Source: Tetrahymena thermophila SB210
Lineage: Eukaryota; Ciliophora; Oligohymenophorea; Hymenostomatida; Tetrahymenidae
Assembly (NCBI RefSeq): GCF_000189635.1
Contig: NW_002476188.1
Location: 372,001-436,000 of the forward strand
Reading direction: 5' to 3'
Length of the DNA stretch: 64,000 nt
The notes beneath the pieces were generated by a model, which was given only the letters and a program-made list of their open reading frames with translations, did no database searches and was not told where the DNA came from. The position numbers and the translations under genes are program-made. Position 1 is the first letter of the stretch, and the number at the start of each line of letters is the position of its first letter. Below are positions 1-64,000 of this stretch, piece after piece.

Positions 1-2620
1 TTAATTGTTAAGAATTCTAAGGAAGTTGTTTATGTTTAGGAAATTTAAGATGACTAAATATCCCTAATTGCACAATTTGCTCCTGTAACAAAAAAATAAA
101 TAAAACAATTTAAATCTAAAGAATCACTTTCTATAAATAGCATCAAAAATATTTAAATTTCATGAATGAATGAATTTATTTGCTATTAATAGGTTGAGTA
201 AGACGAGCTAAACTCTATTGAAGTTAGAAAGAAAAAATCTTCAAGTATGTCAGATAAAGCATCAAGGAGAATTAGCTTTTAACCTAAAGGGATACATTAT
301 CATAATCATCATGGTAATTTAAAATCGAATAATAGCTAGTTAACTCCTACCAGCTAGAAAGTTTCATCAAATGGTATTATTAACACTAATTAATCAGACA
401 ATTAGTAGCAAAGCACTCGCTAAAAGGGATCTTCTACTCCTAGAATAGATACTTTTGATAATTAAAAGCAATAAGAAAGCTAAACAAGTTTAGGAAGTTA
501 AAATCAGACATCACAAAATGGGGCAGGCAGCTTGAGAAACAATTAAATTTAAGATGAAGATATTATAGAAATTAAAGAAAGTATGGTTTCAGGAGTTTAT
601 AGTGAAAGTACATCGGGAAGCAATTCTCCCAAATGCTCAGAAGACGCTGATATGTATTAACCATTTAGTCATTTTTTTGTTTTGGGATGTGATAAAGATG
701 ATGTGAAAGAATTTGATAAAATGGGAGTTGATAGAGTCTTACTACCAGGAAAGCTTCTTTATAATTACTCAGATAGAGTTAGCAAATCCAAGAATGACCC
801 TTTCGAGTAAAATCCAAATTCAAATTCAATAAATACATAAAAATATTAATTTAAACAGAATAGTGAAAAAGCAAGTTTCAGAATATGCATTTCCTTATGG
901 GTTAGAAGTTAAGAAAATAGATGGTGATATGGGTTAAATTAAATAGATAATTATTCCTCCAACAAAGCATGGTATGAATGATAAATTTTTCTTTTTTAAA
1001 ATGCGCAGCCAAGAGAATTTTAAGCAAGTCTAAGTAGAAAAACAAAAGAATGACTTATTGAAGATTGTAAACCCTAATAAAGTTCTTTTCTTTACCTGCC
1101 TGTAGATTCGAGATTTCATCGAAATTGTATGAATAATAAATTACATTTTTTGTTTTATTAACAATTATTTGTAATTAAATTAAGACCAGCGATGACGATA
1201 CTTAAAAGAAAAGCTATTGGAGGGTTCAAAAGATATTTTGCTTTGTAAGTTACTTCCCATTCTATGACCTATTAAGCCGTTTGCTTTAAATCGTTCAAGA
1301 CTCGATTAAGGTGGAACGACAATTCGTCATGCTGAATGCAGATAATTTTACTGAGCTAGATAAAATAGATAGCGACTCAGTTCAATTACATATCAGTAAA
1401 AATATAGAATAATATTTATAACAATGGTAAAGAACAGAGCTTAGAATACTAGGAAAGGAGTATAAATTTAGCATGGATTAGCAAGGATTCTTTCAATACA
1501 ATTTACCCAGCCATCCTGACTTCCGTAAAAAATCGCTTAGCTGGAGTTTGATTGGCCCTATCAGTTGTCTATCTTTTCAAAATTTCCTTTTCATTCTATT
1601 TGCAATTTTGTAGGAATAGCATATTATTTTTGTAAGCACAAATCTTTGTCTTTTGACAAAAGCAATGTAAATAATTTTTAATTCATTAATTTTTGTTTAA
1701 ATTTGTTTCAATAAAGTCCAATTTTCAATTTGAAATTTAAAAAAACTAGCTTTAAGATTAAAATGTTTTTATCTTAAAAATTGTAAATAATAATTAAATA
1801 AATAAATGAATGAAAAATTAGAATTAAGTTGATAATAAAAATTAAATTATTTTTTTATTTAAATAAGTGCATGCTTTGAAGCTTTAATTATGCCTTTTTA
1901 ATGGCCCTATCCTATTGTTTACACTCTCCCTGAAAATCTAATGGGATTACTGGGATCACCTTAACCTATAATTCTGGGTATTAACAGAAGTGGAAGATAT
2001 GTTCTCAGCTAGGATTTAGTTGAGAGTAATCCTGATCATATTTTTGTGCTTTTAGATGAAGGTACTATCCTAACAAATAACAACAACTATGTGAAGCAAT
2101 ATTAAAAAAATCCTCCTTCTCTTTCATTAAAATAATAATTAGCTGAAGACTACTCTCGTGTTGGACTCAGCTTAAATGATGCTCTAAAAGTATATAATTA
2201 AGCTTAATATTAATAATTTAATAGCAGCGAGCAATACAAAAGATCGTTCCCAATCCCTAAATTCCATGTAAAGAATGATGAAATAGTTGTTCTAGAAAAT
2301 ATAATGTAGACATGCTTTAATATATTTTAATAAAAAATAATTTCTTTGCTCCCAAAGCAACCTATATATGACAGTGATGAATAGGTAATTTACTAATTTA
2401 TAAATTCATTCTTAATCAAATTATAAACATATATTCATTTTTTTTAATATCAATAAAGCTATTAGATTATGATAAAATTAAGAGTATAATTCTCTAGCAG
2501 TCTAGCGAAGAAGATAAACTTTTCCTAAACAATTTTTGTTCATAAAGTAGCTAAATTTTCCTCTACTTTTGTGAAGATTTTTACAATCTTGTTGAAGACA
2601 ATAATATGAAAGAACATTGA
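1..2620 (+). CDS. DENN-domain protein, 5' end outside window
   Basis: Proteins with uDENN-cDENN-dDENN domains act as Rab guanine-nucleotide exchange factors in membrane traffic. Exons read with TAA/TAG as Gln: <1-84, 193-777, 872-1126, 1185-1666, 1868-2384, 2459-2620 (TGA). The N-terminal part is a Ser/Gln/Asn-rich linker. A uDENN-like part follows, with FFVLG, LLPGKLLYNYS and SEYAFPYGLEV. The cDENN core is clear: FVSYFPFYDLL, then ALLQEQ-type text (FAILQEQHIIFVSTN) and FEALIMPFQWPYPIVYTLPE. The dDENN-like end has DKLFLNNFCSQSSQIFLYF. The phase-2 intron at 1667-1867 joins exactly inside the cDENN domain. The join 777/872 is the weak point: a 94-nt intron is needed to reach the second frame, and a frameshift there cannot be excluded. 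Family call is firm; the exact Rab target is unknown. Confidence 0.82.
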
Positions 2621-3131
2621 TATTTTAATTAGAAAAAATACCATAATTTATAGAATCTATTTTAAAAAAGGAATAAGAGTAAAAACCAAATTAATAACAA
2701 CAACAAAAACATTTTAAAATAAGTTAAAAAATAATAATAATAATAATAATAACAACAATAATACATTATTTATCAATAAAAATTAGATAAGAAGAGTACT
2801 TGATTGATTGAATTATAAAAATAAAATTTTATGATTATAAATTATTAGCTTTATAAATAATTAAATTATGAAATTACAATCACAAATTTCAAGTAAAATA
2901 AAAAAACATACAATTTTACTATTTAATTTATAACATTTTAAGTAAAAAATATATTTATTTATTTATGTAAACACATATAAAAATGAATTGAATTTATCAA
3001 TGAAAGAAAACAAAGCAATTTACATTTACTTTAATTGTGAGAGATATGATATAAAATATTTTATATAAATAAAAATAAATATATAAATTTTAATTGACTT
3101 GGCTTCCTTTTTAAAATAAAAAATAAATAAA
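2621..3131. other. Intergenic, no gene seen
   Basis: This spacer follows the DENN gene. It is almost pure A/T and contains an (ATA/ACA)n-like microsatellite near 2720-2765. I see no exon-like frame. Confidence 0.6.
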
Positions 3132-3757
3132 GGAAAATAAGAAAAGCTGTCTGTCTGATACTAATTCCTTCTAAATAAATCGAATGGGTGGAAATTAATA
3201 AAAATAAAATTTTTTTATTCTGAAATAAGAATTTTGTTTCTCTTTTGCTCACGATTATTGTTAATAATTAAATAATATTAATAACCTTTTCATATTTAAG
3301 AATTATATAAAACAAACATTTGTTCCATTAAAAATTTAAAAAAAGGAAAATAAGAAAAGTTGTCAGATACTACTTCCTTCTAAAATTAATTGAATGGGTG
3401 AAAATTAATAAAAATAAAATTTTTTTATTCTGAAATAAGAATTTTGTTTCTCTTTTGCTCACGATTATTGTTAATAATTAAATAATATTAATAACCTTTT
3501 CATATTTAAGAATTATATAAAACAAACATTTGTTCCATTAAAAATTTAAAAAAAGGAAAATAAGAAAAGTTGTCTGATACTACTTCCTTCTAAAATTAAT
3601 TGAATGGGTGAAAATTAATAAAAATTAAATTTTTTTATTCTGAAATAAGAATTTTGTTTCTCTTTTGCTCACAATTATTGTTAATAATTAAATAATATTA
3701 ATAACCTTTTCATATTTAAGAATTAAATAAAACGAACATTGTTCCATTAAAAATTTA
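3132..3757. repeat. Three tandem copies of a ~210-bp unit
   Basis: The motif ggaaaataagaaaag recurs at 3132, 3345 and 3555. Each copy continues with the same sequence, including an ATTTTTTTATTCTGAAATAAG core and a cttttgctcacgattattg segment, for about 213, 210 and 203 bp. Copies differ by a few substitutions and small indels, so the array is recent. A short standard-code ORF on the minus strand at 3061-3252 is repeat sequence, not a gene. The array lies about 200 bp upstream of the first two-TM paralog. Confidence 0.9.
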
Positions 3758-3956
3758 CATATTAATATTAATAATGAGTCATTTTGAAATAGCAATTACA
3801 AAATAATAACTCTTATTTGCTTTAAATTGTTTCTAATTTATTATTGTTATAATTATGAATTAATAATAATTTATTAATTTGAAAGTAGGAAACCAACCAA
3901 AAAGTGAAAGTAGAAGTAATAATTTAAGTAAAAAACTAACAATAAAAGAAAAATAA

Positions 3957-6900
3957 ATGGTTAATTATTTTAGAAGAATTTTAACAAAGCTAGATATTTT
4001 TGGCTCGAATGTCGGTTTAAACTACAACAAAAATAATATGTTTTAGACCTCCATCGGAGGGGTTTTAAGCATATTCTTTTGTGCTTTAGTAAGCATATTT
4101 TTTTGGAACAATGTAAGATTTACATAATTTAAATAGACATTTTATATTAAACTTTATCATATTTATAAAATAAATAGATCATAGAATTTTTGAGAAAAAG
4201 TAAGTTTGTTTTGATTTAGATAATATATGGAATGAATTTGATTTAAACTATACTCTTTATAATAAATAGCATAAGTCACATCATCAACCACACAACAATA
4301 TTCGCCAAATCCTGATCCTATAGTAGTTAATGCTTAAAATTTCATGTTCGCTGTGAAAATTTAATAAGACAATTTCGTAAAAAATCCAGTACTCAACATC
4401 ACTCTTGAAACAAGAGATTATTAAAATTACGATAACGGAACTACAATAAAGCTTAAAGTAATAAGAAATAACTCTAATAGTATTTATTTTATTAAGAGCT
4501 CATTTTAAAAAGATAATAAACATCAATATTAATATTTTTTTTTCAAAAGAACTACTTTTTATTTAATTTATTTTTATATTTTAAATAAATGAAAAAAGTA
4601 CAAATAATACTTGGAACCATGCACCCAATAACATTTTGCTTAATTACCCTCTTATGGAACAAATTGGACTGAAGTTTTTATAAAATATCAATTCAATGAC
4701 TATTTATGCCCACTGTAAATAAAAAATGTGATATAAATAAATTTTTAAGTATCAATATTAAATTTTTAGATTAAATTACAATTTTACTGTTGGAGGAGAC
4801 TACAATAGCCCTCATTTCTTCCATTGGAAATTTAGTGTTGGGAAATGTTTTAATTCTACTAATCCTAATGCCACATGGTAACCAACTTGTTAATCAACTG
4901 ATGCTATAAATAATCTTTTTGCTACAGATTAAAATGTGAGATTTCTTTTGTATACAAGTAACTATATAATAAATCCAAAGAACAGTGAAGGTTATGTTTC
5001 TAGTTTTGTAGAAGACTCTCTCATATTTTCAGTATAAAAAGAAGTGGTAATTAAATATTTGCCCACAATAATTATCAATACATAAAACATTTCTAACTAA
5101 CTAATTAATTAATTAATTAAAGGCATACACAACAGCAGATATATTTTTTACATAAAATACAATTAATACTGATTAAAGCCTTATCCCATTTAAAGATATA
5201 TAAACTGAGTAATATCTACGCTACTCATTCGGAAATCTCAGATAGCAGTATGTCATAGGATATTAGCCCGTGGTCTATGGAGATTTTTATATCAGAAAAG
5301 ATTGTATGTCCTACATTCATAATAGGTCTTTCACAAAAATAAGTGAAATTTTGTCTTATATCGGAGGATTTACTTAAGTTTTCATATTATTTACTGCAAT
5401 AATAGGTAAATTACTTAATTACTTACTTACTTTCTTTAACCTTTGCCTCAAATAATACATATACTTTATAATAATTTTTATTAATTCTTTTTTTTCAATA
5501 AAATTTATAAATGAAAAGCTTTTGTTTTGTTGTTGTTATTTTATGATACATTTTTATTCTTATTTTTTGATGATTTTTGTGATTTAAAAAATTTTTACAT
5601 TTTATAATTTTGTTTACAAACAATAATAGTCAACTATTACAACGATTATATGTACTCTATATCATTGGCTAATAAACTATATGATTTTGAGTTCAGCAAT
5701 TAAAATGATAGTAAAAGCAAAGATAAGAAAAGTAATCCAAAACCTCTCACTTCTATTTCAAAAAAAGATGAGATATTAAACAGGTATAAGCAAAATAAAT
5801 TAGATAAAATTGTTGAAGAAAACGATAATGTTATTGTATCTAAATAAGAGCTACCCATTATATAAAAACAAGAAAAAAATTAAAAAATAGTGGAGTAATA
5901 AAAAGTAAACAATAATTAAATTTAGATTGATATGTTAAAATTAGAAGATACTTAGAAAGTAAATCATGATGGTTTAAAGGAATAAAATAATCGAAAAAGT
6001 AAAAAGAAAAAGGTCACAACAAGAGAAGATGATGGTTTAATATCTCTAGATAAGTTAAAATTCATTTTAAATGAGAGATAGCAAAATCAATCAAAAAATT
6101 AGGAAAAAAATCAACTTTTAAGCAAAGGGAATGAAATTTAAAATATCAATAGTGAGATTGATATAAAAAGTCAATATACAAATCAATTTTATGAGAATAT
6201 GAAAAGAGATAGTCAATAAGTGGAATAAAAAGATGTGATGAACGAAAGTATTACACCTGAATCGCCTCTTAAAAAAATAAAATAAAATAAAAAACAACAT
6301 CAACAAACAGAATTAATTTAAAAAGCATCGAATAAAGCAGCTGAGGAAAATGAATAAAAGTCTGAGTTTTCCTAAGGAATAGATAGCCAAAGAAATTAAA
6401 ATTATTTGATGAATTAAGAACTTACTGAGCTGACAGAATAAAGAAGTAAACAAAATTCAATTATGCCATAGGGAAATAAGGATCTGAATTCTCCTAGTCA
6501 AACTCCTAGGTAAAACTAAGAATAAAAAAAGCTTTTGGAAAATCTAGGAATTAGAGATAAGAAGCACTTCTTAACAAAAGAATTCGAATATCTTGTTAAA
6601 AGGCAGAAGAGTATTACTATGACTTTTAAATTTTTCCTTTACAAAATATCTTTTGGAAGATTTTTCAGGACAGAGCAAGTACTACTTTTAGACAAAGCAG
6701 AAAAGTAAATGAAAAAAGATCTAGATGTTTTCATGATATTAAATAGGATTAAAGAGCTAGAAAAATTCAAAGCACTATTTTTAGATAGGAACCAAGAAAT
6801 ACTTTTTAATTTCTTCCCAAAACCCATTATTTCGATTACAAGTATGTCTAACATGCCATCTAGAGCAGAAATGACTGATTTATTCAACTAAATTTCCAAG

Positions 6901-7566
6901 CAAGAAGCTAAAAAAAAGAACATGACTAACACAATGAAGAAATTAAAACTTAAATTTAAAACTGCTTTACTAGTAACAAGGGCAGTCCAAATTCTTAAAA
7001 GACCTTTACATAAAAAAGTTACTTAGTTTGATACGATTTCTGCCTACAGAAAACTATTCGATGCCTACGAAAGCTTGAGATCCTCAAACTAGAATATTTC
7101 GTAAAATAAATTTCATCAAATTATTATTAAAATTTATAATCAAATATTTGAAAGTTTAATTATAATTTACAATAAAATATAGTTTTAATACTAAGCTAAT
7201 AACCTTACTGGGTGAAGAGATGAACAAGATTCTTGAAATAGCAAATTTGTAAATTTTGCAAAATATAAATTTAAAACTTAAGTATTTCTTTTTAACAATA
7301 GGATTGAAGTTAAGAACGATAAAAGGATAAAAGAAAGCTCATTTAATAAATTAAATTAAGAAATCCCCAATAGTCCTAAGCTAGGTTAATCATAATTAAG
7401 TAGCTTTTTCCATAAAAATGAAACATATAGAGCCAATAATTCTTTCCAATTAAAACCTGAAGAATATATTAATTCGGGAGAAAATCTTTTTAGCAGATAA
7501 AACTATAATTCTGAGTTATAATCAGTAGAAAAGATCAATTTTAAAAAGAATTCATCTTAGAATTGA
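3957..7566 (+). CDS. Two-TM, Gln-rich-tail membrane protein, paralog 1
   Basis: First of four paralogs; function not recognised. Exons: 3957-4112, 4178-4199, 4270-4457, 4599-4714, 4770-5046, 5123-5405, 5630-7100, 7183-7248, 7302-7566; 947 aa, TGA stop. TM1 lies near residues 30-50, just after LDIFGSNVGLNYNKNNMF. A roughly 260-residue ectodomain follows, with conserved EPCT, TNWTE, DYLCP, GGDYNSPHF and TTADIFF. TM2 contains EILSYIGGFTQVFI, followed by YNDYMYSISLANKLYDFE. The long cytoplasmic tail is Gln/Asn/Lys-rich and carries a highly conserved block, MILNRIKELEKFKALFLD and then EILFNFFPKPIIS, plus LLGEEMNKILEIA. The topology resembles Erv41/Erv46-ERGIC or P2X proteins, but that is a shape comparison only. 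The exon structure matches its paralogs almost base for base. Confidence 0.88.
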
Positions 7567-8710
7567 AAATAAATCAATATATTTGAGTGTTAAATAAATT
7601 ATAACTATTTTATTTGTATAAAAAATTATATATGTTCATTAAAGCATATCAAATAAATTGTCTTTAATTCTTTGAAATAATCATTTCTTTAAATAAATTT
7701 TTGATAAATTTATTAAGAATTGTACTATTTTTGAGATACATTTCTTAAATTTGTTTGTTCATTTTTAATAAAAGTTGAATGCTTTTCAAACATAACAATT
7801 AATATATTAAAAAGCAATCTACGAAAAAAATAATTACAAACAGTAATTAAAAATAAAAAAAATTGACCATAAACTAATTATATTTTAAATCCTTTTCAGA
7901 TTTTTATGATGATTTAAAAATAATTTTAAAATTTTATATTTATTTATTTGTACCTATTACTTTTGTCTGTAGTTAAAGGTATTATGGCTATCTAAAAATT
8001 TTAAATATATAAAAATTAATTATTTTATTTGATTATTATAACCTCAATACTATTTCTACAATATTTAATTTATTATTAACCCATTAAATGATAGATAAAA
8101 ATTTTTTTATTTTTTAGAAAAAGACAATTTTAATTTACAATCAGTAATTTAGAAAAAATATTAACTCAAAAAAGATAAATTAGTAAAGATAATGATTTTT
8201 AGTCGTTTTAGCTTTATAAAAATATATTTAACTATTTTTAAAAGAATAAGAGGCTGATTAACTTTTGTAAAATTAAATTTTTGATGAAGTTATTTTCTTA
8301 TCAAACAAACGAATTATTTTTAAAAGATATTAGAAACTATTCTAAAATATTGATTCTTTTTTATTATAAGATTATATACTTTTGTGAAAAAAATAAAATA
8401 AGATTAATATATAATTACTTATTACCTATTTAAATAAATTTTGAAAATATCTTTATTCAGATTTCTGAATTTTATTTTATTTTCAAATTACAAGCTTTGA
8501 TTAGAATCAAATTTAATAAATGATGTAATAATCAATGAAGTATTAGTTGAAAAATTTAAATTATTTTTACTGTTTTTTTTAAATTTAATGTTTTTTGTAT
8601 CAAATAAATACAAAAAAGTTAGAATAACCTATGAAAATATTACAAATAAAAAATAATTTATTTAACTAATTGATATTAGTAAATATTTATTTTTAAAGGA
8701 TATTTTTTTT

Positions 8711-8901
8711 TGTCTTTAAAGTTTAAAGCATGAATTTGAGTCATTAAACGTAAATTGGTATAATAAAAATATTAATTTAATCAGTGGATTTTTGCTTAAC
8801 AGCTCAAAGTTGAGAGATAAACATGAATCTTTGCTTTTAATTTTAGGGGAGTCTTTAATTTAATTAAAAGGTCTTTTTTTTTCCTAGTGAAATCTGCTAG
8901 A
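8711..8901. repeat. Duplicated intergenic block, copy 1
   Basis: About 190 bp with recognisable similarity to 13222-13400. Shared landmarks are agtttaaagcatgaatttga/agtttaaaagcttgtatttga, aatattaatttaatc, ctttaatttaattaa and cctagtgaaatctgcta. Each copy lies downstream of one of the two most similar two-TM paralogs, so the duplicated unit probably included gene plus flank. Confidence 0.7.
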
Positions 8902-9089
8902 AAGATGATCTGTTTATAAAAAAAGATATATTTGCATTTTTTAAATTTATTTTTAAAAACAAATATAAAACACCACACAATCTATCTAAAATTTGAATAT
9001 TTGCTTCATTTTAAATTTTATCTCATTTAATTTGACTAAATTTTAATATCCAATATTAAAATGCATATTAAAATTAGTTTTCTAATTTA

Positions 9090-9185
9090 TTTGTAACCTT
9101 GGCATGGTAAACGATTTGATATCTGATTAATTACTTTTATTGATTGCTGGAGATATTTAAAGGCGTTACTACTTAGTATTTTTAT
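9090..9185 (-). pseudogene. Possible relic of an LRR exon
   Basis: The minus strand reads S-S-N-A-F-K-Y-L-Q-Q-S then N-R-L-P. This resembles the functional LRR exon at 59006-59095 (GSSLKYLGQSLNRLP). Shared DNA includes AAATATCTC and AAATCGTTTACCA. An insertion separates the two matching halves and no flanking LRR exons are seen. I read it as a decayed fragment; chance similarity is possible. Confidence 0.4.
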
Positions 9186-9379
9186 TGAATATAAAAAATT
9201 AGAATTGATTGCGAATATGAAAGTTAATTTCTTCTAGATATTAGCTAATTAATGCAATTAGTAATTCTAATTATTTTAAGAGTTAATTTAAGCATTTTGT
9301 CAAAAAATAATAATTGATTTTGTAGAAGATTTAAATAATTATTTAGTAAACATCTCTAACATAAAAAGAAAGTAGAAAC

Positions 9380-12300
9380 ATGACAAACTTTGTAAAAAGA
9401 ATTCTTACAAAGCTTGATATATTTGGCTCTAATGTAGGCTTAAACTATAATAAGAATAATATGTTCTAAACATCAATAGGAGGCATTTTGAGTATCTGCT
9501 TTTGTGTGCTTATTGGAGTTTTTTTTTGGAGCAATGTAATTTTTTATAGCTCAATTTAATGTAATTTTAAACAAAATCATTTTATATACAATAGATTTTA
9601 GCTTTTTTGAGAAAAGGTAACCATTTTGAGTTAAAATTTGAGCATTTTAATTGAAAAAAACTAAAATTTTTAATATTTTTCAAATTTATTGATGAATAAA
9701 TAGATCAAGTGTTTTCAAATACTGTCAAAACATATTGGACCAACCCTTCACCAATAAATCTGAATGCAAACAAATTCATGTTTGCAGTTAAAATTTAATA
9801 AACTAATTTCATTGGTTAGCCTTATCTAAATATCAGTTTACAAACTAGAGATTACGAAAACTTTGAAAATGGAACCCAAATCTAAAACAAAGTAATTAAT
9901 TAATTGATGATTATTATTTTTTATATTATTTTACTTTTTCTCTGATATATTATTAATTCATAAATACTAATTAAAGAATCAAATAAAAATGTAATCTAAA
10001 TGCTTATTGTACATTCAAATATTAATATTTAGTTTAATCAGTTTTTGGAACCTTGTACCCTTGAGCATTTCTCTCAACTCCCATCTCATGGAATAAATTG
10101 GACAGAAACTTTCTTTAAAATAAATTTTACAGATTTTTTGTGCCCTTAGTAAATCAATAAACAATTAAATATTTTATTTATTAAACATATTAACATAATT
10201 ATATTTATAGATTAAATTACAACTTCACTCTTGGAGGAAATTATAATAGTCCTAATTTCTATCATTGGAAAATTACTGTAAGTAAATGTTAAAATAATAG
10301 CTTGCCAGATGCACTATGGAAACCAAAATGTGCTCCTTAAGACATAATTAATAATTACTTTTAGCAGAACTAAAATGTGAGGCTTTAAATTTATACAACC
10401 AATTTTATAATGAATCCTTTGCAAAGTACAGACTATGTCACAAGTTTTATAGAGGACTCTATTATATTTTCTATTTAATAAAATGTTGTAATAAATTGCT
10501 TTTTTCTCTCTTCTAATTATTCTTACATTTTTTGATTTACATTTATTAAATTGATATTTAAATTGGGATTATTTCTATTTTTATAATTTTTAAACCTTTT
10601 CTCAATATAAAAATTTTTAAGGCTTATACTACTGCAGATATATTTTTCACAGAATCAACTGTTTCAACTGATTAGAGTCTGATTCCTTTTAAAGATATTC
10701 AAAATGAATAATATTTGACATATTCTTTTGGTAACCTTAGATAATAGTATGTAATTGGCAACTAATCTACAGTTTTTGGAGATTTTTATATTAGAAAAGA
10801 CAATATGGCTTACACATATAATAGGTATTTTTTGAAAGTTGGTGATATACTTTCATACATAGGAGGATTTACTCAAGTATTCATTTTAGTAACTGCTATT
10901 ATTGGTAAAAAATTTTTATTTCATTTTAAAAATTCTTTTATAAATTTCCAAAAAAAATTTGTTTTCATTTTCTATTTTTATAATCTAATTCTTAACTTTT
11001 ATGACTTAAATAAATAGTAAACTATTATAATGATTACATGTATTCTATTTCATTGGCTAATAAAATTTATGATTTTGAATTTGAGCTTGATAAGGATGCT
11101 GAAATTGACAAAAACAAGAAATAAAATAATCGGGGAACTATTAAAGGCTTAAAAGATAAAAAATCTGCTTTTTATGGAAAATCAAAAATGGGTCAAGTGT
11201 AAGTAATAGAAGAAAAATAAGAAAATGAAGTGGATATTTCTGATACTTCTTCAATAAAAAATCATCATAACTAAAATAAAGAACTAAAACCAGATATAGA
11301 TAAGTTTAAACAAATATAAACATAGGCTAATAGTGAGTAGATTAAAATAGAGATTCCTACTGTAAATGCCAAACAAGATAAACCAAATAATGAAATTTTT
11401 TAAGACAGAAAGAAGAAGAACAAAAAAATCACAAAAAGAGAAGATGATGGGCTCCTGCCCTTAGATAAACTTAAGCAAATAATTGAATAGAGAGCTAATT
11501 ATATTTCATCTAAATAAAGTTAAAAAATAAAGGAAGAGGATGAAGTTAGTATTTGCTAAAATGATATAAAAGAAAGCTAAATTGTAGAATAAAGAAACAA
11601 ACAATACACTCATCAATTTTTTGAGAATGTTGTAAAGAGTGATTTTCAACAGTTAGAATAAAAAGATAATGTTATGAATGAAAGTGTGATTCCTGAATCA
11701 CCTAATCCATAAGATGTAAAATAAAAAAAGAATATATTTTCAAATGACTGCATAAAAGCTGATGATATTCAAAAACCTAATGAAAAATAAAAAACTTAAG
11801 ATGAAATTTAGTTATAAAGCTAGAAAATAATTTAGGAAGCCAACACAAATCAGTAAGATAATACATATTTAAAGTAACAGTAAAGTTGGTAAAAAATTTA
11901 TAGCACCAATTAAATCAACCATATAAATCCTCTCTCTTCTTAATCAATTAATTCTCCTTAGAATAATTAGAATAAGTAGCTCTTTGATGGACTAGGCTTT
12001 AGAAATAAGTAACAGTTCTTAAAAAAAGAATTTGAATTCCTACTTAAGCGATAGAGGGGAATCACAATGACTCTAAAATTCTTTTTGTACAAATTGTCTT
12101 GTGAAAAATTTTTCAAAACGGAATAAGTTTTGCTTCTTGATAAGGCAGAAAAATAGCTTAAGAACGATCTTGATATATTTATGATTCTTAACAGAATAAA
12201 GGAATTGGAGAAATTCAAATCCTTGTTTTTAGATAGAAATCAAGAAATTCTGTTCAACTTCTTCCCTAAACCTATTATTTCTATTAAAAATAGCAATAGC

Positions 12301-12958
12301 ATACTTTCATATGCAGAAATGACAGAACTTATGAAGGAATAAAAATATTAAAGATAAAAATCAATCAAAGTAAACACAACATATATGAAAAAAATGAAGC
12401 TTAAATTTAAAACAGCTTTGCTAGTTACTAAAGCTATTTAGTTATTTAAAAGACCACTTAATAGAAAAATTGATAAATTTGATTCTTTAAATGCTTACTA
12501 AAAGCTTTATGATGCTTACGAATAAGTAAGATCACAGGGCATAAATAATAAGTAAGTAGATTCAAATTGATAATTCAAATATTTATATTAATGGTTTTAA
12601 AAAAAGGATTAATACAAAACTAATTGAACTGCTTGGCGAGGAAATGAACAAAATTCTTAACATAGCTAGCTTGTAAAGAATAAAAACACATTTCATATAC
12701 TTAATTTTAATATTTAAAATAAATAGGCTTGAGGTCAAGAATTTTAAAAAACCAGAAACTCAGACTTTAATTTAAGAAAATTTTAACTTACCAATGAATT
12801 CTAACAGTATGAGATAATTATTTCCACAAGTTTCACCTAGAATAGATTCTTATAGAAGCTACTCATTTTAACAAAAGTAAGGTGAACAATTTCTTTCAGC
12901 TGAATGTTTGAATGAAAACAAATAATATCTTATTTATAACTACCCTTCATAAGAATGA
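9380..12958 (+). CDS. Two-TM, Gln-rich-tail membrane protein, paralog 2
   Basis: Closest relative of paralog 1. Exons: 9380-9535, 9595-9616, 9704-9891, 10033-10148, 10211-10487, 10622-10904, 11018-12551, 12607-12672, 12727-12958; 957 aa. The first six exons have exactly the lengths of paralog 1 (156, 22, 188, 116, 277, 283). N-terminus LDIFGSNVGLNYNKNNMF leads into TM1. The ectodomain shows EPCT, NWTE, DFLCP, GGNYNSPNFYHW and AYTTADIFF. TM2 is preceded by GDILSYIGGF and followed by NYYNDYMYSISLANKIYDFE. The tail carries KREDDGLLPLDKLKQI, KFFKTEQVLLLDKAEKQ, MILNRIKELEKFKSLFLDR and FNFFPKPIIS. Ligand and cell location are unknown; the plasma membrane or the secretory pathway is a guess from topology. 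Confidence 0.88.
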
Positions 12959-13221
12959 ACAAATTCAAAATTTAATTAGAAAAATGATCATACAATAAAT
13001 TAATTCATTTAGATGTATATATTCACACAATCACACATAACTAGTCATATTTTTAATAATCAGACATAGACAGAGGGAAAATTTTTATACTAATTTTATG
13101 TTTTGTATTTTATGATAACTTATATGGGAATATATAATATAATAAATATATAATTATAAATATCTGTTCCAAAATTTAAAACTTTAATATAAAAATTATT
13201 TTTAATCCATATTTTGATTTG

Positions 13222-13400
13222 TTTTTACAGTTTAAAAGCTTGTATTTGAGTTATTAAAGTAAGTTGGTTTTAAAAGAATATTAATTTAATCTGATCAAAG
13301 TTGAGTTATAAATGTGAATCTTTGTTTTTAATTTTAGAAAAGTCTTTAATTTAATTAATAGGTATTTTTTCCTAGTAAAATCTGCTAAACTCTCTTTTAT
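13222..13400. repeat. Duplicated intergenic block, copy 2
   Basis: Partner of 8711-8901. It starts about 260 bp after the stop of paralog 2, whereas copy 1 starts about 1.1 kb after the stop of paralog 1. Unequal indels have therefore accumulated since the duplication. Confidence 0.7.
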
Positions 13401-13603
13401 ATCAACCATCACTAAAATTAAAAAAATATTTATGTTTAGAAAATTTTTGATTAAAATATTCTATAAAACTAACTATCAGTTTTTAATATTTATTGACAAA
13501 AATAATTATTATTTTTTGTGAAGTAAACAAAAGCTAAAAATAAATAAAATATCTTACTTTTATAATTTGTAATTATTGTTAGAGAAAAGGTGTAAATTAA
13601 TTA

Positions 13604-14030
13604 ATGGTTTAAGTGTAATTTACTAGATAAAGCGACAAAATATATGAATAATAGAAAATAAAAAACTTTTTAATTCTTTTATTAATAAATAAATGAGAAT
13701 CTATAGTAAAAAATGTTAGAAATGGGAATAAAGTTAGCAACTTTTTTAACATGAAATAATTTAAATAGAATTTATAAATAAACTAATAAATCTAAAGAAA
13801 AATATATATCTTTATTCATGATTTAAGTGTAATTTGATAAGAAAAAGTGATAAATTATATGAAGAATAGAAAATAATAAACTTTTTAATTCTTTTATTAA
13901 TAAATAAATCAGAATCTATTGTAAAAATAATAGATATGGGAATATAGTTAACAACTGTTTTAATATGAAATAATTTTAAAAATATATTTAAATAAGCCAA
14001 TAAATTTAAAGAAAAATTAATTTTTATATC
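13604..14030. repeat. Diverged tandem duplication, ~210 bp x 2
   Basis: Copies at about 13604-13810 and 13811-14030 share tttaagtgtaattt, gaatagaaaataa and ctttttaattcttttattaa, then aataaatnagaatctat and a gggaata...gttan-caact segment in the same order. Divergence is higher than in the 3132-3757 array. Confidence 0.75.
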
Positions 14031-15769
14031 CATTAATATATATTTAATGGCATTTTTTGCTGTAAAAGTAAGTATAATATCTCTAAAATTAATTAGAAAA
14101 ACCAGAATGTTAATTAATGAATTTAGGATTATCAAATAATATCAAATTAATCTTATTAAAATTACAAAAAATAAATTGTTTACCCCAAATGTTCTATTTA
14201 AGCATAAGTATGTAAAATTTATGTTATTTTTAGATATATTTTGATAAAATAAAAATCTTTTTTGAAATGTTTCAATCTTTTAATTTAATTCAACAGCTTT
14301 TTTGAAAAAAATATGTTCTTTAAACTTAAAAAATAATTTTAAGCATAAATAAATATTTTTTGAAATTATTAGATATTAAATTGGCATTGATAATATAATA
14401 ATTATTCTTTTAATATTATAGTTGATTTTTAGATCAATAGAGCAGAGATATAATCTAATTTAGTCTAATAGTTTAACAAAGGATATTTTTTTAATTTTTG
14501 ATAATATTTTTGTTATCTTCTAAATTTAGAATGAGTCTTGGTATCTTTTACAAACTCAAATAATTTAAATAGATAGCTAGCTATTTTTTTAAAGTATCTC
14601 CTTAAATATTCAAAAATAAAACATAATCAGTCTTAGCTTTTCATGATTTATGTTGTTTATTTTTCAAAGCCAATCAATTTTAAATAAATTTTTTATCTCC
14701 AATGTCAACAAATAATAGAATTAATAGAAAAGATTATTTTTTATATCTTAAATAAATTCAAGGGCTTACTGATTAATTTTAATTTAATTGTTCTTCTTCT
14801 TCTAATCTTTAGTTATCCAAAATAAATGTATGAAGAATTAAAGCTTTTATTGCTTATGATTATTATTAATTGTTTTAAATTTTTTAAATATAAAATAAAA
14901 TAAATTTTTAAATCAAAGGAAAATAAATTTAATTCAAAAAACCATTCCATTTTTTTACTCCAAAATATAAAAACTATTTTTTTAGACTCATAAAAATATA
15001 AATTAATGATTTTTAATTCTGATTGAAAAATTGAAGGTATTTTTATATTTTTCTTGTTTTACAAATTTTTTCTAGTATTTAGATCAATATATAATTTTTC
15101 ATTATTTTTACTGTACAATTTCAGTAAAATTTGATAAGAAGTTAATTAAAAAATAGGAAATTAATTACACAATTTTATTAAAATTTTAATCTTTTTATTG
15201 TATGATTTCTAGATCATAAATTTGATTGTAATCTCTTTTCAGGCTATATGAATTTATTAATTTCATAAAGTAATAAACAGTCAGCGCTTATACTTGAATG
15301 TAATTTATTCAAGAGACTGAATTTTCTAACCATTTAAATAACTACATTTTAAGGCAAATACTTCTTAAGCTATTCATATAAATTTATGCAAATAAAAAAT
15401 ATAACCTCCATCAGATTATATCGTATGATAGAATTAAAAGCATAATGCTAAATAAATAAATTCAAAATATGTTTATTTTTTTGAAAGTAAATTAGTGGCT
15501 GAATTTATGATATAGAAAATATAATTTATTTTACAAAGTAAGAAACAAATTAGAATTGTTTATTAAAAAAATGCTTGTTATTGTCAAATGGCAGAAAAGG
15601 CTATAAATTAGATATTATTTCATTAACTTATTTTAATTTTTAAGATGAAATAATTATTAAACATTGTTAAATCTTCTAAATTTTGACACAAATTAAAAAG
15701 AAATCACCTAAAAAAGTTGAAGAATAATAAAATTAAAAAAATTAAAAATATTAAAAATTAAAGAAAGAA

Positions 15770-18700
15770 ATGGATTTTTCAAAATTAGATATCTTCGGAT
15801 CTCAAATAGGATTTAATTTTTAAAAAGATAATGTCTTCAAAACTGCTTTTGGTGGATTTATGAGCTTAGGCTTTATTGCCTTTGTGTCTATTTTCTTTTG
15901 GAATTAAGTAAAATATTGATTTTATTCTCATTTATTCAAAAAGCTCTATATTTATTTATCTATAGAAATATTTTCTCTTTGTATAACATTAATTGAAAGG
16001 ATTTTTAATGTATTTTCTAAAAATAATAGATATTAGATTTCTTCAATAAAAGTAAAATTCACTTATAAAAGTTATATTTGCATGCCTATTAGATGATATT
16101 CAATATTTTAATAAATGATTAGATAATGTTACATTCACCACTAGTAAAGACTGGACAACTCATCCTTAAACAGTGAACGTGAGTAGTCACCAGTTTATGT
16201 TTGCAGTAAAATTAGATATGCCTAACTTCTTATAAAATCCACTTTTCAACATAACATGGGAGAAAAGAAATTACATCACTTATGATAATGGAACCTTAAT
16301 CAAAAATATTGTAACATTTTATTTAAAAATTATTAGCTTTTCAAAGCTAATGTAAAAAAAATATATTTATAAATTAAGTAATCAATGTAATTTGAACCAT
16401 GTAGACCTGACCATTGGAATGGATTACCCGCATATGGAATAGATTGGGATCAAGCATTCTAATAAGGAGGTCTTTCTACTTATTTATGCCCAAGGTATAA
16501 GAAATAAATAAATTGACTCATTAATAAAAATTTAGTATTTGTTGCTAATTGTATAATTGTAAACTAATTATTTAATTACAATAGAATATAAGATATTATA
16601 TCTTTTGGAGGTACATATAGCTCTCCGCCTTATGATTTTATAAAAGTTTAAGTCTCTCCGTGCACTAACAATACTGACCCAAATAGATTTTGGCAACCAA
16701 ATTGCCAAACCTAAAGTTAGGTTTATAAGTTCTTTAACAAGACACAAAGTGTGACCATAATGTTTAGAATGGTTAACTATGTTGTAAATCCTAACGATCC
16801 CAAAAATCCAATTAAGAGCTATATCGATGATACTCTTTTCTTTCCTGTTTAGGCAGGCACTGTAATATTATTTAAATATTGATTTGTTTCATACTAAATA
16901 AAAATATTACTTTGATATAATCGCCTACTTATTTTTATCGAGCTTTATAGAAAATTCACTTAGATTTTCTCCTTGCTCTCCCAATCAAAATAATTTATTT
17001 GCAAATTACAAAAATTGGTTTTGATAAAAACTTTTACTGAAAAAAAATTGATTTGATAGAAAGAAAAAAGAAAATTTTTTAAAAATGTAAATTTCTTGCA
17101 AAAACCACAAAAATAAATCTTTCATAAGAATTATCGACCAACATTAATAAAAAAGAAAATAAATAAATTAAATTTCATGTTTGTTTATTACTGAATGAAT
17201 TCAGCAAATTAATTTTTTATTTTCTCAATAAAATACAATTTATCTGAATTCAAAATAATATTTTAATAATTTATTAGGCTTACTAAACAGCTAATATTTA
17301 TTTGACTGAAAACACTTTAAAAACGGATTAGAGTATAATGCCATTTTAAAATATTGAAACTAATTAATTATTGGTTTACAATGGAGGAAATTTTCGTCTT
17401 TAATATGTTATTGGCAATACAAATCAAATTGTTGCAGATTTTTATTTCCTCAAAGATCCTATTTCATATACACATAATAGATAATTCACGAAAGTAAGCT
17501 AAATAGCATCGTATATTGGGGGTTTTTGCTAGACGTTTATTTTGGTTGCTGCTATTGTAGGTAAATGATTGAAAAAATAAATTTCTATAAACTTACATTT
17601 TTTTTTAATTAACTTACAATTAGTGCATCAGTATAACAGCTATGTGTGTGCTATTAAAATTGCTAATTAATTATATGATTTTGATTTAGGGGGTTAATAT
17701 TATTATAAACCTCGAGATAAATAGATTAGTTTTTAGAGGGATAATTTTAAAGCAATTGATTTAGAAAAATCCCATTTACCCTAAAATACTGTTCGATTCC
17801 CTAATTAAACTATTTAGAAAGAAAATGACTAAGAATTGAATGATATACAAGTGCTAAGATAAGAATCAACATAACCTTAAAGATTGATCTCTCATAAAAA
17901 GTAACTCTCCATTTTGAGTAAGCCTAAAACGAGAGAAGAAGGAGGACTGCTCTCTTTAGATTAAATTTAAAAGATTGTAGAAGGAAATAGTGTAAATATT
18001 AACAAAAATCTTATTCTAAATTAAAATATAAGCCAAAACACGCAAGAGTCTTAATAGTTAATAATTACATAAAACAAACAAGCTGGAACGCTCTTAACAT
18101 AGCTTGAATAAAAGTAAGAGTCACAAAAAAATTTAGATTAAATTTCCATACCTTAAGATATTATGTAATAAGAAGATAAACAATAGATCATTTCAGAAAA
18201 GATAAATTAATCTAAGAAATAGCAAATTGATTATAAAAAAAAAATAGAGTAAATTAGTGTAATTGATGATTCTGTTTAACCAGAAACTCCAATATAAAAT
18301 TAATAAATACAATTTAGTTCGAGTCATAATAATTAGTAAGCTGAATCAACTCTCTAAGTAAAACTAGATGTAAATTTTGATGATTATGCTAAAAGACTAA
18401 ATAACTCGATGATTTAGCTTGATTTTACTAAAACAACTACTACTCTTCCATTAAAATAAAAAGAAAGTTAATATTCTAAATAAATTGCATAGAGCTCCAC
18501 CAATATTGTTTAAAATGACAAAAAACAGTTAACTCAATCAAAATTTAATAATTCTGTTAAATAGATGAGCTAAAGTAAAACAACAACAACAATTGTAGAT
18601 TTTAAAAATTAACAAGAGTTTCTTGATGAAAAATAATTCCTAAAATAAGAGTTCGAATTCCTAGCTACAAGAGATAAAAGTATTAAGCTTTCAGTAAAGT

Positions 18701-19737
18701 ATTTTATATATAAACTATCTTGTGGAAAGTTCTTCAAAACTAAAGAAACCTAATTAATTGACAAAGCTTAATATCAAATGTCTTAGGATTTGGATATATT
18801 TATGATTTTAAATGGAATAAAAGAAGTCCAAAAGCTGAAAGGATTACTTTTAACATAAGAAGAATAGATATTATTTAATTTCTTCCCTAAGCCAGTGATA
18901 AGTATAAATGAAAAAGAAGAATTACCTTCAAGAATATAGCTTGAGCAAAAAAAGAGGTAAATTAGTCAATCAATCTAAGTGGAATCTAAAAAAGAAAATG
19001 AGTAACTTCAAAATCACTCTAAAAAGCTTAAATTGAATTTAAAAATTGCATCTATTGTTAAAAAAGCTACTACAAAATTTAAATAACCTCTACTAAATAA
19101 GAAATAAAAAAATTAAAAATACGATGTTGATGCTTATCAAAAGCTATATCAAGCTTACAAAGCTATCTCAAAAAATAAAAAAAGAGAGTAATTTTATTAA
19201 AATATTTAATATTTTATACAATTTTTTTTTAACATTTAGAATGGATGACAAGCTTATTTAACAATTAGGAGATGAAATCAACAAAATATTCTAAATTTCA
19301 AACCAGTAAATATTAATTTATCTTTATTTTTTGATAATTCATCTCAAAATTTCTTTTTCTTTTTTAGAATTGAAAAAAATAAAGAAAGATATTTGTCCAA
19401 GATTCAAAATTCTAAAAAATAACTGATAAATACTGAGAACTAAAATTTATTGAGCCCTGCCAAAAAATAAGGAGTAGATGGATAAAATTGTTTGAATATA
19501 TAGTAATTAAATAGTTAGTCAGAAAATAAATCTAATGTTAACAGTTTTAATGGGTACTTAGAATCAAATAGACCTTTTAGATAGAAATTATTTGAGAAAG
19601 CAAATTAAAAGCAGTAAAACATAAAAAATCCACAAGCAGAAGAAAATAATGATCATGCTTTGATAGTATTTGATGATCCTTCATAAGACTAGTAAACAAT
19701 TAACAACAGCCACAATAGGCATTTTTCATAAAATTGA
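15770..19737 (+). CDS. Two-TM, Gln-rich-tail membrane protein, paralog 3
   Basis: More diverged family member. Exons: 15770-15907, 16030-16051, 16123-16310, 16379-16494, 16585-16861, 17278-17560, 17624-19187, 19240-19305, 19368-19737; 1007 aa. Exon 1 is 18 nt shorter than in paralogs 1 and 2; exons 2-6 and 8 have identical lengths (22, 188, 116, 277, 283, 66). Diagnostic text: KLDIFGSQIGFNFQKDNVF before TM1; FEPCRPDHW; STYLCPR; AYQTANIYLTENT; ASYIGGFCQTFILVAAIV in TM2; then YNSYVCAIKIANQLYDFD. The tail is very Gln-rich and keeps KYFIYKLSCGKFFKTKE, DIFMILNGIKEVQKLKGLLL and LFNFFPKPVIS. Many Gln residues are encoded by TAA/TAG, which hides the gene from standard-code ORF finding. Confidence 0.88.
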
Positions 19738-20485
19738 TAATAAATACAAAAAATCTAATTACTATATTTAACATTTGATAGTGTAAATAAATAAAAAACT
19801 AATAAAAGCTATTAAAAACTATTTATCTTTTAATATAAAATAAGTAATACTTATAATAATTTAATATTACATAATATTTATATGGTGTATTTTACTTGTT
19901 TTCAGAGTATAAAAATATATTTTAAGTTGTTCTGATTGGATTAGTTATTATGTTTGTATGAAATTATTTCATATTTTTAATAAATTTAAGTATTACTTTT
20001 TTGTTTTGTTTTGAGAACCAAAAATTAGTGAATGTTTTTTTAAAGATTGTTATTTCATTTTATTTGTATTATATTTTAAAAATATATATTACAGTAAAGA
20101 TTCATATATTAACTCAATTTCAGTTAAGACACCTTACTTACCGGCCCTAATTAAACTACATTTTCAAATTTTTAAAAACCGGCCTTAATATATTGCGACC
20201 TTAATATATGAACCTTTACGTATATATGATTTTTTTTAAATAACTTTTATTTTTAAAATTTTTTTTCTGTCATGAATAAAGAATTTATTCATATTCAATT
20301 TTTTTATTAACTAACTTAACAAAATCTTACTTTAATAATTTTTTTTGAGGGGAGGCTGGCTGTTTTTGAAGGATCCCATTCGCTTATCACTTAAAAATAA
20401 CTAATCAATTTTCATCATTTGTAACTTTATTTAAGCTTTTCTTATTTAAAATGAATGAAGAAGTTGATTTTCATAACTAATAACG
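19738..20485. other. Intergenic; holds inverted-repeat element
   Basis: Spacer with the small inverted-repeat element at 20085-20228 and an unusually G-rich patch near 20346-20390 that I cannot assign. Confidence 0.5.
20085..20228. mobile_element. Putative MITE-like inverted-repeat element
   Basis: TAAAGATTCATATATTAA at 20095-20112 is matched by the reverse complement of TTAATATATGAACCTTTA at 20201-20218, with one mismatch in 18. The symmetry extends outward imperfectly into flanking T/A and ATATAT sequence. Two CCGGCC hexamers (20141-20146 and 20179-20184) sit inside, striking in such A+T-rich DNA. There is no room for a transposase. Size and ends fit a non-autonomous TA-targeting element, which is an inference. 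Confidence 0.5.
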
Positions 20486-21412
20486 ATGGTAATCAAGCCA
20501 ATGATAACTAGTAATCTCAAAGCACAAAAAAATATTTTTGCTTTAAAACTCATGGTTTAAATTATTTCTAAATCACATTTCTTCAAGATATAAATATTCC
20601 AGATAAAAATCAATTATCTAAAACAATTCTTATAAAAGCATAGACATTATCTTGAAATAGTAATTATCAAAAATTATAAAAATATTTAATAGCTCAGAGT
20701 TAGGATATTTAAATTAACTGCATTATCATCAATTTACCCTTATAAAATTTTAAAACTTTAATTAAGCTAATAAATAAAGCTTATTTATTCAATTACTGAA
20801 AATAAAATTTTAATTTTAGCATTTTCAAAATTAGATGTTTTATTAGAATTAAAATATCATAAATTAAAATAAGAAGATAGATAGATAGATAGATAGAAAG
20901 AAAGAAGGTTTATTAGTAAATTAATATATATTTAGTAATTGAATAGAAAAAGCTACAAATTATATAATAGATTATTGAGTGAAACAAATTAAAATTACGA
21001 TGAATTATCTGTAAATAAGGAAATTTTAGAAAGCTTTAATAATAATTATTTTAATTAATTTATTAAACTTATTTTAAAATACATTTAAATTTAATAGGTA
21101 TTTGAGTTGCTTATTTATATTAAGAAACATTATTTATTCTGTGAAATGCTTTAATGTTTATAAATTAGATTAAAGTTAATTCAAAATAAAATATTGTTAT
21201 AAATATTAAGTTTATTAAGCAATTATAACATTTTTAGTTATAAATATTATTTAAAATAAGTTATTATATTGCTTTAAAAAAATTAGATTAATGTTTTATA
21301 TTGTGTAATTTTATCCATTTATTATTTTGAAGTAAAATTCATTTTGTATCATATGTAGCATTCATTTATTTTTATTATTAACTATGTTTGGTATTTGTGT
21401 TTTTTTTTTTGA
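20486..21412 (+). CDS. Hypothetical ORF, weak support
   Basis: With TAA/TAG as Gln this frame is open for 308 codons from ATG (20486) to TGA. The product is Lys/Ile/Leu/Gln-rich. One stretch (SYKLYNRLLSETNQNYDELS) looks protein-like. A GATA microsatellite is translated inside it. No family recognised and no introns assumed. In DNA this A+T-rich, a few TGA-free frames of this length are expected by chance in 64 kb, so it may be spurious. Confidence 0.25.
20876..20905. repeat. (GATA)n microsatellite
   Basis: About five GATA/ATAG units followed by gaaagaaag. It lies inside the weak ORF at 20486-21412 and lowers confidence in that ORF. Confidence 0.85.
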
Positions 21413-21632
21413 TTTCTTTATAACGGAATTTTCATTCATTAGAATTTAAATTGTTAGTAAAAATAAATTCTTGATGATGAAAAAGAGTATTGAAAAAAGC
21501 CTGAGATAAGCAATAGATAAATAAATAATTGTTAAGAATCAAGTAGATGTTTTTAAATTGTTTTCTTTGATGATCTAATTAAAAATTTTGTTTTTTTTTT
21601 TGTTAACAAAAAGAAGTTAGTTTAATTTTTTC

Positions 21633-22646
21633 TCACTCTTTTATGTTTGTATTAATTTAGCTAAATCTTCTAGACCTTGGCTCTTACTTTTCTTGAGGTT
21701 TACTTTGCCTGCTAAGAGAGTTTCCAGGTTTTTAAATTGGAGGGAGCTATACTTTTTTGTTTGCATTCCCATTTTGGATTGAATTCCATGGTTGGTTTTC
21801 TTTATTGTCTGCAAGAATTTTTTACTGAAGTAGAAATGCTGATAAGGGATATGGATTGAAATATTCTTCGTATTTTTTAAGTTGATCATACAAAAAGATA
21901 AACCATTATGTTTACTTTTCAAAATGCTTTGAGTGGTTGGTTTCCTCATCATACAAAATTTCCATATTTGAATATTATTTCAGAGTTTAGTTGAAAATTT
22001 AGTTAATTTCATTAGAATAGTTAGCGCTGTATCTTTTTTTTAATACCTACTATTTAAAATCTAAAGCACAGAGACATCCAATAAGATAATGTCCTTACTC
22101 GTGACTTAACAGATAATCAGTTTACTTTCTCACCCAAGATTTATTTGATATCTTCACGCTGACATTAATGCTTCTAACCTTGAAATCTAAGTATCTGTTT
22201 TTATTATTTTATCTTTACTCAACTTAATAATTATAGTTTATAAACCAATAAATATGAGCCCAAAAAGACATTTCAGGATCAGCTTTTCCTGGGAAATCGC
22301 TCCACTGAACCTTTTTAATTTGAATCCCTGCTATTCTTGTTGGCAAATACTCATTTAATCTAATTTCGTACTGCTTTTATTCACTACTGGTTTCTGTCTA
22401 TATTTCTACAGAGCCTGAAGAGACGGTGCAACAACAACGGTAGCTTTATAAATTATGTTAAGACTGCAAAATTTATTAATGTGACTAACATGGTTAAGTA
22501 GGTATAGAAGAAGATGAATTTTCATTATTCAATCTCTCTGTAGAGAGCTAATTCAGCTAAAGACAAGAAATCTACTTCTAATCTTTATCTACTTTCCTTA
22601 AATCTTACTTTTTATTAATATTTTCTATTTTGTTTTCCTAAAGCAT
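21633..22646 (-). CDS. DUF922-like HExxH protein, putative metalloprotease
   Basis: Intronless frame of 337 aa, ATG at 22646, TGA at 21633. Residues 1-90 are low-complexity Gln/Asn/Ser with a Cys triplet. Residues about 95-265 match, by eye, the DUF922 pattern known mainly from bacteria: VQWSDFPGKADP (114-124), a mid-domain SW (170-171), then LLSHEQGHYLIG (179-190). The last contains HExxH (H182, E183, H186). YDEETNHS (232-239), followed by Q..W, is the typical C-terminal DUF922 signature. Residues 275-337 are a Pro/Gln/Arg-rich tail. No signal peptide or TM is obvious. Zinc binding and proteolysis are inferred from HExxH and unproven; DUF922 activity is not established. A 103-codon standard-code ORF within it (21641-21952) is a shadow in another frame. 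Base composition is visibly less A+T-rich than its surroundings. Confidence 0.8.
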
Positions 22647-23785
22647 CCCTTTAAAAATAATGTTTTTGCTAGTTATTTTTTATTTGATAAGTAATCTCTA
22701 CTTGCTTATTTTTTAAAAAGGATACGTTAAAGAAATTGCTATATTAATATTAATCTAAATAAATAAATAAAAAAACATGTTAATTTTTCAAAGATAAATT
22801 GTTCTAAAAATAAAATTTTATAAAGCCAAATCAAAAACAAACATACAATAACTTTTAAAAATAGTTTTTAAGTTAGTGAGTTAGTTACAACTTTTTAGAT
22901 AGTTTTTTTTTTAAGTTTTCTTTCTACTTTTTAATTTATAAGTTTTTCTTCTACTATTTTCTTTCAATTAACAAAAAATTATTAATCAAGATTAAATTAA
23001 CTCATAAAAAAATATTTAAATTAAGCATAAAAATGATTTTTAAATAATTAAATTAGTTTTAATTAATATATTCTAATTAAATTAATATAAATTACTAATA
23101 AGCTTATAATAATTTTTATTTCTCTGTCTAAAATAATAAATAATCAATCTATTTGCAAAAATAATATAAGGCCATAATTATTATATAGAGTTTTTAAATA
23201 TGCTTTTTATCAAGAAAAAATAAATATTTGTTAGAATATTTAACCCAAATTCATAAGTTAGTAGATTTTAAAATCGTTTATATAACTCATACAAAATTTA
23301 TAATGTATTTAAATAAAATTAAAAATGAAATATTTAAACAATTTGAGTTTGAAAACTAGTTCGATTTCATTTTAAATATTTTATTTGTTAAATACCTTAA
23401 TGTTAGAAAAATTTTGTATTTTCTACTAAAAAATTTATGTTTTAAAATATAAATTAATAATATTTTTTTGGATTTTTCTGAACTGCCACTCTTGATTTTT
23501 GTAAAATTTTATGTAATTTTGATGAGAGTATTAAATCTTTAATATAATACTAGTACTAATAAATATATCAATCAACCTTAAATAATCAGTATAAGGAATT
23601 AATACTTATTTATTTTTATTATTGATTTTTTTTAGATGATCAAAATATAAAATCAAAATTAATTTATAGAGATAAAATACTGAAAACGTACAACATAATT
23701 AAATATATTTTTGTTGTGTTATAATGAATATATATATTTTTGTTTATTTCTTTGTTAAAATTTATTACATATTTAAGATATCGTA
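22647..23785. other. Intergenic, nothing recognised
   Basis: 1.1 kb between two convergently unrelated minus-strand genes. A/T-rich, with no exon-like frame, repeat array or RNA-like fold that I can support. Confidence 0.6.
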
Positions 23786-25897
23786 TCAAAAATTGTTATA
23801 ATTGTTATTATTAGGGTTGCTAATTTCAGATTTGGTAGGTTATTCAGCTGGAGTAAGGTCACTACTGTTTTCTCCTTCTTCTTCATTTTAATCTACTATT
23901 TTTAGACCAGATTCGTGCTAAGCATCTACCTTAGTTCTATTTAACTCTACTTTTAAGAATTTAAGAATGACTAAGCAGATGAAAAACATGGACATGTTAC
24001 AAACTTATACAACCGTTACAGTTGCCTTAGTGTCATCTCCTAATATTGCTGAGTAAATATTACCAAAAGCGAATCCAAGTAAGTGAGAAGATCCTAAAAG
24101 AATTCCACTTGAAACAGATTCTGAAACTGGATATGCTATCTCAGAGGCCAATTCGAGGAAAATAGGAAAAGCCTACAAAGAAACTAATCCTATGATCATA
24201 TAAGGAACGAGTACCATTACCTTATTTTCAACAGGCAGAAAAACGAGAGTTAAACCAAATCCAGTAATTGATCCTTTTAATTTAATTAAATATTTTTTTA
24301 ATTTTAAGAGTTTTTTGAATCATTAGAGATTTTATTTACCTATTATAGCAATCAAAATGTAGAGTCTAAACCTAGGTTTAATTCTGAACAATTTTCCTCC
24401 AATTGCTGAGCCTATGATTCCTGAAATAACTATTCCAACACCAGCAAAACTAACTGTATCACTTCCATAACCGTAAGGTTTAAAAATAAAAGACATGGTT
24501 ACACCAGTAGCTAGGAAATTACCACAAAATAGGCCATAACAAATTAAAGTAAGTAAGTAATTTTTACTTTTCAATAAAAGTTTAATAGAAGGTCCCATAT
24601 CCTCTCTTTTTTATTCAGCAGTAAAGCTAGGAGGAGTTGGAGGCTTTTCTTTAAAAATAATACAACCAACAATTGCAATTACTGTTACCACAATAGCTTA
24701 TATTTTCATTAGTGAAAATATATTTGATCTACCTTCTTTATAGCCATTTAACTTATCAGCCTATTCATCATAATCTTTCATCCATAGTCCTGGCAGCAAG
24801 CTACTAATTAGCATTACAACCATAGTTAGAACCATCAATATTTAAGTGATCATTTATCTTTAATTTAATTTAAATTATCATTTTTGTAAGAGAATATTTT
24901 ATAAGAGAAAGCTAAAGTAAAAAGGATTATTTATTTTTTGGGAAATTAGTTTAAAAATTAGGATTTTAGTGAAATAAAATATAATAGTAATATATGGTTT
25001 TAGACATATTAAAGCATGAATCTAGTTTGAGTTGAGGTGTTTAAATTGAATAAAGGATTTAGTTACACTTCGTCATAAATATGATGATGTATTTAATTTA
25101 ATTAAGTTCTAGATTTTTGTAATTAAAAACTAATAATAGAAGAAATTATATCTAATAGTTCTTCCGTTAAGCTATATAAAATTTTTTATATCTAATAATA
25201 AACAATTTACAGGCTACTTTAATATTATCATAAAACCTTATCATTTTTGCAAATAAATTTGCATGAATATTCATTTTTAATACTTAAGAATATTATAATT
25301 TTCTAAAAATAGATGCTTTTTTATTAAAGACTTTGATTTTCATCTTTTATGAATTTAAGACTTAAGCATAACTAACTATAAATAATAATGGAAATAATTA
25401 AAATACCTTTTATCAGTCCTGAACCAAACTAAAGAGAGCTTAGTAACCATGTTTTGAGTGAAAGGAAATCCTAAACCCATCAATATGTGTGCTAAAAGAG
25501 TATAGTAATAATTAACATTAACTAAAAGTCTAATCCAAACACTTATTAATATGATAATTGCTGCTATATAAACACTTGCTCGCATTCCAAATTTCTCAAG
25601 CACAAAACTTACAGGGAAAGTGACTGGCAAGAAGAGAATATTTTGCATTAAGGAGTTAAGATTAACTACCAGAGGTGGAACATCATAAATATCAGATACG
25701 TTTGCACTAATTGGATTAAATACATTAAGTGTAAATAAATAAGAGCTAGCTACCAAAATAAATCCAATCAAAGTTATGATTCTTTATGGATATTCACGGT
25801 ATTCTGGTTCTGAGAAAACACTTTGCTGTTTGCTATCTAATAAGATTTCTTCTTTGGAATCTAAAATATCCTCCTCTGATTTTTAATTAGTGCTCAT
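23786..25897 (-). CDS. FLVCR-like MFS transporter, copy A
   Basis: Three exons: 25897-25407, 24857-24340, 24273-23786; 498 aa. A 12-TM major facilitator is expected. Exon 1 gives a hydrophilic N-terminus, EYREYPQRI, TM1, NVFNPISANVSDIYDVPP, and LEKFGMRASVY. Exon 2 covers the middle: SLLPGLWMKDYDEQ, the loop KEKPPTPPS typical of FLVCR/heme-choline transporter relatives, and GYGSDTVSFAGVGIV. Exon 3 has LELASEIAYPVSESVSSG, the counterpart of the E-x-tYPvpE-x-sSG motif of the FLVCR family, and an acidic tail. Known family substrates are heme, choline or ethanolamine; which one applies here is unknown. The first intron is long (549 nt). Exons 2 and 3 have the same lengths as in copy B (518, 488). 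Confidence 0.88.
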
Positions 25898-28800
25898 AAT
25901 CTCTATAAATCTATTAATTTTTTTGATAAATTAATATATTATTAAAACGTTGATTTTTATAGAATAAATACTAACTTTACCACAAAATTTATTAATTAAT
26001 TACTACTTGAATCAATGAAGAAAAAGAAATTTGATGGAAAAATTGTTAATTTATTATAAAATATTACATCGATTTTTCTAATTGAATATACCACTTTGTA
26101 TCTCATAATGAAAATATTATAAAATTCAAATAAATTAGCTTACTCCTATAAATTATTTAAAATTTTATAATTTAATCAGTTAAGAAATTAGGAAATGCTT
26201 TATTTTAAACATTTAGTTATTACAATTTATAACTTATTTAATATTTAATAGTGCAAAAATAAAAATGAGTGCTATGAACTTTTTCATTTGAAAATGTTCA
26301 TTTTATTTATCCATTAGATAAAACAAAGCTAAAATTTCAATCAGAAATATAATTTTTGAATTATTAATTTTCATATAAAAAATAGTAAATAGCTAAACAA
26401 AAATATATAAATAAATAAATCAATTATATACAATATCTAAAGTTCAACTTTTTTATATCAGAAAATGCTGCTCTGTTTTGAATTTTAATTTTAAGATAAT
26501 TAAGAAAGACTTTAAAATTATTCGAAATACGTAAAAAAGTCAGATTTTTATAGTAATTTACACTGCAATCAATTCATTCTGCTTGTAGATAAAAAATTTA
26601 ATTAGTACATTAATTAGAAGAACATCAGTCATTAATCAGAGCTGGTAAGCATTTTGATAATCTCAAATTTTCTGGTAAATTTTTTGCTTTTGAATTGTAA
26701 AGATATTATGTAAGAAAATTTAATTAAATAAGTAAATAAAAAATGTTCAAACTCTAATTTTTAAAAGAATTGAATTATGACTAATATTTAATATTAGAAT
26801 TATTACACTATTAAAAAGTAAAATGTATTTATAATATACATTATCTACTCTCATTTTTATTTTTGAAAAATTTTAATTTTTCTAAAATATAAAATTAGAT
26901 TAAATTATGCTTTAAAAATACTTAATCAGAATGTAATTTTTTATGAGTTTACAATTAATAATTTATTTGATTTGATTTTAAGTTTAACTAAAATATTTTT
27001 TAATACTTTTTTATTTAAAAAGGTTTTTCTTATCAATTTAAAAAATATACACTTTTCTTAGTTCTTTTTTATAAATTTCTAAAAAAATAAAATCTTAATA
27101 GCTACCTTTGAATTAAAACTAAGTATGTAGTATATATACCTTTCTTGACTCTATCTATCTATATTTGTATTTATAATATTATTAAAGAACTTTACTAACT
27201 GAATAAATGTTCAAAATAAATTCTTAAATTAATCACAGAATTAAAATTTAGCTTGAATATATTCTTTTACTAAACATTTTCATACAAAGGTATATACAAA
27301 TAATACGTCAAAAAAATAATGAATTTGAGTAAACACACTGAATATTTTTTATAATCTTATTAATAGAAAAGCTTCTCTACTAGTAAAATGTTATTAAGAA
27401 TATATCCTTTTTATAGAATACCATTAAACTTTCTTTTGTCTATTTAAAATTTAAAATATTTTATCAATAATTTTGATTGATGATAGTTTTTTATATATTC
27501 AATAATAAAAATAAATAAATAAACTAATTAAATAATATTTCCTTTTTAAAAGTAGAAAATAATAAGAATTTACCTTGAATAAATACACTTATTTGATAAC
27601 ACTCAATAATTAACAATTTTTCCAAGATAAAACTTTAGGAATCGAAAAAATAAATTCAAAAGATTTTGAAAACAAATTTATTGATTTTATAAAAATAAAC
27701 TTAGTACGATGGAATAAAATGAATAGTTAATATTTTTTTTAAAACTAAGAATTTTTTCAGGTACCAAATTATGTATCATCAAAAAAATAATTACCTAATA
27801 TTTTAATTTTTTAGAGATATATTTTACTCATCTATTTCAAACCATTATTTCCAAACGATTTTAATGAAAAAAATAAAAAAATTTTTATCAAAACCATCAA
27901 TAAAGTAAGGATAAGTAATAAAAAATTAAGTTTGATAAATTTATTTCATAGAGGATAATAGAAATCTCTTTATAGAAATGATATTTCAACTCTACATTCC
28001 TCTAGTATAAAGAATAATAATATAGAATTTTATAATTATCTTAAAAATATAAATAAATAAAAGTAAAATAATTGAAATTAAAAGAGTAGCTTAACAACGA
28101 AATTTGAAAGGAGCTATTGATACTATTTTCATAAGTATATACATTTCCATATAAAAAATTGTATTTTTTTTTGAGATAATGCTTAAAGTATTGTGTTTTC
28201 TTCAATATTTATTTTTTATCATTAAATAAAACTATTAAAAATAACATTATTAATATATTATTATTTAATTTATATAAAAATATTATTAACTCTAGCATTT
28301 ATATTCTAGAAATAACAATATGATAATTAGAAGACAATATTCTGTAATATTCTTTCGAAAATGAAACAATAACCTATTCACTTGAAGAATACACAAAATA
28401 TGTTGAATAAAAAAATATGGATTATTTTCAAAAAAAGTATATAAATCTTTGGAAAAATAAATGAAAGAAATATAATAAGTAGAAGAAAGTTAAGTTTCAT
28501 AATCTATCCAATATTCATTAAGATATTCAATAAACTGTTAAATTAGTTAAAAAATTAATTTAATCTCAAATTTCTAATTTAATATAATCACCAAGCTGAA
28601 TTTCTTTTAAATTCTAATAATAAAAGTCATTAAGTGGTAAATCTACTTCATCCTCTTAAAATAATTTAATTTAAGATGATCAACTAATAGAATTGAATTA
28701 AAATTAAAAAAGCATTTCAAAAATTTGTTCACTAACTACTGTATATGAATCTAAATAAAATGACAAGACAAGTTGTTTAAATAAAAAAAATAAGTAAAAA

Positions 28801-30226
28801 TTTAATCAAAAGCTGAATTAGAAGAAGTAAGATTTATAATAAATATTCAAAACTTATTAAGAAGTAGAAATATTGGTGATTGAAAAGTTAAATCAATAAA
28901 ATTTTTAAATAAATTAATTTAATCATTTTTTATAATCTAAGAATAGATTACAACTTCAATTATTAATGAATACTGAAAATTTAATTTTTTTTTTTTTAGA
29001 AAAAGCTGTATTACTTAAATCTATTTTAATTTAATTTATGAGGATTTAGAGTCATGATATTTTTAAAGCTGATGAAAAACGATATCGTAAATATGCTATT
29101 TATTTTTTTATAAGTGGTTTTTTCTATTCATTTTTGTTAAAATCAATCAAATCAATTCATTCTAATTATGTAAAAAAGATGAAAACCAAATTATTTTAGT
29201 TATTATATTGAACTGATATTTCATTCATTTTTTTGAATGAAAATTAAAATGGTTCTCTCAGTTTGCTTTTAAATTAAAATTTTTTTATTATTTAACTATT
29301 CTCTAAATCAATAAAATGTTATTTTTTAATAGCTTCTTTAACATAATTTTTACTTAGAATAATGAAATTGTTGACCTTTACATAATTACAAGAAATATGT
29401 AGATTAAAAATTATAATTTACAAGGACCATGTTCTCAATATTATTTATTGCCTTATATAATTTAAATATTTAGATGAAACATAATAATTATAAATATATC
29501 TATAGAACTTTAAGTAATTAATTATAATGAGTGAATCTTATGGTTGAAAAAATTTTAATGGACTCGATTTGGATTTTTAAAGTTATTGATAGATGAGATT
29601 ATAAATTAATTATTAATGTCCATTTAAATTTCACAAAATATGCCAGCTAGTTTTTTATTTTGAATATTGTGTGTAATAGACTATTTAATTCACTAAAAAT
29701 TCTTTAATTAATAAAAAGAATAAGAGTGAATGTAAAATAATAAGTTCAGTTAACTTAAATAATTTTATGTAACAAGTACGAAGATACTATTATGATTTAG
29801 TGAACTAGCTGGTTTACCTTAAAATACATAAAATATTTGCTTATCAAAATCACAAAATACAAATTTAATATAAAATAATAAAATGGATATATGACTTGCG
29901 ATTGAAGATAATTTAAGCTTTTATAAGTTGACTGATACATTTTAATATCATAAAAAGTAATTTATTAAGGAAAGTTGTAAATTAATGCTACATACAAAAA
30001 ATAAAGTTTAGGATTTTATGAAACACCATTGGTTTTTTTTACTTGAATGAATTATAAAACAATTTAGAGTGAAAATATTCATTATCAATTAGAGAAATGT
30101 CCTATTTAGATATGAAATCCTAGTTAAAAAATCTTGTTTTTATCAATTTTTTAAAAAGCAAAAAAAAAACTTAATAAACATAAGCTTAATTAAACAAACT
30201 AATAAATTAAAGAGGAACAAAAAAAG
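25898..30226. other. Gene-poor 4.3-kb spacer
   Basis: Extremely A+T-rich. Apart from the weak candidate at 28326-29213, I see no exon with family features, no repeat array and no RNA gene. It separates the fourth two-TM paralog from the minus-strand transporter. Confidence 0.5.
28326..29213 (+). pseudogene. Possible degenerate or multi-exon hypothetical gene
   Basis: Two protein-like stretches occur in different frames. Near 28336-28460 the text YSFENETITYSLEEYTKYVE is followed by an early TGA. From about 28630 to 29213 a TGA-free frame reads SLSGKSTSSSQNN and then Lys/Gln-rich sequence, with a hydrophobic stretch YAIYFFISGFFYSFLL near the end. No clean GT...AG join connects them. It may be a decayed gene, a gene with unrecognised introns, or chance. 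Confidence 0.22.
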
Positions 30227-33200
30227 ATGCCAAGTATAACTAAAAAAATATTATCAAATTGTGATGTTTTAGGTTCCCCAATAGGCCTTAATTTCTAAAA
30301 AAGAAATATTTATAGAACACCTTTCGGAGCATTTATTAGTATTGTGTTTGCCGTTTTTATGGGGTTGTTTTTCTGGAATACAGTAATTAAATTATCTTTA
30401 AATTCTACATGAATATATTTATAAATGGCTGTGTATTTAGCCTTTTATTTTATATTATACACAATAATTAATTTTTAATCTAATTCTATAAAATAGATAA
30501 CTCAATTTCTTTCTAAGGGTAATATATCAATCTTTATTTCAGCATTGTTGAAAGTAAAATGATCAGCTAATATATCTTAAAATATTGAAAATAAATAATT
30601 TAGATGTAGTTAAAGTAGCAATGAGTAAGACTTATAGTACTAACCCTAGTCAAATTTAAATAAGTCCTACAGGTTTGATGTTTGCAGTAAAAGTTGACTC
30701 TCCAGATTTTATTAATCGTCCTATTTTTAATATCACATTTGAAAGGAGAGATTATGTTAATCATCCAGATGGAAGTTTAGATAGAAATCGTGTAATAAAT
30801 TATAAATTTTAAGCTTTTTATATTATATTATATTATGTTTAATTAGACATTGCTCTAATTAAATATGTAAATACTCCAAATATTTTGAAAATTAATGTAT
30901 TCCTAATTATTTGTAGTATCCTATGTATTTGGAGCCATGCACTCTCGATCATTGGACATAACTTCCTAGCTACAATATTAATTGGACAGATCAATTTATC
31001 AAAGCAAACTTAAGTTCTTATTTATGCCCAAGGTAATATAAAAACCATTCGTTATATTTTTTTTCCTTCTCTCTTTAGAATTTATAAAATATATTTTAAT
31101 ATAAAAAAACACTTTTAAATAACTGAAAAATAAATATTGAAATTAGCAATATAAATGATTCTCATAAATTAATAAATTTTATTTGTTACGAATCGTCAAA
31201 AATATTTAAAGGCTTTGCATTGCATTCAGAATGTTACTTTTGAAATTAAAAATCGAAATATAGGAAAATATACACTTATTTTTGAGAAATGTGTGTAACT
31301 ATTACGCCCTTTTTATTTTGAATAGTTTTTTCGTTAAATATATGAAAATCAAAAAATAATTCTTGATTGATTTTAAAACAAAAACTTTAATAATTTACTT
31401 ATTTTTGATTAAACAATACTCTAATTTAATGTATTTTAGAAGACCATCGATTATAATAAATAAGACTATTTAATTAAGAAAAATGATTTTTTATAATATA
31501 AATTAAAAAATAAATAGAAAAGATGATATAATAGAAATAGAAGGTATCTTTTCAAGTGAGCATTTTAAACATATAAAGATAGGGATCACAGATTGCAAGA
31601 ACAATACTCCTTTAAACAATCCTTGGAGACCAGTTTGTGCCTCTCCATAGTTTATAAAGAGTTATTTTGATGCAAATAAAAATGTGAGAGTTGTAATGTA
31701 GGTTGTTAACTACATTATAAATCCTCCTGACCCAGTAAACTATATAACATCTTTTCTTGACAATTAATTGTTTTTCACAGTTAATCCTTAAGTAAATAAT
31801 TTCATTTTTCTTCAATCAATTGCAATCTATCATAGAAATAATTATACAGATTTTCCATAATTTCATTGTTGAAATGAAAGTAATTAAACATGTTAGTTAT
31901 GTTATCCTAAACTAAAAAATATAAATTGTATAAAAAACATGAATATGATTTAATCTAAAATCTATTTAGTCAATATATTTTTAAAAAATAAATAAATTTT
32001 ATTAATTGGATAACTAAGGGAAGGAAAACGAGCTTACATATAAGGTTTTCTTAACATTTTCATTACAAATTATTTTTTCATCATACATTATTATAACAGA
32101 AAAAAAAAATTTTTTTTTTCAAATCAATATGTTTAAAAATAATGAGTTTGTAATTTATTAAAATAAATATATTTAGAGCTACTAAACAGCAGATATTTAC
32201 TTTAATTAATATGAATTCATCACAGATAATAGTATAATGCCATACAAATAAATAGAAACTAAAAAACTGCCTGTTTTAGAAAATGGAAATTTTAGAGCCT
32301 AGCAGTTCTTATATACTCAAACCTCTTATGGGGATTTCTTTTTTAGAAGGGATCCAGTAACATATACATTAAATAGACAATTCTAAAAAATTAGTGAAGT
32401 TATTTCTTACATAGGAGGTTTTTCTTAAATATTTTTGAGCATTTCAGCTGTTTTAGGTAATTAATTTTAATTGTTTTATATAATTGAAATTTAAGGTTTT
32501 TTTATAAAATTTTATAAAGTATGCTTTTACAATGATTACATTTATTCTGTTAAACTGGCTAATAAGCTTTATAATTTTGAAGTTTAGGCAAAAGATAATT
32601 AAAATACAATACTATAATAATAGCACATAAGTTAAAATATGTACACTCATGAGTCTTCACCGACAATTAAAAAAGGTATTAATAGCAAGAACAATAATTA
32701 ACATCAAGAGTAAATAAATTTAATGGCATATTAAAAACAATAATTTGAAAATACAAGACAATCATTTTAGATAATTTAAAAGAGCAATAACAGCATAAAA
32801 GATAATAATTGTATAATTGAAAGTTAAAAATATATTGATGAATTGAACAATAAAAATTTTAAATAAAGTAGTACTCAAAAGAATGATAATTTATAATTAA
32901 ATTAGTATGATAATTCATCTAGATATTTATCATGCTAAGTTGAGAATCATGATGAAAAGCTTAATGAAAATAAATTAATTTAATTCAAAGAAGATACTGA
33001 CAGTTAAAGAGATAATTAGCATTAAGAACCTATATAAAATGCTAACATTTTAAATTTAGAATAGTCATAAGGATCTTATATTCCAGACGAGGGCAACTAA
33101 GCATATGTATAAATATAATTTGATAAGAGTTAAGCTTTTATTAAAGAATTAAATTTGAAAAACCTAAGCGAATTCAAATAATAGAATTAGTTAAATCAAT

Positions 33201-34593
33201 CAGATTATAAATAAAAAAATTTAAAAAATGTAAATTTAGAAGAATAGTAATTAGGTATAAATGAATAAGCTAATAAAAATGTAAAATAATATACTTAACA
33301 TATAATTTCTCCAGCTTCGGAGTAAAATATTTAAATTCTCTTACATTCTGAAATAAACACCGAAAGAATAAAGTTTGAACCTGAAATAGAAAACATGATC
33401 ATTGAAGATGGAACAAATAACATTTATAAAAAAGTAAATAGTAAATAGGATCAAAATAAACCTGGTTTTTCCATCTAAAATAATCAGCAGAATACATATC
33501 TGACAGTTGAAAATAATACTTTTAAACAGACACCATTTAAATCTGATAATAACCTTCGCAAACCTTAATTATTTGATTAATATATACTTCCTGCTCAAAA
33601 ATCATATTCTAGTTAAAAAATACTAAATAAATAGGTTGAAATTAACACATCTAAAAATTATGTTAAGTAAAAGATCGAAAATTCTCAGGCATTTACAGAT
33701 AGACAAACTTATTTAAAGAATAAATTTTCTTAAATTCTTAAAAGAGAAGAAAATCTAGATATGACTTATAAATTTTTCATATACAAATTAACATGCAAAA
33801 AGTTCTGCAAAACAAAGTAAGTCATGCTAGTAGAAAAGGCTCATAAACTGATTAGAAAGGACCTTGATGTTTCTGTAATATTATACAAATTAAAGGAATT
33901 AGAAAAATTTAAAAAACTATTTTTAAATGAGCAGCAGGAAGTATTATTTAATTTTTTCCCTAAACCAATTATAAGCTCAGATGTATAAAAAGAATTACCT
34001 TCTCGATTAAATATTTAAGAAAGCTAAAAAGATGAAAAAAAATATTTAAAAAACTTTATAAACAACATAAAAAAATCTAATTTCAATAAAAAAGTATAAA
34101 AAACATTTAATATAAATGAAAGAGTAGCTACTAAAGTTTCATTTGCTCTATAAAAGCTTAAAAAACCTATAAAAAATGCTAATTAAATATTTTAATATGA
34201 CTAAATGAGTGCTTATTAGACGCTTTATCAAGCCTATATAGCCATCTTGCACAAAAAAGAAATCACTGAGTAAACATAAAATTACTTAATTCACTTTCTT
34301 ATTATTAAATTAATAAATTTAATTTTGTTTTAATATAAAATAAAATCAATTTAATAACTTTTAAATAAATATAAAATTTTTTTAAAAATAGATTTGATAA
34401 GAAGCTTATCTTTTTATTAGGTTAAGAAATGAATGGTATTTTTGAAGAATCAGAAAAGTAAATTATTAATTATTTTTCGTTTTTTAGATTAATTTTGTTT
34501 AAATAACTAAAGAATCATAGAAAAACCAACAATAATATCAAATAGTAGATTGTTGCAAGCAAATGCAGCAGATAATTAATTTACTAAAAATGA
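30227..34593 (+). CDS. Two-TM, Gln-rich-tail membrane protein, paralog 4
   Basis: Separated from its three relatives by about 10.5 kb. Exons: 30227-30382, 30497-30518, 30604-30791, 30917-31032, 31518-31791, 32177-32456, 32520-34269, 34392-34457, 34488-34593; 985 aa. The 156, 22, 188, 116 and 66-nt exons are unchanged; exons 5 and 6 are each 3 nt shorter (274, 280). Text: CDVLGSPIGLNFQKRNIY before TM1; LEPCTLDHW; SSYLCPR; VISYIGGFSQIFL in TM2; then YNDYIYSVKLANKLYNFE. The tail is the longest (exon 7, 1750 nt) and conserves KFFIYKLTCKKFCKTK, VLFNFFPKPIISS and LLGQEMNGIFEES. The last exon is short. A 67-codon standard-code ORF on the other strand (31612-31815) is a shadow. Confidence 0.87.
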
Positions 34594-35664
34594 TGTGAAT
34601 TTGATAAAAAAGATGAGTTAATGAAAAAAATATATTTAAATTGAAAAATAAATTAATTAATGATAAAAATATTTCTTAAATAAAAAGTTATTTATTAATT
34701 ATTAAAAATAAGTTTTCTTTGGTAAAAAGATAGTTGCTTAAACTGCTATGTAATTTATTTACATTTATAATATTAAAATCTATAAATTAGCCAAATAATA
34801 ATAATAATTAACTTTTAATGATAGAGTTCGACAAATTATAAACATATAAAAATGACTTCAAACAGTAAAAGAGTGAGTTTTATTTCTTTTTTAAATAATA
34901 AATTAATAAAATAAAATATTTAAATAATATGTATTAAATTTATTTTCCTTGTTTATAATAAAAATTACTAATTAAGATAGTTAAAAGAAGTAATTTTTTT
35001 TTTAATTCTCATTTATGGTTGATCTAAATAAATTTTTACCCTTTTGTAGAAATAATTTCATTTTATTAAAATAAAAAGTAAATTCTAAAAATATTTTATG
35101 AACAGAAATTTAAATCAAAAATTCTAAATTAATTTAAATTAAACAAATATAAAGTTTACTTATTTATTTTATAATCATTAAATTAGGTTTAAAAATAAAG
35201 CTAGTACTTCTTTAATTATTTAGATAGAATCATAAATATTTAAAAAAAAATTGTTTAGCCTGATTAAGCTAAACATTAGCAATTTTATCAAGTAAATAAT
35301 TAGAATGAGTATTTTGATTTCAAAAAATTAGATGTAAACAAATTATGTGAGTTAGCTTGTTAAAAATTTAATAATTAATTATTGCTTTTAAACATAAATA
35401 CTAAATGATATTCTTTATGTAGAGTTAGTTTGTGGCGGTAAATAATTATATTCATAATTTGAATTTATAAAAAACGAATTTGAAAATTGTGCAAAAATAA
35501 TTTGTTTTTAAATCAATATTAAATAAATTAATGCTAAATAATAATTAGAAACTAATACTCAACATAGATATTTCACAAAAGTAGATATAATAAAAAAGGT
35601 TAGCAACTTTATTTTAAAAATATTAAGTTTAAAAAATTAAAAGATTAACTGTTAATAGATCTAA
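34594..35664. other. Intergenic, nothing firm
   Basis: Contains one perfect hairpin: TGTTTAGC (35252-35259) and GCTAAACA (35268-35275) with an 8-nt loop. No gene is associated with it and its meaning is unknown. Confidence 0.5.
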
Positions 35665-37637
35665 ATGATGGTTAGGCAATAAAATAACTAGAATACACAG
35701 AGTTAAAGCAATATCACAACCAGTGTTAGTCAATATACATCAGAAGATTCCTAAAATTCTTAGGTTCAAAGAGAAAACAGGAATAAAATAATCTTAAAGT
35801 ATGATGAAAACATTGCCAAAATAGTTGCTTTGGGCATGGAAGAAAAGCTCATAAAAAATTAATTGGGAAAAATAGATATATCAGATGCACTTGTCAAAGT
35901 GAGTAGTAATGTTAACATTTTTAGTGTTAAGTAGAGTGCTAATTTTTTGTTTGCAATATCTAAATTGATAAATTATGGATATCTCTCGCTAAATTAGGAA
36001 TTAAAAGATTTCTTTGCAAGATTTAAAGATTAGATTATGAAGTAGTAGTAGCAGTAATAGTAAAAAGAAAAGTAACATAGATCTAGCAGAAAAAATTAGA
36101 CTAAAAAAAGACTCAGAGACGCAGCAAAGGAGATAGCTGATAACTTAAGCAACAGCATTGATGAAAGATCTAACACTTCTATTTAGTAACCTAGACATAT
36201 TTCTACAGAAGAGAGACTGAATATGCAAGAATAGAATCTGATATCACCTCTCGCTATGATGATTAATTAAAGATCTGATTTAGATTCAGATAATGAAAAT
36301 TCAAATACAGGTTTTAGCGATAATTTACCTGATCCTAATTAACAAAGACTTATGATGCTTGGAGAGGTAAAAATAAAATATATTTTTTTTATTTAAACTC
36401 AAAAAAATCCTTTAAGAACATTCATTTATTATTAAATAAAATCCATGCTTAGTAAATTATTTTTATTAATTAAAAGGATAATTTAGCTGGGATAGAATTT
36501 GATGGGGGACTTGGCATGGATACAGGTTTTGATTATGATGGATTTTAGTATGATTTTAGTGAACAAGATAGTTAAAGCTAAGGATTCAATAAGGTTAATG
36601 GAAATGCTATAAATATCTCCCAAGAATTAAATTAAGTTGGCGACATCTCTGAAAGATATATAAGAAAAATTACCAATTATGCCAATTAACAATCTTCAAA
36701 AAAGAAAAAAAAAACTAAACAAAAATAATAGGGACATAACAAAGAAGGCGAGCATGCAATTCTTAATGAAACAGTAGATATGGATAATTAAGAGTTTTCA
36801 AAAGCTATGGATGAAAAATTAAATTAGTTCTATAGTAGCTAATCATAAAGAGTTAATAAAAATATATCACATATTTCAGATATATCTAGATTATCGACCA
36901 CATTATAATAGCCATCAATATTATCACAAAATTTTAATATCTATGAAGAATCAATCAGCGAAGCACCTTTCTAATAAATTAATATATCGAATTATTTAAA
37001 TGCTTCCACCCTAGTTGACTAACCAATTTTGAATCTTACTAAGAAATTTGATGAAGCAATAAGCCTAAAAGAAAATGATAATAATGTGCTCCTTTCTGAA
37101 GAACTTATTTCTAAATTAGAAAAAGCAATGCAAAATATAAATATTGATTTAGTAAAATAAGACTAAGGTGGAGTGGATATGATGGATTTTAACTAGGATA
37201 ACTAAGGCGGCTACATGGATTATCCTGATGATTTTGGTAGCTTAGATTAATATAATCAATAAAAAGAAGAATAAGATGGAGAACTAGAAATTCCTGTTCA
37301 AATACCAGAAATATAAAAATCTAAGCTAGAAAAAGATAAAAAAATTGATGAAATTGATAGTTTATAAGACTTTGATATTACTCCTCTTGATAAAAAAATT
37401 CTTACAGAAGAGGAATAAAGAGTTCTTCAGTAATATGACAAATTATTCACAAAATTAAGAGATATCCTAGACAAAGAACCAACTGCTGAGTTTAACGATG
37501 TTTATTAATCATTCAAAAACTAAAAGAGTAAAGCAGAGCTCTTCTACGATATTTTGGAGTTATAAAAGCTTGGTCAGATTTCTGTTTCTTAAAACGATAA
37601 TATTCATTTTTCACCAATACAAATTCTTATCAAATGA
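35665..37637 (+). CDS. Alpha-kleisin cohesin subunit (Rad21/Rec8 family)
   Basis: Two exons, 35665-36366 and 36477-37637; 620 aa. Alpha-kleisins close the Smc1/Smc3 ring and are cut by separase to release sister chromatids. The N-terminal domain (about residues 48-125) includes IAKIVALGMEEKLIKNQL and SVKQSANFLFAISKLINYGY. This aligns with the Rad21/Rec8 pattern in which a Lys-Leu helix is followed by R/K-x-SgxLLlGvvRiy. Here the usual Arg is Lys-Gln. The C-terminal winged-helix domain (about 568-620) reads FNDVYQSFKNQKSKAELFYD and ILELQKLGQISVSQ, the expected kleisin end. The middle is acidic and Gln-rich. The N-terminus carries about 45 extra residues before the conserved domain, which in most Rad21 proteins starts almost at Met1. 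Tetrahymena is reported to use a single alpha-kleisin named Rec8; I leave the symbol open. Confidence 0.82.
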
Positions 37638-38441
37638 GAATTTCTATATATATTTTGACTATTATTTAATAGTTAACTACAAACCTAACTAATATTTATT
37701 CTAAATTTTAATGGAGTTAAATAAATTAACATTTTCTAATACATATTCTGTAAAAAATTAATATGTTTCCTGTTTAAGATAGCTATGGCTTAGATTCACA
37801 TATAATAAAAAAGAAAAAAAATTACTATTTTATTAAAGTAGATATTTTCATAAAAATTAATTATTTTCTTAGGTTAATTATTTATTATCACCAACATGCA
37901 TGCTATGCTATTTACAAACTTTATAATTTTTTATTTAAATTTGAGAGATAAACCTATTTATAAATACTAAAAGCAAATAAAATTTTATTTAAAAATGATA
38001 ATTAATAATCAACAAGTCAAATACAGAATTAGTAAGACGACAAAGAGTAAGAAATTGCAGAAGAAAATGATTTTGAATAAGATAAATCTAGTAATTTGAT
38101 GCCGTATTTTAAACTTTTTCTAAAAAATAATTATTATTTAATAAAATTTTCAAAATTTATTAAAATAAATTTATATGAAACAAAAATGAGCATAATTGAT
38201 AAATAGTAAGTAATATATTTGTTTATTTATTTTTGTTAAAATCACTATTTTCTAAATTAATTTATTTGTTAGTTTAAAGATTTTTTATTAATTTATTAAT
38301 TTGGTGTAAGCATGAATTCGATGTGTGGTTAAGATAGGGGAAGTTATTTTTGTATTATTGGTGGTAATTTTTTAGAGAAGAGGAAAAATAAATGAACTAT
38401 TTTTACAATATTATCAGAATCAATTATTTTAGTTATTATTT
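37638..38441. other. Intergenic, nothing recognised
   Basis: Spacer between the convergent kleisin and RING genes. Short A/T-rich frames only. Confidence 0.6.
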
Positions 38442-39485
38442 TCACCAAACTACTTATCTGCATAGAGGACATGTGTGATGATTAACGAGCCATACTTGTA
38501 AACAGTCTGAGTGATATAAATGCTTGCATTATAAGTGAATAACTTTCTCTTAAAGCTAAATTTATAATTAACATATAGAGCATGTAAATTCTTATTTTTC
38601 GACTGATTCAGAATCATCACCAAATACAACAAAATCTTTCTATTTAATTAAATCAGAAGCAACTTCACTTCTGATACTGTTTCTTTAGTTATTATTGTTG
38701 TTTGTTTGATTTTGATTAAATGTTTCGTTTAGAGTAGAGTTATTTTGCGATTATGAAGATATTGAAAACCTTGATTAACTATTGATCATCTAGAGATACT
38801 ACTACAAAGCCATATATTCATTTGGTCTAATCTGGCTTTAAGCGAGTATCCTATTTACAATTGTATTTTTCATTCTTCTTTTTAAAGTGTAAATTAAAAG
38901 TAGATTGTTGTAAAAGCCTAATATGAGTTCAGCAAAGAGGATTATAATGCAAGCAATAATTTAGTTGGGAATCGCAACATATTCAGTAAATGTTTTATAT
39001 CTTTCTTGCAATTGATTATAAGCAAAGTTGCTGATCAGAAAGAATAAAATAAATAGATTATCTATAAAAAATATAGAACAAAATGTGATCATTAAAATTT
39101 TTGGTTTTTATGAGTTGAAAAAATCATAATTGTGGCGGATCAGCCTGAATCTTATAGCTTACTAGATAAATTAAACCAAATAAAAAGTCAACTAATTTAT
39201 GTAAATAGGTATTATTTTAGGCGAGGCATATCCTAATGTTGTTTCTGAGCTACCTGAGATGTGGATGACAAAGACAACTCCAAAGAATAAAAAGCAAATA
39301 AAATACAATAGCTAAATTCCATAATGAATCTGTCTTTCCTTTTTGTTCTACCTCAGATATTCTATAGTCAAAGACTCTCTAAAGTTATCTCTCGACTAGA
39401 TATTACTATTATTTGCGCTATTAGTGATATTTTGTGGGTTTGTGATCAATTAATTCTACAATGAGCCTTGATTTTCTTAATCCAT
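38442..39485 (-). CDS. Multi-TM RING-H2 protein, putative E3 ubiquitin ligase
   Basis: Single exon, 347 aa; ATG at 39485, TGA at 38442. Residues 1-75 are polar and Gln/Asn-rich. Three or four hydrophobic segments follow, including LLYFICFLFFGVVFVIHI, ILMITFCSIFFI and IIACIIILFAELILGFY. A cytosolic Ser/Asn/Gln linker leads to a C-terminal RING-H2 finger at about 299-347: C302, C305, C320, H322, H325, C328, C339, C342. Spacing is C-x2-C-x14-C-x-H-x2-H-x2-C-x10-C-x2-C, which is canonical C3H2C3. Such proteins recruit an E2 enzyme and ubiquitinate substrates at membranes (endolysosome, ER or plasma membrane). The substrate is unknown. The 60-codon standard-code ORF at 38450-38632 is a shadow. Confidence 0.88.
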
Positions 39486-42400
39486 TTATGAATATTATTT
39501 ACTTCTTTTTTAGTTAAATTAAATTTGAATTTATTCATTAATAATCAAATATAAGTAAGTGAATTTAGAATGAATTAATGATAATATTATTATGTAATAA
39601 TCGCTAGCTGTTTTTATTGTTTAATTTGATGAAGAAAATATCTAATGATATTCCTTCTTTTGTTTAAATACTTTTTTTCTTTTTATTTATATCTTTAGCG
39701 TTTGGAGGATTTGTAAGCTAAATATAAAGTACTAAGTTTCTTATAAAGCTAACTATATTTCTAATCTATTTTTTATTTATTTACATTTCCTAAAAAATTT
39801 TTAGATTTTCTTTTCCTCTCAAAAAGAAATCATTTAATTAAGTTTTTAATTAACATTTTTAGCCTTTTTAAATGCTGTTACTATCAGCCTCAATTAAATT
39901 TTCTAGCTGTAATTAACATAAGTTTTGAATATTATTCTAATAATAATAATAATTTACAGATAAATATTTTTCTATGTTTAAATTTAATTTATTTTAAATA
40001 TTTCATTAAGTATAAAAGTAGTTAATAAACATACGCACTAAAAGATTGTTAACTCTTTAGCTCTTTATTCATTCTTAATTCAACTTTTTAAATTAATCTA
40101 ATTAATTTATAATTGTGAAAAATTTCTTATTTTTAAATAATTAATTAAAACCTCTTAAAATACAAAAAAATTCTAAACTAATTTTTAGTTTTTTTTAAAT
40201 CTTTTTTAGTAAAAACTTACCGTTTGACAATATTTTATTTTTAAATAAGCTTTTTAAATATAAATCAGCTGCTATAAGTATTAAATATAGATTTAAATTC
40301 GAGGATTATTTTAACTAAATTAAATAATAAAAATAAATCAAGTTAATTGTTTCAAAAAGGTTTATTTATTCTCTACATATTTTGTTAGTTGCATATTTTA
40401 ATTTGAATAAATCTTAATTAAGCATTTAGATTAAAATATTTTAACTAAAAACAAACAAAAAGTAATACAAAATAATGTATTTATTTTTTATCATAATTTA
40501 AATCTGATTAATTTAATTATTTTTTTCAAATAATTAGAATATCATTTAATTAGAAATTTAATTTAAGATACATTTTTGAATTAATTAACAAAAAAAAAAT
40601 ATTAATGTATAATTATTTTAAATTATTTTGTATTTTTATATTCGAATTGATTTAATTGATTATTAATATTAATGATTTAAAGATATTTTTGAAATATATA
40701 TATAAAAAAAAATAGTATTTTAATTTAGCAGTAAAAATACAAAACTTTATTTTTATCAAGCAAAATTATGTTCTTAAATATTTTAATTTAGAGTTAATGT
40801 TCAATTTATAATATGTGCTAGATTTTTTGAATTACTTAAAATTATAAAATTTTAACCTAATTTTTTATTCAAAAAACGTTAAAGATATATTAAAAAGAAA
40901 ATTTTATATATTTAAAAAATTAAATCATTTTTTAGCTAATCTATAAATGTTAAAAATACATTTTTTAAATGGTTTATTTTATTTACTTATCCAAATTATT
41001 TACTTATTTTGTTTGTTATTAATCAAATAGATTATTTAAGTTATTAAGGTTAATTTCATATCAGTAAATACATTTAAAAAAACAATTAAAATAGACAAAG
41101 ATTTCTACTGATAACTAAGTAATTCGCACCAAATTTATGTTTTCATCATAAGTCAAGTATTGATTTTTCTGTTTTTTTGAAAGATTGATTTCACAAACAA
41201 TCTTAAAAATATAAGATTATATTTTTTTTATACTTTTTTTATTACTTATGTCAGTCAAATTAAATATATAAGATTGACAAACTATAAAAGATTTATAAGA
41301 TACAAACTATATTTTATATTCAAGATAAAATAATTTAAAAGATTGTATTTGTTTGAATAGAATTTAAAGTATTTACTTATTTTTAAGTTTGTAAGTTTTT
41401 TATATTTGTTAAAAGAATAAGGAAGGTAATAAATTTACCGCTTTTTAAAAACATCCTGATTTATTAATTTGTTATGTTTTTATGGTAAAATTTAAGGAAT
41501 TAGAAAAAAAAATATAATTTTTTTCAGATGATTTTTAAAAGAAAGTATATAACTTATAAAAGTTCAGATCTTGTTTCAAGCAATCAAGGACTGATTTGAA
41601 TATTTATTTTGTAGTAGACAAATGTATTAATCAAATAGAGTTGTTTTAAGTTGTGCCCATGTATTTTATAGATCATTGCAAATTAATAAGAACCAGTAAC
41701 GATTGAAATTTTTTATTTTCTGTAAATGAAATAACTGAATCATTAATTTTAATAATTTTAAGTTTTTTTTGAAATTTTTTTATTTTTCTAGATTGATTAC
41801 AAGGTATTAATTAATTTCCATCTAATGTATTTTTAAAATTATGGTAAATAATTGACAACAATATCAAATTATTTTTATGTTATAAATTATTCAAAAGTGT
41901 TTGTTTATATATGATTGATAACATACAATATTTTTAATAATTTATGAATGAATAGTCACGTAAAAAACGTAATATTAATTTTCTAATCTTTCTATTGATA
42001 ACAAATAAAATCAAATAGACAGAAAAATTAATAGTAAGTTAATTTGTTTCTTCTATTTTTTATTTTCAAAAATTTATGTTAAATATAATATATTCATTTT
42101 AAGCTTTACATAAACTATTTGAAAAAATAAAAATAAATAATTGTTATTACTGATCATATTTTTTATTTTTTAGTAACAGCAATATGATGTGATGTACATA
42201 TGCTTTTCGTAAAATAGACAATAACTCCTTCAGATGTAATTTTAAATTTATTAGAAAAATATGATATGTTAAAAAGCAATTTTGCTATTATTTAGCTTAA
42301 ATTTTATAAATTTTTTATTTTGTTTTGGATAAAAGAATATCTATCTCTGTTTTATGAAATTGTTGCAATATGTATATATTTATTCAAATGGAATAATATG

Positions 42401-42524
42401 ATATAAAAAATGTATTTTGTTTTGAATACTTTTTAGTAAAATAAGTGTATTATTTAAACAATATTAATTAATATAGATTATCTAGGAAAAATAATAAGTC
42501 ATATGTTCAATTATTTATTTACAT
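39486..42524. other. 3-kb intergenic stretch
   Basis: Very A+T-rich with long T and A runs. I find no frame with family features, no array and no RNA gene on either strand. Confidence 0.55.
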
Positions 42525-43328
42525 TCAACATTTATAATATAAATAAAAGAGTCCGTCAGCAAATAAGCCTATCCAGCAACTGCAATCTGCAAGAACATCA
42601 CATGGAGGACATAATGAGGGGTCATCTGAGCAATTGAAAAATCCATCATCACCAGAATCATTGGAGTTAGATCCATTAGAATTAGAATTATTAGGGTCAC
42701 TGCTGGAAGAACCAGAATTATTAGCACCACTACTGGAAGAACTAGAACTATTAGCACCACTGCTGGAAGAACCAGAATTATTAGGGTCACTGCTGGAAGA
42801 ACCAGAACTATTAGCACCACTGCTGGAAGAACCAGAATTATTAGCACCACTACTGGAAGAACCAGAACTATTAGCACCACTGCTGGAAGAACCAGAATTA
42901 TTAGGGTCACTGCTGGAAGAACCAGAACTATTAGCACCACTGCTGGAAGAACCAGAATTATTAGGGTCACTGCTGGAAGAACCAGAATTATTAGCACCAC
43001 TACTGGAAGAACCAGAACTATTAGCACCACTGCTGGAAGAACCAGAATTATTAGGGTCACTGCTGGAAGAACCAGAATTATTAGGGTCACTGCTGGAAGA
43101 ACCAGAATTATTAGCACCACTACTGGAAGAACCAGAACTATTAGCACCACTGCTGGAAGAACCAGAATTATTAGGATCACTACTAGAAGAACCAGAACTA
43201 TTAGCACCACTGCTGGAAGAACCAGAATTATTAGGATCAGAACCAGCATCTTGTAAGTTTCTAAGATTTTTTGAAGCAGCTATGGTAATCATAGCTAATA
43301 AAAGTAAAATTGTAATTTTCTTATTCAT
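42525..43328 (-). CDS. Secreted Ser-rich tandem-repeat protein
   Basis: Single exon, 267 aa, ending in a true TGA. Residues 1-19 are a classic signal peptide (MNKKITILLLLAMITIAAS). Residues about 30-210 are about 18 consecutive 10-residue units of two main kinds, GAN(S/N)SGSSSS and DPNNSGSSSS, encoded by a 30-bp DNA repeat. A short Asn/Ser linker leads to a Cys-rich C-terminus (about 231-267) with six cysteines. It is probably secreted or attached at the surface, where Ser-rich units could be heavily O-glycosylated, as in mucin-like or granule proteins. No TM or GPI signal is clear. The repeat keeps all frames open, so two large overlapping ORFs (42569-43249 minus, 42634-43341 plus) are artefacts. 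Confidence 0.85.
   Translation of the reverse strand: MNKKITILLLLAMITIAASKNLRNLQDAGSDPNNSGSSSSGANSSGSSSSDPNNSGSSSSGANSSGSSSSGANNSGSSSSDPNNSGSSSSDPNNSGSSSSGANSSGSSSSGANNSGSSSSDPNNSGSSSSGANSSGSSSSDPNNSGSSSSGANSSGSSSSGANNSGSSSSGANSSGSSSSDPNNSGSSSSGANSSSSSSSGANNSGSSSSDPNNSNSNGSNSNDSGDDGFFNCSDDPSLCPPCDVLADCSCWIGLFADGLFYLYYKC
42697..43240. repeat. 30-bp tandem repeat array inside the Ser-rich gene
   Basis: About 18 units. On the plus strand each reads gaagaaccagaa(t/c)tattag followed by either caccactgctg or ggtcactgctg. Units differ mainly at two sites that switch GAN to DPN. The high identity suggests recent unequal exchange or copy-number change. Confidence 0.92.
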
Positions 43329-43942
43329 TTATTTAATTTAATGTAATTTTTTTTTTTATTATTGTGTATTTTAAACAATTTATTATAAAGATTTGAATTT
43401 GTAAATTAATAATTTGAGTAGAAGATTTCGTTTATTAACACTGAATAATTAAAAACATAATTTTAACAAGTAATTAAGTAACAAAAAAACTCTATGAATC
43501 AAAATTTATAAATTTTTTCAGTTATTTTGTTTTTCCATGGCTGATCCAGTTTTTGGCAATTAAATTAATTAGCGTTAGTTGAAAGTAATAATAGAAACAT
43601 AATTGCTCAAAATTTAAATTATAAATTAGTTGCAAAGCATTTAGTTTTTCTCTGGTTAATTCATATGCAAATATAGAAGGGGAGATTTATTCATTTAAGA
43701 AAATTATTCCTTTACCATATTGATTAATTAATTAATTTATTTTTATTTTTATACTTGCTATTAAAGCAAAATCTTTTGTTAAAGAATTTAAATATATTTT
43801 TTATTGGATAATCATTGTTGATGAAGCAAATTTTATGTTATCTATCTTAAATCATTAAATCAAAATAAAATAAATAAATATGTAAACAAAAAAAATATTT
43901 AATTATTACATAAATAGATTCAACTGTTTAGATTTAATTAAA
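43329..43942. other. Intergenic, upstream of repeat gene
   Basis: Six hundred bases of A/T-rich spacer between two minus-strand genes. It contains the promoter of the repeat gene, but no element is identifiable. Confidence 0.55.
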
Positions 43943-46900
43943 TCACTCCATTTATTCTTCTTAATTATCTCTAGCAATCAAATTTCCATGCGCACTGCTT
44001 ATTGAAGGGTTCAAAAAGACATTTGATGTAATTGGGAGTCTTGAATTATATTTTATACTTAGCTAAGGAATATTTTAGTGTAGCTACTTATAGTGATTAG
44101 ATTTAGATGATGTCGCATTATTTATATGATCGTGCTGTGTGAATATTTATTTTTTTATGACAAATATCTTGAATTCTCTTATTATATAAGAATTCTTGTC
44201 AAATATTCTAATTAAATACTAACCTACATCAGATGCCATTGGTTATCCTCCGATTATAATAGATCCATTTATAATTTCAAGTGCGTTCATCCATTAAGGA
44301 AGCCCATAATTTTAAGTCTAAGGGCATTATTTAAATCCTATATCTCTAAAACATCTATAACTCCCCCATTTTTATTGAAATGCTTTTTTTATTAATTAAA
44401 AGAATTAAATGATTTCATTCAAATTTTAAATGTATTTTCTTACACCTGTTTCTTACTTTTTATAGTATCTAAATAGACTAAATTTTAGTTTTTTCCTTAT
44501 AAATAGTTTCTCCAAAGCTTCTTTACTTCCATCTCCTCTTCTATTGATAAAAAAAGTTCATTTAATAGTTTAATTAGTAGAAATTTTACTCTTTTTTCTT
44601 CGAAGCCATAAGCAGTCGATATTAACGACTCTTTAATAATAATAAGCAAATTTTAAATTTTAAAAGGGAAAATATGCTAAATTATCTAAATAGTTTTGCT
44701 AAATACAAATTCATTAACAGTGATGACCGGAATCGAACATTCAGAAACATCATCTAAATCTGATGCAATATTTGTATATGCTTTATACCAATCTAAATTA
44801 TTAAAATTACTAACAGCCATAGCTTTTATTTTTTCAAATATCAACTACAAATCTTAATCTAAGCTTATGCAATACTTAACAAAAAATCCTAAATATTTTA
44901 ACAAGCATTTAATAAATAAAATAGCTCTCTTTTAAACAAAAATATTTAAAAGTACACTCTATATATATAAAAATTCAATTTCTATCCTAATTAAAAATGT
45001 TTGAATATACTAATCTAAAATATTTAACATGAAATTCTTTTAACAAAAAGTTTTGCTGTTATATCAAATAAATTATTTATTTACCTTAGAGGATTTTAGA
45101 AATCTTAGTAGAAGTGTTGATAATATCTTCAGAATTGACTCTTTAACCTAGCGATAAATCAGGTTGATTATTATTTATTTGATCGAAGAAAATAGACATC
45201 TATTTCAATATAAAATTGTAGTCAATCTCTCCATTTTCTACAAAGTATCTAAAATTTTATTCTTAATCTTCTTTATTATGCTTTTTTTTATATCTTTCTT
45301 ATTGAGATTCTTTTAATGCAGGATCTTCAGTAACTCCCAAATTTTCTTGATTTGGTTACAGCGAGCTTTAATCAAATTGATTTCTCTTTAGTAAGCTCTT
45401 AGGATTAATATTTTCAACTTGAATCATGTTTATTTTATTAGTTGATAAACTTTTGCTTTCGTTACTTTCATCCTTTATACTTTTCAACTTTTATAATTCT
45501 TACTTTAAAATTTCTATTTCTATTTTTTTCTTATATTGCTCCCATATAATTTTTGCTACTCTAAACATCTCATCTCGGAGTATAATTTGCTTAGTATATT
45601 CTTTTCCTTTAAACATTTATAAATTTGTTAATTAAAAATGATAAAAATAATAAATCAATTTTATTTATTTATTACCTATTTCTATTGTTTCTGTAGAATA
45701 ACAGAAATTTTGAGTAAAAAAAAGATTGTAAAAGCTAGATTTAAACTAAAGTAAGATTAAAAGCGCAACTATAGGAACAAGAATAACTAAAAATATTTTT
45801 AGAAACAAGCTACTATTGTCTTTTTTAACAGTAAATGTAAAACTATCTACAATAAATGAATAGCTATCAGTTGCATTCACTTAAATGGTGATACTTTATC
45901 CAACTTATTCAAGACCAGGCTATCCTGAAAGAGAGTTTGTTGTTTTATCAAATATTAACCAATATTTTTTTGAAAGCTGTAAAACCTAGTCATCAATCAA
46001 TAAATTGACATTATATTATGTCTTTTATTGGCTTAAATTAATAAAGATACTATCGCTTATTTGAAATTTAAAATACTCATTTACAGGAATTGCTCCATCA
46101 GAATATTATTAATTAAATTCACATTATAAATTACATGTTTTGCTTACTTATATATTTTCTAAAATTTTCAAAAAAGATACTTCTTAAAAAGAGTAAGTTT
46201 CTTCAAATTAGTAATTTATTTGATCATTAGCACTGATAGTTACCTAAATATTAAAAAATATATTTTAAATTTTAACATATTTACTTTCAGTAATTTCTTT
46301 TAGATTTAAAAAATAAAATTTAAAAAATTAACTAAATATAAAATCAATATTATTTGAGATAATACTATATTGTTAATTTCCAAATAAAATTAAAAATCTT
46401 CAAATTTAAATGAAAAAAAAAAATAATTTAAATAGAATTAAAATATTTATTTAGATTTTTAACTTAAAAATATTAAGAATGAGGTATATTTTATTTATTT
46501 TTTGTAAATTTTAAAATTAATTTGATTAATTTAAATATATTTGTGTATGTTCTTAATTACATTAATGTCTTATGTACGAAAGAAGTTTTAAATATAAAAG
46601 CCTTAGGCTACCAACTAATTGACTTGGCAAGTCTCTCCTTAAAGCATGATTGTGGATGAGTCCTGAGATAGCGAAATTAATGCTCCTTTATACTTGATAT
46701 CAACAAATCTAGCAAAATTAGGGTCTACAGAAATATACATTTACAGAGAAGAAGATTAGCTTAAGATTATATTTGTGGAATCAGAAACATTTAAAACAAG
46801 AGAACTATCAGTAGTAAAATAAATTGGATAATTAATAACCTTCATCTTGAGTATCTAATTGATGTACTACTACTCTTTATTATTTTTATGGTAGAATTCA

Positions 46901-49900
46901 TTTAAAATTAATTTGAAATATTTTTTTAAATGAAATATATTAGAAATAATTATTCGATTTAAAATTTATTACATGCATCAGTACCATTAAAACCTTATAA
47001 ACTGAATTGTGTATAAGGATTAAAATATTCAGTTATAAAGCCTACATTATCAATTATACCTTATGATTAGCAGAGTTTTTTTATATATGCAGATAATTTC
47101 TGATTAATATTATTTTCCTAACTAACAAAATCTAAATCTTGAATTTCTTATAAAACTAATAAAATAATTTAATGATTGGTGCGTCCCAAAACTCCATTTA
47201 TATTTGTGTTTAATGACTCTTTAGTAATCTAATTTTGAAAAAAATTTAAAAAATTGATAATTAATTCATAAATTAAATATTTAATAGATTACTTTCAGTT
47301 ATAACTCTTAAGCAGCTTATTTAAATGAAATCCAAGAAGGTAAATTATCTTTATTATAATTCTCATAGTAATAGCAAGATTTTATAAAGAGTTTATGGTC
47401 AGAAAATAAAGGAGTTATTAGAAACAAAACATCCATTCCAACAAGCAATATATCGTCCATGTGAAGAGTTTGTACATAGATCTTGCCATCACTGCCAACT
47501 TAAGTTTAAAATATTTCAGTTTGCAGAATTATTTTACTTTTCAAAGGTATTATTAGATTCTATTTTGTTAAAAAGTTTATCAAATCTTTTATAAAAGATT
47601 TTCAAATTGTGTTTTTAAATAATTTTTATAAATTTATTTTTTTTAATTTTGCTTTATTAACATAATTTAAATTATTCAAGCAAGATAAGAGCGAATAATT
47701 TAATTATTATTAAATAAATTAATTTTTTATTGGTTTATTGTTGATTATTTGATAAATGTTAAACAATTTTATCAAAATTACTCCTGTTCGACCCATTAAA
47801 TATGCGATAGATTGATCATCATTCAGGCAAACATCATATGCAATATCTTCTGAAAGGTATTAATACTTCTGTATTAGTAAAGGTTATCTATTCAATTATT
47901 ATATATACATATAACTTCACCAAGTAAATGAATTTACCCTATCTAAGTAATGTCTACGAGTGCTAGCTATCCCTTCTCTTAAAGTGTAACTAAAATAAAA
48001 TTATCGTTAAAAATAGATCTAATATGAAGACATTAACCATCTATTTTTACTTCTCCTAAAATTTAAATTTAGTTGATATCTGAAATATCAACTAAAAGGG
48101 ATAATGAATTTAATTGCTTAATATGAATGACTAAATAAGTAAGTAATTTACATATCTTTATTCCTTTAAATCCATTAGAAAGTATTAAGAAATTCTCATT
48201 TTAAGTGAATATTATTGATTCAGCACCCAATGTAATAAATCTGTTTTTAATCTATGGTGTATAAATATTAGTAACATCTATTAATATCAAGCCATATGAT
48301 CTTACAGCTGCAAATATGTACTAGCTATTTTATGTAATAAGAGCATCTTCGCAAGTTCCAATAATTTAGTAGTCTTAAGGCACAAAATTAGAAATAAGAG
48401 TCATATTAGATAAATTTGTTGAGTTTATTATTAGTATTCCTCTCCTACCCGATGCCACAACTAGAATGGTTTCATTTTAATTTAGGTAGATAGAATCAGA
48501 ATCATTATCAGTAAATCCAAATGTAGAGTTAAAAATAACCTAAGGATTTTTCAAATCCAGATAGTCTACTACTGCCACTCCTTAATTAGAAAGGCCAAGA
48601 ATTAAATGTCTTTAATCTTTTAATACCTTTAAACCATTTACCCCTGTTTATTTACTTTATTAATTCTTAAATATTGATGAGAGTTGTTATAAACCAAATC
48701 CACTCCCTGATATCTGAAGTGCTAAATTTCCTTCTCTACTTCTTGCTCTGTTGTAATAATTAAGATATTTTTATTTATATAGAAATATAACTCAAAAAGT
48801 ACTAAATTTATATTCATGGTATAAAAACAAATCATTTTAAAAATTTTAGATGGTCATGTTAATATATCCTTCAAATGTATAGAAAGTGGATATCAATATA
48901 CCAATTAGTTACTATTTTTTCTTTACTTTTTAATAATTGGAACTTTCTATTCCCAACTTTAATGAAATGTAAATGTTTTATCATTACAAAATTAATAATT
49001 ATAAATCAGTCAAAATCTTGATTATTATAAATTCATTTTTTAACTCAAAAAAATGATAAAGATTGTTTAAATAAATTAAAAATATTTATTATCAAATAAA
49101 AAACTAAAGCTAGAATTATTTAAATTTTCTTTGAAAAAATGGATTTCATAATTTAAAAATAAATAAATATTATAAAAAACCTTTAAAGTGTTTAATAAAA
49201 ATTAATATTAAAAATGTTCTCCAAAATTAAAAAAAGTTAAAAATAAATATTTGAATTACTAAAACAGTGTGTTATTGCTAAATGCACATCTCCAAGACCA
49301 ATTATCTGTTATATTAAATAAAGTGTTTGGATAAAAGAAAGCTTGGTGGTCATTAAGAATATTTGGCTTTTATAGATTAAAATTAGGCTCTTGTTTTTTG
49401 AAAGCTAAAAGACTTTAACCATTGGAATAAAATACGTATTTACTATCTTAGCTTAATTCTATCTTTAGTGCTAATCCATTAATACTTATTTATTGAAAAA
49501 TAACAAAATTAAATGGGTCACTCAAAGAAATAATTAATAATCCTGTGGATCTAACCCCTAAAAATAAATAAGGAATGGAGAATGAGTATGAATTAATTAG
49601 CATTGAAGTAGTTTCTGCTGCAAAATCAATTTAATTTAGTATTTTTAACTAAGAACAATCTTAAGTCAACCAAAACTGCTACAAATCTACCTAAAATAGC
49701 CCACTCAACTCTTGTAAGACATACATATACTTATCTTAAAATATTATTACATCGTAAGCGCTTGACCAGCTAAATTAGGCAGAGCACAAATATTCTAACT
49801 TAATTAAATTTTTATAAACATTAATAATTTTTTTAATACTTTTATTAATTTATTTACTGATGGATAATTATTTTTGTTCGATTAGCTTATTTTTTAGTTA

Positions 49901-51044
49901 ATTTTATAAATCGAGACTCCCTTTTCATCATTAGCAGCAAATAAAAACGTTTCATTCTTCGCTAATTGAACAGAGAAAAATGCTTATTGATTAATTATTT
50001 GCTGTGGTAAAGATTATAACAAATTAGGTTAAAGCACGTTTGATACATCGTAAATTTACAGCTAATAGAATCCAGCAACAAATAAAATTGATTCATTGCT
50101 AGAAAATACAAATTTATAAACAAATTAAGTTGTAGCTATTGATATCTTGAATTTTATATGACTCTTATCTTTAAAATCAAAAATTAAAATTGTACTATTG
50201 TCTAAACCCACCTATTTTTAAATTAAAAATTTAACTGTAATTTATTTATTTTTATTTTATAGATAACAATTAATTTTTCAACTTTTATAAAGACTATTTT
50301 CATTTATTTTTTGTATTAATGCTGGTAGTTAATTAATATTTGTTAAATAAGTTGTTTATTTATTTATTATAATTAAGAAAAATATTTTTAACAACAAATT
50401 ATTTTGCTAAATCACCTTAAATATTTAAGCAATTTCTTTTAAAAATTTAAAGGTAATGAACAAATTTTATTTTAGAATGAAAATTGATTACAATAAATTG
50501 ATTTTTTAATATTGAGAATAATATACTTATCAAATAAAAAGGAAATTTATTTAATTTTTACCCAGAGTAATGATTCATTTTAAGTCAAACAAAGAGCAGT
50601 AACTTACTAACTGTAGCTATAAAACCAAATTGGTAGGAAATTGGTTATGTTCTATGTATTAATAAGAGCCACTCCACAATTTGTAATACCAATAATTATC
50701 AAGTTTTAATTTTCAACATTTTATAACTAAATGATATTATTTATGAGCGCAATTTAATTGCTTGGACATAAGCTATCCAGTTAAAATAAACTATAAGGGA
50801 TTTAAGAATACAGGGGTAAGTTTTATTATAAATTTGAAATATTAGTTTAAGACCCTATTAGAAAGTCCTTTTGTCTATTCATTTAGCTTTGTTCTATTTA
50901 AGATATAACAATAATTTAACATATTTGAAGATAATTAAACCAAAAAGAAATACATAATAAGTAATGTTTTTCAGCAATTTTTGAAGTAGATTATTAGACT
51001 AAAGCAAATAGTAATATTATTGAAAATATATAGAAAACTATCAT
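43943..51044 (-). CDS. Receptor-like protein: LVIVD-type repeats, CADG domain, TM, tail
   Basis: Fourteen exons, all in phase: 51044-50562, 50211-49858, 49798-49260, 48747-48152, 48091-47938, 47887-47782, 47559-47293, 47228-46973, 46874-46561, 46243-45676, 45606-45085, 44888-44457, 44382-44228, 44134-43943 (the last may start at 44167); 1645 aa. Signal peptide at 1-21 (MIVFYIFSIILLFALVQQS). Residues about 90-760 are beta-propeller-like repeats with hallmarks such as LQIYDVSN, GLILIDVTNIYTPQ and GIKIFDISDINQIQILGEV. About 1075-1163 is a dystroglycan-type cadherin-like (CADG) domain: WLIFDKTTNSLSGQPG, then ITIQVNATD. The TM is at about 1169-1190, followed by a roughly 455-residue cytoplasmic tail of unknown function. 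Probably a surface adhesion or sensing protein; the ligand is unknown. Exon 7 (47559-47293) and exon 9 (46874-46561) starts are the least certain. Confidence 0.82.
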
Positions 51045-51370
51045 TCTTATTTATAGGATATGAGAGTCGTAGTTATGCTCTTTGATTTAGCAAATTAAGT
51101 TTATTATTATGTGAATTCGTAATAAAAATAAGATTAAAATTTTAATATTTTATCTTCTACTTTTATTTTATTTGTTTCATACAATTAAGTATTAATTATT
51201 TAGTTAAAAGTCCTAACTTCTTATATCAACTAATTGCCCAATTAAAAAACAAAAATACAGAACCAGTAAAATAAATTCAAAACTAATATAAAGCCTAAAA
51301 AGTTAGTGAAAAAACTATCTAAAACAATTTCTATTTTAAAAAGAAATTAAAAAGCAAAGAAAAACTTCAT
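51045..51370. other. Intergenic upstream of the receptor-like gene
   Basis: A/T-rich 5' flank of the minus-strand gene ending at 43943. No element recognised. Confidence 0.5.
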
Positions 51371-52160
51371 TTATAATTTTTGAGAAATTCATAAACAACT
51401 ATTGTAATTAATATAAAAATATTAAATATCTAGATGTAAATTAAAAATACTTAATAATATAATTAAGTTATTCTTTAATATTAAAACGATAACAATATAA
51501 TTTTCGTTTAGTAAACCATACCATATTATCAAAAAATTATTTTGTAATTTGAATAAAAAAATTTAAATTAATATTATTGAAATGCATTAGAAAATAATAT
51601 GGTAAAGCTTATGGATAATTAATATTATTTATAATTTTTGAGAAATTTATAAACAACTAAAACAATAAAAGAAATGTAATTAATATAAAAATATTAAATT
51701 TCTAGATGTAAATTTAAAATACTTAATAATACAATTAAGTTATTCTTTAATATTAAAACGATAACAATATAATTTTCGTTTAGTAAACCATACCATATTA
51801 TCAAAAAATTATTTTGTAATTTGAATAAAAAAATTTAAATTAATATTATTGAAATGCATTAGAAAATAATATGGTAAAGCTTATGGATAATTAATATTAT
51901 TTATAATTTTTGAGAAATTTATAAACAACTAAAACAATAAAAGAAATGTAATTAATATAAAAATATTAAATTTTTAGATGTAAATTTAAAATACTTAATC
52001 ATACAATTAAGTTATTCTTTAATATTAAAAGGATAAAAATATAATTTTCATTTAGTAAACAACACCACATTATCAAAAAATTCTTTTGTAACTTGAATAA
52101 TATAATTTACATTAATATTATTGAAATGCATTATAAAATAATATGGTAAACATTATGGAT
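51371..52160. repeat. Three tandem copies of a ~260-270-bp unit
   Basis: Copies begin with tataatttttgagaaatt at about 51371, 51629 and 51901. Each contains the block ttaaaa(c/g)gataacaatata and ctttaatattaaaa, a tagtaaac(c/a)a(t/c)accatatta segment and gaaatgcatta(g/t)aaaataatatgg. Copies 2 and 3 carry an extra aaaacaataaaagaaatg. Copy 3 is the most diverged. No coding frame. Confidence 0.88.
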
Positions 52161-52483
52161 TTATTAATATTGTAAAAATATTAATAACTTGTATTACCTT
52201 TATTAAATAATTGATAATTATTTTAGGAGATTTTATAATATTAATTTAAATGATCAATATAAAAAAAATAATTAATTATATTTAAAATCCTCAACGTTGA
52301 TAATAAGTAATGCATAAATGAAAAAAAATATAAATTATTGGTTTTTACATTTAAGTAGAAGTTAATAAAAATAATTAAATTATCATCTAATTATAATATT
52401 AAAAGATTAAACAAAATCTATATATTTATATATTCTTTAAATTATCATACAAATACTTATAAAAGAATAGTAATGCTATTTAC
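52161..52483. other. Intergenic, nothing recognised
   Basis: A/T spacer between the tandem array and the acetyltransferase gene (3' side of that gene). Confidence 0.55.
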
Positions 52484-53233
52484 TCAAAGCAATTTATACA
52501 TGAATATTCTTCCAATTCCAGAAACTTTCATTAAAAAGCTTTCATGAGGATCTTTTACTTTTAAGTAAGTGTAACCATTCTTCTTATAGAGACCTTAAGC
52601 AGGCTTATTTGTTGATATAGCTTTGAGAGCAATAAATTACTTACCATTTGACTTGGCTTCTTATTCTATTAACTTAGAAAGTTGAGAAGCAATTCCTCTT
52701 CCTTTATATTTATCACTTACTGACACTCTAGTTAGAGAAACACCTTAGCTGGGAATTTAATTAGGGACTTCAAAATCAACACTATCTTCATAAGAAGTCA
52801 TTCCTATTACCTCATCTGTATCTTCTCTAATCGCTAAATATAATCTATTTTTCTCTACTGTATAGTATTCTTTCATTTTTGGATAAATTGCTTCAACAAA
52901 GCTTTATTTAAGAAACTTCCAAGCTTCTTTTTCCATTTCTTTAGGGATAATGTAAAAGACCAGCAAATGAACAAATACAATATAGACAATCACAGAGTTG
53001 AAAAAACTGAGGAAAGAAGAGGTCAAACTTGCAAATGATAAGAAACTAACTATAACAAATGCTAAAACTTTTAGTATACCATGTCTCTTAACTGGACAAA
53101 GCAACAGTTCATAACCTTAAACTTTAGCTGTAGTCAAAAAGTTTGACAAATATAGATCTAGGATTTGTTTATTATACTTATCTTCCTCATACTTTTTGTA
53201 CTTAATATTGAATTATTCTATTTAACTAGCCAT
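52484..53233 (-). CDS. Membrane GNAT N-acetyltransferase, NAT8-like
   Basis: Single exon, 249 aa; ATG at 53233, TGA at 52484. GNAT enzymes transfer acetyl from acetyl-CoA to an amine. Two adjoining hydrophobic segments at about 52-96 anchor it in a membrane, as in the NAT8/camello group that acts at the ER. The GNAT core spans about 110-245. Beta-4 is LTRVSVSDKYKGRGIASQL (167-185), with the acetyl-CoA pyrophosphate loop K177-G-R-G-I-A182. The second conserved patch is NKPAQGLYKKNGY (209-221), which includes the typical A-x-x-L-Y-x-x-x-G-F/Y. Substrate is unknown: cysteine conjugates, amino acids or lysines of ER proteins are family options. A shorter ORF at 52904-53104 is an internal piece of this gene in the same frame, cut at in-frame TAA codons. 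Confidence 0.85.
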
Positions 53234-55718
53234 TTTATTATTAAATAAAAACTAACTTTTACTTTTTTTAAATGTAAATTTTTATGTTTTGTAATTAATT
53301 AATTTATTAATTAATAAATTAATTACTATATAAATTTTAATAAATGTCTTTAAAAATATTTGATAATATTAGATAAAGATACAGATAGTTTTTTTCACAA
53401 TTATAAACTCATTTATATATGTATGAATTAATCAATCAATACTAGTAATAATTCCTTCAAATCAAAAATAAAAAAATTTTGGTATCTTTTACAAGTTTAT
53501 TAATGGATATGCTTAAATTAATTGATTCTCTTGCTTTTCAAATAAAATTATTTATTTTTATACATGAATATCCAGAAATCATAAGTAGAATTATATATAG
53601 TTAATTAATCATGTAAATTATATACGTTTCAATACATTATTAGTAGGAAGAAATATTAATTATAATTATAATTTAGATAATCTTAATCTTTTTATTCAAT
53701 TTTTTATAAAAAATTAAAATGTGTTTACTCAATCCTTTTACATCTATATTTGAGTATTTGATAAGATTTTTTCTAAAATAATTGGTTGTATTAATTTTTG
53801 TGTTTTCACTAAAAATTTGAGTGAGTGGAAATTCAATGAATAAAAATAATATTTAAATAATAAATATTTTGTAGAAGTTTTTGAAGCGAACGAAATAAAT
53901 TAAATAAAATTTATATTCTGGAAATATAGATTATAGTCTATCATGTTCTGTGATTCAAAAATGAGACAGACATTTTTTGTTTAAAACATCATAAATTGTA
54001 TATTTTATATGCACTGTACATTTGATATATTAGCACACCCCTTTATTCTGTTTAATATCATTCATAAGGGTCTTAATATTTTTCAAAAATATTTAATAAT
54101 TTTATTGTGAAAAAATATTAAGCAGTTTTTATATTATATAAAAATGAAATTTAAAAATTGAAAATTCAATAATATTTTTATTAATTTTAATTAGGGAAAT
54201 GTATTATTTTAAATATTTATCATATCAAGATTAATCAAAAACTATTTTTGTTCATTATGAGTATTCTTGTTTTGTTATAATAAAAAGAGGATAAACAAAA
54301 TAAAAATAAATTATTTTTTCAAAATACTTTATATTAATTAAGTTAGATTTTTTTATTTAATTTTCAAGTTTTATTTTTAATTTAATATTGTTTTAATTTT
54401 TATATCATAATAATATAATTTAATATTTTTTTAATTTATATATCATAATAATATAACTTAAATATTCATATTAATTTTAAATAATTTTAAATAGTTGAAG
54501 TGTTAAATAAAAAATAAATAATTTAGTTTTAAATAATTAAATAAACTTTTATCTTTTTTATATTCTACTTCAACTTTCATGAGATATCAATCATTAAAAA
54601 AAGTAAATAAATTCATGCTATTAAATTTCTTAAAAGTTTGAACTATCCATTTTTATTAGTCAATCACAATAGCTAATCTAAGACAAATATAGTTATTATA
54701 AAAAATACTAATAAAATTAATAAATCTATTAATATCAAATAAGTTGAATATAAGCAAAATCTATAATAAAGATTGTATAATAAAATATATAGATAATTAA
54801 AAAATGATTGATATAATTTCCAATTTATTGAATTGAAAACTTTAACAAAGATGAAGCACTGATTTTATCATATTAGCATTATAATTTAGGTTGTTTTAAA
54901 ATAAAAAAGTAGTGCATGAATTAATTTTTTATTATTTTATGACAAAGTCAAGCTTTGGAATCTAATTTGATGAGTTTTCAAACTAAAAACGAAAATAATT
55001 TTTGACATGGTTTAAAATTTTCAATATTTAAAATATAAAAATTACACAAATATATATTATATTTTTAAAATAATATTTCAAATACTATGCCTTTTTATTT
55101 TATGTGTTTTTGAAAAAATGACTTCAGATTAAATTCTTTCTAATTTAAATCCTATATTTTCCTTGTCAGAAAAACTAAATGAAGTAAAATTTAATGAACG
55201 TAAACATTGTTTGATAAAAAGACAAAAAATAAGTCTGATTCTTAACAAAAATAATAGAAAGTCATATTAATTAGTTATACTAAAATGAATGAATAAATAA
55301 ATTAATGAAAAAAATTGTAAAAAATAATTTGCTTATTAAATAGAAAGAGTTAATAGAAAGAATACACAGAATAATCAATAATATATATACATATTTAGAT
55401 ACATTCACAATAGACTTAACTAATTAATTAAATAATTAATCATTCATACATATATAATATAATATAGATAATCAAAATCTTATTATAAATATAATATAAC
55501 ATTGAAATTTAGATAGTCTTCATTCAAAATTGAATATAATATATTTATATATACAATTACTCGTAATCAAGACAATATAAAAGGAAAAATATATTTGTTA
55601 AAAAAAAATATTTTAACTTGTAAAATAAAATCAAATAGTTATTAACTCAAGTATATCTACTGATATTTAGACAAACAACATCTTTAGCAATTTAAGTTTA
55701 GTTTGAAATATTATTTAA
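53234..55718. other. 2.5-kb intergenic stretch
   Basis: Between two divergently transcribed genes, so both promoters should lie here. Only A/T-rich sequence is visible, with no recognisable motif, repeat array or exon. Confidence 0.5.
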
Positions 55719-57693
55719 ATGAGCAATCAATAAGACATACTCAATAATAATTGTGAATCTGAGGAAGTATTTAGTAAATCTGATGACTTTAATCACTTTG
55801 GAGATTAAGATTTCTCAAATTTAAATAGAGAAGATTACCCACCATAGTTTTACGCTTAGAGAATAAGCTAAGAAGGTGATTAAGCAATTAATGATTTCAT
55901 AAGAGGAGACATTGGATACGATTAAAATTAATTTTTAACATAATATAATTATAGTGACCAATATAATAATAATTATGCTGCAAGCGAAGTTAATCCCGAC
56001 AACTAGAAGAATATTCTATCAGGCCAAAACAACACAATTCAATAAAATCAATAATATGTTTAAGCCCAGTAATTTGTACCTCAAAATAACAAAAATTCTT
56101 CATACACAGCTTCAACTTGTGATTATATGTCTTCTGATTATTGTAATTAATCTTAAAGCGAATCTTCTCACAGTAACTACTAAGCAAATTCTTTTAGGCC
56201 TACTAATAGCCTACCTTAAAACTAAAAGAATCAATACTATCAATTTAACTCTAACTCGCACTAAAGTTAGCATTAAAATGCAACTAATATTAATCAAGTT
56301 AATTATGGTTCTTCTCCTGAACATTTCAGTGAAAATTCTACATAAGGACATACTCCATACTATGTTACTGAATACAATTCTAAGTAAAACTAAATCTATT
56401 ATTATTATTATTGAGTTAAATTACAAACAAAAATTGTAGAAATTACAAAAGAGTTTATTGAAATTGTTTGAAATATTAACAAATTTGCTTAAATATTTAA
56501 GAAGTTATTACAAAATTTAACTAAATTGTAATTAATTTTATTGAAATTTTCAATAAACGAATAGAAAATATTAAAAAAAAGCAATTATTTTTTTTATGGT
56601 TTTTTATAGCAAAAATAGATTTAAAAACATAAATAATTTTCTCAATATAAAAATGCTCCTATTAATAAAATTATATAATAAAAGTTAAAATAGCAATGGG
56701 ATTGATGACGAAGATGCTGAATAAGAAGAAGGAATTGACAAAAACAGCCTTAATTAGACAGGTTTGAAGATAAAAAAAAATATTGCAAAGAAAAAATATG
56801 AGCCTCTTTATGATAATAATTAAGTTTATAGATACGAAGACGACCCACTTGAATACAAAAAAGCTAGAAAGTAAATTATAATTTTATTTTTAAATATTTT
56901 ACTAGACAATTGAAACATTATTATAGATTTTTAACTATTTTTCTAATTTGAAAGCATCTAATTCAACTAATGCCCTGATAAAGCCTGATATTTATTTGAT
57001 TTAATATTTATATTTAATAGGAGAATACAAAATAGACAAAGTGCTAGGAAAGTGCGTAGTATCAAGAAAAACTAGACTGAAAACTTAGAAATGAATGTCG
57101 ATTAGCTAAAATAAGAAAACTAAGATTTAAAAGTATAAGTTGCTAACCTTTCTGCTTAAAACAAAAGACTGCTAGATGAAGTAGAATACTTCAGAAGAAT
57201 GTATGGAAACATAATTTAAAACTACCACTAAGAAAATAACAATTCTAATGAAATTAATGGAAATGAAGATAAAAATGGTTAGGAGTATACTACAAAAATA
57301 ATTAGAAATAACCGAAATCATGAAGGTATGCTTCCAACCACTAGAGAAAGAATTAATGTAAAAACACCTTATGGTTAAAACTAGCAATTATTCATATTAG
57401 TAGTTATTAGTTGCATTTTGGTGATGTCGTATTCTTCTACCTCATACGAAAATCAAATATAATCCAAGGTAAATGCTTTCTTGAGCATTAGCGAAATCAA
57501 GAATATCACCAAAACTGTTTAGTTAGAGAGTGAAATAAAACAAATAGTTTAAGATACAGTATTTTATGATTCGTGGAAAATTATTGGTTGGACTTTAGCG
57601 ATTATAGCATACCTCACTTACGCTACCTTAACAATATATAAAAATTTTAAATCCAAATTTTATTTTAATAAAAATAAACAAAAAGATAATTGA
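55719..57693 (+). CDS. Membrane-anchored bZIP transcription factor
   Basis: Three exons: 55719-56383, 56685-56870, 57021-57693; 507 aa. Residues 1-235 are Asn/Gln/Ser/Tyr-rich, activation-domain-like. The basic region is RIQNRQSARKVRSIKK (285-300). N288-x7-R296-x9-L306 is exactly the bZIP spacing, and L306, L313, L320, L327 and L334 form five perfect leucine heptads. Two hydrophobic segments follow, LFILVVISCILVM (about 407-419) and IIGWTLAIIAYLTYATLTIY (about 471-490), with a short Lys-rich end. A bZIP followed by TM segments is the plan of ATF6, OASIS/CREB3 and plant bZIP17/28, which are held in the ER and released by proteolysis under stress. The intron between exons 2 and 3 cuts within the basic region. 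A 161-codon standard-code ORF at 55954-56439 is a shadow. Target sites are unknown. Confidence 0.88.
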
Positions 57694-58232
57694 TTGAATG
57701 AAATTAAAGTAAAAATCAAAAAAAAAAAAATCCTTTTATTATTACCTACTATTTTAAAATTTATTTATTATCAATTTATTAATATAATAACACATATCAA
57801 ATGCTATTATTATTTAAATATAATATTTTATGAATATACATACCATCCATATCTGTCTGTAAATTATTCAAATTAAAATAATTAAAAAAACTATCTCCCA
57901 CATTTTAATTTATTTATTTAACATTCAATAAAATACATTTTCATTCTAATTTGTTCATTATAATAAATTTGATATTTTAAGTCATTCTTTAAAGTGTTTT
58001 TAATTTATTAAAAATATTTTAAATTTTAATAAGAAGTAAATATTAAATTACAATAGTAATTATAAAAAGATATTAAAATAGTACAAATAAATTTATTTTG
58101 GCAAATAGCTGAATAAAAGTGACTATTAAGCTTATTTAAATGCTTAAACAAAAATTAATAAATTATTTCAATTATTTTTTCAAATTTTGATATAAATTTG
58201 AAATTAAAATTGATTTTAAACGATTTTTGTAA
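57694..58232. other. Intergenic between convergent genes
   Basis: 3' flanks of the bZIP (+) and LRR (-) genes. Nothing recognised. Confidence 0.55.
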
Positions 58233-61200
58233 TCACTTTTTTAAAACAACAAGCCTTAAAGACTTAAAGATATTATACTTTTTTCTATTTAGAGTGGTTT
58301 GCTTGATTGGCTCTTTTCTTTTGTATAAAAAAAGATAAAAAAAATGAATTTTTAAATTTAAGATATTTACTTATCGCTAGAAAATTTGAATTATAAGTAA
58401 TAAAGGCTTTTTAATAGGCTGAAGTTCTAATTGATGAAATTCAAGTCAATCGTAGATAATTAACTATTCCTATAAATTAAAAATTAAATTACAATGTCAA
58501 GTTTGTTTTAAGTTTTACGTAAAATTCAGCTTCAATGAATTTAATTCTAAACCTTAAGTTATTAGCTTAGTAAGTTCTCTCAAAGTAATTGAGCTTATTG
58601 AATTACCACTATATATAATAATATTTTATACAAATTAACTAAACAAAATTTACTTTTGATAGCTAATTTTATTTAGTCTAAAATCAAAAATAAATTTAAT
58701 AATAAATAAATAATTTTTTTATTTGTACTAAAATGCAAAAATGTGATAAAATAAACTAGTTTTTACCTAATATCTAAGCTTAAAAACTTTAATTTTGAGC
58801 ATTTAGATATGTAAAATATCAAATCTTTAATGTCTTAATCTTGCAGTTGGTTTTGTCTAGTATTAAATAATAAACTTTTAAGCTAAAAGAGTTAATTACT
58901 ACATTTATTATAGTTATCAAAAATTAAATTATTTGAGCTTTTAATTTATTTATCTATTAGTAAAAAACCATATTTTAAATAATAAAAATAATTTTTTATG
59001 CATACTGTAACTCTATTGTTAGCTATTTAATACTTGGTAAACGATTTAGACTCTACCCGAGATATTTTAAAGAGCTACCTATTCCTTCATTGTTTCTATA
59101 AAAACATTTCTTAATTAAATTTATGTATTTCATCAAATTTAATTCAAAAATACCCAAGAATTAATGTTAATAATTCCAATTTTTGAAGTTAAACAATTTG
59201 TTTTGATAACTTAGTCAATTCTTCAGATCCAAGTTAGTTAAGTCTATTTTTACATCAATATAAAATAAAAAAATAATAAACAATATATTATAAATCTTCT
59301 TAATTTAAAAACAAAAAATATTTTTATAGTAAAATTATATTAATTTAATTAAAATTTAACACTGAAAATAAAAGGGTTAGAGATTAATTTTATTTAAGGT
59401 TAAGCAGTATTCAAAATGTAATTTATGAGATACGTTTATAAAAATTAATTTAAATATTACTTTAATTAAAGGTATAGAATTTATAGATTTTCAAATAAAC
59501 ACACTTCTTTTAAAAGTTTAAAAAACCCTCTTTTTCCAATATTTCCATTTCTAAAATTATAAAAATTACTTAGCTGCTATCTTTTCTATCTAAAATAAAA
59601 GATATTGAATACTAAATTGATATTTTTAAACATAGAAGTGATTGGCACTGCCAAAATTCTTTAGCTAAAAGCGATTCATTTCCATTTTGAAGAGGAATTT
59701 CACTTTAAATAAATAAATAAAATATATTAAATGATTATATTTTTTTAAAAGAAAAATAACTCTTAAATAAATGTATATGATTGCAGATTCAAGCAAGTGG
59801 CTTCATAAACAAACTATTACACATATTCATCCTTATAACTAATTCTAAACTCCTTTTATTCTCTTAAAATAAAATAAATAAATATTTATATTTTTTAGCT
59901 TATTTACGTAAAATCTAATTGAAGATTTTTCAGATTTCTACATTGAGATATGAGCTGTTTAAATGAAGTAGATCCTCTTTCAGATATTTAATTTTAACTT
60001 TATAAATTTTAAAGAAATTAAAAAAAAATTCAACAAAATATGCATGTTAATTTACCTAAAATCTAAATTCAATAGCTCTAAACAATATGATTTTGAAATT
60101 CCTTTACCTAAAATTTCTATTTGCTTATCAGTTATACATCCTTTACTAAATTTACAAATAAATTTAAAATTGTTAAATTTATGAATAATTTAAACCTGAA
60201 ATCGACTTTTAAATTTTATACAGTCCATCTAGAAATCTCTTTACTTATATTAACAAAAGCTCTATCCTTAAACTAGTTGTGTCTATTTAAAAATTTCATT
60301 TAATTTTCGAAACCAAATATAAAATTTACTTAAGGAATAGTGTTAAATTATTTAGATTCTAGCACTTTGATATTTCTGAACTGAGCTTAGAAATTCCTTC
60401 ATCTTATATGAAGTTATTTATACTAATACAAGTTTAATCTTAATTAATTAAAATTTTCAAAATAAAGAAGCAAAAGCATACTTTAAATTAAGAATAAGTG
60501 TTGTTAGACTTTACAACTAAGATAAATATTATGCAATTGACAACAAACCTTAATCACCAATTTAATTTTGGCTATAAATTACATTTATTTATTTAAATTT
60601 TAAATTGTATATTTAAGTAAAAAAATTACCTAAGATTGATATTTAAATATTGAAGTTTTTAAAATTTTGGGATTTCTCTCATAACTTCTTAAGCTCCATG
60701 CTATTAAATGAAATTGTAGCTTTTTGATTAATTAAATTTTCATAATTGTAAATCAATTTAATTATTATAAAATGCTAGTAAGTAAGTTAGAGCTTTAAAT
60801 CATATTGAGAAATATTAAATTATATTTTTAAGCAAATATTTACAAATATTTAAATTAATTATTTTATTTTAAATAAAATTATTTTGAATATAGTGTTTTA
60901 TTACCAAAAATCAAGAGTTAAATATGTAAGCAAAAGACATTGAGTCATTCCTTACAATAGTTATTAAATTCCTTCAGAGTTAATTTTATTAAAGCTTTAT
61001 AATTATAATAGTATTTGTGAATATAAAAAAATAAAAATATATGTTAACCTAATATCTATACTTAACTTAGTTAAGTTTGCACATTTTGATATTTCAGCTC
61101 CCAAGCTCATTAGCCCTTCATTATTTATTTTATTCCTCCTAATTTAGCTTGATTTTAGTTTTATATCAAAAAAGTAAAAATTACTTAAAATTAAGATTTA

Positions 61201-61355
61201 GCTAGTCTATTAGATGGATGCTTTAGCAGTTATACTTTGATATTAAAAAAGTAATTATTTTCAAGCATTTATTAAAAAAATCAACTTACTTTGCTTAAAA
61301 ATTTAAAATCATTCCTTTTTTAAGAGGTTTGTTTTAACTAAGCAGTATTTCCCAT
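58233..61355 (-). CDS. LRR protein, one repeat per exon; frameshift in exon 12
   Basis: Eighteen exons: 61355-61290, 61234-61185, 61138-61049, 60994-60905, 60719-60630, 60571-60482, 60422-60330, 60282-60196, 60145-60056, 59997-59908, 59702-59613, 59549-59461, 59243-59154, 59095-59006, 58856-58767, 58608-58519, 58469-58371, 58284-58233; about 500 aa. The start MGNTAQLKQTSQKRN is short and polar. Most exons are 90 nt (range 87-99) with phase-2 introns, and each encodes one LRR of the type N-x-I-x3-G-x3-L-x3-I-x2-C-x2-L-x2-L-x-L. Examples: GLLSIAQYLSQLQSLTTLIL and EGLMSLGAEISKCANLTKLS. Ribonuclease-inhibitor-like horseshoe, cytosolic, for protein binding; partner unknown. Exon 12 is 89 nt. Its two halves fit the LRR in different frames across a T5 run near 59516-59525 (minus-strand T), so the gene has a one-base deletion there, or an assembly error. 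All other exons keep frame. Confidence 0.8.
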
Positions 61356-61708
61356 TGTAAATTATAAAGAATAATAATTATTATAAATAATTTATTAAAT
61401 GAATTTATTATACTAAAGTGGGATCCTTAAATTATCAAAAGTAAAAATATAAAATTCAAATACATTAACTTCTCTCCTTTAAGACCTCTTGTATTAAGTT
61501 AAAACTTCGAAAATAGGTACCTAACACTAAGAATTGTTATTCTTTTCTTTCTGTTGGGACCTTAAAAGAGTTTGTTTGTTGTGTTTAGATATCATTTTAT
61601 AGAAGAAATTATTAGTTAATTTGAAAAATATATTTATTACAAAGTGAAGATATAAACATAATTAATATAATATAATTAATAAATTGGATATTTATGAAAA
61701 ATTTATTA
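61356..61708. other. Intergenic, LRR 5' flank
   Basis: A minus-strand frame starting ATG-ATA-TCT near 61594 is open for about 75 codons (MISKHNKQTLL...) but does not join the LRR exons in phase. Probably 5' UTR or chance. Confidence 0.45.
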
Positions 61709-63524
61709 TCACAATCTTATTGTGTTTGGGTTAATATTAGCACTTATGTTATTTGAAGGAGGGATATTGATTTAATTATCATAATCATTTTATTGTGCTT
61801 ATTAGCCGTTTTATTCTAATATTTTCAAATCTTTTTCAAACTTAGCATCTTCTTTTGTTCTCTTAAGATCGATTTTCATTATTTTTACTAAGACTAAGGA
61901 TGCAGCAAAAACACCCATATAGCAAATTAGCACAACCATACACATTCCTCTGTTTTCACCATCTAATAGAGTTGTGTAGATTCCACCGAATATAAATCCA
62001 CATATCTAAGAGCTTCCTTACAGTAATCCACTTGACATTTCCTCAGGTACTGGATAAGCTTGCTCAGAAGCTAGTTCTAAAAATATAGGGAAAGCTTGCA
62101 AAGAACTTAAACCAATTATAACATATGGTAATAGGATCAAGTATACTTTCTCAGTAGGCAGCATTGCCATAGTTAAACCATACCCAATAATAGATCCTAT
62201 TTATAAAAGTATAAGTTTAATATGTTAATAAGAAATAAATATAATATTTTAATTAATTTTTCAAATAAATAAAAATTACCTATTAAACCAATGAAAAGAT
62301 ATAATTTAAAATTAGGTTTATCTCTAAACATTTTGCCTCCAATACCACTACCAATCATTCCAGAAAAAACAATAACAATACCTGCGTAACTAGTTATGTC
62401 TGAACCAAAGCCAAAAGGTTTGAATATAAATGATATAGTTACACCACCAGCCATAAAAGATCCACTAAAAAATCCAAATGCTAGGAAATTAATAAGATAT
62501 TATTTATTCTTAAATAAAGATTTAACAGATTATTTAAATGTGTCTCTTTTAGTTTCTGCAGTAAAGGAAGGAGGAGTAGGAGGCTTTTCTCTGAACATTA
62601 ACAATCCAGGTATAGCGAGGGCAGAAGTAAGGTAAGCTTGAACTTTCATAAGCAAAAGTATTTTATCTTTTCCATCCTTGTATCCATCTAATTCATCTTA
62701 GTCTTCATTATAGTCCTTCATCCACAAGCCAGGCATTAAACTACCTCCCAAAATTGTAACTAAAGTTGTAACCATGACTATTTGAGTGATCATTTATCTA
62801 TTTAAAATTATTTTTTAATTTTTGTTGATCAAATTATTTCTAGAAAAAGAGTTTATAAAATAATTTTCTTCAATTTCTTTGAATCATTAAAAAAGTTAAA
62901 AAAATAAATAAATTAATTTGGATTTTTTCATTTGAAGATAAAAATGCTAAATTTTATAAGAAAATAAATAAATAAATGAATTTATTAAAAAACAAACTTA
63001 AATTACCTTTTTTCAGTTCTAAACCAGACTAATCCTATTTTAGTAACTAAATTTTAATTAAAAGGATAACCAATTGCAAGAATAATATGAGCTCCTAAAA
63101 CTATGAAATAATTTGTATTGATCAAAGTTCTAATCCACACAGCAACTAACATTAGGGTTGTAGATACCCACACACTAACTGTGAGTCCGAATTTTTCGAT
63201 GAAGTAACCTATTGGAAAGGATAGAGGTAGATGCAATAAATGAAGAATAAGCATGTTCATAGCTACTACAATAGGAGGTACTCCATAAATATCTGCAACG
63301 ATAGCGCTTATAGGATTGAAAACAGAAGTTGAGAGAGAATAAGTAGTTGTAATCAAAAGAAATCCAACCAAAACTACAAAGCGATAAGGATATTCTTTAT
63401 ATTCTTCCTATTAAACAGATGGAAGTCTATACGCATTGTCCTCTTGAATACTTCCCTTAGGATCTACAATTAAGTGATTCTATTTTTAAGTAATAGTGGA
63501 AGCTATTGATTAATTGGGATTCAT
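61709..63524 (-). CDS. FLVCR-like MFS transporter, copy B
   Basis: Three exons: 63524-63007, 62797-62280, 62196-61709; 507 aa. Exon 1: EEYKEYPYRFVVLVGF into TM1, STSVFNPISAIVADIYGVPP, IEKFGLTVSVWVS. Exon 2: SLMPGLWMKDYNEDQDELDG, FREKPPTPPSFTAE, GFGSDITSYAGIVIV and GSGIGGKMFRDKP. Exon 3: LELASEQAYPVPEEMSSG, a good match to the FLVCR-family YPVPE-x-sSG motif, and a polar Gln/Asn tail. Exons 2 and 3 match copy A in length and in the junction residues (AAAAG|A...ATAATAG|GA). The reading frame stays open about 40 codons upstream of the chosen ATG without another ATG, so a 5' exon is possible. Substrate unknown; heme and choline/ethanolamine are known for the family. Confidence 0.88.
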
Positions 63525-64000
63525 TAAAAAAGGTTATTTGTTTTATTGAGCTAACTCGTCTGAGTTACCTTTTTATTCTTCTGGATTAGTCGTTTTTTAA
63601 AATTGCTAAATAATATTTTTTTTGAATCAAATGTCAGAAATAATTTTAGATAGAGAGTAGAATCCTATACTAAATATGTACTTTATTTTTGCTTTTTAAC
63701 TAGCCTTTTATAAGATTGAGAAAATATAGTAAAAGCTTCGTTTGATTGTTGTGATTTTAAGTTTTTGTTTGTTAAAAATTATTTACATTAATAAGTGAAG
63801 GTAGATATATAGATTTAAAGAGTTTGATATTTTTGATTGCAATAAGTGATTGAAATAGATTCAAAAGGAATGTAAGATTTTATCAGCAAGCTTTAGTTGG
63901 ACAAAATCAAATTTTAATTAAAAGCAAGTAACTTCTTCATTTTTTTGAAAATTTTCAGGTATATTTTATTCCTTTAATTAAGTAAGTGGGGTCAAATTCA
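63525..64000. other. 5' flank of transporter B to window end
   Basis: No further gene recognised. It includes the upstream open frame of transporter B (to a TGA near 63630) and then A/T-rich sequence. Confidence 0.5.

Follow-up and report, generated by a model that had tools for sequence, protein, structure and literature searches.

Four genes (A to D) in a 64,000 bp window of the Tetrahymena thermophila SB210 genome (contig NW_002476188.1, positions 372,001 to 436,000, forward strand) are members of a very large, seemingly undescribed protein family with two transmembrane (TM) segments. In the reading that we prefer, to which we assign a probability a little below one half (about 45 %), they form a single tandem group within a lineage-expanded superfamily of two-TM glycoprotein receptors, related to ERGIC proteins at the first TM segment (TM1), with the receptor function a prediction. 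Each gene was modelled under genetic code 6 as a chain of GT-AG introns ending in a single terminal TGA.

Gene A, 3957..7566, + strand, 947 aa; exons 3957-4112, 4178-4199, 4270-4457, 4599-4714, 4770-5046, 5123-5405, 5630-7100, 7183-7248, 7302-7566 (lengths 156, 22, 188, 116, 277, 283, 1471, 66, 265)
Gene B, 9380..12958, + strand, 957 aa; exons 9380-9535, 9595-9616, 9704-9891, 10033-10148, 10211-10487, 10622-10904, 11018-12551, 12607-12672, 12727-12958 (lengths 156, 22, 188, 116, 277, 283, 1534, 66, 232)
Gene C, 15770..19737, + strand, 1007 aa; exons 15770-15907, 16030-16051, 16123-16310, 16379-16494, 16585-16861, 17278-17560, 17624-19187, 19240-19305, 19368-19737 (lengths 138, 22, 188, 116, 277, 283, 1564, 66, 370)
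Gene D, 30227..34593, + strand, 985 aa; exons 30227-30382, 30497-30518, 30604-30791, 30917-31032, 31518-31791, 32177-32456, 32520-34269, 34392-34457, 34488-34593 (lengths 156, 22, 188, 116, 274, 280, 1750, 66, 106)

A preliminary description of this DNA had proposed a nine-exon plan for genes starting at 3957, 9380, 15770 and 30227, and the GT-AG chains reproduced its exon lengths at all four starts. Splice sites were placed from the sequence alone, with alternative exons settled in several cases by homology among the four genes. The last intron of gene D is only 30 nt long and is the least certain junction among the models. Exons 2 to 4 are constant in length despite introns of 30 to 485 nt. 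As sequence-based models the four genes and their common plan are real, and the shared plan is what is expected of duplicated genes rather than a chance match. Identity among the four is 40–68 % in the part comprising TM1, the ectodomain and the second TM segment (TM2) and 29–47 % in the tails. All four may carry the annotation 'transmembrane protein, putative'.

Hydrophobicity analysis found exactly two 19-residue segments at KD >= 1.6 in each of the four proteins (in gene A, TM1 at about aa 31–49 and TM2 at about aa 329–347), and four cysteines common to all lie between them (Cys 130, 159, 187 and 201 in gene A, which has a fifth, residue C314); the preliminary description had likewise placed a Cys-bearing ectodomain between two TM segments. 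Among 20 diverse members of the wider family, residues C130, C159, C187, C201, G34, G170, G334, G335 and N362 (gene A numbering) are invariant. Sequons occupy fixed columns of the ectodomain in 16, 13, 13, 10 and 6 of the 20 members, and their number in the loop did not significantly exceed that of shuffled sequences for any of genes A to D (p 0.09–0.45). The end of the ectodomain is encoded together with TM2:

Gene A exon 6 region, 5123..5404, + strand, end of the ectodomain plus TM2; contains the DEG/ENaC-like segment and the invariant GG

No outside relative of the ectodomain was detected, a PDB search with the profile of the four sequences gave no match, and the viral contigs scanned held no relative of the family. 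Structure prediction from four sequences gave a mean pLDDT of 40.1 for exon 6 (94 aa) and 50.2 for the tail (190 aa), and these models were kept out of fold comparison, since matches to models of such low quality mean nothing.

The proteins continue beyond TM2 into a long tail with a conserved region, which in gene A is contiguous within exon 7.

Gene A conserved tail region, 6529..7098, + strand, containing LFNFFPKPIIS
Gene B conserved tail region, 11977..12549, + strand
Gene C conserved tail region, 18601..19185, + strand, with the block EVQKLKGLL...LFNFFPKPVIS
Gene D conserved tail region, 33671..34267, + strand

The block ELEKFK..LF......LFNFFPKPIIS, which had been called invariant and taken for the end of the tail, is neither. 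Given the variant in gene C, only LFNFFPKP-[IV]-IS is kept in all four genes, and beyond the block lie more conserved sequence, the 66-nt exon and a last exon that varies. Comparison of the tail with Pfam gave no useful match (three families were each hit by a single member, at best with E 0.053), and the PDB returned beta-arrestin alone at E 1.1–1.2.

What had been presented as a four-gene family proved to be far larger. A profile search of the genome found at least 40 ectodomain loci (44 matches less four that are second exons of genes already counted), and two genome searches found at least 184 tail loci on 64 contigs; both counts are lower bounds. A tail block lies no more than 3.5 kb downstream, on the same strand, at 39 of the 40 ectodomain loci. 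Conversely, a TM1-ectodomain-TM2 part was present upstream of all six tail loci chosen from other clusters, five of these parts being found by profile and the sixth having its TM1 found by profile and its TM2 by eye. The linkage and the tail-locus count rest on coordinates transcribed by hand from the search results. Ten pairs drawn from five C319 paralogues had dN/dS of 0.05–0.30 (0.06–0.36 in the ectodomain), and purifying selection is acting in the pairs tested; between genes A and B dN is 0.24 and synonymous sites are saturated. These values bear on the suggestion that the proteins are surface antigens or adhesins that take no part in signalling. The abundance of tandem copies and the divergence of the ectodomains, with their sequons and cysteines, would suit such a coat, but it would need neither two TM segments nor a long conserved tail, and the ten recent pairs are under purifying selection, so that we give this explanation little credence.

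The exon architecture, described at first as frozen, is so in the four window genes and not family-wide. Exon plans were surveyed at those 26 of 36 non-window loci that had flanks, the first exon being cut off in some, with a profile built from the window genes. The exact 22-188-116 run was present at 17 of the 26, a further three had 22-188 followed by 110 or 122, one had the 188 exon without the 22 exon, and five had other plans. The exon counts for other clades cover the TM1-TM2 part; one relative, L064 on C3, has a single exon. The family tree has long branches and open forks. The nine-exon plan is a mark of one clade.

The preliminary description had recognised no characterised family in these proteins. 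This stood for the four genes, where a Pfam scan gave no family above its cut-off, but TM1 is ERGIC_N-like. ERGIC_N (PF13850) matched all four genes at TM1 only, with E 1.3e-4 to 6e-3 and 17.2–22.5 bits against a cut-off of 27, and was found at E<=0.1 in 16 of the 20 members scanned. All four misses fell in one divergent set (L061, L062, L064 and L065), none of which matched at E<=1; their Erv score of 17.4 was no signal above reversed decoys (15.7–16.6). Both proteins scanned from the C116 cluster exceeded the cut-off (32.5 and 28.2 bits), and this cluster is homologous to the two-TM family: their alignment of 288 columns scored 57.4, a value that 0 of 100 shuffles reached (maximum 22.1). In profile-profile tests, where shuffles were local (12 columns) and few, the score of TM1 against Erv profiles was reached by 0 of 150 and 0 of 200 shuffles; the Erv profile was built on four models from Tetrahymena, of which three are automatic splices, hand-trimmed and possibly containing errors.

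The leading alternative is that the proteins are cargo receptors of the Erv41/46 (ERGIC) type that have diverged, travel back and forth between ER and Golgi and have expanded to serve many regulated-secretion cargoes. The shared features are two TM segments around an intervening loop, whose sequons suggest a lumenal side, the TM1 entry motif T..GG..S, and profile similarity over about 28–47 residues around TM1. The same genome retains conventional Erv homologues (C314, C399 and C81). The comparison with Erv41/46 was thus a good lead for TM1, but it fails for the ectodomain: the middle of the ectodomain showed no detected kinship to the lumenal domain of Erv (its score was equalled or passed in 95 of 150 shuffles), a genome search for PF07970 at default E found only C314, C399 and C81, and PF07970 is absent from the nine families matched by the 20 members at E<=0.1. 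The match of TM2 to Erv TM2 is weak (reached by 6/150 and 10/200 shuffles, and by 29/200 and 48/200 in two subsets) and is no better than that to Erv TM1 (17.0 vs 16.5). Unlike Erv41/46, the family lacks a COPIIcoated_ERV domain, its four-cysteine ectodomain has no detected relative, its tail is about 600 residues long and includes a conserved block, and it has far more copies, a number that in our general judgement would be odd for cargo receptors. We consider this explanation unlikely.

A second alternative, that the proteins are two-TM oligomeric ion channels distantly akin to DEG/ENaC and forming a chemosensory or mechanosensory repertoire, draws on the other end of the ectodomain. DEG/ENaC/ASIC channels (PF00858) also have two TM segments round an ectodomain, an apparent gapless resemblance to them spans 35 columns, beginning in the last strand and reaching into TM2, whose entry reads IGG, and sensory receptors often come in large tandem families. 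All 12 matches of the family profile to the PDB (up to E=10) were ASIC1 entries, from the last strand into TM2, and 13 of 14 matches of the C-terminal profile were to ASIC1 or ASIC2; the E-values (0.35–0.75) are not significant, and the entries, being variant forms of only one or two proteins, count as one or two independent matches. Against a profile of four short ASIC/ENaC (ASC) sequences the C-terminal profile, covering the pre-TM2 strand and TM2 entry, scored 21.4 (0 of 200 shuffles), with 18.9 for the main clades (1/200) and only 17.8 for the L061-L065 set (7/200). P2X against ASC, run as a control in the same test, scored 17.5, and a score near 18–21 is therefore no strong proof of kinship. 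ASC gave the best E-value among twelve families matched by C-terminal parts, yet it matched only one of 20 such parts (E 0.0071) and none of 20 longer parts at E<=0.1, and the genome search for PF00858 returned no candidate. TM1 and the following strand are not ASC-like (26/200 shuffles reach the score, with two ENaC sequences only in the profile). The selectivity motif of DEG/ENaC channels is GxS, and it is not conserved in the family. The segment leading into TM2 appears to resemble DEG/ENaC channels weakly, and the controls urge caution; unlike those channels, the family has sub-threshold scores only, no similarity at TM1 and no ASC domain. Our trust in a DEG/ENaC origin is lowered by the control and by the PDB matches, which come down to variants of one protein or two, and we regard it as improbable. 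Slightly more doubtful still is a broader proposal, that the superfamily of at least 184 genes consists of two-TM oligomeric channels or channel-like sensory receptors combining an ERGIC-like TM1 with a DEG/ENaC-like pre-TM2 segment, a non-GPCR chemosensory repertoire with a possible evolutionary link between ERGIC and DEG/ENaC proteins. P2X-type ATP-gated channels, with which a comparison had also been proposed, share the two-TM topology and a cysteine-bearing ectodomain and can be set aside as highly improbable, given that no sequence similarity was found: a genome search for PF00864 at E<=10 came back empty, and the C-terminal profile scored below the shuffle mean against a profile of two P2X sequences (180/200 shuffles reach the score).

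We return to the superfamily of two-TM glycoprotein receptors. Its members would have a short, probably cytosolic N-terminus leading into the ERGIC_N-like TM1. About 280 residues would follow as a domain that the predicted orientation places in the lumen or outside the cell, and in it the four invariant cysteines are expected to form two disulfides. On the cytosolic side of TM2 would come a motif close to the membrane (in gene A, LANKLYDF), a Gln-rich linker that is long and variable, and the conserved tail block. What the ectodomain binds, whether ligand or cargo, would vary from one paralogue to another, and the glycines at the TM entries would pack the helices into an oligomer. The common tail block would dock the paralogues on one shared cytosolic partner, from which we infer that they act as receptors, either on the cell surface or along the secretory route. 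Speaking against this reading are the ERGIC_N scores, which stay below cut-off in the four genes and concern TM1 alone, the divergent set in which ERGIC_N had no match, and the unremarkable number of sequons in the loop. The two-TM family may be the receptor or trafficking system, perhaps ciliate-specific, that the preliminary description suggested.

Pfam scans of the four genes, the 20 members and the tail gave no family of its own for these proteins, and the family is not described in the titles and abstract openings of the open-access literature, among the matches listed. What looked like a four-gene curiosity is a single tip of a very large family of membrane proteins in a model protist. 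The resemblances at TM1 and TM2 offer two concrete, testable ancestries, and if the receptor reading is true, the family would show how ciliates diversify sensing or cargo selection.

The preliminary description had treated the two-TM proteins as a four-gene family. A search of the 101 Mb genome (445 contigs, genetic code 6), the sole eukaryotic genome compared, replaced this with a far larger set. A telomerase fragment encoded in this genome matched PDB 2b2a, a T. thermophila structure, along 56 of 56 residues, so the source is Tetrahymena thermophila or a very close relative. An exon-6 query gave 44 matches, which after removal of four second exons correspond to 40 ectodomain loci. A 92-residue tail query gave 129 matches among the matches listed and one from a different clade gave at least 150 (150 of 195 candidates scored). 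When both tail queries were pooled and merged within 600 bases, at least 184 tail loci on 64 contigs were found, a lower bound. At 39 of the 40 ectodomain loci a tail block follows on the same strand, no more than 3.5 kb downstream, and a TM1-ectodomain-TM2 part was found upstream of all six tail loci hand-picked from other clusters (on contigs C115, C79, C288, C3, C332 and C327). In five of these the part was recognised by profile; in the sixth, L066, TM1 was recognised by profile and TM2 by eye. Ectodomain and tail therefore belong together. The sole ectodomain locus with no tail block detected downstream, C40:438848-439180 (-), is perhaps truncated or tail-diverged. No description of the family was found among the open-access literature matches listed, though one may exist.

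For the four window genes, the exon lengths first reported were reproduced in sequence-based models that use GT-AG introns and read TGA as the sole stop.

Gene models and neighbouring genes in the window
3957-7566 (+), gene A, GT-AG exon chain in code 6 to an in-frame TGA
9380-12958 (+), gene B, GT-AG exon chain in code 6 to an in-frame TGA
15770-19737 (+), gene C, GT-AG exon chain in code 6 to an in-frame TGA
30227-34593 (+), gene D, GT-AG exon chain in code 6 to an in-frame TGA
38445-39818 (-), RING-H2 protein
42358-43494 (+), Extensin-like low-complexity frame, 33.6 bits against a cut-off of 105
52487-53431 (-), GNAT acetyltransferase
62140-63626 (-), MFS-like pieces, below cut-off

An HMM built from 20 members detected no fifth member in the window at E <0.09. 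An ORF at 21636-22787 (-) matched DUF922 (PF06037, 37.9 bits against a cut-off of 27), a family described as bacterial and found here in a ciliate genome. The stretch surrounding the Extensin-like frame has long open frames on both strands.

Genes A-D share lengths of 22, 188 and 116 nt for exons 2-4, but their introns differ in length, from 30 to 485 nt. The plan had been called frozen, which holds for these three exons in genes A-D but not for the wider family. In a survey of 26 non-window loci with flanks, 22-188-116 was kept exactly at 17, three had 22-188 but a length of 110 or 122 for the third exon, one kept 188 without 22, and five had a different plan, one via an apparent extra intron within the 188-nt exon. 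At L020 (G000:C199:46824-50084) such an intron divides this exon into 145 + 43. The TM1-TM2 part is in four pieces in L025 and L038, in about two (825+222) in L061, L062 and L065, and in one in L064 and the genes of a cluster on contig C116. On a maximum-likelihood tree of 36 proteins, in which several forks are open, the plan labels required 6 changes, the minimum (14.4 in shuffled labels), and the exact 22-188-116 label required 2. The exon plan is the mark of a clade.

Genes A-D each encode a protein with exactly two hydrophobic segments. The four proteins share 40-68% identity from TM1 through the ectodomain to TM2 and 29-47% across the tail, and purifying selection was found in the tested pairs. 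Across 20 diverse members, nine columns never vary (G34, C130, C159, G170, C187, C201, G334, G335 and N362, gene A numbering), and the four cysteines among them point to two disulfides. Sequons occupy fixed ectodomain columns in 16, 13, 13, 10 and 6 of the 20, with a number per loop not higher than in shuffled sequence. C-terminal to TM2 come a motif like LANKLYDF, the Gln-rich linker and the tail block, which contains LFNFFPKP-[IV]-IS in all four. An alignment spanning 338 columns joins the divergent set L061, L062, L064 and L065 to the main family, with a score of 282.6 against 20.4 for the reversed control.

Cargo shuttling of the type performed by Erv41/46 proteins was considered as one alternative. 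Pfam ERGIC_N, their N-proximal domain, matched genes A-D, each under cut-off, and 16 of 20 members at E<=0.1; the four misses, again the divergent set, had no match even at E<=1, and their Erv signal was not above reversed controls. Against a profile of four Tetrahymena Erv models, family TM1 scored 27.9 (shuffle maximum 22.7, 0/150) and a longer TM1 piece 29.3 (21.2 in shuffles, 0/200). In the genome, conventional Erv genes and the C116 cluster ranked first for ERGIC_N, and seven first exons of the family (on C17, C162 and C251) ranked lower. The mid-ectodomain gave no signal against Erv (95/150 shuffles reached the real score), and the Erv lumenal domain was not found in the family. Family TM2 scored 16.5 against Erv TM2 (reached by 6/150 and 10/200 shuffles in two tests), which adds little because it scored 17.0 against Erv TM1.

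The cluster at C116:312000-365000 (L046-L051, L053, L055-L060) comprises two-TM proteins, three of them single open frames. Both proteins scanned pass the ERGIC_N cut-off (best E 9.7e-8), and its profile scored 25.9 against Erv over TM1 (0/100 shuffles). Its homology to the family extends across 288 columns (score 57.4, probability 93, 0/100 shuffles), and no tail match lies inside it among the matches listed for both tail queries. Judged from these comparisons, it is a sister family. Further weak ERGIC_N-like stretches, some clustered, on C129, C178, C177, C174, C39 and C122 may be the N-termini of additional two-TM families.

DEG/ENaC-like channel activity was another alternative considered. 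The TM2 segment scored 21.4 against these channels (0/200 shuffles), somewhat better than against Erv TM2, 18.9 with the main clades alone (1/200) and 17.8 with the L061-L065 set (7/200); P2X against ASC, the DEG/ENaC domain, scored 17.5 in the same test, which calls for caution over such scores. PDB matches of the family profile to E=10 were all ASIC1 entries, 12 in number (best E 0.41), and 13 of 14 matches of the C-terminal profile were ASIC1 or ASIC2 (best E 0.35), none significant and all representing one or two independent proteins. One PDB search could not have favoured Erv, since its matches held no TM-bearing Erv protein. The ASC domain was not found above cut-off in the family, TM1 did not match it (26/200 shuffles reached the score), and genome searches found neither ASC nor P2X candidates. 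Membership in the Erv or DEG/ENaC family is not established.

The best-supported reading is that these proteins are lineage-expanded two-TM glycoprotein receptors with an ERGIC-like TM1. Because a variable outside is joined to a shared inside in a very large gene set, the ectodomain would bind varied ligand or cargo, and the common tail block may recruit one cytosolic partner.
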